Shown in pieces: positions 1 to 64,000 of a stretch of DNA of 64,000 nt. Position numbers and translations under genes: made by a program. Under the pieces are notes generated by a model. That model was not told where the DNA came from. It ran no database searches and worked only from the letters and a program-made list of their open reading frames with translations. Positions within the stretch are counted from its first letter, which is position 1; each line of letters opens with the position of its first letter. Source of the DNA: Thuidium tamariscinum (Eukaryota; Streptophyta; Bryopsida; Hypnales; Thuidiaceae); assembly GCA_947034885.2 (NCBI GenBank), contig OX344752.2:14446001-14510000 (forward strand). Direction: 5' to 3'.

Positions 1-231
1 ATTGGTGGTGATGTTCTTAATACTCAACCCCCCATGTGTCTCAAAAAGACAAATTTTTTGATCATAAGGGAAATAAAGCCAATATAACCTTCAATTCAAT
101 TATGACTTCTATTTTGGTCCCTATTTATTGCATTCTAATGTAGCTTAAGGGATTAGATGTTTTTTCAAGCCATTAAGAGAGTGTTTTTTGGATGTTTTCG
201 AACCTATAAACTAATGTACCACTCGTCAAAT

Positions 232-237
<6 letters not shown>

Positions 238-290
<53 letters not shown>
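238..290. repeat. (TA)n microsatellite
   Basis: About 26 uninterrupted TA dinucleotides, seen directly. Such tracts are length-variable and may be misassembled. Confidence 0.97.
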
Positions 291-292
<2 letters not shown>

Positions 293-649
293 CATTAAAG
301 AAAGGTCAAAAATAATTTTAAATTTATTAAAATAATCATTAAAATTTATTAGAAAACATGATTAGATGTGGCAATGAGTTCACTATATCAAATTTATGAT
401 GTGACAAAGTTTCCAATCAATTATAAACAAAGTGTTTTTTTGCCATTTCTTAAAATATATATTTTTTAAGTCATAAAACTATCTTGTGCAATTCAAGCCT
501 TGTGGGTTGCTGAATTTTTTTTTTTGAGTTTTTTAATTTAAAATAAATAAATAAATTCTAGTTGCTATTTTCTACTATCATGGAATGTGTAGTCTTGTAA
601 CTCTTGTTTAAGCGTAAAAAAAAACTTCTATTGGGGACTACCATGTGAA

Positions 650-840
650 TTTAAGAGCTAGAGCCCACATGCCTAAAAGATTATGTATCCATGTTATAGG
701 TATCTATATTATAGGAACCTTTGATGATTATAGTATTTCTATATTATAGATATCTATATTTTAGGTGTTTACATTATTAGTACCTTTAATTATAGTAGGA
801 TATTTACTTATGTATATGTTCAAAGCTCACATACTTTTAT
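650..840 (+). repeat. dispersed repeat, copy 1
   Basis: This segment aligns by eye with 16205-16415 in the same orientation. Shared blocks are a 'gcccacatgcctaaaagatt'-like start, repeated 'tatctatattata' motifs, and a 'tatatgctcaaggctcatat'-like end. Divergence is perhaps 25-30%. No terminal structure was found, so its class is unknown. Confidence 0.6.
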
Positions 841-1316
841 ATAAAATGAGAAGTGATAATTTTTTAACTTCAATGACAAATTATGAATACTATGTGATTT
901 CTATACATTGCAAAATATTTATGTATTATAGTACAATTTTAAAAGATACTTTTGGGCACTATTAGAAAGTTTCATGTTGCCTAACATTCTTCTTTAAGTC
1001 ATTCATATTATTAACCAATTTAACATGGCTATATATTGATATGCATTATATCTTGTGTTTCTCATGATGAAATATTTGTTTAATAAAATATAGGATATTA
1101 GGAATATTGTTGCCTTCATTATCCCCTTGAACTCCAACAAATATAATATATGACAACAAATATGAGACTTTAATAGGCATAATCTTGAATACAACATGTT
1201 TTTGATAAGCATCAAGGGAATAGTATCCCCAACTACATGCATCATGAGTCTTCAAATTAAAGAATGTGGGATAGATTGGAGTAAGGTGGAAGTTTAAATA
1301 CTCAAATTTAAAATGC

Positions 1317-1676
1317 AATAGTTGTGGTTTTTTGTAGAACTTTGAACATTATTTAATTGCATGGTAAATCAACTTTTTTTGAACTTTATTTGACTTAGAA
1401 AATGTAGGATTTCAAATTAGATTTAAGATCCAAAATCCTTTTGTAATTTCAAGCCTCCAATAAAAAAATTATATACAAAATTCATAGAAAGATATGAGGT
1501 ACATTTTTGTACTCCTTTTTAACTTTGTTAATAACTTTTTATTAAAGGCTTGAAATTACAAAAGGATTTTTGGATCTTCAAGCTAACTTGATGCACCACA
1601 TTTTCTTAGGTGGACAAAGTTTGAAAAAAATTGATTTACTATGTTCAATGTTGTGCAAAAAACACAACTATTAGTC
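1317..1676. mobile_element. foldback (long inverted repeat) element, about 360 bp
   Basis: The left arm (from 'aatagttgtggttttttg') and the reverse complement of the right arm (ending 'aaaaaacacaactatt') match over roughly 150 bp each. They share an inner block reading 'gatccaaaaatccttttg' then 'taatttcaagcct'. Arms differ by about 20%, so the insertion is old. The inner arm motif recurs at 46386-46677, so the two are probably distant relatives. No coding capacity; a foldback MITE is the likely class, superfamily unknown. Confidence 0.75.
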
Positions 1677-2297
1677 TATTACATTTTTAACATATATATC
1701 CCATATAGATTCTTGTGTCTCTTATCCCAACTAGTATAAAATACTTGCCTTCTCTTCATATCTCAAACATTATTAACTAGAATAAAAAGAATAACTATAG
1801 ATGTTAACATAATATATCATTTATTGAATTATTCATTACATGCAATATATTTCTATCAATGTTGACAACCATTGAACTAGGATTGATATCATAATGGAGG
1901 CAAAATGCACTTGTTAGAAGACTTTAGATCCATGTCCTTTCTACCTTACCTACCATGCTATATCTACTTCACATGCCATGTTATAGACACAAATCCACCT
2001 AGCAAATTCTAAAACCTCTAATTATCTCAACTTTGCTTTAATATACAAATCATTTTTTGTAACAATCAAAGTTTTATATGAGACCATGTTAACTAAAACA
2101 TTATTTAAGTGACATTTCATGCAATCATGTTTGGGATGTTTTGTCAAACTCATTTTTATACTAGAGCTTTGTTTTTTATAAGGCATTTTTCTTCTAGTGG
2201 CATTACCATTGCAAATCATGTAGGAAGTTAGAAAAATAACATGAGAATCCAAGTGGACATAAATAGACCCCCTAAAGACAACAATGAAAAGTTATAT

Positions 2298-3031
2298 GGG
2301 TGATTGCAAGAAACACTTGTCCTATTTGTTGCATTTTACTACAGTACTCGTGACTTTTTCAAGAGTACTTCAAAATTAGAAAATTAATTTGAAAAAAATT
2401 TGAAAAATATGAATAATGTATACACCTCTAAGATGAAGGTTTTCACTAAAGGTAATTGATAGAAAAATTCTCTAAGTAGGAGAACTTAAAAATTACCAAA
2501 CCTCAAGAAAATACATACTTTCATATTTCAATTCGGGAAAATTAGTAAAAGTAAGTAAATACAAAAAATAAAAAGGGGACATTTGCAACAACTCTATAGA
2601 GATGGTCATTCATAAAAAAAATCACTAAAATAATACTTTATATGTTTAAAAATGCAAACAAAAGGAAGCTCACTTTGTGGACTTCCACACGACATAAAAA
2701 TAACTTTTTTCAAAATCCCTCAGGTGGAGAGCTGTAAGTCTACTAGAAGACCATCTCATCCAAATTTCATCTCAAAATCATTAAAAGAAGATACTCCTTA
2801 GTGAGTAAAAACCCCTAAACTACCAAGTGTGACATTCAATCACTAGTACTATTTTGAAATCAAAATATTTTTGAAAATTATGAAATAATTAGAGAATGTG
2901 TATGGTACCTATGAGTATCTTCCCTATAAATCTTGAGTCATTTGGAGCGAAAATATAGAAGTTATGGCTAAAAAACAAATTAGCACACTAGGTGTGAAAG
3001 AAAATAGGACAAGTGTTTCTTGCAATTGCCC
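2298..3031. mobile_element. non-autonomous TIR DNA transposon, 734 bp
   Basis: The ends are inverted repeats of about 30 bp. The left begins GGGTGATTGCAAGAAACACT and the right, reverse-complemented, begins GGGCAATTGCAAGAAACACT; both continue with TGTCCTATTT. The flanks are AT dinucleotides, so a target duplication cannot be defined. There is no transposase frame. A related right half lies at 8480-8881, and a single related end occurs near 45068. Superfamily not assigned. Confidence 0.8.
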
Positions 3032-3273
3032 ATATATATGCTTTTATTTTGACCACGTATAATGTATCTATTTTATTTGAAATGTTAGGTGAATGAAACT
3101 GTATGGTACATGTCAAAAATTCTTTGATATGTTATCCTATTGCAAAAATAAAATGTGAATCCAATCAATTTAAATATGTGCATTGACCAAAGGGATGCCA
3201 TCCTACCTTAGAAGGTCTTCAATTTTAGGTGCTCAGTGTTTTAGTTAGTCTTGCTCAATTCAAGCAAAGTAAT

Positions 3274-3542
3274 GTGGTTACCCCCAAAGCATCAAAAATT
3301 GGTACTATGCCTAACTACTATTATTAGGTTGTTTAGGTTTTCATATAATCTTGTTGACAAGAAAGAGCATGTTCCAATGCACCAAAGAACATAGCATTTA
3401 GATAATGTATGCAAAAGTTATTAAGAGTCAAAGTTTGTTTGTGAAAGCACACTCTACAGTCTGTGTACGTAACTGATTTTAGAAGTATATACAGTTTGTA
3501 GATGGCGCTTTAAGGTTAGCTGCGCTTTTGGGTGTACCCACT
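3274..3542 (-). mobile_element. MITE, about 270 bp (sister of 18314-18584)
   Basis: This segment is the reverse complement of 18314-18584 along its whole length. Shared landmarks are 'gttccaatgcaccaaag', 'ttttcatata', 'ttgtagatg' and a terminal 'cttttgggtg'. The terminal inverted repeats are degraded here (GTGGTTACCCCCAAAG and CTTTTGGGTGTACCCAC) but clear in the sister copy. Confidence 0.82.
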
Positions 3543-4208
3543 AACTTTCTACGTGAAAGAAAAGTTCATAATCTTTGCAATGAGAATATGATCAGCTATT
3601 AATTGTCCAATGTCTAATACACTACAGCGTGCCCAATTTTCAGATTCAAATATAAATCTCAGCAGCCCTTTGCTAGCTCTCAATTTTTCAGTTTCAATCA
3701 TCGATGAAAGTCTAAAGTGCACATTATTAACGCTTCCATTTTTCAGTTCAAAACCAAGACAAGTTAATTGATTAAAGCGTGTCAACACTCAACGCATCCA
3801 AGTTGCAATAGGTGCAGAAGAATCCTCACAAAACAAGCCCATCCATATGTGCATCTCATGTTCCAAATAACTTGTGTAGAGTCGTCATCGTTCTGAATTG
3901 GAACCACCTTTAATTTTCAAAAACTTCATTTTGCACAAATTTTGAAAACTTCTTTATACAACGAAAGAAAAGCACCGCTTCCCTTACAGATCACAATTGG
4001 GTGACTGCACAGAGTTTTCAGACATTCAAAATTGTTTTATCTTACCAATCCATCATCCATCAAAATTTCAACGACAATCAACCCCAAAGTCATTCTCATT
4101 TTGAAACTCAAAGTTCGCCAAATTGAAACTCACCCAGTATTTGAAAAAGGAGTCCTCCCTTCACCACCAGCAACGTGACAACAAATCATATATTAATCGA
4201 TTGATTCA

Positions 4209-5993
4209 TCAAAAATCAAGCCAAGTCAATCCCAAGTGAAACTCAAAGTTGGGTGTTTCAAGCTCCGGCACCAGGAGAAAGTTTCTTCTCCACTCCTCTT
4301 TCCCTCTCACATCATGTGCTTTCGTCTCCATCGTGTAGCTTCCATGGTCCGGTCCATTCCCAACTCTAACATTAAGCTTCAGCAACTTCTCATGTGTCCC
4401 AAAGCAAGCACAGAAGAATTTATCACCCACATGGGCTTGTCTCTCCCGAAACACCAAAAACAGTTTCTGTCTCACTTCGACCATCGCATAGGCGGACTCA
4501 GTGGACTTCATGGTGAATTTCAAAAGGAGGGCGACGTTTCCAAGTTCAGCACACTGCATTGCAAGGTTGGCACTTGGTGCTCCTCCATGAAGTGCAGGGG
4601 GATGGAAAGCGTGGAGCCTTCATGCGTGCAACTTGGGACTGGGCAGTGAAAGACCTAATTAAGTAACACAACATGATTCATCAACTTTAGTCAGTAATTT
4701 TCCATAATGTAGCTGAAAAGAGATGAGGAAATGGTTCTTGAATTGAAGATTAGATATCAATTCTTTACAACTGCACTGCAAATCTTTTCTTTGTTTTAGT
4801 TTTACAAAAGAATTGCAATTTCTTAACAGAAATTTCTTCACCTGGTACTCACAGAACTTGTTCTCGTGCTCGATTTTGTTGGTGTATTTGATTAGTTTCT
4901 GGCAACCGTGGAGACCATTCTTGCAGCTTACTTGCATTGAATCTAATATCTTCTCCAGAGTGATGTTGCGGACGTTGCCCATGGACTTGGAACAGACTGG
5001 GCACTTCAAGTGGTTGGACTTGATCCGCTTCCAACAAGCTGCACATGCTGTATGACCAGTGGGACACTTACCTCATCAAACAAACAACCAATCCTTGGAG
5101 TTAGCTAGAGTTCAGTAAATTATTGATCAAGCTCCACACACAAAAACTAAAAGTTTGAGTTCATTCATTTAATCAAAAGACTACCGTAGTAACTGGTCGA
5201 TTTCAGTGAAATGGGAAAAATTGTTTCAATTGCCTGCGTGACTGAAATCCTTTTCTTAGTTTGAAAAGCAGTGGGCACTTCGAAGTCTTCGTTTTTCAAA
5301 GCTCTGCGACATCGCAAATTTAGCACTCGGAAGCATCATAGTTGCAGCACTCTGCATTTTGAAATGCGCCATTGGTAACAAGTACAACCATGTTTGGATT
5401 GAGATTTTCAAAAACATTCTTTAGCTAAATTCAGTTGTTCAATTCTAAGCAAGCCCAGGTGATATATTTGTGATATATTCGTGATCCATACATATGAAGA
5501 TAATCAGAATAGGGTCAGAAGTCAGCCCAACTTCTGAAGTTAATTCTGAGATAGATTGAAAAAATCTCCATTTTTGTTATTAATGGAGCAATTTCAAGAA
5601 ATGGGCAACTTTCAAACCCTAGCCTGGAACCTCAAAATCTACCGCATTCCTGTTTTTTTACCTCTTTGCACTTGAATGCTACACTCCGAAACAGGCCAAC
5701 TTAACAGTTAAACTTTTACCACGGATTGAATGTTGTGCCGTATTAATTACAGATTCAATAGCAGGAAAGCAGAAAAACAAATAAAAAAACCGGATTAGAA
5801 TGCTTGCGAGACATCTGAGTACCTGGTACACTGGAGGGACGAGAGGCTCGATGCAAATGGGGCACTCAAGAGTGTCAAAATCAACTAGCACCGCTTCATA
5901 CTTCCGCTTCAAAACCACGGCCGCGGAAATTGCATAATTTCGCCGGAAAATTGCATAATTTCGCCGCTCGAGACACTCAAGCAATTGCATCAA
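4209..5993 (-). CDS. SINA-like RING-type E3 ubiquitin ligase (fragmented model)
   Basis: Exon 1 (5993-5823) ends in CPICIEPLVPPVYQ at a CAG|GTACTC donor. Exon 2 (5066-4842) resumes in phase with CPTGHTACAAC and later KCPVC. Together they give the complete RING ligands, with the C-x3-H spacing typical of SIAH/SINA proteins. Exon 2 continues with GLHGCQKLIKYTNKIEHENK, matching the start of the plant SINA zinc-finger region. A C-terminal exon (about 4620-4209) has VFRERQAHVGDKFFCACFG and RRNFLLVPELE, reminiscent of the substrate-binding TRAF-like end. Between 4842 and 4620 a frame with CSCKEL and NHF...H may be part of the finger, but no clean exon joins it to the tail. In the tail frame a stop lies just upstream near 4610. 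SINA proteins ubiquitinate substrates as dimers. RING identity is firm; whether the gene is intact is open. Exon 1 holds a 20-bp direct duplication (RRNYAIFRRNYAIS). Confidence 0.7.
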
Positions 5994-6053
5994 CTAAGCA
6001 ATGGTCAAACAAGCAAGATATAATTCCTGCATAATTTCACCCAGCCATCACCC

Positions 6054-6420
6054 AGTTTCATCGAAATGGGAATTTCACTCGAATGCCTGCAATTGATGTG
6101 CATACTAACAGATTATTAATTATAATGACAAGTGCAGAAGTTTGAACACTTGGGTCCACAAGAACACAGAGTTTCATCAATTCAAGAATTCACTGCAATG
6201 AGTGCATACTATCAAATCGGGAGATATCCAAACACCTGCATATTAATTTCACCAACACGACATAGAGTTTCATCAATTGGGGATTTCACTTCAATGTGCA
6301 TACCAATTCAACAACATACACAATGCCTGCAGAATTTCGCAGAGACGGGCACACAATTTGGGGATATCTAAGCACAGAATTCCTCAATCGGGGAATTCAC
6401 TGCTAATGAATGTGTTTACT
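6054..6420. repeat. degenerate tandem repeats upstream of the SINA-like gene
   Basis: Four related units start near 6054, 6170, 6266 and 6376 (spacing 96-116 bp). Each carries a variant of 'agtttcatcaattcggg', then 'gaattcactgcaatg' and 'tgcatac'. They lie directly 5' of exon 1 of the minus-strand SINA-like gene and may be leader or promoter DNA grown by duplication. Confidence 0.65.
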
Positions 6421-7829
6421 AACTGTAGAGAAGACCTGGAATGCAATTGCAACATTGACAAAGTCTGGAGCTTACTTGGTTTGTATTCTAATTACCGGTT
6501 TCATACTTTGTGTGACCTGAACTGATGGCAAAAAACAAAATCCTTGGTTGGGGCATGCCTATGATTTTCTATGATGATGTTTGTGTAATTGGCGATGCAA
6601 GCTGACTGTTAAATCTTGCAAAGTTGATGCAGATGGACTATCAGTACTAAGTTAGAGCAGTCATTCCATCGACTTCATGGTCGACAGATTGAACTGCAAA
6701 TTTGCTTAAATCTCACGCATAATTAAAAGGTTCAATTACTACACGAATATCAATGATGTCACGCCCACTTGACAATGTTGGCAGTCGCGTAATTAAGTTA
6801 TAAGCTTAATGACTGGGAATGTCCTTTCCACACTCCTTGAAGAGACTTTTTGGTTTTTGATTTTTCTTAAGCCCTCACCGCCCAAGGCCTAACCATATCA
6901 GAAAACAACCTTGTTTTTCATTTTTTAAGTGTTATAAGTCTAAATGTGAGTAAAGTATGAAAATCTGAACCATACAATCTTGTAAAGTGCATGTTGTAGA
7001 TGGTGTCAATCAAATTTGGGGTCATTTGACCATATAGAATGAAAGATTATAATGTTTTAGTGTTGAAGAAAGATGCTGAAATTTTCTTGAAAACACATTT
7101 TGAGGTGAAATTCAATTTCTAAACCTACTCAAATGAAAAAAATTTAAACTACAATTGAAAGTGATTCAAAACCAAAAGGAAAAAAAATTTATGGAAAAAA
7201 AAAATCATTCAATTGATTCATTGCAATTGCAAAATTGTTTAGAAATGTCAAAAAACAATGAAAAAAGTAGCAAAAAAACACATCTATGGTTGAACCTACC
7301 TCTACTAAAATTCTTCTCAATCAACTATAACTTCTTGGATTGATATGAAATTTTTATTACAAGAACTAGACCAATGTGCACAACTTTTCCAATATAAATT
7401 ATTGAAAACAAACCCTGTTTGAAGAAGTAAGAAGCCAACAAAGTTCATTGTAATACAAAAATGCTTGGCTTTTGAACTTCAAATTGCTCCCAAGCATTCA
7501 AAACAATATAGACTCACATGAAAATTTTACTACAATAAGTAGACTTTAGAGAGAACAAAATCCAAATTTTTTAATTGAAAACCAACATTTGATGAAAAAG
7601 GTACAAGCCCCCAAAGTTGCAACCATCTCAATGCAATGTGGTGAACTCAACTTGAACCTACAAACTTTGAATGACTTTCAAAAACTCAATACATTTTAGA
7701 TAGATCTGAAAATTTTACCGCAAAAACTAGACTAGCATGCACAACTTTCCCAACAAGTTTTTATTAAATTTGGACATTGGATGCAAAAGTTACAGCGCTT
7801 TGAAGTTGATTGCTAGACTATATGAGGAC

Positions 7830-8050
7830 ACTTTTGGTACCATTTTGGAAGTCAAAATACAAAGTTTTCAAATAATTCTTGAGTTTAAATGTTTTAAAGC
7901 TTAGCTAAGATAATGCAACTCCAATCATGTACATAGTACTTTTTATTTCATTTGGATTTTTTCTAAAATTGTTAAAATTGCAATTTTTGTAATACTTAGA
8001 AGATAGCATCTTGAAAACTCAAAATAGACTAATTTTGAACTTTTTCTATT
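7830..8050 (+). repeat. dispersed repeat, inverted sister at 61665-61880
   Basis: The block 'gaagatagcatcttgaaaac' and the preceding 'attttggaagtcaaaa' reappear in reverse complement at 61665-61880, with similar order and spacing over about 200 bp. No ends were identified, so the element class is unknown. Confidence 0.65.
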
Positions 8051-8479
8051 GAAAATTTTTTAGTGTAAGCTCAAGGAGTTTTTAATGATTACACCATGAT
8101 GTTAGTCACTATTATTCCCATTTTTTAAATTCAAATTTGTGTAGTTTTAACAATTTTTATGATTATTATATTTTTCACAAAGAAATTTCTTTAAAAAATC
8201 AGTAAAATTAATTCTTATACTTTTGATTGTAAAATAATGAGATGAAATCCTATAAACATGTGTGATAGGTAATAAATATCAAATTTTTGAAATATGTATT
8301 TTAAAGTAGAAATCTTATGAATTTTGACCAAACATAGGATGTGAAATGTTTTTAGAAGATGAAAATGACTTCCATTGCAATGAAAAGAGCATTTTTGAAG
8401 GAAACACTATTCATCCTCCCCAAAGACTTTATGCATAAGTATCCCTTAATTTGTCCATAAAGGTATGAAATAATGTTTT

Positions 8480-8881
8480 ATAAGTTTCAAAAAGCAAATA
8501 CCATAGAGGCAGCAAAAACATCCCTTTGTGGACTTCTACACCACACAAAATTAACTATTTTTAAAATTTCTTCACGGGATAGCTATAAGTATACTAAAAT
8601 ACTAGCCTCTCAAAATTTCACCTTAAAATTCGTTTTTTGGGGTTCAAAATAGGACTAAAAACCTCATTCAATGGAATTTGTGACAAAGCATCAAGGGCTA
8701 TTTCAAAATAATAAAGTATTTTTGAAAAATCTTCAAAAATTAGAAAATATGTACAATAGTTATGAGTGTGCTTCCTATAAATTTAGAGTCATTCAGAGCT
8801 AGAATACAAAAGTTATAGCCAAAGAACTAGTCATCAAAAATATATAAGTGAAAATAGTATAAGTGTTTCTTGCATTGACCC
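8480..8881. mobile_element. right half of a relative of the 2298-3031 transposon
   Basis: It shares with 2660-3031 the order 'tttgtggacttc', 'agctataagt', 'cctataaat', 'gagtcatt', 'aagttatagcc' and a terminal 'aagtgtttcttgca'. A matching left end is not visible, so the copy is truncated or its left half is too diverged to recognise. Confidence 0.6.
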
Positions 8882-10309
8882 TTGTTTTTCTTTATGTCAT
8901 CTATAGACAATTGTTCTCTTGAAAATTGGGGGGGGGGGAGGGGGTAAATAAATATCAATTAAGAATTTGACAACAACTTACCAGGTTTTCACATATTGAT
9001 AAGATGAGGGTGCAAAAATATGGTTGATGTCATTTCAAACAATTCTTTGTCATAAACTTCTCATCTTCGACTACAGTTCTTTGTAGTGACTCCATGCTTA
9101 CAACTCACAAGCTTGCCACTTTAAACTCACATGCAAGCATTGTTGGGTGAATCCAAATGAAGGATGTCATTTATGTTGTCCAACTAAAAATTTTAAATTG
9201 TATAAATGAAATAGGAACTTCAAAAAATACAAGTGAAAATGTTCTTTAAATATTTTAATTCAAATCCCAAATTTTTTTATTCCAAGCATATCATTTATAG
9301 CCTTCTTAAAAATATTCTCTATAAGCTTGTGATTATTAATAAAATACAGTGAAAGCCCTTGTAATGTCCCAATCTTGTGACAACTATCTATAATATAATG
9401 AAATTATACTGAAGAAAAAACACCAAAAATTATTTTAAGAAGGCTTAAATGTAGTTTCTACTTTTGAAATAAATGTATTATTGTGAGGGCTTATTGATAA
9501 TCAGAATGGGGTCATTGACAAGGTGATTGATCTTCTTAGAATGTATTTTATGGATATCAAATGAATAGATTATGAATTTCAAAATGTTGAAAGTAGAGTT
9601 AGTAAAATCAACCTTAAAGTCTCATGAATGGAAGTTTTGGAGGTTATACATTTTAGACAAGAATTTGTAAGGATTTCAAGATCTACCACAAACTTTTTTA
9701 TATAATTGCTCAAAATACATCCATTCTCAAAGAACATGTGACCATTTTATTGCTTCTAAGACATGTAAAAAGTGTGACTATGATTCAAATTATGAACACC
9801 CTTTGTCATTGGATCAAACTTAGTAATAATGCAAACTTTTGTCACTATTGTGCACCTTAATTCATGCTCCTTCTAGGTACACAACTTGTTTTCAATAAGG
9901 GCCCTATTGATTGCAAGATAGGGGGGATTTGTATTTTTGTGAATGAAGGAGATATGATGTAGTTGAGCAACTTTAATTGTTATGTGACAAATAACACATT
10001 TGACACCTAATGAAGTTGCTAAGACCAAGTTTTAGATTTGCACTTCTTGAAAATAGGTTTATCTATACATCAAGAACAAGTCAAACTTTAACTTGCATTT
10101 CCTTAATTTTTATAAACTCCAAATTTGATGAAAAATTAGCAAAAATAGTGCAATCTTCAATATTTTTATTATGTGATTAAAATAATTACTCCTTAATTTA
10201 CCATCGCTCAATGAGACATATGCTGAAATGCATAGCATTATTGGAAGTAGGTCGTATACCTTATGCCAAATTATTTACACGAAACACACACATGTTGTAT
10301 CTAAAGTTG

Positions 10310-11727
10310 GTCCCAAACCTTCGAGGGTTAAGTGAGAAAAGAGCAGAGTAGGCAGCGGCACCAACGGTACAGGACGAAAGGTGAAAACGACGACAGCGAC
10401 TCCAAGGGTCGGGAGACAGACAGACGAGCTTTTGCAGTCAGTCCAGTACCGGTGAGCCTATAGTTCCATCACACCGCACAACCTTGCTGTGCGAAACACG
10501 ACATAGCTTATTTGCATAGAAGGCAAGTTGGCAGTAAGCGCGAGCAACTCGATCTGCATCAGCGCTCGCGCTTGTCACGCCTCGATCGTACGTTATCGCA
10601 TTGTCGCATTGCCTTCCGTTTGTTTCAATTGAGATATATGTATCGCTTGTTCTAATTTGAGTTTCCTTCTTCATTGTGTGCGCTCGGTGATTGCGACGGT
10701 CGAATCGAATTACGTATTATTGGAATTATAGGAAGGAGCTGTGCATGTGATCTCCAAGTCATCTTTGGTTCCCGCTTTGGTTCCTCCGTCAGGTGTGATT
10801 CTTACCAGTTATATTACAAGCTGCGTACGGGATTTCAACATCAATGACATAGGCTGCAGCATTTGATCGGATTGGAGTACAGTTTAGTTTATCGTTTTTT
10901 AATTTTTATTAACATTGCTTTTTATGTTTGTCGCGGATCGGATGCACGCGGCGATGTTAGTTCATGATGGATCATTTTTTCTTTTCATGCTGGCCGTTGT
11001 GTGGATACATTGCTTCGTTAAGGAGTTAGAAACGGAATATTGATTTCTCGTATGTTCTTTGGTTACTTATTAAGAGTGAGTTCTTTAATTTTTAAATTGA
11101 TTCAGTCTTTCTCTGTGTACGCACTTGCAGCTGAAGAACAGCGTCTTTGAGTTAAGCAGAATCGGAGAAATCGCAGTGCAAGACTATCAAAAAAACACAA
11201 TCGAATTATAGTAAGAACGGGAATATCCTGTTTTCCAGTAACCAAGATATATCGTATCGTCGTCTCTCGTACGTAGCCGTCGGCTCTGTTTTACGATAGG
11301 AGGTTTCAGCAATAGCTTTAGCGCGTGCATTTCATGAAGTCGTTTATATGCTGACCTAAATGCATGCTCTGCTCTGAGTTTGTCAATTACCAGAATTTCT
11401 TTGAAGTCAGTATGTTTGCTCTCTTAATTTCTGTCATTTGTCGGGAAACTTAGCACATATACTGTATACCTGCTGAACTGGCGGTTGTGACCTGTAGCGG
11501 GCGATTGCATTTATCAATGCTATTAATTAAGAAACTGCAAGAGACAAAACTGTCGCGTTAAAGCATTTTGTTTCGCGTAAGTTCGCCTCGTGTGTGCCAG
11601 GTAGCTATGGCGCAGGGTTATTTGTGGTCGAGGTCAGGCTACTTTTGCGCAAAGATGAGAATACAATGATCAAACTTGTGATTCTCTATACAGAAATTCC
11701 TTCGTGAGAACTGCCGATTCAATCAAC
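10310..11727 (+). promoter_or_regulatory. 5' region of the aldo-keto reductase gene with probable leader introns
   Basis: Base composition changes sharply near 10310 from AT-rich to balanced, as at the start of a gene. Probable non-coding leader pieces are a segment ending at a CCG|GTGAGCC donor near 10452 and an 80-nt segment at 11131-11210 (TTGCAG| acceptor, |GTAAGAAC donor). The start-codon exon begins after TATACAG at 11694. Transcript evidence is absent, so this is inference from splice signals. Confidence 0.45.
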
Positions 11728-13857
11728 ATGGTGAAGCTAGCATTAGTAGAGGACATACCACAGTTCAAATTGAATACGGGTGCATGTATTCCGGCTGTTG
11801 GACTGGGAACCTGGCAGGCGGAGCCAGGCGTCGTTGGACAAGCTGTTAAGCAAGCCGTAAAGGTGAACTTCGTTGTCCAGTGTGGAATTTCTTTCCCGTT
11901 ATTCAAATCTCGTAGTCACGAGTTTTCGATTTTCACACTTTCTTTGCAGTTCTGTAAACTATTAGATAGGCCGGCACAGACTCTGCTGAGTCCTTTAATC
12001 TTTCGTAATGTTGTCCCCGCAGTAGTAATTCTGAAGAAACTCTTTCTTAACCTCTGAATCCTTCCCACATGTATATCTAGGTTGGATATCGCCACATCGA
12101 CTGCGCGAAGGATTACGCCAATGAGAAAGAGGTAATTGTGCCTGCTTCTTCCAATTGCCTACATCAGATCTTGGCTTCGTATTTTAGTCTACAATTTCGA
12201 GGTGTTGGCACGCAGGCTGCAATCACGTTTGCCTGACCTTTGTGACTCCACCCCTTCTTCTATGATGTAGATTGGTGATGCTCTGCAAGAGCTTCAAAAG
12301 GAAGGTATTGTGAAGCGCGAAGAATTGTTTATCACATCAAAGCTATGGTGAGTGATTTTTCTCCTTAATTAAGAGCTCTTGGTGTCAGTATACAGTGTTC
12401 TCGAATTGCTATTTGTACCGTATTCGGGATTGTGACTGACCGTATTTCGATTACTAGGCAATTGTTTTTTACTATCCATAATATCAAGTACATATCTATT
12501 CTACTTTTTCAAGTTGCAACGACGATATCAATTGATTACGTCGCTTGGGGTTTGTTCAGGTGCACTGATCATAATTCTGCCGATGTGGCAAAGGCCTTGG
12601 AAGGATCGATTGAGAGACTACAATGTGATTATCTTGATTTATACCTGGTACAAGAAAACTAAAAACCAGTCTCATTGTGAAGGTCATCGTGATAGATCAA
12701 TTCATCCTCCTCGGGAGCTATGCATAATAAGTCGTCAAATAAAATACTACTGTGACGAATTTATATTTCGGCAATCTGACCCCCAAGGAATCTAATCGAA
12801 AGGTTGTTTTTAATTGCACTAGATGCACTGGCCAGTCGCCTTCAAGAAGGATTCGCAAGGTTCTGCCCCTGAGAACTTTGCACCCCTCGATATCAAAGCG
12901 ACATGGGCTGCGATGGAGAAATGCTATGAAAGCGGGAAGACAAAAGCCATTGGAACCAGTAATTTTTCCGTTGAGAAAATAGAAGCTCTGTTGTCCCATT
13001 CCAAAGTGAGGCCTGCAGTGAACCAGGTGGAATGTCACCCTCTTTGGCAGCAGAAGAAACTGGCTCCTTACCTAAAGTCGGAAGGCATACACTTGAGTGT
13101 AAGCGCACACAAACCATGTTGCGAAATATCGCTTACGTCAACGCATTTTCAACTGACAGTCATTCTTTCAATTAGCTTCTCATGAACGTGCTGTGAAAGT
13201 AAGTGTCGAAAGTTCAGAACGACTCAAAGCAAAATGCTCCTCGCATTTTTCTTCTTGTAGGTACTTCACATCAGTTGTAGAATGTCTTATGTCACTTCAA
13301 AAAGCTGTTCGTAAACGTACTCTTGTATTGTGCAGGCTTACTCACCACTCGGTTCCTCAAACAGCCCATTTGCAAAAATCAACGTCCTGGAGCTACCACT
13401 TATTACAAAATTGGCTGAGAAGTATGAAAGAACACCCGCACAAATTGCTCTTCAATGGAATGTGAATCAAGGTCACAGTGTCTTGCCGAAGAGCACTCAC
13501 GCTGACAGGATCGCATCCAACATTGAGTTTTTCGATTTTAAAATCTCCGAAGAAGATCTTCGAGAGTTTGAAAAGATCCAGCAGGTAAACCACCAATCTA
13601 CACATTCATGCGAAATCTGCCTTCTAACTGTGCTGGTGAAGTCTTGTCCAAATTCTGAGAACAACTAGGTCGCCTTGATTTTGGAAAAGAATTGGCTCTA
13701 TCCTTCCTGAAAATTGACTCTGTACACCCAGAACCACTCACATCATACCTTAATGTCTTCCATGCAGCATCGTCTTCTGCGGGGAGATAATCAGTTCGTC
13801 AACGACACCACAAGTCCATACAAGTCTCTGGAGGAGCTTTGGGATGGAGATATCTAA
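11728..13857 (+). CDS. NADPH-dependent aldo-keto reductase (AKR4C-like)
   Basis: Seven coding exons are read: 11728-11862, 12081-12131, 12271-12347, 12560-12647, 12823-13098, 13336-13584 and 13768-13857. All junctions are GT-AG and phases agree. The product is 321 aa, the usual family length. It opens with [20 protein letters not shown], the standard AKR barrel start. The catalytic tetrad is complete: Asp52 and Tyr57 in [11 protein letters not shown], Lys86 in FITSKLW, His119 in MHWPV. GTSNFS and the NADP-binding [10 protein letters not shown] follow. Plant AKR4C enzymes reduce reactive aldehydes and sugars in the cytosol or plastid; no transit peptide is seen. The ATG at 11728 is preferred because it gives the normal N terminus shortly after a leader acceptor. 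An AKR4B-type enzyme is the main alternative; substrate cannot be read from sequence. Confidence 0.95.
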
Positions 13858-13898
13858 GCGTCCACCCATCTTTGAGTAAACAAAATTTGTGCCAAATT

Positions 13899-14012
13899 AG
13901 GCAGAGAGCACCCTAGTACGAGAGTCGATACTGTATGCCAGATCTCTATTTTTCAAGGCAGAGAGAACCCTAGCGCGAGAGTCGATACTGTATGTCCGAA
14001 CTCTGTTTTTCA
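13899..14012 (+). repeat. tandem duplication in the reductase 3' flank, unit 57 bp
   Basis: Two adjacent 57-bp units begin at 13899 and 13956 with 'aggcagagag' and share 'gagagtcgatactgtatg'. They differ at a handful of positions. They lie between the stop codons of two convergent genes, probably in a 3' untranslated region. Confidence 0.85.
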
Positions 14013-14078
14013 ATGATATCGTGATTCTTCCCCTAACCCCTCACCAATTGGTACATAAAATCTCAATTCAATACCGTC

Positions 14079-14732
14079 TCATTCAATGCTGCTCTGCGGC
14101 ATCAAAGCTTGCGTGATGAGCGACCTTGTGAGTTCCTTCGACATGCCCATGACACTATCCATAGTCCCCACCATCGCCTCCACCAGGGGCGACACCAACG
14201 GATGTTCGACCAACAACCCACCCGCAGAATAAAACACGCTCCCTTCCTCCACGAGTGCCTCGATGACCTCGTCAGGAATCTCATTGAAGTAAATCTCCGC
14301 CCTGTCCACACCGCCCACGCGCACCCCGGTGGCCAAGTTCGTCACCAGAACGGAGCCCACGGTGACGGCCGGCGAACGCGTGTAGCCCCGGATCATTCTC
14401 CGAGCCTCCTCCGCGCTCTTGGGCTTCTCCAAAATCACGCCCTCGTGCACCACCACCTGGTCCGCGGTGATCAACAACACGGGGATGTCGTCTCGAGCCC
14501 TCTGCTCCGGGCTAGGGTTGAGCGCCAGCTTCGCCAAAATGGCCTCGGCTTTCGCGTGCGCCAACTTCACCACGAGATCCTCCGCCGCGGGACTGCGGAT
14601 GGCCTTCTCGTCGATCCCTGCGGTCACCACTTCGAAATCCGTGTAGCCCATCTCCCGCAAGATCGCGTGCCGCGTCTGCGACTGCGAGCCCAGGATGATG
14701 TATGCTGCGGGCGGCGTTGGTGGGGCAGCCAT
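14079..14732 (-). CDS. Maf-family nucleoside triphosphate pyrophosphatase, intronless
   Basis: A single 217-aa frame. The family order is clear: LGSQSQTR at residues 14-21 (the LGSxSPRR loop, with the proline and first arginine replaced), IDEKAIRSP around 40-48, KLAHAKAEAI, LLITADQVV with Asp91, then GVILEKPKSAEEA and a late SAGGLLVEHP. Maf proteins hydrolyse non-canonical or modified NTPs to the monophosphate, cleaning nucleotide pools. Closest in type is the eukaryotic Maf-like group that has ADQVV instead of the bacterial ADTVV. Absence of introns, while both neighbours are intron-rich, and strongly GC-rich third positions are notable. The MAAPPTPPAA lead is short and alanine/proline-rich, with no obvious targeting signal. 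The gene is tail to tail with the reductase, 221 bp apart. Confidence 0.93.
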   Translation of the reverse strand: MAAPPTPPAAYIILGSQSQTRHAILREMGYTDFEVVTAGIDEKAIRSPAAEDLVVKLAHAKAEAILAKLALNPSPEQRARDDIPVLLITADQVVVHEGVILEKPKSAEEARRMIRGYTRSPAVTVGSVLVTNLATGVRVGGVDRAEIYFNEIPDEVIEALVEEGSVFYSAGGLLVEHPLVSPLVEAMVGTMDSVMGMSKELTRSLITQALMPQSSIE

Positions 14733-16204
14733 GGCGGACAGGAAGAATGAGGCCGCAGTGGAAAAGTGCTAGATTGCTCATACGCTAGAAGGCATTCCCA
14801 TCGAGCTAAGGTCGCAGCAGAATTCGCAAATCGAAGTCGAAATCGGGTTGTAAGAGAAAAGTTCGTTTCGATGGACTGCAGATAGAATGGGGCCGGGGTG
14901 AACTGACCCCCTCGGCTCGGCGCTTCTGATTCTTTCCAACCCTGAAAATTTTTATTTCCCACACATGATAAAATTTACAAATTCTGATTTCATACGGGTA
15001 GTCACACCTTCTTCACTACGCATAACTTCTCTGAAGAATTACATACTTTTAAGGGGAAGCAGGAGCCTATGGGCTGCAATTTCAGGTGAAGAAGGCATGA
15101 CACCCCTTTCCAAGTGAAAGAGTGTTAAGAATGAAATGCTTGAGAATTAGTCAAGTAGGGTAATTGTGCACAATTCCAAGAACTAATCACCTTTGCAAAG
15201 CTGAGGAAAAAGGAGGATGCAATAGTGAAATTAGCATAAACGGTAGAGAGGTAGGTGATAGCGTTCACAAGTGAATGATTCTTCATACTCAATATACACT
15301 TGCGGAGCAAAAGAACCAACATGGTGAAGAAGGCCAACCTAAAATCACTCCGAAATTGACAACGTGCAATGCTTCACAAAAGATTTAGTAGGCGAAGAAG
15401 TTGTAACTACCCTTATTAGCAATCAAAGGTTCCAAATTAGTTGGAGGAGGTATAAGAGATAAAATTTTCAAGCCCAAATTAGGGGCTTTTTGTTTTACAT
15501 CCTTGGATTGACTTGGAGTAAGGGGATTAATTGATCCCAACCATAGAATTGCAAGTCATGAATGTTGTATTGAGAAACGAAGGTTGTATCCCTACTAAGG
15601 CGGAGACACTCAAAATTGCCATAAATTGAGTTGTAGGTAATTTGAAGGTTGCATAGTTTGAAGGTTGAGTAGTTAAGAGTAGACACAAGAGTGTAAGATT
15701 TGTGGTAAATATAAGATCAAAGTAGGGGTACAAAATTTTAGAAGTAGAGTGTTTGAAACCGTTCATAGGTAGCATTAAAAATCAATAGTTGCTTGCGTAA
15801 GGTCCCCCTTCCAAAGTGTTAGAAGGTAAAGAAATGGAACTACAATCATGTTTTTAATATTGAAAAAAAAATACAAGCATATAAACTAACAAGCAATAGA
15901 AAAGCTTGTTATAGATCAATGGAAATAGACCATGTTTATCACTAAAACTAAAATGGTTGATGCTTCTTTGAAGAACCACCATATCTGACTCATTGATAGT
16001 TGTCAATAGATATTCATACCATTTTGGAGTTAATTTAGGATGCACTTTAAGATATTAGGTGATTTGAGAGAATTCATGATATGAAAATTCAATTCTTTTA
16101 GACTAGGTGATCTAATACAAATAATGTGGTTTGATAAATAGTATGACAATACTTATGAGCACATATACCCACCAAAAACTACATATTGTAAATGAGGATT
16201 GTTA

Positions 16205-16415
16205 TTATGTGAGATTAGAAGTGTAAGCCCATGAGCCTAGAAGATTGTACACCTATGATGAAAGTATCTATATTACGAAAACCTTCTATCATAATAGTGC
16301 ATATATGTTATAAATATCTATATTGTAGGTCTTTATGTTATAAACACCTTCAATGCTTGCATAGAATTTATTTATATATATGCTCAAGGCTCATATACTT
16401 ACACTTTCATACTCA
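16205..16415 (+). repeat. dispersed repeat, copy 2
   Basis: Same-orientation relative of 650-840, with 'gcccatgagcctagaagatt', several 'tatctatatt' motifs and 'tatgctcaaggctcatatac'. It is not tandem and its ends are undefined. Confidence 0.6.
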
Positions 16416-16822
16416 TATATTAGCATTGTTGCATTGTAAACTATGTCAAATCTAACTTTTGCACAAAACTTTTTTACATCACTAACTTACTTTAAAGGTG
16501 TAAAGACATTTGAATGGCCTTCTTCATTGATATAAACCATCAAATTTTTAAAAATAACCAATGAAAGTTCAAGAGTTCTTTGGGACAATTAATGGGACTT
16601 GAAGCATTTTCTTATTTTAAAGGTGGTTTTTTAAAGGGAATTTATTGGTATATCAACACTATGTACTCTCAATTTAAAATTTATGGAATATTGAATAAGT
16701 GTTGAAAATTAAAAAAACAATGTAGGTTGGTTTTCTCGTAGTAGATCAATATTCTTGCCCCCCAAATTGAAGTTTTGACTTGCAAAGTCCCCATGGAGCT
16801 TGCATTGTCCTCTAAGGATTAA

Positions 16823-17394
16823 CCCATTAATGTCCATGGTCAATTGTGGGGGTTGTAGCTTTCGTATACAATTCTTAAAAAGTGTCATTTTGTACCCTCT
16901 CAAAAGATGTAATTTTAAATTGGATTGAATAAATAAGTTTCATGGGGTAGGTCCTTAAACCATACAAAAATGAAAGTGATCCAATGGTTCACATCTTTGT
17001 AATTATTCTTCAAAGATTGATGTGTTATAAACACCCTTTGGCACTAGTGCTAAATACGGTTTGCTATGATTGGGTGTAAATTTGAGTATATGGTCCGAAA
17101 ATTGACCAAAAACCTTTGGATTAATTCCTTAATACATATACATAGTTATCCTTTACATTAAATATGCATTTCTCATTGAAAATTCCAATATGAAAGGCAA
17201 GGCCATTTCAAATTTGGACAAGCACAACTCATTCATTTCTGTACACATTATCTTGAAATTGGTTTTGTTAAAAGCATATGAAGACACTTCAAATGTATTC
17301 TTCTCTAATTTTTTGGAAATCAAATGTTCTACGAGTTGTAAGAGACAAAAAGTCTTGAAATCGACCAAAAAGTGGTCAACTAGTCGTTAATGGG
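16823..17394. mobile_element. TTAA-flanked TIR element E, 572 bp
   Basis: The left end reads TTAA then CCCATTAATG; the right end reversed reads TTAA then CCCATTAACG, so 9 of 10 terminal bases match. TTAA lies at 16819-16822 and 17395-17398. A weaker match (GGTCAA against GTTGACC) follows inside. No transposase frame exists. The structure fits a non-autonomous element that targets TTAA. Confidence 0.7.
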
Positions 17395-17534
17395 TTAAGC
17401 ACTCATGAAAAAATTTGATACAATTTAATTGGCATATTAATCTAAATTTTTTTGTCAATCTTTGTTTGAAGGAGAAAATTAACTCCACTATTAAGAATTA
17501 TAGTGTTATCTTTGGAATATATGCATAAAATAGG

Positions 17535-17795
17535 TGAAACCAATACCAAACTCTAACCTAATTATTCCACCAAAATATAGGGCCTTCATTGATTTTAGAG
17601 TGAAAATCTATGACAAAAATCTATGCCTCAAAAAGAAAGTGTGGAAAAGTACTATTATCATAGATCTTCATTTAACTTCACTTATAAGTGAAGTCAAGGC
17701 ATATACTATTGTCATAGATTCTCACTCTAAAATCAGGATAGCCTTACATTTAGGTGGTATTAGGTCTCTAATTAGTGTGGAATTCACCTACCTTA
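17535..17795. mobile_element. foldback element, about 260 bp
   Basis: The left arm carries 'attttagagtgaaaatctat' and the right arm, reversed, carries 'attttagagtgagaatctat'. Both arms also share 'ctaataccacc'-like outer and 'atgcct' inner sequence. The centre is a short palindrome ('acttcacttataagtgaagt'). Arms are about 75-80% alike, so it is old. No target duplication was found. Confidence 0.65.
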
Positions 17796-18313
17796 GCAAG
17801 GTCAATCTATTTCCTATTGTTGTAGCAATTCCTTGCCATAAGGTAAAACCACCTATTGTGGTCATAATAAAGAATTTGGCTTCATGTTCCTACTAAAATT
17901 TTCAATTTTTTTTACAAATGAAGATAAATAAGAAAAATAATAAGAGCAATTGAAATTATATTCTTTCAACAAAGTATGAATTTGCTATGAATTTTTGAAG
18001 TGTTAAGTATATAATTGCCCCAAATAGTCTTTAGACTATTCTGGAACCAATAAAATTTGAATCCATCATGGTCATTTGACAACCTAAAGCAGTTACAATA
18101 TTTTCCAAAATGAAAGGCCTAAGAAGTCAATTCTTGTAATGAATTCACATTGAAAAGTTAAAAAGTTCCTAATGAGGTTACAAATCACTCCATTACTATT
18201 ATATAAGACATTGATTATAGCCCAAATCTCACATATTGAAAAAATCCATAATGGGATTATTTCCTAAGTAATCACTATAGTTCATTTGATTGCAATGGGT
18301 TGTTCTACTTTGA

Positions 18314-18584
18314 GGTGGGTTCACCCAAAAGTGCAGTTGACGTTAAAGTGTCATCTACGGTTCATATACATTTCGAAAATCAATTATTTACATAAATTGT
18401 AGACGATGCTTTTGAAAACAAACCTTTGACCCTTAATAATATTTGTATATTATATCCAATTATTACATTCTTTGGTGCATTGGAACATGCTTTGACTTGC
18501 CAACATGACTATATGAAAATCTGAACAGCTTTATAGTTCTAACTAGGCACATTACCAATTTGTGGCCCTTTGGGTGAACCCACC
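18314..18584 (+). mobile_element. MITE, 271 bp, with clear terminal inverted repeats
   Basis: Ends are GGTGGGTTCACCCAAAAG and, reversed, GGTGGGTTCACCCAAAGG, matching at 16 of 18 positions. A sister copy lies inverted at 3274-3542. No coding frame. The target duplication is not evident, so the superfamily is unassigned. Confidence 0.85.
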
Positions 18585-18689
18585 GTTATATGTCTTAGAA
18601 AAAAAAATAGAAATCAGAATTGAGGAATACTTAATTTCTCGTTACATAGATTTTAGGATACCTAGAATTTCCAGTACGTAGATTTTTTC

Positions 18690-18903
18690 TCTCGTCAGAT
18701 TTCCTCTCCGTTGGAGTCCCGTCGTTCCCTCCCACGACCGGAGACGGACGAGAAATCCGGGGAAGCAGAGGAGCCTCGGAGGAGATCGAAGGTTAGCAAC
18801 GGCGCTCGCGATGTTTCTTTCGGCACGACGCTGCGAGGTCTGAGACGGGGCAGAGAGCTGGATTCTGAGGCGGATCGATGTATTTGGCGACAAGCTCTTT
18901 GCA
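18690..18903 (+). promoter_or_regulatory. GC-rich leader/promoter of the GFS12 gene
   Basis: Composition switches near 18690 from AT-rich repeat to GC-rich sequence running into the first coding exon. An in-frame TGA near 18847 limits the possible N-terminal extension. No TATA box with correct spacing was seen. Confidence 0.5.
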
Positions 18904-21900
18904 ATGGGGCAGGCGGCATCGATGGAAGCTGCGCAGCGCCTCGTGGACCGCGATTATGCGGGGCGCTTGGTGCTCTTGCACGGACTCTACCACTCGCCCT
19001 ATCCTGTGGGCTCCTACGTGCTCTGCGAGGTCCGTTCTGGTTCTTAATTCGACTCTTTTTGCTTAGGATGCCTTGGAATGTTGCTTTTTGTATTTGCTTT
19101 TTGGTGTATGATGGATATTTGTCTCGATATTACATGAAAATTATTCGAATTCTGCTTCTATTAATTGATTGAAGCATAGGGACCGATGCTCTTTTTGCTT
19201 AGGATCTCTCGGAATGTTGCTTTTCGTATTTTCTTTTGACGTACTATGAATGTTTGTTTCGCTATTACATTAAATCTTTGCGAATTCTGCTTCATTTAAT
19301 TGATTGAAGCATTGGGACGGGTGTCCTCTAGCTTGGGCTATCTAGTTTGTTCATATTGGTGGCTGTACGTGAGATGCGGATTAAAACCTAAGTCTACTGG
19401 ATTTGATTGTTGACCCTGCTCCCATACGCTTTGAAGTGAGGGAAACAAGCAGGTATTTAATCCTGTAATTTTCACGGAAATTAGTACCGTCTTCTCAAGT
19501 AGCATTACTCTCGGAATGAAACGGTTGAATTTTATTGGCGTACTATGGATGCATGTTTCGTTTCGATCGCAGTTTATATGATAATAATATGTAGATTCTT
19601 CATTAATTGCTGAGAATTTGATTGATGCGTAGGGGCGGATGCTCTTCTAGCTCGGGCATTCGTAATCATGACTTTACAGGAGTTGGTGATTGAAAGCTAA
19701 GTCTAAGGTAACCACACCTAATTAGAATAGTTTCTATTGTTAGAACGGTCAGATTTTTTAAATATTACATGATTCCCATCTAAGAATGCAATATTTGGAT
19801 ACCACATGTAACCGTCAGAAGCGTTCAAAGGGTTTTTGGGGTAGAGTCTGATACAAGTTCTGATGTTAAATTTGTGTGCATACCTAAAAAATGAATATGT
19901 ATTCATTTTGCAAGATTATGGAGTATCGCATTTAGTTAGGTATCGCACCTAAATGTGGTTACCTTGGTGAGTATCTGATTGAAGCATAGGGATGAATGCT
20001 TTTCTAGCTAGGGCATTGTAGCTTTTGATATTGATGGCTTTAGTGCGTTGCAGATTAATATCAAAGTCGACGTGATTTAAATGTTGACTTGATCTGCAGG
20101 TTTCCCATACGCTTTGCTATGTGGAAAACAAGCAGTTATTAGTCCTCTAATTTTCACAGAAATCAGTTTCGCCTTCTTCAATAGAATAATACCGTATGCG
20201 ACTTGATTTGCAGGTTGATTTGACGCGAGAGGTTCCTGCCAAATCGAGGTAAAGACTTTTCTTAAAGTATACATCGTTGAACCTTGGGTTGAGTAATGTG
20301 TTTTGCTTTATATTAAGTCCTGTTGGTTTCATTGTTATACAGAGTTGTCCAATGTGTTTAGGAGCTTATTTACTAGGTATTAGTTGTCTTTGTATGCATG
20401 GAGTTTTCGTTGCCTTGCTGTCAATTCAACGATTTCAGTTTATGCTGTTTTGGTATTGTAGGTTGAGCTAATTACAGTCGGCTGGAATCTTTTGGTGCAG
20501 AAATGACGTTGGGACTGAGGTGGTTGTACAGATCATTGTATTCAATGAGGACGAAAAAAGTGAACCTGTCAATCTTAGGTGTGTCCCTCGTTTGCTATCT
20601 ATTTAAGTTCAAAACTGTAAAGAGTCCTTGCCTATTGAGTGTTTGTACTAACGCTCTTGGCAGCCGTCTAAGCATTCCTGTAGTTGAAGCATGTTGTAAT
20701 ATTCATGTCCATGTCAGTTGATCTTCTGATACATGCCTATTGACATTGAATTTTAATTGGAATTATACGTGTAGGTGGTGCTAATCAGTGTATTGGCACC
20801 TTTGAAGTATCTAAATAGAATTTGGTCGTTTTTGTGCTAATTGCAGCTGCGATGAAAGTAAGCTTTTGAAGGTTAAAGAACACGACTGCACGCACGAACC
20901 TGTGAATTGCGACTTTCCGGACCTAATGTCAAAGTCAGAGAGCACTGTCGCAGTTGTAGCAGAGGTGAATACTCTTTACGCCTATTGGTGCCCTTTTTGA
21001 ATGTTCAGTTCTCGACATTCGCCACTCATCTGATCTGCTTTAGGGTTTTTATGCTCAGAACGTGGTGCTAAGCTTAATTCTTTGGATTTCATCAGCCGCA
21101 GTTTCAGAAAGCACCCAGTTTTGATGAGTGGGGGATGGCCAACGAGCATGTGTCTTTTGCTGAGCAACTGGTTCAAGAAGTTATGTCGAAATTAGCTCCT
21201 GCAGTATCTTTTGCACCTGTATCTTTTGATCGGTTGTTGAACGACATCCGCAAGTTTAAGGCTGAGAACTTGTCGGCCTCAAATATGGTGAACAGAGAGG
21301 GAGTTAGTGATCCACTTGTAGCGCCTACAAGCTCAATTGATGAACACACTATTTCAAAAGAGGTTCCGGTGATTGGTGATGCAATGCATCCAAATCTTGT
21401 GCCTGTTTTGGGTGCGTATAAAGGAGAGGGCGTTCTTTATCTCATTTTTCCCCGAGCCCCATTCTCCTACGAGTCTATAATGCACTTTAGTCCAACTGCT
21501 CTTGTTACCGATGATCACATTCGACTTCTGTTATTTGAGATGTTGGCAGGATTATCCCATTGCCATGATCTAGGAATATATCATGGAAATTTGAGACCTT
21601 GGAATATTCTTGTATTAAACCCAACTTGGTGCTGGTTGGCGGGGTTTGGCAACAACCTCAGAAACTCACAGGCATCTCAACAAGCAGATGAATCGAAGGA
21701 TATAACTACTCGTGATCACTTCGTTAAGAACAATAAGAGCCAAGTTGTTTGTAATCGTGAAGAGGTTGATGACCTTCCGGGGATGGGTTGCAATGGGTCT
21801 TCGAACTCGCAGACTTCCTCCCTGGTCGATGTTAGGCTCTCTGATTACAAGGGCAGCAATCTTTTGGGAGAGACAAGGTTATCACATACCAAAGATTGGA

Positions 21901-24900
21901 CGGGAGTTTTTAAGAGATGGTGGGCTCGAGAGGTCAGTAACTATGATTACCTCCTTCTTTTGAACAAGCTTGCTGGGAGACGTTGGGGAGACGAATGTTT
22001 TCACACTGTTATGCCTTGGGTTATCGATTTCAGTGTGAAACCCGATACTAGGTATGCTCATTTCTTGTAATCGATTTGCAGTGTAGTCTGGGTTCAGGCG
22101 TGTCGAACAAGCTGGACACGGTCCTATTGCTAAGTTTGTTGTTTGCCGTCTGCTTTCTGTCTATTGCATACTTTTTATGAATTTTCCGTGGCTATGTGAC
22201 GTGTCTTTCCTACTTCCAGTTCCTCTAAAGGATGGCGGGACCTCACAAAGAGCAAGTGGCGTTTAGCAAAGGGAGATGAACAACTGGATTTCACGTATTT
22301 GAACGCGGAAATACCGCACCATGTCTCGGATGAATGCCTTTCAGAACTAGCGGTCTGCATCTACAAAGCTCGGAGGCTACCCTTGTTATTGCTCCGGCGA
22401 ATTGTACGATCCGTGTATGAACCTAATGAGTACCCTGCTAACATGCAGCGTCTGTATCAGTGGACACCAGACGAATGTATTCCAGAATTCTATAGTGACC
22501 CCGACGTTTTCCGGTCCATTCACGCAGGGATGAACAACTTAGCTCTCCCACTGTGGTCACGGAGTGCTGATGATTTTATCCTGTTGCATCGGGCAGCTCT
22601 TGAGAGTGATCGAGTATCACAGCAGTTGCACCACTGGATTGATATTACTTTTGGATACAAGCTTTCAGGTCAAGCTGCAATTGATGCAAAGAATGTGACC
22701 CTGAGTTCTGACCCAACTGTTCCTCGAAGCAGTGGACGTCGCCAACTCTTTGCATTACCTCACCCTAGGCGCCGAGAACTTCATCTGCTATCATCAAAAT
22801 CAGAGTCACTCACTGATAGAAAGAAGCATGGACCTGTTAAGGAATCGAATTTGACAGCGAAGTCAGCTGTTAAAAACAGATTCTATATCTCAGATGACGA
22901 TGCTCTTGGGGATATTTCAAACTCCGTGGTCGCTGGAGCCATTCTTGCTGAGGGTGGAATTTTAGAGCGAGCCAGTAACCACTTGAAGCAAGTGGCTCCG
23001 CTCGAGGAACTGGTACAGTGTAGTTTCTTTGCAGAGGAGGCTCGATATCTTTCACCTTGTTATGTTCCCCGTTCTGTCGAAGCTGGCCGAGTTGGATTGT
23101 CGAGGGCAAGATCTGAACATGTCACAACATATACAGTGAACAACCTCGCACGGGTCTCAACGTTGGGCCTACCTAACAAGGATGAATGTGCGTTCCGGGA
23201 GTCTTCTCCACTCTACAAGGTACACAGTCTGGCATCGATCGTTTCTGAAGATTCGCTCAAGATGGCTGACGACCTGAAAGATGCTCAGAGTGAAGACGAT
23301 GGCAATCTAGAGAATCTGGTATGGTGGGAAGCTCTTAGGCAGCAGGAGACTTCGTGTTCTGAGTCTGAGGGTGAGGATGTATTTGCAGCAGCTTGCATCA
23401 TTGCAGAGATGTACTTGCGGAGACCTCTTTTTGACCCCGTGTCAATGGCTGCCTACGAGGCTTCGGGCGTACTCCCCAAGTCTCTAAACCAGCTGCCTTC
23501 GTTTGTGGTGTCACTCATTAAGCCGGCTCTGCATCCGGATTTTCAGCAGTAAGAATATCCTCACACCCGCAGCCTTTCATGACTTGTGAAGGTCCTACTA
23601 TTCTGAATTTATTGCACATAGTAATGATTTTGCTGTGAGCGTGCAAGAAAGGTGATGCAAGATCGACGATTTTGTTTTGTAAAATTGTCACTGAGCAAAC
23701 GTGCTGTGTCAAATTGGCAATTACATCAACCTTCTTTGAATGGACCCTGATAGACTGCAAAAAAAATCAAAGAATACTTTTTCTACGCTTTTGTCTGGAG
23801 GTTTTTTTCTGATTTGGATATTTATCAGTTGAGAGGTTTTCGAGAGAAGGGAGCACTGTCCTGATCAAAACTTTACACATACGAGTCTTTTTCGCTGTCA
23901 TTGATCTGTGTATGGTTACTGTGTAGGCGACCAAGTATTTTAATGCTTCTGAAATCCCCCTTCTTCTCGACCCGAATCAGGGCTGTATATAGTTTTTTGG
24001 CACCTTTTCATTCTTTACGAAATCGACGTGAGAGTCTTCAGTTTGTAGCAAATATGGCGAAATTGAACGCATTCCAGAAGTTGGGGTCTGCTGCGACAGA
24101 GATGGTGGCGCCTTCCTGCCTATCCGTGCTTATCCCGTTTTCTTCAAGCCTTGATCCTGCTGAAGTGGTGTGCTTACTCAAAGAGCTGCTCCGAGCTTTG
24201 AGACCTCATGCTGCACAGCAACTCGTAATTCCAGTTCTCGAACATTTGTTGCAGGTTTGATCTTACATCCCTTGTCCTTGGTACATTAGTGTTTATTGAA
24301 ATAGTAGATTGGTCTTTATGAACGTCAACCTGCAGCTCGGCTAGGTAACGAGCAGAGGATATCAGTTAGTGATCAACTTGTAACGGATGGCGTCATGGAA
24401 GTGATAGTTTCGAAACATCTTACGTCGACATATTGTCTTTTTTTCGTTGGAAACTTGTAACTTGCACTCGGAAATAATCGTTTGATAAGGTGTATCTGCA
24501 ATGGCATGGAATGTAGAATCAGGAGTTTCCGGCTGTTCAAATTGCATTAGTTCAGCCCGCTTTTCTTGGAGATGTACACCAAATTCTGGGCACAACGGCA
24601 TTCGTATCTCATCTCTACCCTTTGGTTCTGAACAATTTAAAGCGGTCACCTACTGGACATCTTGAGAAAGCTACCGTTGCTGCTCTCGTTAGTATTTGTC
24701 AGCATCTCGGACTTCCGATCACTTTAAACCAGGTATACTTTCCTTTAACAAGTTTTCTTTAGCTGCTATGAGAGGAAAGTTTAGAATGTCATCGTCATTC
24801 GTTTAGTTGTGACTCAGATTCAGTACATGAATGTGTCAGAAGCAAAAACATTGGGTTAGTAGATAATAACGTTGTACATTGCTCCTGGAGCTCTGACTCT

Positions 24901-27900
24901 ATTATATTGATTCAATTGTCAAAACGATGTTGGTTTATTCCTGTTAGTTTGGTATATGATTTTCAAGAATACAATGTCTGCTGGAGCGTTACGTAGCATA
25001 TCTAGGGAGAAATAGGTTTACGGAGGGCCTTGAGATTCAATTCTGAATATTTTTTATCCCATGAGGTACTTTCTGAATAGTTTGTTTCCTTGTTTTCAGT
25101 TATTGATGATATTGCGTAAATGTGTTGCAGACGTTGATTCCCATCATGCTGTCTTTTGGTCGAGACATAAGTATCTCTGGAATGGATGCTCTTTTAGCGA
25201 TTGGTGAGCATCACCTTCAGTTCTTTGTCTTAAACAGAATTTGGCTGTTATGCTTGGTGACTTGACCTTTGATGTGAACTTATATTCTTTGTCTTGTTTT
25301 GTTGCATCTCTTAGGGAAGCAGGGCTTTATTTACTGCAAAAATAATACGACAGATATCCAGACACAATTATTTCTTTTTTTAACGTTCGTGGTGGACTGA
25401 TGCTACTTGATTTGCAGGTGAACAGCTGGGAGAGAGAGCGGTGGTAAAACATATTCTACCTGCGGCACGTTTCATTATTTCCATGGGGCTCCAGCTGCTA
25501 TCCCAGAATAGGGTGTTACCTTCCCAAAGCTTGCGTCTCTTGGCTATGGTAGATGCTATGTCTGTTTTAGACCGCATGATAATCCTTATTCCGACTTCGA
25601 CAATTCTTTCGGAATTGCTGCAGGTACAGAAACCTCTTAATTCTCAATTTAGAATTACTTCGGGCAATGCTAGTTAAGTTCTCAGAGGATAGCGATTCTG
25701 TACGAGGTCCTGTTGATTCCTTGTAAATTTTCAAGGATCCTTAAATAGTATTATTAAGGGTGTTCCTAAATGGATAGATATCATGCATAAAGATTGACAT
25801 AAAATAGTCCTTGATTTCCAACACTCAAAATTCTTCTTACCCTACTTATTTTAATGCTCTTTTCGTTAATTTGAGTTCTGATTTTTGGTTTCAAAATCTC
25901 AAGCTCCATGGATTTGCGTGACACTGTTTCAGAAGTGCCATGTTAACCTTTATTTGTTGTTCTAATATGGCAGGATCCCAACAATGTTTACGTGCAAATC
26001 TTATTGCAACCCAAGTTGACCCAGAACTTGCGGCAGGTACAGAGTTCTCATACTTGCAATAAACTCAATCACTAATTATTCGCGTCTTGGATCTTCAATA
26101 CGTGGGATTAAAGGTATGCAGAAGAGGGCGATGCTTTTCTACATACCTATCACGCGCTAATAATAACTAGAACTTGGTCTGGATGTCTCATTACTAGCCA
26201 TTAAAATTTGCTGTGTCTCAATGTGTCTGTTTATAATAGTGACCACTTAAGTTTCGGTGGCAATGGATAATCTACAACTGTTGATGATACAATTATCCTT
26301 TACAAAGCCTCATTAACACTGAATCCACGATGACTATCCAGTCCATCACATGAGGATGTCTGTGCCTAACCTTTAGTCGCTCAACAGAATCTTATTTTGG
26401 TTTGCGTATAGTGTGCAGCTAAGGCGTTGCTGTTGGTGTGTGAACAAGTGGGTCCCGAAATTACTGCAGCTCTTGTATTGCTTCAATTGAAATCCTTTTT
26501 TGATGAAGTGGCATTTGCTTACGAGCATTCACGAGGAGTTCCAGCTGCTCAAATGGAGAGCATGAACAACTCTCTCCCTCCGGATATCTCTTCCTCTCAT
26601 CTAGTGTCAATGAGTGAACCGGATGTATTTCAAGCAAATGCGGAAGATACTTTAACTAGCTCTGATCCAGTGACAATTGTGTAAGTTCTGAATTCTGTTA
26701 GGAAATCTCACATCCAACTGAGCATGATCGGCTTTAGGTGTAAAGCAAAGAATTTGACTTTCTATTGAGATTGACAATCACATGATACTTTGTTGTACTG
26801 TATTTTGCTGAAATTGTGACCCTCCTTTGATATATATCTTAAAAACATGTTTAAAACCTGATGTCCAATTTGTTGGTGGCAGGTATATTTTGTACCCAGG
26901 TTTTGCATCCCTGTTAGGGATAGAGAAGCTGCGCCAGTGTTTGAACACTTGGCTGTTGTTAGAACAGGCACTTTTGAAACATTTCAACTGGAAGGTATGC
27001 TTGTCGTCCAGGTTCCCTCCTTGCATTCTTTTGGTCAGTTCCGTGAATTGCGATTTAGTTGAAGGAGATTGCCGTACGTCATTAATTTCGATTTGCAAAT
27101 TATTAAGCTCTTAAGCATCAGGTTTAAAGTAATATTCAAAGATGAAGGTGACTTTAACCAATAACTCTCGCCAGGAAGGTCAGTTAAGTTTGTTACGACT
27201 TTTGTGGAACTTTTCAAAGATGAAACGATTCTTCAACTAAAATAAGAATGCAAGAAGTGTTATGTATAGTTGTGGTGTACAAAGGAACGAAGAACAAACG
27301 TCACATCCTGATATTGAACTTCTGTTATTTCTATGTGAGTAGTGGTCTGTTGCTTTTTTATGGTTGACTTACTTTAATTAGTTAGTCCCTTCTTGTACAT
27401 TCTCTGTCAGAAATTAGTGTCCTCAGTTTTGTTAAAGCGTTTGATACCAATTTCATTGATCACATTGTGAAAAGTACAATTCAGAAGGGTTCCAAATTTT
27501 TTTATCACGAGAATCAATGAAGAACGTTGCACGTGTTCATTGCAACCTAAAGAAAATTGGACACAAGATATCTTCCATATGACTTACTGAAAATAACCTT
27601 AAACACGAGGTCTAAAGTGGACACTTATATCTGGACATAGGGAGTGTACTACAAGAATGATAAGATAATTCCAGTTGGAACTGCACAGCCGGAAAATAAA
27701 ATCACTGGTTGTTGACTGACACCTTATTTGGGATGAAATGAAAGTGGGCAGACACCAACAGTGAACGTCGTAAGTCTACAAGGACGCTCACTCCGAAGTT
27801 AGATTACGACCATGACATCAACCCAGCCAATCTTCTTCTTCATGGTGTGAGCTGGTCGATTCCTCACAGCCCTCAGTCTCAGAGATGGAAGACACCCGTT

Positions 27901-30900
27901 AACATTAGTCACTCCTCATCGGAATCAAGCACGGATTCGACTAAAGATCGAGAGACACTACCGTCAAGTAGTGAGGAGCCTTGGTCTTGGGTTCCAGCCA
28001 TGGTTGACAACTTTGGAAGTCCCGAGGCTTTTTCACGAGGGGGTTCTGGGTTGGCGAAAGATGAGCAGCCTTGGAAATTAAGTTCTGTCATCTTGCATTC
28101 GATACGAGTGCATAGTGGTGGAATGAAAGCGGCTGCAGTCATGGAGGACGAGAATACTGTTTTTACTGCCGGGGGATCAGGATGTGACTCCGTTGTGCGT
28201 CAATGGAAGCTTGCAACTTCGGAGTGTTGCATGGAGTATGGCGGACATCAGGAGGTTTGTTCAATCTTCTTTTGCGTGCATGCTTTTTATTAATCACAGT
28301 CTTGTGTTTTTTGTCTTCTTTCGTGTGTTTATCTTGAAGGACCGGTAACCGGCTGGTCGCATCATTAAAGAAAAAACAAAAATTGCATTTTCAGCATACT
28401 TGGATGTACTTGTAGCTCCGGTAGTAAGCTCTGGAAAACATTCTTAATCTACCCAGTGGATGCCGGCTCTTCTCCTACGGACTAATATAAATTTGTTTGC
28501 ATTTGGGTGGGGCAGGCGGTGGTCGACATCTGTTTATTACCAGGGAATAGAGTGGCATCTTGTGATGGCACGCTACACATATGGAGTCCTCAAACAGGGG
28601 AACAATTGGCTACCTTTGATGAATTATCAGCTTCGACCATGATAACTAGTCTACTGAGCAACTCCTTTGAAACCGGCCGACTCCCGGTGAGGAAATCCGA
28701 GAACGGGGCCCCTTCCATTGGCGGTCTTAGTGCCACCCTGGCAGGTGGTCATGTGTATACATGTCTCCACTCAATGGAAGCAGAAGAAAGGCTTATGGCT
28801 GGCACAGTCAATGGATCCCTGAGGTGAGCAAAGTTGAGACCAACCTGTTCGTCATCGTTTGCCTGTAACACAATGTAACACAATGTGAGCACTCAATTAT
28901 CGTGTTTTAGCACTTTTTTTGGTACAAGAATGATAATCACAGTGAAGTGTTACATGCAATTTTCATTTTCTTGAAACTAGACTGTGCATGATGTGTATTA
29001 CTCTGATGAGCTTTCTGAGATCGCTCGCATTCAAGTTTCTGTCGTTGGTATTCCCATTTGAAGCATCGTTGCAAACAATTTCCCTTAGAGACAGGATTCT
29101 CTAGATTGTCTGTATGCTAAATTATTGGCATAGTAATTAATCTCTTATATTTTCGAGTAGACATTCTGATATGTGACCTCTCGGATGGATTTTGAAGATC
29201 GCTCTCGTTTAAGTCTTCCGTTGTTGGCATTCCAATTGTGAATCGTCGTATGCAAACAATTTGCCTTGGAGGCTGGAGTCGCTAGATTGTCTCCGTGCCA
29301 ATTAGTGGCATACGAATTAATCTCTTATTGATTTTCGTATTGATATGTTGATCCGTGTCCTCTCCGACGGATTTTTTAGCAGTTTCCGGAACCGATGTTT
29401 TCCTGGCAGGTTTTTTGACATGGTGGAGGGTCGCCGACTATTTTTGTGGCGCTGCAACCCAGGAGATAGTTATACATCATCCTATGTGTCTGCATTATCT
29501 TCGTCCGGGCAAAGATCGTTCAACGATCTCAGCACCAAGTATTTCCTTCCTTCTGCATGGGTGGCTGCTGGTTACAGTTCGGGTCAGTGCAGACTACTCG
29601 ACTACAGGAGCGGAAAAGTGGTCATGAACTGGCGAGCTCACGATGCGTCTGTGACCAAGGTATGATTTGTTCTGTCTGAGGGATCGTCATCATTATTTCA
29701 ATAATATCTATCATGGACAACTTTGATTAGGTAGAGGTTCCATTCACCATACAACATTTAGTTTCTTACAATTGATATTTAACTTAACACAAGATAAAAG
29801 CGCAAAATTTTAGATGTTGCAAGTTTCTCGATTGTTGTAAGGGAAGGCTCAAAGTTCACCTGAACTGGAACCCATCCATTACTGTATGGTGAATGGAGAC
29901 TTACATTAGTGGTTTCTTCCAGGCTGAAAAATGTATCGATATCCTTGTTTTAGAAGCTGATGAAACTTTGATCCTTGGCCCAATCGAATGGACAAGATTT
30001 CAGAATCTGGCTTAGAACTTTATGATAGTATTTCTTGTTAATTACAGTATTTGCACGGAGTGACAGTTCTAGTGACTGGTTCTAGAAAAGTTATCTAACC
30101 TCTAAATGCCAAAGCTAAAAGTCTACTTTGGAAACTAATAGTTGATTATAGCATCTTTCAAATCACGTTTCTATCCTTTCCTGATAACGTAGGGTATGGT
30201 TTCTTCTCTCTATTGGTCCATACAGTCTGTTACCTCCTTGAGTCCTCATTGGTGATAAACCCCTATAGATATGGATTTGGCCACTTTTAGGGCCATTTGC
30301 GCACTTACGGCAATGGTATACACTTCACAAATTTTATAATGGTGTAACTTAGAGGGACGCTATTTCTTTCCTTTGTATTGATGAAGTTCTGTGATGCTGT
30401 GCAGTTGGATGTGCTTGATAACTACTACTTGGTGTCTAGCTCTATTGATAAAACTCTGCGTCTCTGGGACTTGCGAAGGTACATTTTCTACTATGATTCA
30501 TTTGAAGTGCAAGTAATGATAGGGAACCAGTATAAAGGGAATATTATTCACCTTTAGGATGTGCAATACCTTCAATTCGACAGATGTTTCCCAAGATATA
30601 GCTGTGGGTCCATGGACCAGCTCTCTGTCTTACATCATGCTTATTTGTAAGATCAATCGTTATATTCTAATTTTACTCGTTCGTTTTGGGCGGCAGAACT
30701 TTAAGTTGCAAATCAAAGAATATAGATTATTTGTAATTTTTTTATATTAACTGTGCATTGATGAGCTGGAGTTTAAATTGCAGGAGTGCTCCCGCACAAG
30801 TGCAAACCTTTAGAGGTCATTCAAGCGGAGTTGTAAGCTTTGCTCTTAGAGGCACTGACATGCTGTCAGCTGCTGGCAACAAGATTGGTCTTTCTTCTCT

Positions 30901-31664
30901 TAGCAAAACTCCACAATCAGTAAGTAATTTACTTCCTGCGAACTCATAGAAATCTCGATTTCTATGGTGAAGTATAATCTAGATTTAGAGATCTATTTAC
31001 CTTAAGAAAGGTGCGTGAAATTCAACAAATATCTGAGTTTATTCATGTAGGTTTCTCAGTTGACGATATGTCAGTATAGTTACCTTTAATACTGAACCCT
31101 TTAACGTCTGAATGCTTTATTAAATTCTAGCACATTTTTGCTTATATCTTTGTACAAAACCTTATTTTCATCAATTTTACCAAATAGAGAAAGGTCATTT
31201 TTCAAAGATTCCAGAATTGCTTTGGATGAATGAGAAGGTATTTGGACAAAACAGTGACTTGAAGCACTTTGTTCATCATTCACAATATGGATGTCAGAGC
31301 ACTTACGGTTAATACTTTGTGAAGGAAAATACTGGTAGATGTTAAAAAGATCTGGCCTCTACCCTCTCACCGAATGGATAAGTTTCTAGGAGTAGCCTTC
31401 GTAATTGCGGAAAGAGGATATTCACTTATTCCTTCGGTAGAAGTTTGACATTTTGAATCTATGCTAGGGTCTGGTACGGAATTGTTGTACTAATTCCTAG
31501 CTGTGGTGCAGGGTCAAGATAAACAATTGATAGAGCCACAGAGGCTTTATACAGCACATCAAGGAAGTCGCTCCTTTTCAAGGATATTTAGTATTTCAGT
31601 TCTTCCATTTTCAAGATTTTTCCTTCTTGGAACAGAAGACGGCTTTCTCAAAGTTTGCACTTGA
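18904..31664 (+). CDS. GFS12: GFS12-type kinase-like/BEACH/WD40 protein
   Basis: About 19 coding exons with consistent phase: 18904-19029, 20214-20248, 20501-20578, 20847-20964, 21096-22051, 22220-23548, 23927-24254, 24523-24732, 25131-25203, 25418-25623, 25974-26036, 26412-26680, 26883-26994, about 27745-28254, 28516-28823, 29380-29659, 30405-30478, 30784-30919 and 31512-31664. The product is about 1,787 aa; Arabidopsis GFS12 is somewhat shorter. Residues about 215-320 are kinase-like (HPNLVPVLG, YHGNLRPWNI). A BEACH domain from about 390 to 620 has YLLLLNKLAGRRW, KWRLAKGDEQLDFTY, IPHHVSDECLSELA and QLHHWIDITFGYK. Alpha-helical linker exons follow, then WD40 repeats from about 1,350 (DGTLHIWSP, DKTLRLWDLR). 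In Arabidopsis it acts in endosomal and vacuolar protein sorting. The kinase signatures are lost, so it is probably a pseudokinase. Least certain are the N terminus (the ATG at 18904 is the first in frame after a stop) and the exon starts at 24523 and 27745. Confidence 0.92.
19053..20100 (+). repeat. GFS12 intron 1 built from repeated segments
   Basis: Segments starting near 19053 and 19189 (period about 136 bp) share 'ctctttttgcttaggat', 'ggaatgttgctttt', 'cgaattctgcttc' and 'ttgattgaagca'. Partial third and fourth copies occur near 19510-19655 and 19975-20160, each with 'gatgctcttctagctcgggcat'-like and 'cccatacgctttg'-like blocks. A copied 'ctgcaggttt' near 20095 resembles the true exon 2 acceptor at 20213. 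Confidence 0.75.
19705..19965 (+). mobile_element. MITE in GFS12 intron 1, 261 bp
   Basis: Ends are AAGGTAACCACA and, reversed, AAGGTAACCACA, an exact 12-bp inverted repeat; similarity continues weakly inward. It sits within one of the repeated intron segments, so it arrived after at least one duplication. No target duplication is clear. Confidence 0.7.
29019..29340 (+). repeat. tandem duplication inside a GFS12 WD40-region intron
   Basis: Two units about 179 bp apart start with 'gatcgctc' at 29019 and 29198. They share 'gcaaacaattt', 'ctagattgtct' and 'attaatctcttat'. They lie in the intron between the exons ending at 28823 and starting at 29380. Confidence 0.75.
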
Positions 31665-32269
31665 ACAGATTAAAATCTCTTCATCGGTTTCCTTATCTCA
31701 AAGGATTGCAAGAGGGTACATATATGACCTGAAATTTTCCTTTCAATTTGGATTAGCAATCTGAGATGTAGATTGTGGTTTTGCCGACATAGACCATTTA
31801 TGGTAATTGTGCCCATCATTTTTCATTTAAGATTTTGAAAGTAACATATCTGAAATATACAAAGTCCAATTTTCATAAAATTTGTGCCAAGTTTGAAGAG
31901 GAGTGGGCTTCAACACCCACCTTGTGGTATTAAATATTTTAATTGCAATTGATTATAAAATTGATAATAGTGATGTACTGGGTTCAAATAAATGATGTGT
32001 GATTGCACACCTGAATCCTACTTAGAACTTTTCTCAAAAGTCATGAAGCATTGATTGATCAAATTAATCACTAATTTGAAGAATAGATTAAAGGTGTTTT
32101 TGCATCTTATGTGTTTGGATGCATTCCATCCATTTCATACAACTCCCATAGGAAACTTGAAGTTCTTGAAAATTAATTGTTCATCATTCATCCATTGGAT
32201 GTTGACCCTCTTTATGCTAGTATAAATTATACAAACAAGAAACTCTATATTTCATGTGCCATTCTAGCC

Positions 32270-33412
32270 CTTGAAGGATGGACACAAGAAGAAAATCGGG
32301 GTTTCTACGATTGCGGTTAGCAACTAGTTTCGAAGTTGCATTGGACATTTGCAACTAAGTGAGAATTTGGAGCCTACAATTGCAATGAACAAGTCATAGT
32401 AGTTGCAATGTAGTTGTAAAATCAACAAGATTATTCGAACTTCATCGAAGAATTCTTCTGACATGGAATTTGCTTTTGTGCAACTTGTATGTGACTAGTT
32501 TGCAACTGGTTGACTTTGCAATTGGTTTGCAACTAGTTTTTGACTTGTAGATTTCTAGGTTTTCAAATTTTAATCTTCAAGATTTGTAGATTTTAAGAGT
32601 TTAATCTCAATGATTTGTAAATTTTAGAATTTCAAATCTAACTTTTTTTTTAAATTATCAAATCCAAATATTGATATTAAATAGATCTTACAAGTCTTAA
32701 AATTTCTTATACCCTAAAGATTTGTAGATTTCTATAGACTATAAATATCTACAAATTGTAGTAATATTAAAATTGTAATATCAAACTTCTTTACTTAAAG
32801 ACGCTATAACTTACAATTCTTATCCATCCAATTTAATGGTACTCTTGACAATTGATATGGGACAATTGATATAAAACTTGATTCTAATTGTTTTTCAGTT
32901 GTATTTTAGTTGTCTTCTAATTGCATTCTAGTCAATTTCTAGTTGCATGCTAGTAGTTTTCTTGTTAAAGTCTAGTGATTTTTTAGTTGTCTTCTAGTTG
33001 CATTCTAGTCAATTTCTAGTTGCATGCTAGTAGTTTTCTTGTTAAAGTCTAGTGATTTTTTTGTTGAACTCTAGTTGCATTATAGTCAATTTCTAGTTGC
33101 ATGCTAGTAGTTTTCTTGTTGAAGTCTAGTGATTTTTTTGTTGAACTCTAGTTGCATTCTAGTTGCATTTTATATTATATGCAACTATAGTTTGGCACAT
33201 TAAAATAAATTAATCTACAATAATTCTTTTGTTACATTCTTGTAGTTACCATAAACTTCAATCTACAACTATTTTGCAAGTACTAAGCAACTACAATAGT
33301 GTATACATCAAATTTGGTGCAAATACAGAAGATTGTAGTTGCAAGGAAGTTGCATAAGATACATAGTTGCATTTAGTCGGTTGTGGTGGACGCGATTTTC
33401 TTCTAGTAGGAC
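32270..33412. mobile_element. candidate CACTA-like non-autonomous element rich in TAGTTGCA motifs
   Basis: Near the left end is AGAAGAAAATCGGGG; near the right end, reversed, ACTAGAAGAAAATCGCG. These resemble plant CACTA termini (CACTA..AGAAAATCGC), but the outer CACTA is degraded on both sides. The interior is crowded with 'ctagttgcat' and 'gcaactagt' words on both strands, as in subterminal binding-site arrays of CACTA elements. No transposase frame. Assignment is inference. Confidence 0.5.
32915..33165 (+). repeat. tandem repeat, period 77 bp, about 3 copies
   Basis: The marker 'gtcaatttctagttgcat' starts at 32931, 33008 and 33085, exactly 77 bp apart. Units are about 90% alike and lie inside the candidate CACTA-like element. 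Confidence 0.92.
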
Positions 33413-34741
33413 TAGTGGTTGTGGAAATCATGCATTTTGATACCATGTGACATCATCTACTTTGAATAAGCCAACTATATTCATTGGAAGTTAAAGTACT
33501 GTAGAAGACCTCCCTTTCCACCTCTAATATTGAGGATGAATAGTTGCAGTTTTGTCCTACAAGGGAAGATTCTTTGTCATTCATCAGATACTAATTGTTC
33601 GCAATGTCCTTCGAGGGCTAGAGCGACAAAGCCAACTTTCATTCCAAATTCAAAGATTTCAATTTCAAGTTTGCATTGCAATCATTTTTTAAAAGCACAC
33701 TTATACATGAGAGGGCTCTAAAACTGAGCGGGCATTTTCAACCATCCAATAGGGGCTATGAAATGGATACTTGAATTTTGGGAAAATGAAATGTGGATTA
33801 CAAAAGAACTTGATAAGATTTGTTTTTATTTTCTCAATAGATGGTTTAAAAACCACACTAGGTTCATTGCTAACTAAGTGGCTAGGTGTCTACTAATTTA
33901 ATTCAAAATAAGAATTCATAGTTCAACTACCTTCTTATAAGTATTGAAAAATCTAAAATAATGATTAATTCAAGCATTCATTTCAGATTTAGAAAAGAAC
34001 ACTTTTAGAAACCAATTCTATTGCTTTATACATATTGCAATGCTAATTTTTGAATAAGGCCTAAATCTTTTTCAAACTATGGGTGGATGGGTTTCTAAGG
34101 GTCTATGATTACAAATAGGGACCTACACCAAATTGTATTTGAAAATTCACAACTAATTCAATAATGCTTCAAAAAATATGAAACAACTTGTGTTAGATTC
34201 CTCATCTATTTCTCTATAATTGAAAAATAAACTAAAAATATTTCCATCTCAGGAAGACACATGAAAAAGGCACATCTGTGCTTAAATTATCACTTTTTGA
34301 GCCTCTTACCTTATGTGCTAAACACTACAGTATTTGGTAGCCACTCTCAAAATTTGCAATTTGCATTCCTTGATCACTATTTGGATTGTAACACAATATA
34401 TGGAGAAACTAGTGGTGACTAGAAACGGAAAGTTGTGAAAATATATCAATATCCAATACAAGAAATAAATACAATTCTAATAGTGAATGCCTTTGCATTC
34501 CACCGCAGCTCTTGTTCCTTTACACACCAATTGCTCATCACCTGTGACCTATTTCCAAAATTGTCCCATCTGGATTATTGTAACCTAAAGTGTACATTAC
34601 TACCTCCATACACAGGAGCCTCGGTTCAATTTTAGCTAAATACAATTATTTTTCAGCACCTTGGAAATTCATAGTTCATTCATAAGGAGTTCAAGAAATA
34701 AACTTTAGAATCCCCTTTCAACTACTAGCAGTCCGATTTAA

Positions 34742-35596
34742 CCCCTAAACGTCTTGATCCATTGTGAAATGGTCAAACATCATGTCTGAACTAAATTTGG
34801 CCTTCTAAATTGTGTTCAAACAACAATATTATATTTTTATTACTTGAAACTAAGAATTGTATATCACTATGAGAAATTTCAATTTGTTTTGTGAAAAATT
34901 ATAATTGTTATCATTTTTCTTGCAAAAATTGAACATAAATAAGTAAAAATAGCAAAAACAATCCAAATTATTTGAATTTTTCACAAGTGGTACAAGTAGC
35001 AATGGAAATTAGTGTGAAAAATTTTCAGTTGGTTATTTTATTTTTTACATCCAAAACAACCACAACAAAGACCTTGAAGTCAAATTCAACTATCAAATCA
35101 AATTTATCCTTTTATTTAATTGATTTATAAAATTTTGATATTTTTCACTAGTGGGAAAGTGCATTTTCTATTTATTCTGTTTTTTTCAATAATTTTGACG
35201 GATAAATAAAATTATTGTGATTTTCGTAAGCTAAAGGTGGAAATAAAATTATATCAATTAGAAAATATATTAGAAAAATTTGTAATTTTTACTATAAATC
35301 AAGGATAGAATGAAAAATATAATTTTGTAGTTTAAATTCAAATTAAATTTTTTTAAAGAAAATATGAATTAGAAACACACTATACTGTGTTATTTGGATT
35401 CTAACATATGGAGCTTTCAGTTGCAATAATTCTTTCAATTTTTGACATTTTTCAAAATTTCAAAATGGAATAGAAAGAAAACTTGTCAAGATTCATGTTC
35501 TTAGTTTAAAATATATACCAATAATGGATATTTTGAAAGTTACAATCAGGGTTGACCAAGGCGCATCCACTTTTTGGATGCACGGACCTTAAAGGG
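34742..35596. mobile_element. TTAA-flanked TIR element D, 855 bp (weaker)
   Basis: The left end is TTAA then CCCCTAAACGTCTTG; the right end reversed is TTAA then CCCTTTAAGGTCCGTG. Flanking TTAA lies at 34738-34741 and 35597-35600. The termini agree only in part, so this is the least sure of the five. The interior is AT-rich without a frame. Confidence 0.45.
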
Positions 35597-35640
35597 TTAA
35601 GTCATCCAACAAAAGTTTTTCCAACTTAATGATAGGAATC

Positions 35641-35916
35641 CTAAGCAACCCTTAACTTACTTGGACACATGCAGGTGCAGTTCCCATACAACCTCATGTA
35701 CCAAACAAAACATGAACAGATTACAGAGGAGTTGCAGAAGGCTAGAAGGTACCTTGAATTTCGTAGAGAAATTTCCAATGCTCTGCAATCTTGGTGTTTC
35801 CAAATGTGGTTTACAACATGATCTTGAATGATTTCACTATCTTGTAAACCACTCCCAGGAATTTGCCCATTCATTTCCTGGGAAAGTTCTGCGGCGTAAT
35901 CAGCCGTAATGCCCAA
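35641..35916 (-). pseudogene. possible isolated exon or gene fragment
   Basis: A less AT-rich island holds a minus-strand frame beginning MGITADYAAELSQEMNGQIP, with acidic/amide-rich, protein-like composition for about 65 residues. A possible AAG|GTACCT donor lies near 35750, after which the frame turns cysteine-rich and implausible. No partner exon or family was recognised. It could be a fragment carried by repeats. Confidence 0.25.
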
Positions 35917-36243
35917 TTACTGTGGGTTTGCTTGTATAATCAAGCATTACAGATTCTTCATCCAACTTTGTTTTTTCATCCCCAAGTGTTTCATCCAACT
36001 TTGATTTTCTTGCTTGTGATTTACGTTAGGCAATGTCCCTCATCGTCAAGCATTTCACGATAGAAAGTGCCTCCTAGTTGGGCTCCGCCCTCCTCGTTGA
36101 CCTTTTATATCGCGAAATGCCCTCCTTAGGCATTGTCCTATACTTGTGTTGAGTATAGCTACCTTAGTGGGGGGCGATTATCATCCAATAAGAGTGCAAG
36201 ACCGTGACCGACACACAAAGAGACAAGTACTAATCAAAGACAT

Positions 36244-36459
36244 CACTAGTAGAACCCCCCGTTTAATGTGACAAGGCCTAATTTTTCTTGATGGATTTTG
36301 CTAGGCATCAAAAGTAACTATCCGTGTTTTTATGTCAACAAAAACGTTCAACACAACATCAATGCTGACATAAAAACATGGGTTGTTACTTTTGATGCCT
36401 AGCAAAACCCATCAAGAAAAATTAGGCCTTGTCACATCAAACATGGGTTTCTACTAGTG
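36244..36459. mobile_element. CACTA-type MITE, 216 bp, with 3-bp target duplication
   Basis: It starts CACTAGTAGAA and ends with the inverse TTCTACTAGTG. It is flanked by CAT at 36241-36243 and 36460-36462. The element is almost entirely two inverted arms of about 95 bp (shared 'acaaggcctaatttttcttg', then 'tgctaggcatcaaaagtaac'). CACTA ends plus a 3-bp duplication are diagnostic of the CACTA (En/Spm) superfamily. Arms are about 90% alike. Confidence 0.93.
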
Positions 36460-36510
36460 CATCAAATTGCAACCATGCTCTGCCATGAGCAACTCAAGGT
36501 GTCTTGTCCT

Positions 36511-36700
36511 CACTACAAGAGAAAGGGATGTTTTAAGTAGTGTCCTAGACATCACGTCTTTTAAGTAATGTCTTTTAAGTAAAATTTTACTAAAAGACAG
36601 TCTTTTCAGTAAAATTTTACTTAAAACCTTACTTAAAAGACATTACTTAAAAGATGTGATGTCTAGGACACTACTTAAAACACCCCTTTCTCTTGTAGTG
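36511..36700. mobile_element. second CACTA-type MITE, 190 bp, with 3-bp target duplication
   Basis: It starts CACTACAAGAGAAAGGG and ends with the exact inverse CCCTTTCTCTTGTAGTG. It is flanked by CCT at 36508-36510 and 36701-36703. Inverted arms share 'tttaagtagtgtcctagaca' and a string of 'cttttaagtaa' words. It is only 51 bp from the previous MITE but different in sequence. Confidence 0.94.
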
Positions 36701-36703
36701 CCT

Positions 36704-39700
36704 ATAGATGGGCATATTTGGATCATTTCATTTCCAGCCATCCTACACGGATAGAGGTAGAGTCTCCAAATTAGATTCACAGGAGTTAGTAGAAGCTCCC
36801 TAAGCAGTGATCCCTAAATTGGATAAAAATTGGCTGAGTTTTTATTAAAAAATCTTTGTGCTACTAGTACATTGTAAAAAATAGCCTTTAATGGAAGATA
36901 TTTTAGTCAAAAGTGCAACAAATAATAGAATTTGATAGCCAATTTGCAACTTCCCCCACAATGGAATTAGCATTTATTTAGTGAGTTTTGCCTTACAATG
37001 CTCTCAATAATCCTTCACAACTCGCAAAGTTGATGCCTATTTGTCTTGAAGGTAGCATATTGCACTAAATTTCATAAACTAGTTCTATGATCATTGCCCC
37101 CAAGAGTCATAGAATGTTGCTTTGTTCATCCTGAACTTCCTTCCTTATTGAAAACCTCGATGATCAAATGTTGCTAATTAATTAATCCCAACAACTGCAT
37201 GGCTTGATTGTGCTAGCTCAAGTCAACACGCATCTCAATGTGAATATTGTAAGTGATCCTTAATGCATTGTAGATGCAATGAAACTCAAAAAATGAGCAA
37301 ATCTCAAATTAGTTTGAAAATTATGGAGCTTTGATCATAGTGACTTCAAAGTTCTACATTGGATTACTAGCAAAAATATCCAAAAGTGAAGAAAGATCCA
37401 TTTTTTCTTGGCAATTAAGATTTTAAAAATATTTAAAGGAAAAAGGGTCTTCAAATCATATGAAAGAATGTTTTTTGATATATTTCAATCACATGCATTT
37501 TGGATTCTCCTAATTCAAAGCATATTACTTAAATAACCATTAAAAAGTGCTTCTTGAATGCTTCTAGACCTACTTTTTAAAGGAAACAAATAATATCTTA
37601 CTTCCTAAAAGTTTTGTGGCTTTGTTTGTATTATTTCAAAAGAATATTGTATACAACTATGTATCAACTTGAGAGTAGACCCCATGGATGCTCAAAAGTT
37701 GATATATGAGCTCAAAATTAAATATATAGCAAGTTTGACCTAATAAGTCATATGCAAGCATGGACTATTTGGGGGAGGTCTCTTAGGAATCGATTAAAAA
37801 AATGTCTTTTAATATTTGGTGTGAAGGAATTTTAGATGGTTTTTACTCTTCTTGTATTGATGACCAATACATCTACTATATACTACAATCCAATATCTTT
37901 TGAGGTTGTGCTTGTTTTGTCATCTTGCTTATGGCTAGTTATCCTTACAATTTCATAACAAGAACCCACTTTCAACAACTTCTATTGCAAACATTGGTGG
38001 ATGTCAAGCTTGTAGGATGCAAAATGCTTGAGGGCAACGTTGTCATAGCATGCCTATTTAGTTGTAATCTCCCTTGTTTGATGTGATCAACAACATGTTA
38101 AGCATTGGATACACTATTTTGTACTCCCTTTGTTTCAAAATGATTGTTCATCATTTCTAAAATGCATGTCAAATAATGATTGTTTATAATTTCAAAAATA
38201 GATTTCAAAAAAATGATTTTACACTATTTTAAGTAGTCTATCTATCAATCCTTAGAGAGAGTCAAGCAAGAGGTGTGCAAGGTACGAAGAAGCATGCAAA
38301 TTGATCAATGGAATTTTTTTTAAATTGGCATTCTTAAGATTGAACTACATCAGCACACCTAAAATCTATATACAATTTATTTACAAAGAATCTACTTCTA
38401 AGTCACCTTTACAAAATCTTCATGTGGTATAAGGACATTCAAGATGGAAAAACAATGCATTGTTATACTTAGTGCTTTTTTTGGTAGAAAATTGTAAATC
38501 AATGAGTGATTTATCATATGAAGTTGCATTGTCAACTTTCTTGCTTTAAACATTTCTTACTTCAAATAAGATATTGTTGTTTTTGCAAATTGACGAGAAA
38601 ATCAAGGATTAATATACTTACTTACATTCTTTACTTTACCAACTTTTCAACTTTTCTTTTATCTTGGAGAAAATTTGTCATTCGAGGATAATCATTTCAA
38701 GATGGAAGGAGTACTTTTGGATATGGAATTATGTTGTCCATGACTTGCATTACAAACATGCCAATTAGACTTTGAGATAGTGAATATATACATGGAGGCT
38801 AGCTAAGGCACATGGAAGAAACCTACTTGAAAACTTTGGAAATATATACATACATATTTTTAGAATGGGGCTATTATTATAATTTGTCTAATTGTCACAA
38901 CCCTATTGTTAGATAATAGGGCTTGCCTTATTTTATAATACTTTGTGTGTAGTTTAAATGATTTCAAGATTTCTATTTGAATTGACAACTAAATGAATGA
39001 AGAAAAACTATGCACATGCACATCCACTTGTGTTACTTTTTTACACATCCATGAGATCTAAGATTTATAGCTATATAGAAAATTTTAAGTTTCAAACATA
39101 TTAATGACACCTATAATTTATTAAAAGAATAGAATGGACCAAATTCTAAGCCTTCTCCTACTACATTAAATCTAATTTTATTTAGGACAAGGAATTTTTT
39201 ACATACTATTCAAAATAATGGTATCCAAATAAAATTATATCAAGTTTCCAATGTTACCTCAACTTTATAAATGGCATTGAGTATTTGCACTCATGTTGTT
39301 TTTAACATTTATAGAATGTCTTCTTTGAAGGCTTAGGCCCAAGAAAAAGTAGTGGTCTAAAGAAAACCATAGACTCCCAACATCTATTCATTGGTACTAA
39401 AACAACTACCCATTGTTGCCCAATCACTTGCACCTAACTACTAGTAATTGCCACCGAACTTCTATCCATTAAAACCCAAGCATCACCCATTGCCACCTAA
39501 TTTCTACATGTTCACACCCAATTATTTATAGATTTTGAATCATAGGTGTAATTACAATAATAAGCTCAAATGTACTCTAGCTTTATTACACTAAGTTGTT
39601 AGAATATACTTACGAATCCATCAATTAATTGAAAAACCATTGAATCTCTTTAGAAAGTTCAAAATGAAGCTTAGAATGAAGATGGGATGGTAAGAAAATA

Positions 39701-41200
39701 ATTGAAGAATAATTTTTAGTATCCAAAATTGTACAAGTAAGAGACCCTTTTTTTTATCCATATATAGAAAACATGTTTTTTTGGTTTAGTTTTCCTTCTC
39801 TATAGATATACACCAACAATAGAAACATATTTTCTAAGCTAATTTACATATTTTTAATTGTATGTACTTTGTTGTTGTCAAACCAAAAAAATGAAGATTA
39901 GAATATTTTAATTTCGTATAGAAATCTGAAAATATTAATTTGATTTAAAAAATCCAACTATTTTTTTGGTTTCATTGGTTCAATATCTTAGAAGCTAGCT
40001 ATATAAAGCAAGATACTTTGAGTTCCAATATATATTAGTGTAAAAGCACCTTGAGTTCCTACATATGTTTCCAAAGATAACCATTTGAAATTTTCTTGTA
40101 ACAATCAACTAAAATGTGGTAAACCCTAAATCCTAAACAAAAATTAAGTATTAAATTGTATTTAATACAAATTTAAAGTTTATATTAAATTTTAACAAAA
40201 TCTAATAAGGATAATGTCAAAATTGAATGAAAATCCTACAAAAAATAAATAAAGTTGGCTATTTTCTACTAATAGTGTGCTACCAAAACAAAAAAAGGAT
40301 TCTTATATGTACCATTTTGATGCTAGGTATCGAATATAGACTATTGGATTTCATGGTTAGAAAGTGTACATTATTGGCAAAAATTCTTAGACCCAAAATG
40401 ACTCAATCTATCACTAAAACAATGAATTTCAACTTATAAATGCCTCATATGCACTACATTTTGGTGTTGACAAAATTTTTAAATTAAACCAAATGTCACC
40501 AAGAAAAATTACCATAATTTCTTGCAATTGACTCTTCACATTATCTTGTAAGACCATACACCATTGGTTTTGTCAATTCCTTGAGTTGTTACATTAAAAT
40601 CTTCTTTAACATCTTCTAGATTTTAAATTTTTTTAGTACTTTAGATTATATCTATATCTTTTATTCAATATTTGATTATAGTGAATCTTAGTTGTTGAAT
40701 GATGTGATGAATGATGTCAAAATGTTACAACTTGAAAATACAAGCATAAGAAATTTTTTAGTAATATCTAGATAAGGCTTTAAAAACAAAAGTCTATTAA
40801 TTACCAACCACAAAACTCATATATTAGAGTCATGTGCAATTTTTTTCTTAAATTTTACTAAATTATGTGTTGCATCAAATCTAACTATTTTCAATTTAGT
40901 TCTTGAGATTGTGATCACTCTCAAAATATAGTAATTCAAAATTTGTTGTTCCAACAATAGATTTAGTTTAAATATATATTATGTATTAAATTTTTATTTT
41001 TTACATATGAAGACAAATGTACGAAATGGTATGAGAGAACATTTGAAGTTTCTTTTGATAAATTTTACAATTCATGTTGACATGGTCAAGTTTGCATCAC
41101 ATAGATGCTTGCACACTATTAATACATTTGATTGTTGATATTACATTTTAGAAAAGTACAAAATTGGTATTTTGAAGAAATTGACTTCTAAGAGGAAGAA
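36704..41200. other. AT-rich gene-free stretch
   Basis: 4.5 kb of AT-rich DNA. I found no gene, no clear TIR pair and no long tandem repeat. Short palindromes and A/T runs are frequent. It may be old decayed repeat. Confidence 0.6.
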
Positions 41201-41868
41201 CTTCTAAAGCGCTCATGAATCATGATTGTACAAATTGTGAAGAGTGTCAATCTATTGTACCACACTTAAAAGAAATTTGCTAATCAATGCAGTAGCCCTT
41301 AGTTTATGCATGACAAACATTTGAGTCTTATTGATCCCATGATTTTATATAAAAATTTACTAAATGTTGATCTTTTGATTTTATAGTATTGAATAAAACT
41401 CGACTCCATTATAATTAATTGCACGTGTAATACTATATAAAACATCATTGAACCTTCTTGACTATAATGGAATAGAAACTCAATATTCTAAGTATTCTAA
41501 TTATTTAGAGCATGGGCTTCTAAACCAATGATAAATCTTTAGATAAACCTCACTCTTATTAATTATAGACCAATGTCACAATCTTTTGTTCCATACAAAT
41601 GAATTTTTCTAAATTAATGATTGGTTAGATTCTTTGATCCAATAGTACTATCTTGAACTTCACTTGATTCTTTAATCTACTATATTGTATAAAATCTAAA
41701 TTTACCTCAAATCTTTTGTCCCATAATACAGTGAGAAACTTCATTGAATTTCATTGTACTATGATGGAATAAGGCCTTCATATTTGTAGCCTTTTAACTA
41801 CTTAGAACAAGAAATTCCAAACCTTGATGTCCCAATCTTTTGTTCTATTCAAATAAATATTCTTTTCA
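41200..41868 (-). pseudogene. decayed 231-bp coding-repeat units, group 1
   Basis: Read on the minus strand, this matches the 44225-44614 frame. Examples are plus-strand 'ttatgcatgacaaa', 'cattgaaccttcttgact', 'gagcatgggcttctaaacca' and 'tgtcacaatcttttgttcc'. About two to three units lie in tandem but are broken by many stops and shifts. The run ends exactly at the TTAA-type element beginning at 41873. Confidence 0.55.
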
Positions 41869-41872
41869 TTGA

Positions 41873-42575
41873 CTCCTTAAGGTTTTTGACTATGTTTTCA
41901 CAAAAAAAACTCTCTATAAATACCATTCACTCTAGTACAAGTTTCAAATTTTAGAAAAAAAAAGAATCGTGGATACATATAACCATAGGATCTTATAATA
42001 TGCTAATTTAAGAAGATGTGGAAAAGATTTCAGAAATTTCCACATGTAAATTGCCAGATATTATCCATTCAATACATAAAAATCCTTTTTTGACACTCCC
42101 CAAAGTGGATAGTTGTACTTCAATAGGTCACATTTATATGAAAAAATGTCCAAAATGGTGCTTACTATGTAGATTCATTCTTCAAAACAACTTGGCTGGA
42201 TGCTTGAAAAATTTCAGAGCATTTGGAATTGTACAACATATAGGTTAAAAATAGTAAGTATATAGAAATGGACAACTCCTTAAAATACTAAATTGTTAAC
42301 AATTTATTTATAGAATTGAAAAATGCCAATCCAATTTTTGAAATGTTGTCATAAAATATCCATAACCAAGGTTACCAAGCTACCCACTAAGCAATGAAAA
42401 CAACATATCATACAATAACTTTTAACCATGTTTTCAAAATTGTTGGGGCATTAAAGCTACTACTTGGGCACATGCTTTATAGAAATTTCAAAGAAAAAAC
42501 TGAAAAAATCCATTTGTAGTGAATTGCCTAAAATTGCTATGTTGCCCCCCAAAACAAAGTTTAGGGATTTAGGGG
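41873..42575 (-). mobile_element. TTAA-type TIR element B, 703 bp
   Basis: This is a full-length inverted relative of element A (62918-63859). Shared blocks are 'ggtttttgactatgttttcac' at one end, 'taaattgttaa' and 'gttgtacaattcca'-type blocks inside, and 'gggcattaaagctac' then 'cttgggcacatg' near the other. Its right end reads AGGGATTTAGGGG then TTAA (42576-42579). The left TTAA has decayed to TTGA. No transposase frame. Confidence 0.78.
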
Positions 42576-42579
42576 TTAA

Positions 42580-43105
42580 CCTTTAAAGGACCAAGGCACA
42601 TTTGCTACACAAATTGTGAAAAACGATTATTTTTTAAGGCAATGAGAAAAAAAATAGAAAAATCCCTATTTAAAAAAAACTCAATTATATAAATTCATAT
42701 TAAACTATTATATATAGAAATGTGGGGATATTTTCTTAGAAACTTTGATGGATTGACCACACAAATTAAAAGACTATAGCATTTCATATTAGAATTTTTT
42801 TTAGAATATGTATAGATTTTTTTTACATTTGCATCTTATATCATATAAATTATATACTTGCTAGATTTTAAAAATATAGGAGTTTTGCACATGCTATTCA
42901 AAGGTGCTCAAATTGACAAAAAAAATTTAGGGCAATATAAATTTTGATCTAGTCACTCAATTAGAATGAAAATTATATTTACATTAATGGTGTTTATGTA
43001 CATGATTGGTGTCAAAATTTGAAGAAAAGTCATTGAAATATGACTTCATATGCACCTGCTTGAGATCACTTGCGTACATTTAGTAGTCATTTGGTCCTTT
43101 AGAGG
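42580..43105. mobile_element. TTAA-flanked TIR element C, 526 bp
   Basis: Ends are CCTTTAAAGGACCAA and, reversed, CCTCTAAAGGACCAA, matching at 14 of 15 positions. TTAA flanks it at 42576-42579 and 43106-43109. The left TTAA is also the right boundary of element B. The interior is AT-rich with no long frame. Confidence 0.82.
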
Positions 43106-43569
43106 TTAACATAGCAACTTCTTCATCTAATTATGATAAAATAGTTAGTAAGATCTTTTGACTCTATATTGGCATGATAAACCACACGTAAATGTGTTGT
43201 ACTTTAATGGGACATGCACCTAGTATTCTAAGCTCATTGATTTGATAAAGCAAGGACTTCTAAGGTAGAACCACCCATTCCTAACCAACACCCTATAGCC
43301 AATCTATAGATTGACTTATTTTCAACCAAGGCTAGAATGTGTTTTTTTCTCTATTTCAAAGTTGGAACTAAATGTTCCCGACACATGTTCCAATGTAGTG
43401 AACAAGAAAATAAGAAGCAATGAATGGAAAAGTAGTTTTTGAATGATTGAAATTGAGAGAATCTTGAGATTAACTATTGATCTACTATACTTTTTGCCTT
43501 TCAAAATTTATAGTATTTTTAATTCATGAAATAAAATTACCAAAGTTTTTGCAATTTCCATCATTTCTA

Positions 43570-44060
43570 TTGTTGTACCTTTGAAATTATTTGCTTTGCC
43601 TTGCAATACACCAAATCATGTCTAGAATACCTTAAATGATTGGTTATGGGTGATTCTACATTAATTCTAATCCAAAGATGATCCTTGCTCTTAGTAATTG
43701 TTGACAATTGTCACAATATTTTGTCTCATTTGAATAAAAAATTTGTCTCATTAATGTAGCTACCTCGTTAAGTATGACAAACATATAAGATAAAAGTACC
43801 TATTTCAAACAACTCCCTTTTAATGGATTTATAGGCTGACCTATTATAGACAACATTTAGATGCACTATTTATTGAAAGAATTCTCTGTTTGTATCTTCT
43901 CGTTGGATCATCTCTCTTCTTTTATTGCTGAGGAAGAAGTGCCAAAGCTAACCGTAATAGGTGAGACTATCAAACCAAAATAGATCCTAATGAAAAATCT
44001 GTATTTATATTGAATGAAATATTCATTTATGAGGATTTTATTTTTTTATTTTTTTATTTT
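43570..44060. other. AT-rich stretch with possible degenerate repeat unit
   Basis: Around 43680-43770 are words such as 'gtcacaatattttgtctcat' and 'attaatgtagctacc' that resemble the 231-bp coding-repeat family. The match is too short to define a unit. A (A)TTTTTTT run lies at 44037-44066. No gene is seen. Confidence 0.4.
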
Positions 44061-44129
44061 TTTGCATTGTTCCTAATTCTATATTTGCACACATTGAGCA
44101 CCATTTCACAATGAATTCTCCACATCTTA

Positions 44130-44620
44130 CAACCTGAAATGCTTAGGTTATCTATTATAAGTACTTCTACCTTAATCCTATTCATTGATGTCATTGTACT
44201 ATATAAGCCCTCACTAACCTTGATTCATTGATCTCCAATACTAAGTAAAACTTCACTAAGACTTCTTGAACTCGGAGGGAACAAGGCTTTAGTATTTATA
44301 TTGATGAACCTTGATTTTACAAATTGGATACATGTGTTATAGTCTTCTATTACATTTGGATCAAAAATTTCTCTTATTAATGCTAGGGTTCTTTCATGCA
44401 TGATAGAGGGATGATGAATCACTCTATTTGACTCTATAGAAATTTGTAAAACATCATTGAACCTTCTTGAATTGATAGAAATGAGATTCAATATTTTGAA
44501 GACATTGTTGACTAGGGCAAGGGCATCTAATCTATTGAGGCATGAACTTTGATTATATAAACTATAGACAAAAGTAGCAACCTTTTGTCCCAATTGAATT
44601 TTTTTAAAATCCATACTATA
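44130..44620 (-). pseudogene. best-preserved part of the decayed 77-codon repeat array
   Basis: A 129-codon open frame lies at 44614-44225 on the minus strand. It begins MDFKKIQLGQKVATFVYSLY and includes RLDALALVNNVFKILNLISI, SRRFNDVLQISIESNRV, HPSIMHERTLALIREI and CIQFVKSRFININTKAL. RLDALAL to NINTKAL is 77 residues, equal to the roughly 230-bp spacing of the other copies. Alternating hydrophobic residues suggest helical hairpins, as in armadillo/HEAT-like proteins, but I do not recognise the family. It could be a host repeat-protein pseudogene or part of an unknown element. Confidence 0.5.
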
Positions 44621-45067
44621 TATACATACTATATATAAGTGACTACTTTTTCACTTTTTATCCTTCTTGTATAAGTTCTTGAATGATTATTTTGAAAATT
44701 TATCAATGATAGAGAGTTGAAACACCTGTAAAATATCTATGTTAGAAATTCAAGTAGAGCATTCATTCTTCTTCATATTGATATGTTTCATGATTTTTGT
44801 TGAAGCTTCTTCAACAAATATTGATAAGACAAAATGCACTTTTTATAGTAGTCCTCCTTTTTCTAGTAGATCATTAAGCATTTGAAGATTTACCTTGGAA
44901 AAACAACGCACACTAGGTGGTCACTAAAGTAGCTGACAAAAATTTATCATTTTCTTATCAATAGCTATATTTTTCATTTTTACAATATCTAGAGAGCAAA
45001 CCCTAGTATATAAAAAGGGGTCAAAGGAAGGGTTAATTACAAATAGTATAATTTTAAAAAACACAAG

Positions 45068-45110
45068 GGTCATTGCAAGAAACACCGACCACTTTTGTAG
45101 CACTTTGTAA
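45068..45110 (+). mobile_element. solitary transposon end
   Basis: The sequence GGGTCATTGCAAGAAACACC resembles the ends of the 2298-3031 element. A partner end was not found before the assembly gap, so the element may continue into the gap or be truncated. Confidence 0.4.
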
Positions 45111-45519
45111 AACTTGTTCTTGTCTAATGCTATAACTTTTGATTGATGAATCCAATGTCCAAACCAAAAAATCTATTTCTAGAATTTTTGATTGCAATCA
45201 TATTACATATTTTTTAGAATTAAAAGAAAATCATTTTATATTTAAAATTTATTTTTGTTAATTTGTCACACTTTAAAGATTAGGGGTTTTCAATACAATT
45301 GACTAGTTTAAATTAATGATTTTTGGTTGAAATTTCTGTGGTATGTTTTTATAGTAGGTAGACATGTTCTTACCAAAGTTCATCTAAAAAAACATTATTT
45401 TGTGACCTCTACATTAGAGCAAACAAGCCTCCCTTGCATGCACACTTCAAAACATTCAAAATGATTTTGAACTCATTTTTTTAGTCAACCCTCATCACCA
45501 TATAGTCTTCTCAAATGGC

Positions 45520-45720
45520 AAATTTTTAGTTTTGTTCAAAATTGTTTTTCTTATTTTTTACAAATTAAAACGTCAATGTATGTATTTTCTTTACTAGAAT
45601 TCAATGTCCAAGATGATGTCCTAGAAAATACATACATTGGAGTTTTAATTTGTAGAAAATAGGAAAAACAATTTTGAACAAAACTAAAAAAATTTAGGAC
45701 ATCGTCTTGGACATTGAACA
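45520..45720. mobile_element. foldback structure beside the gap
   Basis: Left arm 'tttttagttttgttcaaaat' and right arm (reversed) 'ttttagttttgttcaaaatt' continue through 'tacaaattaaaac' and 'caatgtatgtattttct' for about 75 bp each. A second, offset pair ('caatgtccaagatgatgtcc' at 45602 and its inverse near 45700) interlocks with it. The repeat may extend into the gap region. Confidence 0.75.
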
Positions 45721-45885
45721 TCCATCAACTTGAACCTCCATCAAACTAAGTTTGGATACTTCAAGGAATTTTGCCTTGAGTTAGTTTTCTCCAACTCCAA
45801 CTCTTGGTTTGACCTTCATTGTACACACTTTATGATTAATAATCCTCAAAAGCCATCCAAATTCATCTTAATCTTTTCTATCTTT

Positions 45886-46385
45886 NNNNNNNNNNNNNNN
45901 NNNNNNNNNNNNNNNNNNNNNNNNNNNNNNNNNNNNNNNNNNNNNNNNNNNNNNNNNNNNNNNNNNNNNNNNNNNNNNNNNNNNNNNNNNNNNNNNNNNN
46001 NNNNNNNNNNNNNNNNNNNNNNNNNNNNNNNNNNNNNNNNNNNNNNNNNNNNNNNNNNNNNNNNNNNNNNNNNNNNNNNNNNNNNNNNNNNNNNNNNNNN
46101 NNNNNNNNNNNNNNNNNNNNNNNNNNNNNNNNNNNNNNNNNNNNNNNNNNNNNNNNNNNNNNNNNNNNNNNNNNNNNNNNNNNNNNNNNNNNNNNNNNNN
46201 NNNNNNNNNNNNNNNNNNNNNNNNNNNNNNNNNNNNNNNNNNNNNNNNNNNNNNNNNNNNNNNNNNNNNNNNNNNNNNNNNNNNNNNNNNNNNNNNNNNN
46301 NNNNNNNNNNNNNNNNNNNNNNNNNNNNNNNNNNNNNNNNNNNNNNNNNNNNNNNNNNNNNNNNNNNNNNNNNNNNNNNNNNNNN
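45886..46385. other. assembly gap, exactly 500 N
   Basis: A round-number placeholder. The gap lies between two inverted-repeat structures, which are hard to assemble. The true missing length is unknown. Confidence 0.99.
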
Positions 46386-46677
46386 AGTAGAATATCTATT
46401 TGTTAAAAACTTTGAACAAAAAAATGTGGGAAATCAAACCAAGTTTCATCTCCAAAAATCCACTTGATATTTCAAGTCTTCAATCAAAAGTTATAAACAA
46501 ATTTTAGAGAGGGGTTGGAAGGGACATTTTTTCTTACAATTTAAACTTCTATGAAATTTGTTTATAACTTTTGATTGGAGACTTGAAATTTCAAACAAAT
46601 TTTTGGAGATGAAACTTAGTTTGATTTCCCACATTTTTTTAAGTCAAAGTTTTTATAAAAAGATATTCTACTATGCC
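46386..46677. mobile_element. foldback element, about 290 bp, abutting the gap
   Basis: Both arms (left direct, right reversed) read 'agtagaatatct', 'aaaactttga', 'atgtgggaaatcaaac', 'aagtttcatctccaaaaat', 'atttcaagtct' and 'caatcaaaagttataaac'. Arms are about 115 bp and roughly 88% alike. The inner part resembles the foldback element at 1317-1676. The left terminus may be cut by the gap. Confidence 0.82.
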
Positions 46678-47639
46678 TAAATGAGGTCTAAAATTTTAGT
46701 TTTAATACAATTTTTATTTCAAACTTAATTGTGAGCAATTGAGCTCCTACTTCTAAATTACATATCCTATATGGGTTGTTCTTCTTTCTACCACCCATAT
46801 ATATATTGATAACTTATCTTCTCTTTAGACAACCAAAATCAAGATATTGATGCCAAATAGTTAAAGATTACATTGGTATAACACTCAATGGATTCCTTGG
46901 ATTTTTGACATACAATCTGATACATTATATACAATTTTTTTTCAAAAGTTCAAGAGTTTGTAGTGATTGTCAATTGGAATATAATTTTTTTGAACATTTC
47001 ACTTCTCCATTATTGTGAATTTCCTTAAGAAAAAATGAAGAAAATACATATCATTTGAATAAGAAATCTATTAAAAAAATCTGAAATTAATTAATATTAG
47101 GGCCCTTTGTGTCTTGAGTATTCAAGTATTCAAGTACTCGACTTTTGTATTATACGCAAGGATCATGTGCATTTAAACAACTTAGAGGATGGCCCTTGTA
47201 AATATTATATCAAATTAAATGGACCAAAAATTTAGGTGAAGACAAATTAAATAAAACGAGATGCAGTTGTATATTTTTTTTTAAAGAATTTCAAAATGTA
47301 TATGAAGGATTGAAACACCTATGCATAATTTTTATAACTCCATATAAGAAGTGCCTTCTAATTAAAATCAAAGTTCATTTGTTTTGTTTCATTGAACTTT
47401 TTTGGCAAAAAACACCAAAAAATTGGGTAGCTTGGCCCTTAATAAATGCATCATAACAAATTATAATCTTCTTTTTAATGCTATTATTGTCTTCAAAAAA
47501 TATTAATTTCATCTATATAATTACATTTTTCTATCCTTGTTGAAAGGGCTATAAGATTTTTCTACATTAAAACACATTATATCCTTTGAGATTGGTGTAA
47601 ATGTACAATAAGCCATTAGAATCATGGTCATATAATATG

Positions 47640-48570
47640 GGAGTTGTGTACTAAGGCTTTATACATGCTAGACACTCAAGTGGTTAGCCTATTTTTTTTA
47701 TTTTGTATAAACATCATTGAATTTAGTTGTAATAGATGTTATATAGAGTTAATATTCTAAATACTTTAACTACTTAGAGGAAGGGCATCTAAACCATTGA
47801 TGAACCTTGATTATTCTCAAAAATTGAAGACAAATGATATAATCTTTTGTCCAATTTGAATGAAAGTTTATTATAATAAATGTTGTGTCCCCATTATGCA
47901 TGCATGCTTTAGGGTTGCTTAGTCTCTTTGATTACATGATATTGTGTAAGACATCAGTAAACCTTCTTGAACTATGATGAGATGGGGATTAGTATTTGAC
48001 TACATTGACTACATTGACTTTTTAGAGCAAGGACATCCAAACCACTAAAAAACCTTGATCTCACAAATTGTGCACCAATATTGATCAATGTCTTTTGGTC
48101 TATATGAATAAAATTGTCCTCTAATCAATATCACTGCTCTTTTATGCATGACATACAATTAGTCAATTTCTTTCATCCTAAAGTACTCTATTGAACATCA
48201 TTTAACCTTCTTGTACAAACAATGGGATACAAACCTAGTATTCTAAATACTTTGGCTATTTTGAGCAAGGGCTTCAATACCATTGATGAACCTTATTTGC
48301 ACAAATTAGAGACAAAATGTCATAGTCTTTTGTCTTATACAAATTTTAAGAATCCCAAAAATGTAGCAACCATTTCATGCATGACAAATGCTTGATATGT
48401 CTTTAATACCATGGTACCATGTAAAGCATCTAATGTTATAATACAATGAGAGAAGGACTCAATATTTTGAGCACTTCACCACTTTGAGTATGTACATCTA
48501 ATCCTTGGATGAACCTTATTTTCATGGATTACGATCAAATGCTAGAATCTCTTATTCCATGCTAATGAAT
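47640..48570 (-). pseudogene. decayed 231-bp coding-repeat units, group 2 (about four)
   Basis: Plus-strand phrases 'tagtattctaaatacttt', 'gagcaagggcttc' and 'cattgatgaaccttatt' recur near 47750, 47990, 48230 and 48470, spaced about 230-250 bp. In minus-strand translation they align with the preserved frame at 44225-44614 (for example RRLNDVQ against RRFNDVL) but contain several stops per unit. The orientation is the same as in all other groups. Confidence 0.6.
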
Positions 48571-50570
48571 ATTTACAACCAACCCCTTTTTTTGGCACCA
48601 TGTGGCTAGAAAGCACCATTTGAAAAAGTAGGGAAAAAAAGCCTCAAGCAAAAAAAATTTAAATTAAAAAAAAAATCACCTAGGATTTTCAAGGTGTTGC
48701 CAAAAAGTTACAACCCTAGCCGACGGTGATCACCAAGAATCTTCATGGCATAGCACTTCAAATTCAAAAGCTTGAGCCACTTTCTTCTTGGCCCGAGGTA
48801 CTTTCATTGTTGTGCATTTGTTGCCAAGCCTTTGCCATTAGAAATTTCGTTCATCACCAAAGGAGCAGAAGCATTAAATTTGCAATTGCCAAATTCTACA
48901 CAAGGCCTTCCACCACTTTGCTTCTTTCATTTCTACCCTTCCTCTATTTATTGCACTTCGTCCCATCCCTCATTTTACTGTCATAGCCCTTACTGTTTTG
49001 CTGAATACAAATAATGCATTCATGCTACTAAGCTTGGTCATTGCACTTTCATATTGCTTCGTCATGATGGAGTGTGTAAGCATTTGTGTCCACTCCATGG
49101 TGTTTTTATTTTGCAATGATTATCATATTTGGCAAGTAAGAGACTACAAGTGGTGATGGAATAAAATTGGATATGTGGACAATTTCAATATGGTGTTCTT
49201 CTCTCTCTCTTGTTGCTTGTGATGAGTTTTCAATTGTAATGCATTTGCTAGCTGTTTTGCTTAGTTTGTAAGCTGTGCTTTGGTTTTGGAATTTCTTGAC
49301 ATCTTTATGGTTTGACAAAGGCTTGCCAACAATGTTTGTCAATAGTGTTCTTGTTTTGTCATGGCTTAAGGTTTTAAAGAAGGGATTTCTAATGGTGCTT
49401 GCAATCTTAAATCATTGCAAAATCATTAACCTTATTGTTTTTACATGTGTTGCTTGTTTTTGGCAAAATGTATAAGTCAAGTCTAGAAAGCAAGGACCAA
49501 GGGTTGAGGTCTTTAAAGGATTCATACACTTAGAACACTGAAAGCAAGTTTCATTAATAGAATTCTGCCATTAAGGAATATGAAGGTCACTCATTGAATT
49601 CCATAGAAGACTAAGTTTTGATTCTTTTAGGCTTAAGGTCTCTTTATTGAAGGTGTTTCAATAATCACAAGGTTTGATTATTTTTATTGGTCGTACTACA
49701 TTATTATTTTTTCTTTGATTTGGATGATTTGGATTGTCCCTATGAATATCTTCTAGATCTCTGGTTGTAGCAAGTTATACAATTTTAGTTCAGTTGCATT
49801 GGAGTTGTTGGTGCAAAATCTTTGTGAAAATTATAGAAATCAATATGATTGTCCATCATAGTTGACTCTCTACTTCCATTGCTTACTAAGCTTGCACGTC
49901 TTCATAGTCACTCAAGCACAAGGTCTTTGATGCTTTAGAATATTCCTAAGTACTCATGTATTATTGGCATTGACTTCAATTTTTACTTTAGGATTTTAGA
50001 ATTGATGTAATATACTACTTAAATGTAGAATTCTCTTGATGTGCTCATAGTCTTGGATTGATCAATACTTTGTGTTTTTGTTGCAAGGGTTTAGGATTTC
50101 CATAAACATCATCCATTAATGAATTTCAATTTTCTTACTTCATATTTTTGTACTAGTTTATACAATGCTAATTTTTCACTACATACTATGTGAGATGGTG
50201 CCCAAGTCCATTCAAAGCACATAATGGGTTTATATAACTTTCCTTGTAACAAATCTTTGTAGTGCTAGAAAATATTACAATGTTTAAGAAATTTTGCCTT
50301 TTTTGCCTTTTTTGCCTTTTTTGCTTCTTGACAATTCTACATAGTGCCAAAATTAGTCACCTATTTCAAGCAAATTGTGCTAAATACATAATCTTTGGAT
50401 TTCATTGTCATTAGCATGATTCATTGAAAAAAATCTAGCCCTTACCATGTTAGTAACAAAAAGAATGACAAGCATAGTCAGTTTAACTTCCTCCCAAAAA
50501 AACCAAAAAAAAGGTTGGTCACAATGTTCATTTGTCATATTCATATGACAAATGACAAATGAACATTGAT
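48571..50570. other. gene-free stretch, partly less AT-rich
   Basis: Around 48730-49480 base composition is closer to genic and two overlapping frames (80 and 86 codons) are open. Neither has a motif and neither is favoured by splice signals. A short TTTTTTGCC repeat (about four units) lies at 50296-50328. A perfect small hairpin, 'gttcatttgtcat'/'atgacaaatgaac', sits at 50527-50566. I see no gene. Confidence 0.5.
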
Positions 50571-50749
50571 AGATTGTTTAGAAGAAAGGATTCAAAAATC
50601 TTGATGAACTTTGATCTCAAAGAAGATGGACAAATTTCATGGCTAATGTTTTCAGAGGGCAATCTATCTCTCAATAACTACACAATTTTTTTGAAGGAAT
50701 ATTTGATAATAGATTTTCTTATTTTCAATGGATGAAATTGCTCAGTTGT

Positions 50750-51115
50750 TCTAAAATTGATGAACAATATTGATCTATTATGCAAGAATTCATACACTTT
50801 TGGATGGATATGTGTATATTTATATATATTCTATATATTTCATCTATGTAAATAGCTTCACCATTCTAATAGAGATTTTTTTCTACATTGCCTAAAAGTA
50901 ATAAAAAAATAGTGACAATCTTGTTGTACACAAATAAATTTCCTTTAAGAACTAATGTAGTAGTCACTTTATGCATGACAAAAGATTGGTCAAATTCTTT
51001 GATCTTATAGTACTAAGAAAAAACTCAATGAACCTTGATTCACTGGTTCCACAATACTATGTAAAAGGTTACTAAACCTTGTTGCACTAGGCTTAAATAA
51101 GGACTCCATCTTGTA
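50750..51115 (-). pseudogene. decayed 231-bp coding-repeat units, group 3
   Basis: Plus-strand 'aatgtagtagtcactttatgc', 'catgacaaaagattggtcaa' and 'ctaaaccttgttgcacta' align with the same repeat family in the same orientation. One to two units are recognisable and badly decayed. Confidence 0.45.
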
Positions 51116-52430
51116 TAGAAAATGGACAATGTTATTATTTATTTGACAATAAACAAAGAAAATATTATATTAAATGACTAAAACTTCACCATTTTGAATT
51201 TCTTGGGGACATGACTATTTCAAACAAAATGATGACTAATTATTGTTTATCATTATCCAAAAATATATGTGCAAGAGAGTTTTCTTGGCAATATGTACAA
51301 GACAATGACTTCATTTTTTCAAGGCATTTATTTTTTCAAAGTATAATTGTGGAAGAATACACTCTCAAAATTTCTATATAAGATAATTCTCATTTTGGGG
51401 CATTGAAAATTTAAAGTTACTATGAAAATCACAAGTGATAATTTTGTAGCAATTTTTCTTTCAATAGAAAATTGTTTCTCAGTGCAAAATTTAGAATGTA
51501 GAACTTAGAATGTAGAATGTGGTCAAACAAAACAACATGCACTTTTAATATTAATTCCAAGCTCATTCATTTGGTTTATTCCTCATTCACTTGGTTTGTT
51601 CTTCAAGAAATTAGGCTCAAATTTGTATTGAAGTTCTACTTGAAGTTCTACATGTGACATCCTAAGGGATAAGAGTGTTTCACACTTTCAAACTTTCACC
51701 TTGATTGGAAGAATGCAACTCCCATTACACCTATAATTTACATTAAGAGCATTTCCACTCCAAATTCTCAAAACTAAATGAATAATTGCTTTAGTTGTAA
51801 CATAGAATAGTAATGAATACTTTTAATAGTATTATCATTGAAAATCCCATTCAAACGATCAAACAAGACACAAAGTAGATACTATCAAATTTCACTTAAA
51901 CATCAAGATAAAAAAATCTCCTTTCTATATCTCTATATTGCCTCCATATACCTCCATTGCGTACCAAATCACCTCTATATACCTCTATTGCGAGGTAGTG
52001 AAAGTAAAGTCAACTCCAAGTCAACTCTAAAATTTGTTGTTCACTCAACAAATCATGCAAATTTGCTTAAGTTGTTGATAGATTTTGAAATGAGCATGTT
52101 GTACAATGTACAAAAGAATTTAGAGATGTTGAAGCAACTTGATGTGCAATTCTATGAACAACACTTTCAAGTTCTAAATCCCCAATGATAGTTCTTTCTT
52201 TCTTTCTTTTCTCAATTTCGAGGGATTGCAATGGAAGTGCTTTACTTCCCCCCCCCCCCCTTTCCACCAACATTTTTTTTTGGAACTGTAGATGAATAGT
52301 AAAGCCTTTGCATGCCCTCCCACTATAGGTCAATATTTGGAGGGAGCCACAAACAGTGGTGTATCAATCAGACTTGAAATCTGGCAACAAATAGCCAGAA
52401 AAAAAAAAGACCCTGCTTTTCCCAAGTTCA
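51116..52430. other. gene-free stretch before the 54-kb gene island
   Basis: AT-rich until about 52300. A C-run lies at 52247-52260 beside a TTTC microsatellite. A 116-codon frame at 51838 is low in complexity, with repeated 'cctctatatacctc' words, and is not convincing. Confidence 0.5.
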
Positions 52431-52439
52431 ACCTTAAGT

Positions 52440-53217
52440 TATTTGTTTTGAAGCCCCGCTCTGTAGAAAGAGCGGCTGGTGGGGTGCCTGCCTGAGCCCT
52501 GAATGAATGAATGATTGTGGGCGACTGTATAAGTTACAGTAACTTACAAAAGCCGAGATGATGGTGATAATGATGCATTTGGCATGGAGTCAGGCCCTCC
52601 CTAGCTGGGGCAGTCAGAAGCCCTACCTTACAACAATGCTCCATGATGAAGGCGACAATGCAGAGTAAGTAGAGTGGACCGACGTTGCAAGGCTAGTTTG
52701 CATTACAATTTAGTTTAATTCTACAGTAGAACTTATTAGGTGAAAACCCAATTCCCAGCAATAAATTTTTAAGAAAAACCCACCAATCCCACCCACAATT
52801 AAGATACACCCAAATACACATATCAGCAACTTACCCAAAGCACCAACATTTGGTTCACAATTTCAGGAATAAGAAACGAAATTCTTAACCTAAAACCCCC
52901 AACAATACGGCAGCTGTGGCTATACCGTACCTTTATACAAGGCAAACCTGGAAGAACCTCCATTAAGAAAACCCAATTACACAAAATCAGCAACCCATAG
53001 CGCAGCTGAGACTCATCACGCACTCATGAGTGAGAGAAACTACGGCATTTGAAATCTCGAAAGGGGGGTGAGCATGCAACTGTAGGCTAACTTAGCATGG
53101 TCAGGCCGAGATCGAGACCCTCTCACAGAAATACTACAAACAATACAGACAGACAGACACAGGCAGAGAGACAGACTGCAGGCAGGCAGGCAGACAGACA
53201 CTTCACAGGCAGAGTAT

Positions 53218-53249
<32 letters not shown>

Positions 53250-53340
53250 GCATGTACTGACTTCCATTCCACAGTTTTCTGCAATGTGTTCAGGGCTGCC
53301 ATAGCCGCCCCACAAGCTTTATCGTATCGCCACATTTCAT
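52440..53340 (-). other. possible minus-strand transcript, head to head with the next gene
   Basis: The island of balanced composition begins about 1.7 kb before the next start codon. On the minus strand a frame from 53335 reads MWRYDKACGAAMAALNTLQK and then TVEWK, ending at a possible donor, after which it runs into CT-rich low-complexity sequence. A second possible exon is near 52690-52620, ending AAG|GTAGGG. No family was recognised and no complete model results. It may equally be upstream or leader DNA of the plus-strand gene. Confidence 0.25.
53138..53246. repeat. compound microsatellite (GACA)n/(GGCA)n/(GA)n
   Basis: Runs of GACA, GGCA and GAGA tetranucleotides and dinucleotides. Another short array, (GAGC)n, lies at 53398-53421. 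Purine-rich repeats of this kind are common near plant promoters and long leaders. Confidence 0.9.
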
Positions 53341-54169
53341 TACACTAATAGCTAGAGAGAGCAGAACGGTAGGAAGCAATCAAGCAAGCAAGGAAGCGAG
53401 CGAGCGAGCGAGCGAGCGAGCAAGAATGGAAGGAAACTAAGGCAGGTTAAGGAAGGAGTAAGATACGCACTTGATCGGATGCAGAGTGGGTGTCTGTGTC
53501 TGTGAGGTTTCGAGAGGGGGCCTTGTTGTTGTTGCATTGTAGGTTAAGAGGCTCTTTACTTGTACTAGTGTGCCAGGGGGAGGAGCCAGAGCTCGTCAGG
53601 GAGCGGCTTGAGGTGGTGCAGAAGAGCAGCCAGGCCAGGCTAGCAGCTGGGGGGCAGAAGAGAACGTGTGTGGTGCAGGGTTTCATCGTCGTCGTCTGGG
53701 GCAAGGGAGACTCAGTCTAAGTTAAGCTTGCTCTCTGGGAAGAAGACTAGTGTCGATCGATCTGCACCTTTCGTTGTCTCCTCACGTACTGTCGATTTCG
53801 TCGGGGGGGCTGGAACTTGCCATGGACAACAACTCACCATGGCGATGTGAGAAGGTGCTGCAGTTAGCTGCATGTCACAGCAGCTTCTCTCTTTCAGGGT
53901 CTGTCTTCGGCTCTGTTTTCGAGTTTGTTTCCGGGTTTGTTTTTTAGCCTGGGCGGGTGCGCATGGTGGTGCAAAGGGGGTGGGACTCGCTCGCTCGCTA
54001 GTTGGGATCATGGCAGCCGTCTGGGTGTTTTGCTTGTGAGGGACGACTTGGCATTGTTGTTTGAAACGTTGGGATCGATTGAAAGGAAGAAAGACGGATA
54101 GAAAGAAAGAAGGTCCGTGCTTGAGTGCGTGAGTGAATACGAAATATATAAGCGAGAGACTAGCTGGCT
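53340..54169 (+). promoter_or_regulatory. promoter and long GC-rich leader of the At1g16860-like gene
   Basis: About 830 bp of GC-rich, purine-rich sequence without a credible frame precedes the start codon. A TATATAAG at about 54144 is only about 20 bp upstream of the ATG, too close to serve as the TATA box of a transcript that includes this ATG. The start site is probably further upstream. Confidence 0.45.
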
Positions 54170-57100
54170 ATGGGGGTGCTTAACAACAATGCGTCGGGGA
54201 GGGGGAACGGCAGTAAAGGCGCCGTCTCTGCTCACCAGCTGAGCAATGGCCTCTACGTCTCCGGGCAACCGGATCGCTACAAGGACAAGGGTAGCATCAT
54301 GAGCGTCCCTCAGATGCCTTACACGGGCGGCGACATCAAGAAGTCAGGCGAGCTCGGGAAGATGCTCAACATCCCCGTGACGGACTCCTCGAAAGCAGGC
54401 GGACGAAGTAGGTCAGGGAATATTACTGGCACCCCTGCCTCCTCGGTGCGGACTTCCAACACAGGCGCTTCGTCGTCGTCGTCGCACTCAGGCCCAATCA
54501 ATGGCGGAAACGGCAACACGGCTCCCCGGTCCGCATTTTCTTCTTCCGGACCTTTGAACTCCGCCGGCATGCCCTGGGTCCCTGGAAAGTCCGCTGGAAC
54601 ATTCTCTGGACCATTCACAAGCGCCGCAACTCAAGCTCAACAACAGCAACAACAGCAACAGTCTCAGCAACAACATACAGGGGGTTCGCATTCTGGACCA
54701 TTGGGTCAGAATAGCGGCAGACCAATTTCAGGAGCAGCAAAATCCGTCTCTGGCCCTTTGCAACCCTCAAATTCTCTCAAGACTTCGGGTCCTCAAGCTC
54801 CTGTGTTGCCTGCTACGGGCTTGATAACTTCAGGGCCTATTACCTCAGGCCCTTTGTCGTCCTCAGGCGCGCCTAGGAAAGGGGGTTTGTCAGGACCGCA
54901 GGAAAGTGCAGCATCGATCTTGCACGCTGGTGGAGGCTCCATCAAAATTGGGGAGAGTGGTCGTCCGAGTGGAAATGCGCTTGCGATCAACAGCTTGAAC
55001 AATGTGCATGAATATTCCTTTGTGAAGAACTTCCCGAGGATGATTCTGTACACGCTTATTCCGTTGTTCGTGATTGGGTTCATAGCGGGGGCGTTCATCT
55101 TTGCGGCGGTAAAGAATGCGGTGCTGCTGTTTGTGGTGGCGACGCTGTTTGGGGTGGTGGTGATTATGTTGGCTTGGAATACGTTTTGGGGGAAGAGAGC
55201 TATCTTTGGGTTTTTGGCCAAACATCCGCTCTCCGATCTGGCGACGGCGAAAGATGGACAACTGGTGAAGGTCACCGGGGTGAGAGCTTTCGTATCACAC
55301 ATTCCCCTTGTTCTTGTGTGTTTCGGAATCTGTATTGCAAACATTCTCCATGCGACACTCGCATTTGTGGAGTCGAGAAATATACAGAATCATTGTTTAA
55401 ATATAAGGAGAAAAGTCGGGGTATACTTGGTTTCATATGGAAGACGGTCCCAGGCACACGATATTTTGTGCATACGACAGGATATTCGGAAGTCATAGGA
55501 GGTTTTGTTTTAAGGAAATATTGTTGCTGTTGTTGAGCGAATTGCTCAAGCTGCCGTACATTTCACGATGAACTAATCTGTAAACGAACCATGTCAAACT
55601 TTAAATTCGTATGTACCCTAGAGTCACCCCTGACTAGTTATGGAAGACGATTCCGGGCACATGATTTAGTATTTAGTTACGACAGGATTTTCGAAAGTCA
55701 TGGGAGTTTTTGTACTCCGTTTGAATATTATTGCCGTTGTTGATGAATTTGCGGATTAGTTCCAGCCGCCGAACGTTTGAGGATGAGCTAATCTGCAAAT
55801 GAACCATGTTAAACTTTAAATATCATGAAAGAAATCGGTATGTACCCTTGTGACCCCTGATTACTCAGGTAAGACGTTTCCGGGCACAAGATATTGTGCA
55901 TTCGACAGAATATTCGGAAGTCATGGCAGTTTTTGCTTTAACCACTAAGCGCTCCCATGTCCCAATTCTGGACGATGAACAGAGAGGTTCCAAGGTTTTT
56001 TTTTAACTCAGAGCTTCATATTCATCCAAATCAATTATTGACTTTGCAAAAAAAATTCTGTACGATGAATTTGATGAATTTGGGGTTATTAATGTATATT
56101 GATAAAGATATGAGCAAATATATGTAAAATTCAAGGAAGGATTCAGGCGCCACGAGGTTACGTATAATATCTTTGTTGCTGTTGAGCGAATTTGTGCATC
56201 AGCTCAAGCTGCGGTACGTTTGAAGATGAGCTAATTTGCAAATGAGCCATATCAAACTATAAATATTACGAGAGAAGTCGGTATTTACCCTTGTGTGATC
56301 ACTGACTAGTTATGAAAGACGTTTCTAGGCACATGATATCGTGCATACGATAGGATTTTCAGAAGTCATGGGAGCTTCTGTTTTAAATTCATATTTTTGT
56401 TGTTGTTGAGCGAGGTTGCGGATTAGCTCAAGATGCCGCTTGAGAATGAGCTAATCTGCAAATGAACCAAGAGCTAATGCTTCATCACTTGTGTTGTCCT
56501 TGAAAAACAGACTGGCTGCGATCACACAGATTGTGTGCTGATTTGAATATTCTATTTGAGTTTTAATTTGTTCTCTCCGGTACTAGATGACTACATTGCA
56601 GGAATATCTAATTGAAGTCCAGGGGAGATTAATGGCAGTGTAGGCAGGCATAATAGAGACTACACGAAAAAATAGAGTCCTGAATTGATGTTAATTGTGT
56701 GGCAGGTTGTGACCTGCGGGAGCGTGCCGTTGGAGTCATCGTATCAGAGGGTATCTCGTTGTGTATACACATCCACAGGTCTCTACGAGTACCGCCATTA
56801 TTCTTCGAAGAAAGCCCGTGAGAAACATCGCCGGTTTACCTGGGGACTGCGGCATAGAGAGGTACGTGGTTACGTTGCAGAAGGGCCTTGACCCGTGTTT
56901 TTATATAGCTGACAAACAATGTAATCTTTGAGTCAAGATTATTGGAAGAGTAGTTCAAAGCTCTTCGGTGGTTCAGGTGTACTCTTTTGTATTTGAATTT
57001 TCAGTTATCTTTCAAATTGTCTCTTGCCTTAATTTCAAATTGAAATTCAATTGTAGTTTTCTTCACTTCATGCGTAGCCTTATTATTATGTACTCTACTA

Positions 57101-58009
57101 ATATCCGTGAATGAATCGATTAAATGGTGCAGAGATACGTGGTGGATTTTTACATTTCAGACTTTCAGACAGGCCTCCGAGCCTTGGTGAAAGCTGGCTA
57201 TGGAGCTCGGGTGACTTCTTATGTTACCGAAAGTCCAATAGTGGATGTCCTTCCAGACCAGAAGGAAATTCCTACAGATTTTCTGCGGTGGTTGACTGAA
57301 CGAAACCTCTCTGCCGACAATCGTGTAATGCGGCTGAAAGAAGGGTAATGACGACCCACTCTTCGGTTTTCTTAGTACAAACGTTTCCATACGTTTAAAG
57401 TCGCTGTTCCTTTCATGCATTGCCAGTCCGTTGTTGTTTTAGGAATGTTTTGCCTCACCTTAAGCATTTTAACCAACATGTCAGTGTGATTTCTGGGAGA
57501 TCACTGTAGAGCCGTGGAGAGTTCACTGTGGATATAAGAGCCAAATCTGTTGACATCTAACTTTTATCACTGTGCGTGACTTCCTTATGCAATTTCAAGA
57601 AGGTAGGTTGCAGACCACTAGTAGTGACAGAAGACAACGCCATTTCTATTAAAATATCAGTGACCATAGATTGAGGGCGAGTTGCTGTTCGTAACAGGTG
57701 TCAGCATGTTAGACCGTTAGACGGGGTCAAGTCCCTAATGAATGTAATATTCTCTACGTGTACTTGTTAACGACTTTGATTCAATGGTCAATAATTTGGA
57801 ACTTTTGACCTGACAGTTATGTGAAGGAAGGAAGCACAGTGACAGTGATGGGTGTTGTTCAAAGGCATGAGAATATTTTGATGTTGGTGCCACCCCCGGA
57901 GCCCATGTCAACGGGCTGCCAATGGCCGAAGTTGATACTGCCAGCCACTCTGGAGGGCATTATTTTGAGAAGCGAGGAGCCTTCGAAGGCGGATGGGATA
58001 CCCGTGTGA
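54170..58009 (+). CDS. At1g16860-like membrane protein of unknown function
   Basis: Four coding exons with matched phases: 54170-55279, 56706-56861, 57133-57344 and 57817-58009; product 556 aa. The C-terminal half follows the plant At1g16860 family closely: VVTCGSVPLESSYQRVSRCV, YTSTGLYEYR, RRFTWGLRHRE, VVDFYISDFQTGLRALVKAG, VMRLKEGYVKEGSTVTVMGV and a final EGIILRSEEPSKADGIPV. Two membrane segments lie at about 291-313 and 317-337. The first 280 residues are low-complexity, with nine SGP tripeptides (many SGPL/SGPI) and a glutamine tract at 157-168, mostly CAA/CAG. The N terminus is probably cytosolic and disordered. Biochemical role is unknown. The protein is longer than the Arabidopsis relative (about 474 aa), mainly through the SGP/Q-rich head. 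The ATG at 54170 opens with MGVLNNNASGRG and is the first in frame. Confidence 0.95.
55430..56470 (+). repeat. intron 1 of the At1g16860-like gene built from tandem units of about 200-230 bp
   Basis: Units start near 55438, 55639, 55868 and 56305, with a partial unit at about 56150. Each has 'gaagacg', 'gggcacatgatat', 'cgacaggattttcgaaagtc' and 'atgggag', then 'tgttgttgagcga', 'gatgagctaatctgcaaatg' and 'gtatgtacccttg'. They fill most of the 1,426-bp intron. Divergence is about 15-20%. Confidence 0.88.
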
Positions 58010-59100
58010 TCAACTCTGAAGAGGGGATTAGTTCTTGTTTGGCTGCTCTAACTGTTACTTTTGTGAAATATCGGCGAATGAGTTTAGTACTTAAGGCGTG
58101 GAGGTTTTTTAAGTAGGTTAACAGTGCCAGTGCACGTGGGTCTCTGACGTTGAATGAAGCCACCAATTCTGCTCAATTCCGGGGTCACTTAATTCCTGGT
58201 CCACCTGCGGGGCTGCTAAAGTCCTGAACACCTCGAAACCTGGCGGTGGTGGCACGAAGAGGTACAAGTCATCATCATCATTGCATGTGTCTTGAAATTA
58301 GTGTCCCAACGGTTCCATTTTTTTTTAATCATTTGATGTGGCTTCTAAGCCTCTTCATTGCTCATGTCCGGTGTTAACGATTCGGAAGCTGATTTCATGA
58401 GGAAATCTTGATGTTGATGATGTTAAAGCAACCATGAATAGTGAGGTGGTTAGAATCGTTGACTAAACTTAAGTTGCACATGGCGAGAAGCTAGCTAGCG
58501 GGCGTGTTGGAAGACGACGACAAAGTTGGTGCGGAGACGATTGTTGTTAAAACCCTCAACGCAGCCTTTGCTGTACATAAGGTAGCAGTAGCAAGATGTA
58601 CTGTACTTCTATAGCTCCTGTTGACTTTTATACCTTTTAGAAGTCTTGATGGTAGACTCCCTGAAGTGTAATTTTGTTGGCAGTGTTTGCCAGTTGTATT
58701 GGATAGTCCAGAGGTCTGGACAAATCTTTTCTTCAAGAGATCGAGAGAAATCGGCTCATTCAGTTCCGAGATCATTGTTGGGTATAAATTTATGTGTCCA
58801 TGCTTACCTTACACCCAGCAAGAATGTAACTGGAGAGGTTTCTCAGAGGAACGATTGCCTTTGCATAATTTTCTCATTTTTTTAGTATGTTAGAGGTCCA
58901 GGAGCTATGCTATGCCACGTTGTATTAGGTTGAGGATACAGAAACTTTTAGGACTCAGTAACAAGCTCACTAGTGGTGTTAAGTATGAGTGATGTAAGCT
59001 CTGAACCACTCGCCTAAACGTCTTTAATTGGTCAGCAAGTTTAAGTGGAAATGTGGTTGTACTTATCGTGTAGTTGACCTTCAAATTCCTACGTTGCAAT
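58010..59100. other. 3' flank of the At1g16860-like gene
   Basis: Balanced composition continues for about 1.4 kb past the stop, suggesting a long 3' untranslated region or an unrecognised neighbour. Several frames of 60-95 codons exist on both strands, but none carries a motif or good splice context. Confidence 0.45.
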
Positions 59101-59113
59101 GATAAAACCTGAT

Positions 59114-59319
59114 CTAAAACAGATTTGAGAGGGATCTTTCCAACAGCTGAATACTGTAGTGATCTCGCAGTGAAAGTCCACTTGTATCAATGTTGAAATG
59201 CTTGTTCAAAGCGACACAAGCAGTTAACCATGCATCATCCGCTCCTGTCGTTTTCTTCTGCCAGCCTTGTAGGGTATCTTTTAGGAGAAAATTCGTCACC
59301 ACGTCGTGAATCTGAGGAT
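59114..59319 (-). CDS. unassigned minus-strand terminal exon or small gene
   Basis: A minus-strand frame from a CCTCAG| acceptor reads IHDVVTNFLLKDTLQGWQKK, then DDAWLTACVALNKHFNI and DTSGLSLRDHYSIQLLERSL, to a stop at 59114. Its composition is protein-like, unlike surrounding frames. The W...ALNKHF...L.DHY pattern recalls Myb/SANT-like DNA-binding domains of plant proteins, but this is a weak impression. There is no ATG in frame before an upstream stop, so it would need an upstream exon, which I could not find. It may be a remnant. Confidence 0.3.
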
Positions 59320-59742
59320 GACCCAGATTCTAAGTGAATGTCTGGTGGGGCGTTGCTCTCACATTCGATGAAGTGCGTGTGTCTGCGTTGCTCAGGGCAG
59401 GGCAGAGCAGCAGGTGAGCTCTTGCGTTAACTTTGTGCTTTAAGGTAGAAGGCTCTTAAATGGAGCGGGTTCTAAAATGGTGCCCTATCTTAAATGTACA
59501 GTAGTTGTACATGTTGCTTTTTCATAGCCTTCAGCAGTGTACTGACAGTGTACATTGTAGCTAGGGCACCATTTTACAGCCCTATGCCCTTTCAACTTCA
59601 AAATTTGATAACTAATTCAAAAAACCTCAGAAAAATATGAAATGACTTGGGTTCGATGTCAATTCTACTTGTTTTTCAAGGAAAATTTACTGAAAAATAT
59701 TTCTAGAGGTTTTACCTCCCTGAAATTCTGTTTCAGCCCTTA

Positions 59743-60240
59743 GAGCATCCTCAGTCCAACCCTGTATATCGACCCGGTATCTATATAACTAACTTTTGAA
59801 CAATAAATAATTAGAAACTGAAAATTGTCTCATTGGAAGTGCATCCAAAAAAACTTGGAGAAGGTGCAAAAAAATTTAAAGATAAACATCGGATAAGTAT
59901 TTCAAAAGCAAGGTAAAAATCTGAAATTATAGAGGTCTTAGCAAAGCACAATTACCAAAGCAAACTTTGGCCATTGACTCTCCAAATGTGGCCAAATTTG
60001 AAGGGTCAATGGCCAAAGTTTGCTTTGGTAATTGTGCTTTGCTAAGACCTCTATAATTTCAGATTTTTACCTTGTTTTTGAAATACTTATCCGATGTTTA
60101 TCTTTAAATTTTTTTGCACCTTCTCCAAGTTTTTTTGGATGCACTTCCAATGAGACAATTTTCAGTTTCTAATTATTTATTGTTCAAAAGTTAGTTATAC
60201 AGATACCGGGTCGATATACAGGGTTGGACTAAGGATGCTC
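59743..60240. mobile_element. young foldback MITE, PIF/Harbinger-like, 498 bp
   Basis: Two arms of about 240 bp are near-perfect inverted copies (about five differences seen, so about 98% identical) around a short unpaired centre near 59990. Termini are GAGCATCC(T/C)(C)AGTCCAA-like and are flanked by TTA at 59740-59742 and 60241-60243. A 3-bp TTA duplication and GAGCATC-type ends are typical of PIF/Harbinger MITEs. No coding frame. Confidence 0.93.
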
Positions 60241-61223
60241 TTAGATGGTGCATTATAGGACCTCTTACCTTACATTCAAGTTAGTGGATTGGAGTTCGGT
60301 GTTTGAGCAAATGCTCATACCAACCCTTTTGGTGGGCGAGTTAGTGCCAATTTGCACCAAGAATATTCTCTTGGTGAAACCTTTAAAAAATATTTTGCGT
60401 TAGTATTTTGCCAGAATAAACTTCATGCATTTTGCCATTAACTATTTGTACACAAGTTTAGAATACGGTATATTTCTTGAGTCTTGCCAAAGAGTGCAAT
60501 TTCCCAATAAAACTTGGTTGCCATTTGGACTTTGAATTGTACATAGATTGTAACCCTTAAAACGACATTGATATTGTATGTGTATTGTATGTGTAGGTCA
60601 GTTTCGTGAATGACTTGGGAAAATTTGGGAAATGTCAAAATTTAGAAAATTATTTATAACTATTTCTAAAAATTTGAAAAAATTGTTTTGGAGGAAAATT
60701 AGAAAAAGGATCAGATTTATGCATGGTTAGAAAGAATCAATCCAAAATTAGGAGTATCCTCATAAAGAGCCAAAAATTAAAAAATTCCTATTTGTATGCC
60801 AAACTGTTGAATTGCAAAAAGTAAACTATTTTGGCATAAATTGTTGAAATAAACCTACACTTATGGAATCTTATCTAGGCTCAATCAAACTTTGATAGAT
60901 TTCTATATAAAAATATAACATAAATTTGATATTTTTCACAAGTAGTAGTATATGTCTAAAATTTATTTTCCATTTTTTCATAATTAAAAACATCAAAAAC
61001 ATCAAGTTGAGTTCAATATGATTTTCTAGTGAAGTTTCTTTGTAAAAATCATTGTAATTAAAAACTTGCTTTAAATAGAAAAATCAAAATAATAGTAACT
61101 TCATGGTGTAATTGATGTATTCTTTGAATTCACACTAAGAGAATTTTGATAAGGTAGACAAGCCTATTACCACCTTGATTTGCAATTTGGCTATGTTGGT
61201 GCCAATTCCAACAAGGGCACATA

Positions 61224-61470
61224 TTTTTTAGAAGTATGTGCATGTTTTACATATCAAAATCAAGTGGAATTATATATTTCCAATGAAAACTATAATTTCT
61301 ACAAAATTTTTAGAAGTGAGTGCATGTTTCATATATCAAATTGGAGTGCAATTATAAATTTCCAATGAAAACTATAATTTCTATAAATTTTTTAGAAGTA
61401 TATATATTTCACAAATCAAACTCAAGTAGAATTATAAATTTCCAATCAAAACTATAATTTTTGACAAAAT
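61224..61470 (+). repeat. tandem repeat, period about 82 bp, three copies
   Basis: The marker 'tttttagaagt' occurs near 61225, 61308 and 61389. Each is followed by 'atatcaaa', 'ggaattataaatttccaat' and 'aaaactataattt'. Units are about 80-85% alike. Confidence 0.85.
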
Positions 61471-61664
61471 TGCCTCTAGACTAGGGTCATAAACAACTCA
61501 TAAACATCCCATAACCACCTAATCAACAATTAGATATTCTCTATTTAAGGAATGACATGTAATTCCAACTTCTCATTAAAAGCCTAATTTTGTCATATAA
61601 TGAAGGGAATTGGAGAGGGGGGGGGGGGGGGTTGCAAACATAATGGATTAGTCAACTTTAGAAA

Positions 61665-61880
61665 TGGTTCAAAAGTGGTGTATTTTGAATTTTCAAGATG
61701 CTATCTTCAAAGTATTATGGGAATTACAATTTTGGCAATTTTGTAAAAAAAATCAAATGGAGTAAAAAATAGATTATCAAAGCTACATATTTTTATTTAA
61801 ACTTAAAAAATTCAAATCACAAATTATATACAAATTCTAGTTTTGACTTCCAAAATGCTTGTGCATTTTGAAATGTCCTA
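61665..61880 (-). repeat. dispersed repeat, inverted sister of 7830-8050
   Basis: In reverse complement it carries 'attttggaagtcaaaactag', 'tttgattttttttacaaaat', 'gccaaaattgtaatt' and 'gaagatagcatcttgaaaat', in the same order as at 7830-8050. The two copies are about 54 kb apart. Confidence 0.65.
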
Positions 61881-62917
61881 TAAGAGTCAATTGTAGTATC
61901 CCGTGTAAAAAATTAAATTAAATAGTCCTTGGTTCATACAATTATAATAGAGGTACCTATAACCAATTAAATATGCACATGTAAACATGATCTAGGGTAG
62001 TACACGACGAAGCAAATATTTTCGAAGGTACATTGATAGAAATGATGGAGATTGCAAATTTTTGGTAATTTTATCTCTTAAATTGAAATTACTAAGAATT
62101 TTGAAAGGCAAAAGTTGAGCTTGATTGATGACCAATATCTAGAGTCATCCAATTCCAATAATTCAAGAATTGCTTTGCTGCTCATTACTTCCTTATTTTT
62201 TGCTCACTTATGTGACATTAATTTATTGGTCCAAACCTTGAAAAGATACAAAGATGCACATTCCAAAGAAAAAATAGAAATCCGTTTCAATTTTAGTTGG
62301 GAATAGAATACTTTATTGATTGTTGAAGGGGTGCTTGTTAATAATAGATACCTCTACCATAACAAGTTCACATAAATGTATAGCTATTGCTTGTAAAAGT
62401 ATCTTTGATAAATCTTAAAATAGGGACATTCAAAATATCCACTTTTAATGTCTACCATGGTTACTATTATTATATTGTTCCAATGTTATATGCACTTGTT
62501 AAGCAACTTCAATCCCCAATGCCATTGATATTGATCTATCTTCAATCCTAGGCCTCCCATTCTCCTTTCTAAACATGACAAGTTGAGATATAAAAACATG
62601 ATGTTTTTCTCCCATAAGAGAGATTCATAATTTTCATACTTTTTGAGTTTTGTTATGTGTGCTAATAAATTTTAATTTTTTTTTTGAATAGAAGGTCCTT
62701 TTTTAATGCAAAATCATTTTCTTTTTCTTTTATAATACTTGAAAGTCCTTTTGAGGTTTGCATTGTTGACTTTGCATTGGATGAAGAATTTTTGAAAAGT
62801 CAGTGGGATTGTAGAAGGCTCCTAATGCAATTTGTAATGGACTAGATTTAGTTGATATTCAAAGTAGCAGTATTTGAATATGATTTGGATAAATAGTAAA
62901 AATACCCAATATTTTAA

Positions 62918-63859
62918 CCCCTAAAGGACCAAACTGTGTTTTTTGGCAACTTAGCAATTTCGGGCAGCTCATTACAGATGGAGTTTTTGGTTTTTTTCTT
63001 TGAAATTTTGACACAACATGTGCCCAAGGAGTAGCTTTAAGGCCCAACAATTTTCATAACTTTTGACTACATAGTGAAAAAGTCATTGGCTGATATGTAA
63101 TTTCTCTACTCGGTGGGCAGCCCGGGCAGCAAAAAAAACTTCTTCAAAATTACTTTTTAAGAAAATTAAAATTTGAAATTGGTTTCTTTGATTTTTATCT
63201 AAATGTAAACCTTTGAATCATTCCATTTTGATTAATGAGTCAAAAGTTATGAGGATTTTTAGTTTGAGGTAGTTTCGGCTAGTTATAAAATCTCTACACT
63301 ACAAAAAAAGTTTGAAATTCTTTATTTAATTCAATTTTTAATATTTTTGAAAAAAAATAAAAACATTGGGTGTATATTGTTTAACACAACATTACAACCA
63401 TTGGGATTGTCTTCTTTTAAATCTATAAATAAATTGTTAATAATTTAGTATTTTGGCTCATTTTCTACATCTTTCTACTTACTATTTTTTTCCTATATGT
63501 TGTACAATTTCAAATGATCTGAAAATTTTGAAGCATGTAGCCAACTTCACTTGAGAAATGAATCCAAAGAGTTACAATCATTTTGGACTTTTTTTCACAC
63601 AAATATGGTCTTCTAAAGTGCAGCTGCCCGGATTTCCGCAGTGGTAAAAAAATTATTTTGTCACTTCAAACACTAATATCATGCAATCTACATGGCGGAA
63701 ATTGCTGAAATTCTTTCCACGTATTCTTAAATCTGTGTTCTAAAAGATCCTACAGTTACTTTTGTCAAAAAATGATTTTTTCTAAAAATTTGATAGTTGT
63801 CTAAAAAATGACAGTTTTGAAGCGGTTTTGGTGAAAACATAGTCAAAAACCTTTAGGGG
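62918..63859 (+). mobile_element. TTAA-flanked TIR element A, 942 bp
   Basis: Both ends read CCCCTAAAGG inward, a 10-bp perfect inverted repeat, and are flanked by TTAA at 62914-62917 and 63860-63863. The interior matches element B (41873-42575) in inverted orientation along most of its length. It has subterminal 'cgggcagc' and 'gcagcccggg' words. No transposase frame, so it is non-autonomous. Confidence 0.85.
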
Positions 63860-64000
63860 TTAAGTGCTTTGATCACATACATCCTCATATTCATTGTCTT
63901 TGATTCTAAAGTATCATTGATTTTGGGTGTCCTTCTCTTAATGGTAAATCTAGTAAGGCCATTGTCAATGCAACTACAAAATTGAATGGTATCTATACTT

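What the first reader, a model, noticed from the sequence alone, without database searches (positions are those of the whole stretch)
16819..63863. Family of TTAA-flanked TIR elements: candidate piggyBac-like MITEs in a plant
Five elements (16823-17394, 34742-35596, 41873-42575, 42580-43105, 62918-63859) have inverted ends starting CCC or CCT and TTAA outside both ends; one TTAA has decayed to TTGA and the 34742 copy is weak. A TTAA target with CC-starting ends is the hallmark of the piggyBac superfamily, which is poorly documented in land plants. Beyond TTAA the flanks do not match, which argues that TTAA is the target duplication. The end sequences differ between subfamilies (CCCCTAAAGG, CCTYTAAAGGACCAA, CCCATTAAYG), suggesting long activity.
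Basis: partly seen in the sequence, partly recalled or inferred. Interest (0 to 1): 0.82.

Follow-up and report, generated by a model that had tools for sequence, protein, structure and literature searches.

The report
Active piggyBac transposons in a moss
Short repeated DNA elements in this window look like cut-down relatives of piggyBac jumping genes, a kind best known from animals, and full-length, nearly identical piggyBac copies with an extra conserved reading frame sit elsewhere in the same plant genome, most likely that of a moss.

Summary
Four of the five elements have intact TTAA-CC...GG-TTAA ends; the fifth (41869) is a decayed relative of the 62914 element. The genome holds thousands of such ends (3,628 exact matches to TTAACCYYTAAAGGACCAA, 0 to the reversed pattern) and many piggyBac transposase domains (116 of 659 candidates scored, all above cut-off). 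A 7.6-kb piggyBac element shares both ends and subterminal blocks with the 62914 MITE. Empty sites found for four transposons carry one 4-bp block, exact TTAA for three of them, so TTAA is the target duplication. One 5,096-bp family has 11 copies differing at four columns with intact frames, which implies very recent transposition. Host genes point to a seed-free plant, probably a moss. Unexpected: each of the 8 distinct elements examined carries, upstream of the transposase, a conserved reading frame under purifying selection without a significant Pfam or PDB match. I infer a piggyBac lineage with an accessory protein, or an alternative 5' exon. Coding partners for the 16819 and 34738 MITEs were not found in the sample read.

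The parts
16819..17398 (+). M1: MITE incl. both TTAA, 580 bp; ends CCCATTAATG / CCCATTAACG
   Evidence: 40 scored genome matches, itself included, 82-100% (744 candidates)
34738..35600 (+). M2: MITE incl. both TTAA, 863 bp; ends CCCCTAAACG / CCCTTTAAGG
   Evidence: 40 scored matches, itself included, 93-100% (1,148 candidates)
41869..42579 (-). M3: decayed M5-family MITE, 711 bp; left target site TTGA, right TTAA
   Evidence: 73-80% to M5 on the opposite strand
42576..43109 (+). M4: MITE incl. both TTAA, 534 bp; ends CCTTTAAAGGACCAA / CCTCTAAAGGACCAA; shares TTAA 42576-42579 with M3
   Evidence: the 39 other main matches are 70-75% and none is full length (360 candidates): old family
62914..63863 (+). 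M5: MITE incl. both TTAA, 950 bp; ends CCCCTAAAGGACCAA / CCCCTAAAGGTTTT; shortened relative of the 7,573-bp piggyBac element at C3:41119643-41127215
   Evidence: 9,944 candidates; 40 scored, itself included, 92-100%, 39 over 1-950 and one over 2-950; 7 of 7 other copies read at both ends have TTAA
16819..16822 (.). TTAA target site, left of M1 (right copy 17395-17398)
34738..34741 (.). TTAA target site, left of M2 (right copy 35597-35600)
42576..42579 (.). single TTAA shared by the adjacent elements M3 and M4 (right copy of M4: 43106-43109)
62914..62917 (.). TTAA target site, left of M5 (right copy 63860-63863)

Best explanation
The elements are non-autonomous piggyBac-superfamily transposons (MITEs) in the nuclear genome of a seed-free land plant, most likely a moss. 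Full-length piggyBac elements elsewhere in the genome encode a DDD transposase that should bind the CC...GG ends, excise the element and reinsert it at TTAA, leaving one TTAA on each side. Shown: TTAA target duplication for coding elements, shared ends and subterminal sequence between M5 and a coding element, intact nearly identical coding copies. Inferred: that these transposases mobilise the window's MITEs, and that excision is seamless. The coding elements also carry a conserved second reading frame upstream of the transposase. Most likely it makes a helper protein, or an alternative N-terminal part of the transposase, needed for transposition or its control (inferred).
For: PF13843: 116 of 659 candidates scored, all above cut-off, best E 5.7e-80. 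The 1009-aa protein P0001 matches piggyBat (3.2e-27) and piggyBac (1e-22) solved chains, with the three aspartates aligned. The 7,573-bp element on C3 begins TTAACCCCTAAAGGACCAAA and matches M5 over 223 columns (71%, E 4e-25) at one end, over 174 columns (70.7%, E 7e-10) near the other, with the last 18 bp exact. Empty sites with one 4-bp block. 11 of 11 copies of the 5,096-bp family at TTAA with unrelated flanks, 4 variable columns in 5,096, both frames intact in 11 of 11. Accessory frame in 8 of 8 distinct elements examined; upstream on the same strand of 45 of 116 listed DDE domains and in no other arrangement within 6 kb (random mean 0.075); pS 0.70-0.88 against pN 0.21-0.30 in 6 of 6 comparisons.
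Against: No coding partner with long shared ends was found for M1 or M2; M4 shares only the terminal 20 bp (95%) with the coding element. M5 and its coding relative are only about 71% alike where they align, so M5 is not a direct deletion product of the copy read. 3 of 7 empty sites differ from TTAA by one base, and for one of the four transposons no exact TTAA empty site was seen. 8 of 12 joined-flank queries found no site spanning the junction. In 4 of 8 M1 copies the match stops short of one end. No transposition or expression data exist here. 47 of 92 accessory matches have no listed transposase domain near them (only 116 of 659 candidates were listed). In 3 of 4 related elements the accessory frame stops shortly before a conserved donor-like AGGTGAG, which leaves its relation to the transposase unresolved.
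Confidence: 0.93

Rival explanations
1. The MITEs belong to another TTAA- or TA-targeting superfamily (Kolobok, Sola3, Tc1/mariner with TTAA context, PIF/Harbinger with TWA), and the piggyBac transposases in the genome are unrelated to them.
For: TTAA alone is not unique to piggyBac (recalled). M1 and M2 have no coding partner identified here. The empty sites examined are those of coding elements, not of the MITEs.
Against: M5 shares both ends and subterminal blocks with a PF13843-encoding element. Empty sites keep four bases as one block, so the duplication of the coding elements is 4 bp and not TA or TWA. 9 of 9 loci hold a TTAACC...GGTTAA pair around the transposase, and 7 of 8 downstream flanks hold a TTAACC-type end (L039 none).
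Confidence: 0.05
2. The upstream frame is not a separate accessory gene but the first exon of the transposase gene, joined by splicing at the conserved AGGTGAG.
For: AGGTGAG is invariant at one alignment position in L018, L028, L030 and L032; in L030 the frame runs through the donor and a candidate acceptor keeps phase with the transposase frame (the phase was worked out by eye).
Against: In L018 (11 near-identical copies), L028 and L032 the frame ends in a stop codon before that donor. The L030 intron would be only 46 bp. In L029 and L045 the two frames lie about 2 kb apart.
Confidence: 0.35
3. The near-identical coding copies are contamination or assembly artefacts.
For: 11 copies are almost identical.
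Against: The 11 copies lie on five contigs with unrelated flanks, each at its own TTAA; paralogous empty copies of some flanks exist; related ends occur thousands of times in the genome.
Confidence: 0.01

Closest known systems
piggyBac superfamily (piggyBac, piggyBat)
   Same: TTAA target duplication, CC...GG ends, DDD transposase of PF13843, cysteine-rich C-terminal tail, sequence matches to solved piggyBat and piggyBac chains
   Different: Host is a plant; the transposase frame reaches about 1000 aa with a long N-terminal part; a conserved second frame lies upstream, which I do not recall from animal piggyBac elements
piggyBac-type MITEs reported in angiosperms
   Same: Short, high-copy elements assigned by ends and target site; PiggyBac is listed among MITE superfamilies of angiosperms (PMC10004981, passage seen)
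   Different: Here a coding relative with both ends, empty sites of coding elements and near-identical intact full-length copies are shown in the same genome
PIF/Harbinger and other two-ORF DNA transposons (recalled)
   Same: A transposase plus a second conserved protein frame in one element
   Different: Transposase family, target site (TTAA, not TWA) and the accessory domain (no significant Pfam, PDB or Foldseek match)

Membership tests
piggyBac superfamily | Insertion at TTAA with duplication of TTAA | tested here: met
   11 of 11 family-1 copies and 7 of 7 M5 copies flanked by TTAA with unrelated flanks; 7 empty-site alignments from 4 coding elements with one 4-bp block, exact TTAA in 4; 8 of 12 queried elements gave no empty site
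piggyBac superfamily | 5'-CC...GG-3' termini (stated in PMC10045372, passage seen) | tested here: met
   window elements except the left end of M3 (CTCC); coding ends, and in 7 of 8 downstream flanks
piggyBac superfamily | DDE_Tnp_1_7 transposase | tested here: met
   PF13843 5.7e-79 in P0001 and 1.9e-78 in the 630-aa frame of the element with M5 ends
piggyBac superfamily | Catalytic DDD triad | tested here: met
   TVDE, TTDN and GVDT motifs of P0001 align with the piggyBac chain, positions; residue roles recalled
piggyBac superfamily | C-terminal cysteine-rich zinc domain | tested here: inconclusive
   cysteine- and histidine-rich tail visible in P0001 and in the L045 frame; Pfam reports no separate zinc domain
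piggyBac superfamily | Seamless excision restoring TTAA | not testable with these tools
   needs a transposition assay or resequenced accessions
MITE of piggyBac (M5, M3) | Short, high copy, shares ends with a coding element | tested here: met
MITE of piggyBac (M4) | Shares ends with a coding element | tested here: inconclusive
   terminal 20 bp at 95% with the C3 element, nothing longer
MITE of piggyBac (M1, M2) | Shares ends with a coding element | tested here: inconclusive
   about 10 terminal bases in common with coding elements at hand; the sample was the 20 loci (11 of one family), 8 downstream flanks and 2 loci, out of 116 listed domains

The most novel reading that the evidence does not exclude
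Plants of this lineage host a distinct branch of piggyBac that works as a two-protein transposon: a conserved all-helical accessory protein of unknown fold, encoded upstream of the transposase, has been kept by selection across eight divergent elements and is needed for, or regulates, transposition; the branch has moved very recently and has seeded thousands of TTAA MITEs.
Probability: 0.5. Interest if true: 0.78.

Novelty: new variant of a known kind. Interest (0 to 1): 0.64.

Why it matters
PiggyBac is a workhorse of genome engineering and is known mainly from animals (recalled), so intact, very recently mobile piggyBac elements in a plant would give a natural system to study how this transposase works with plant chromatin. 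The conserved accessory frame, if it makes a protein, would be a new component for this superfamily and could be tested directly. The MITE load gives a marker set for insertion polymorphism in the species.

Tried and rejected
TA or TWA target (mariner, Harbinger): rejected for the coding elements by 4-bp empty sites. Kolobok or Sola3: considered from memory, not searched for by family; set aside for M5 because its coding relative is PF13843. M1 as a partner of L032 (CCCATTAACGCC): only about 11 terminal bases agree, not accepted. M2 similarity to L042 (67.5% over 154 columns): that stretch lies beyond the candidate 3' end of the coding element, so not used. L007 empty-site candidate in L006 (68%) is too diverged and its end was trimmed; L034 candidate in L021 ends within about 15 bp of the junction; neither was counted. 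L032's right end is ambiguous (three candidates), so I give no length for it. Accessory domain: best Pfam E 0.14, best PDB sequence E 0.37, Foldseek PDB best E 2.2, viral library best E 0.49, NCBIfam best E 0.086, far under cut-off. Rfam: 0 matches in the window at gathering thresholds. Literature: the passages I saw of PMC10619864 hold only 'piggybacking'. A 2017 paper on piggyBac evolution (recalled) is not held.
Full report
Observation. The five elements are in the window as described. Only four TTAACC...GGTTAA pairs of suitable spacing and end similarity occur in the window, and they are four of the five elements; 100 shuffles gave a mean of 0.36 such pairs, maximum 3. The fifth, at 41869-42579, has TTGA on the left and a CTCC start; it aligns with the 62914 element at 73-80% on the other strand, so it is a decayed member of that family. 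It shares its right TTAA (42576-42579) with the neighbouring 42580 element. The same arrangement, a family-1 transposon abutting an M5-like MITE across one TTAA, occurs at locus L019. Sharing a single TTAA is what insertion into a pre-existing TTAA would give.

Copy number and age. The pattern TTAACCYYTAAAGGACCAA occurs 1,835 times on one strand and 1,793 on the other, with 0 and 0 for the pattern read backwards. TTAACCCATTAAYGTCC occurs 16 times against 0. DNA searches gave 744 first-look candidates for M1 (40 scored, itself included, 82-100%), 1,148 for M2 (40 scored, 93-100%), 360 for M4 (the 39 main matches besides itself are 70-75% and none is full length; 17 further pieces are 66-84%) and 9,944 for M5 (40 main matches 92-100%, 39 over the full length and one short by a base; two further pieces 73 and 80%). 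First-look candidates are not confirmed copies, and the scored matches are the best ones. On those, M2 and M5 have young copies, M1 intermediate, M4 old. Of the eight M1 loci with flanks, 3 have TTAACCC and GGGTTAA at the two ends, 1 has TTAA with a variant next base, and in 4 the match stops short of one end. Of seven M5 copies read at both ends, 7 of 7 have TTAA on both sides and unrelated flanks.

Coding elements. PF13843 gave 116 scored domains out of 659 candidates, all over the cut-off; it rings in 0 of the tool's 14 control genomes, whose make-up I was not shown. One family, L017-L027, is 5,096 bp long including both TTAA, with 11 of 11 copies in unrelated flanks. The 11 copies vary at 4 columns, 28 of 55 pairs are identical, and both long frames are intact in 11 of 11. 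This implies very recent transposition (inference). Its 1009-aa product contains PF13843 and matches solved piggyBat and piggyBac chains. The 9 other loci each hold a TTAACC...GGTTAA pair around the transposase, chosen by end similarity, with different following bases: CCCTAGAAGGACG, CCCTTAAATGACCC, CCCCTTAGGGCCGG, CCCCTTAACGCCGG and others. 7 of 8 further downstream flanks hold a TTAACC-type end; L039 holds none.

Link to the MITEs. The 3' flank of the transposase domain at C3:41121592-41122737 ends in TTAACCCCTAAAGGTTTTGG, the right end of M5. Reading the locus through gives a 7,573-bp element whose 5' end TTAACCCCTAAAGGACCAAA aligns with the first 221 bp of M5 (71%, E 4e-25); near the other end 174 columns align at 70.7% (E 7e-10), and the last 18 bp are exact. 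Its 630-aa frame is PF13843, E 1.9e-78. A second locus, L046, is 99% identical over 4,681 bp and has the same right end. M4 shares the terminal 20 bp with this element (95%). M1 and M2 share only about ten terminal bases with coding elements at hand; I read only a sample of the 116 listed loci to their ends.

TTAA is the target duplication. Joined flanks of 12 transposons, each with a single TTAA, were searched in the genome; L019 was left out because a MITE abuts it. Four of 12 found sites spanning the junction, 8 did not. Seven alignments from these four elements were inspected: all have one 4-bp block at the junction, exact TTAA in 4 (from L018, L025 twice, L023) and one base different in 3 (TGAA, TCAA, CTAA; the only one for L017 is CTAA). 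One of the exact ones covers only about 18 bases left of the junction. A terminal repeat that included TTAA would leave none in the empty site, and a TA or TWA duplication would not leave all four bases as a block. These are sites of coding elements; empty sites of the window's MITEs were not tested.

Second reading frame. In all 8 distinct elements examined there is a frame of 225-352 aa upstream of the transposase on the same strand, with a conserved domain of about 120 aa. Five of the eight domains are 43-66% identical or more to the first; three are only 19-25% identical, supported by phmmer E from about 1e-9 to 1e-12 against the L045 domain. A search with one such domain gave 92 genome matches; 45 lie 1.4-3.4 kb upstream, on the same strand, of 45 of the 116 listed transposase domains, none lies within 6 kb of one in another arrangement, and random placement gives 0.075. 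The other 47 have no listed transposase near them, but only 116 of 659 candidates were listed. Synonymous changes far exceed non-synonymous ones in 6 of 6 comparisons among L018, L028, L030 and L032 (pS 0.70-0.88, pN 0.21-0.30), as in the transposase domain; synonymous sites are near saturation, so only the direction is meaningful. AlphaFold2 gives an all-helical model, mean pLDDT 85.7, pTM 0.81, with no significant match by Pfam, PDB sequence, Foldseek PDB or viral models. Whether this is a separate protein or a 5' exon is open: AGGTGAG is invariant at one alignment position after the frame in four related elements, but in three of the four the frame has already stopped, and in L030 a 46-bp intron would be needed.

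Host. The window holds Maf, BEACH, kinase and aldo-keto reductase frames. The genome has dynein heavy chain exons (24 matches at about six places), which flowering plants lack (recalled), 27 NAC-domain exon matches, and 49 chlorophyll-binding matches. One of these matches best the chains of 7ksq, 7xqp and 8htu, which I recall as Physcomitrium structures; another is CP24-like, recalled as specific to land plants.

Literature. Nine searches of the held open-licence library. Passages seen: PMC10794571 names PiggyBac among plant class II superfamilies; PMC6890710 lists 1,230 PiggyBac copies in a fern; PMC4438587 lists PiggyBac among superfamilies found in all groups studied; PMC10004981 lists it among angiosperm MITE superfamilies; PMC8319324 lists one 75-bp copy in a grass; PMC10045372 states the 4-bp duplication and CC..GG ends. 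The search for piggyBac with a second ORF returned 0 papers, which is weak evidence of absence.

Noticed in passing
59739-60244: Near-perfect palindrome: two 253-nt arms, 97% complementary, no loop. The neighbouring stretch 59441-59744 is related to flanks in several fetched loci (L024 and L034 directly; these also match L005, L019, L021).
   Followed up: no
36244-36459, 36511-36700, 45523-45690, 46386-46672: Four hairpin-forming inverted repeats with arms of 68-125 nt, 85-95% complementary, short loops: other fold-back elements or small-RNA precursors.
   Followed up: no
32853-33185: Tandem array with an 11-bp period, about 30 units.
   Followed up: no
41189-51036: Degenerate direct repeats of about 35-100 nt over 10 kb, among which M3 and M4 lie; looks like a decayed repeat-encoding gene.
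   Followed up: no
L018, L028, L030, L032, just 3' of the accessory frame: AGGTGAG invariant in otherwise poorly conserved sequence: a likely splice donor.
   Followed up: partly
P0001, about residues 160-230: A conserved stretch (around EVVSVQR and, further on, CAGAV) in the N-terminal part of the transposase frame, which Pfam does not name.
   Followed up: no
L033 and L034, C8:23933884 and C8:23941055: Two piggyBac loci about 6 kb apart in opposite orientation, 99.9% identical over 5.6 kb.
   Followed up: no
C9:17062330-17062900 (L070): A light-harvesting frame that resembles LHCSR-type proteins (recalled resemblance; best PDB match is a chain named LHCI-11 of 9vfj), which would fit a non-vascular host.
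   Followed up: partly
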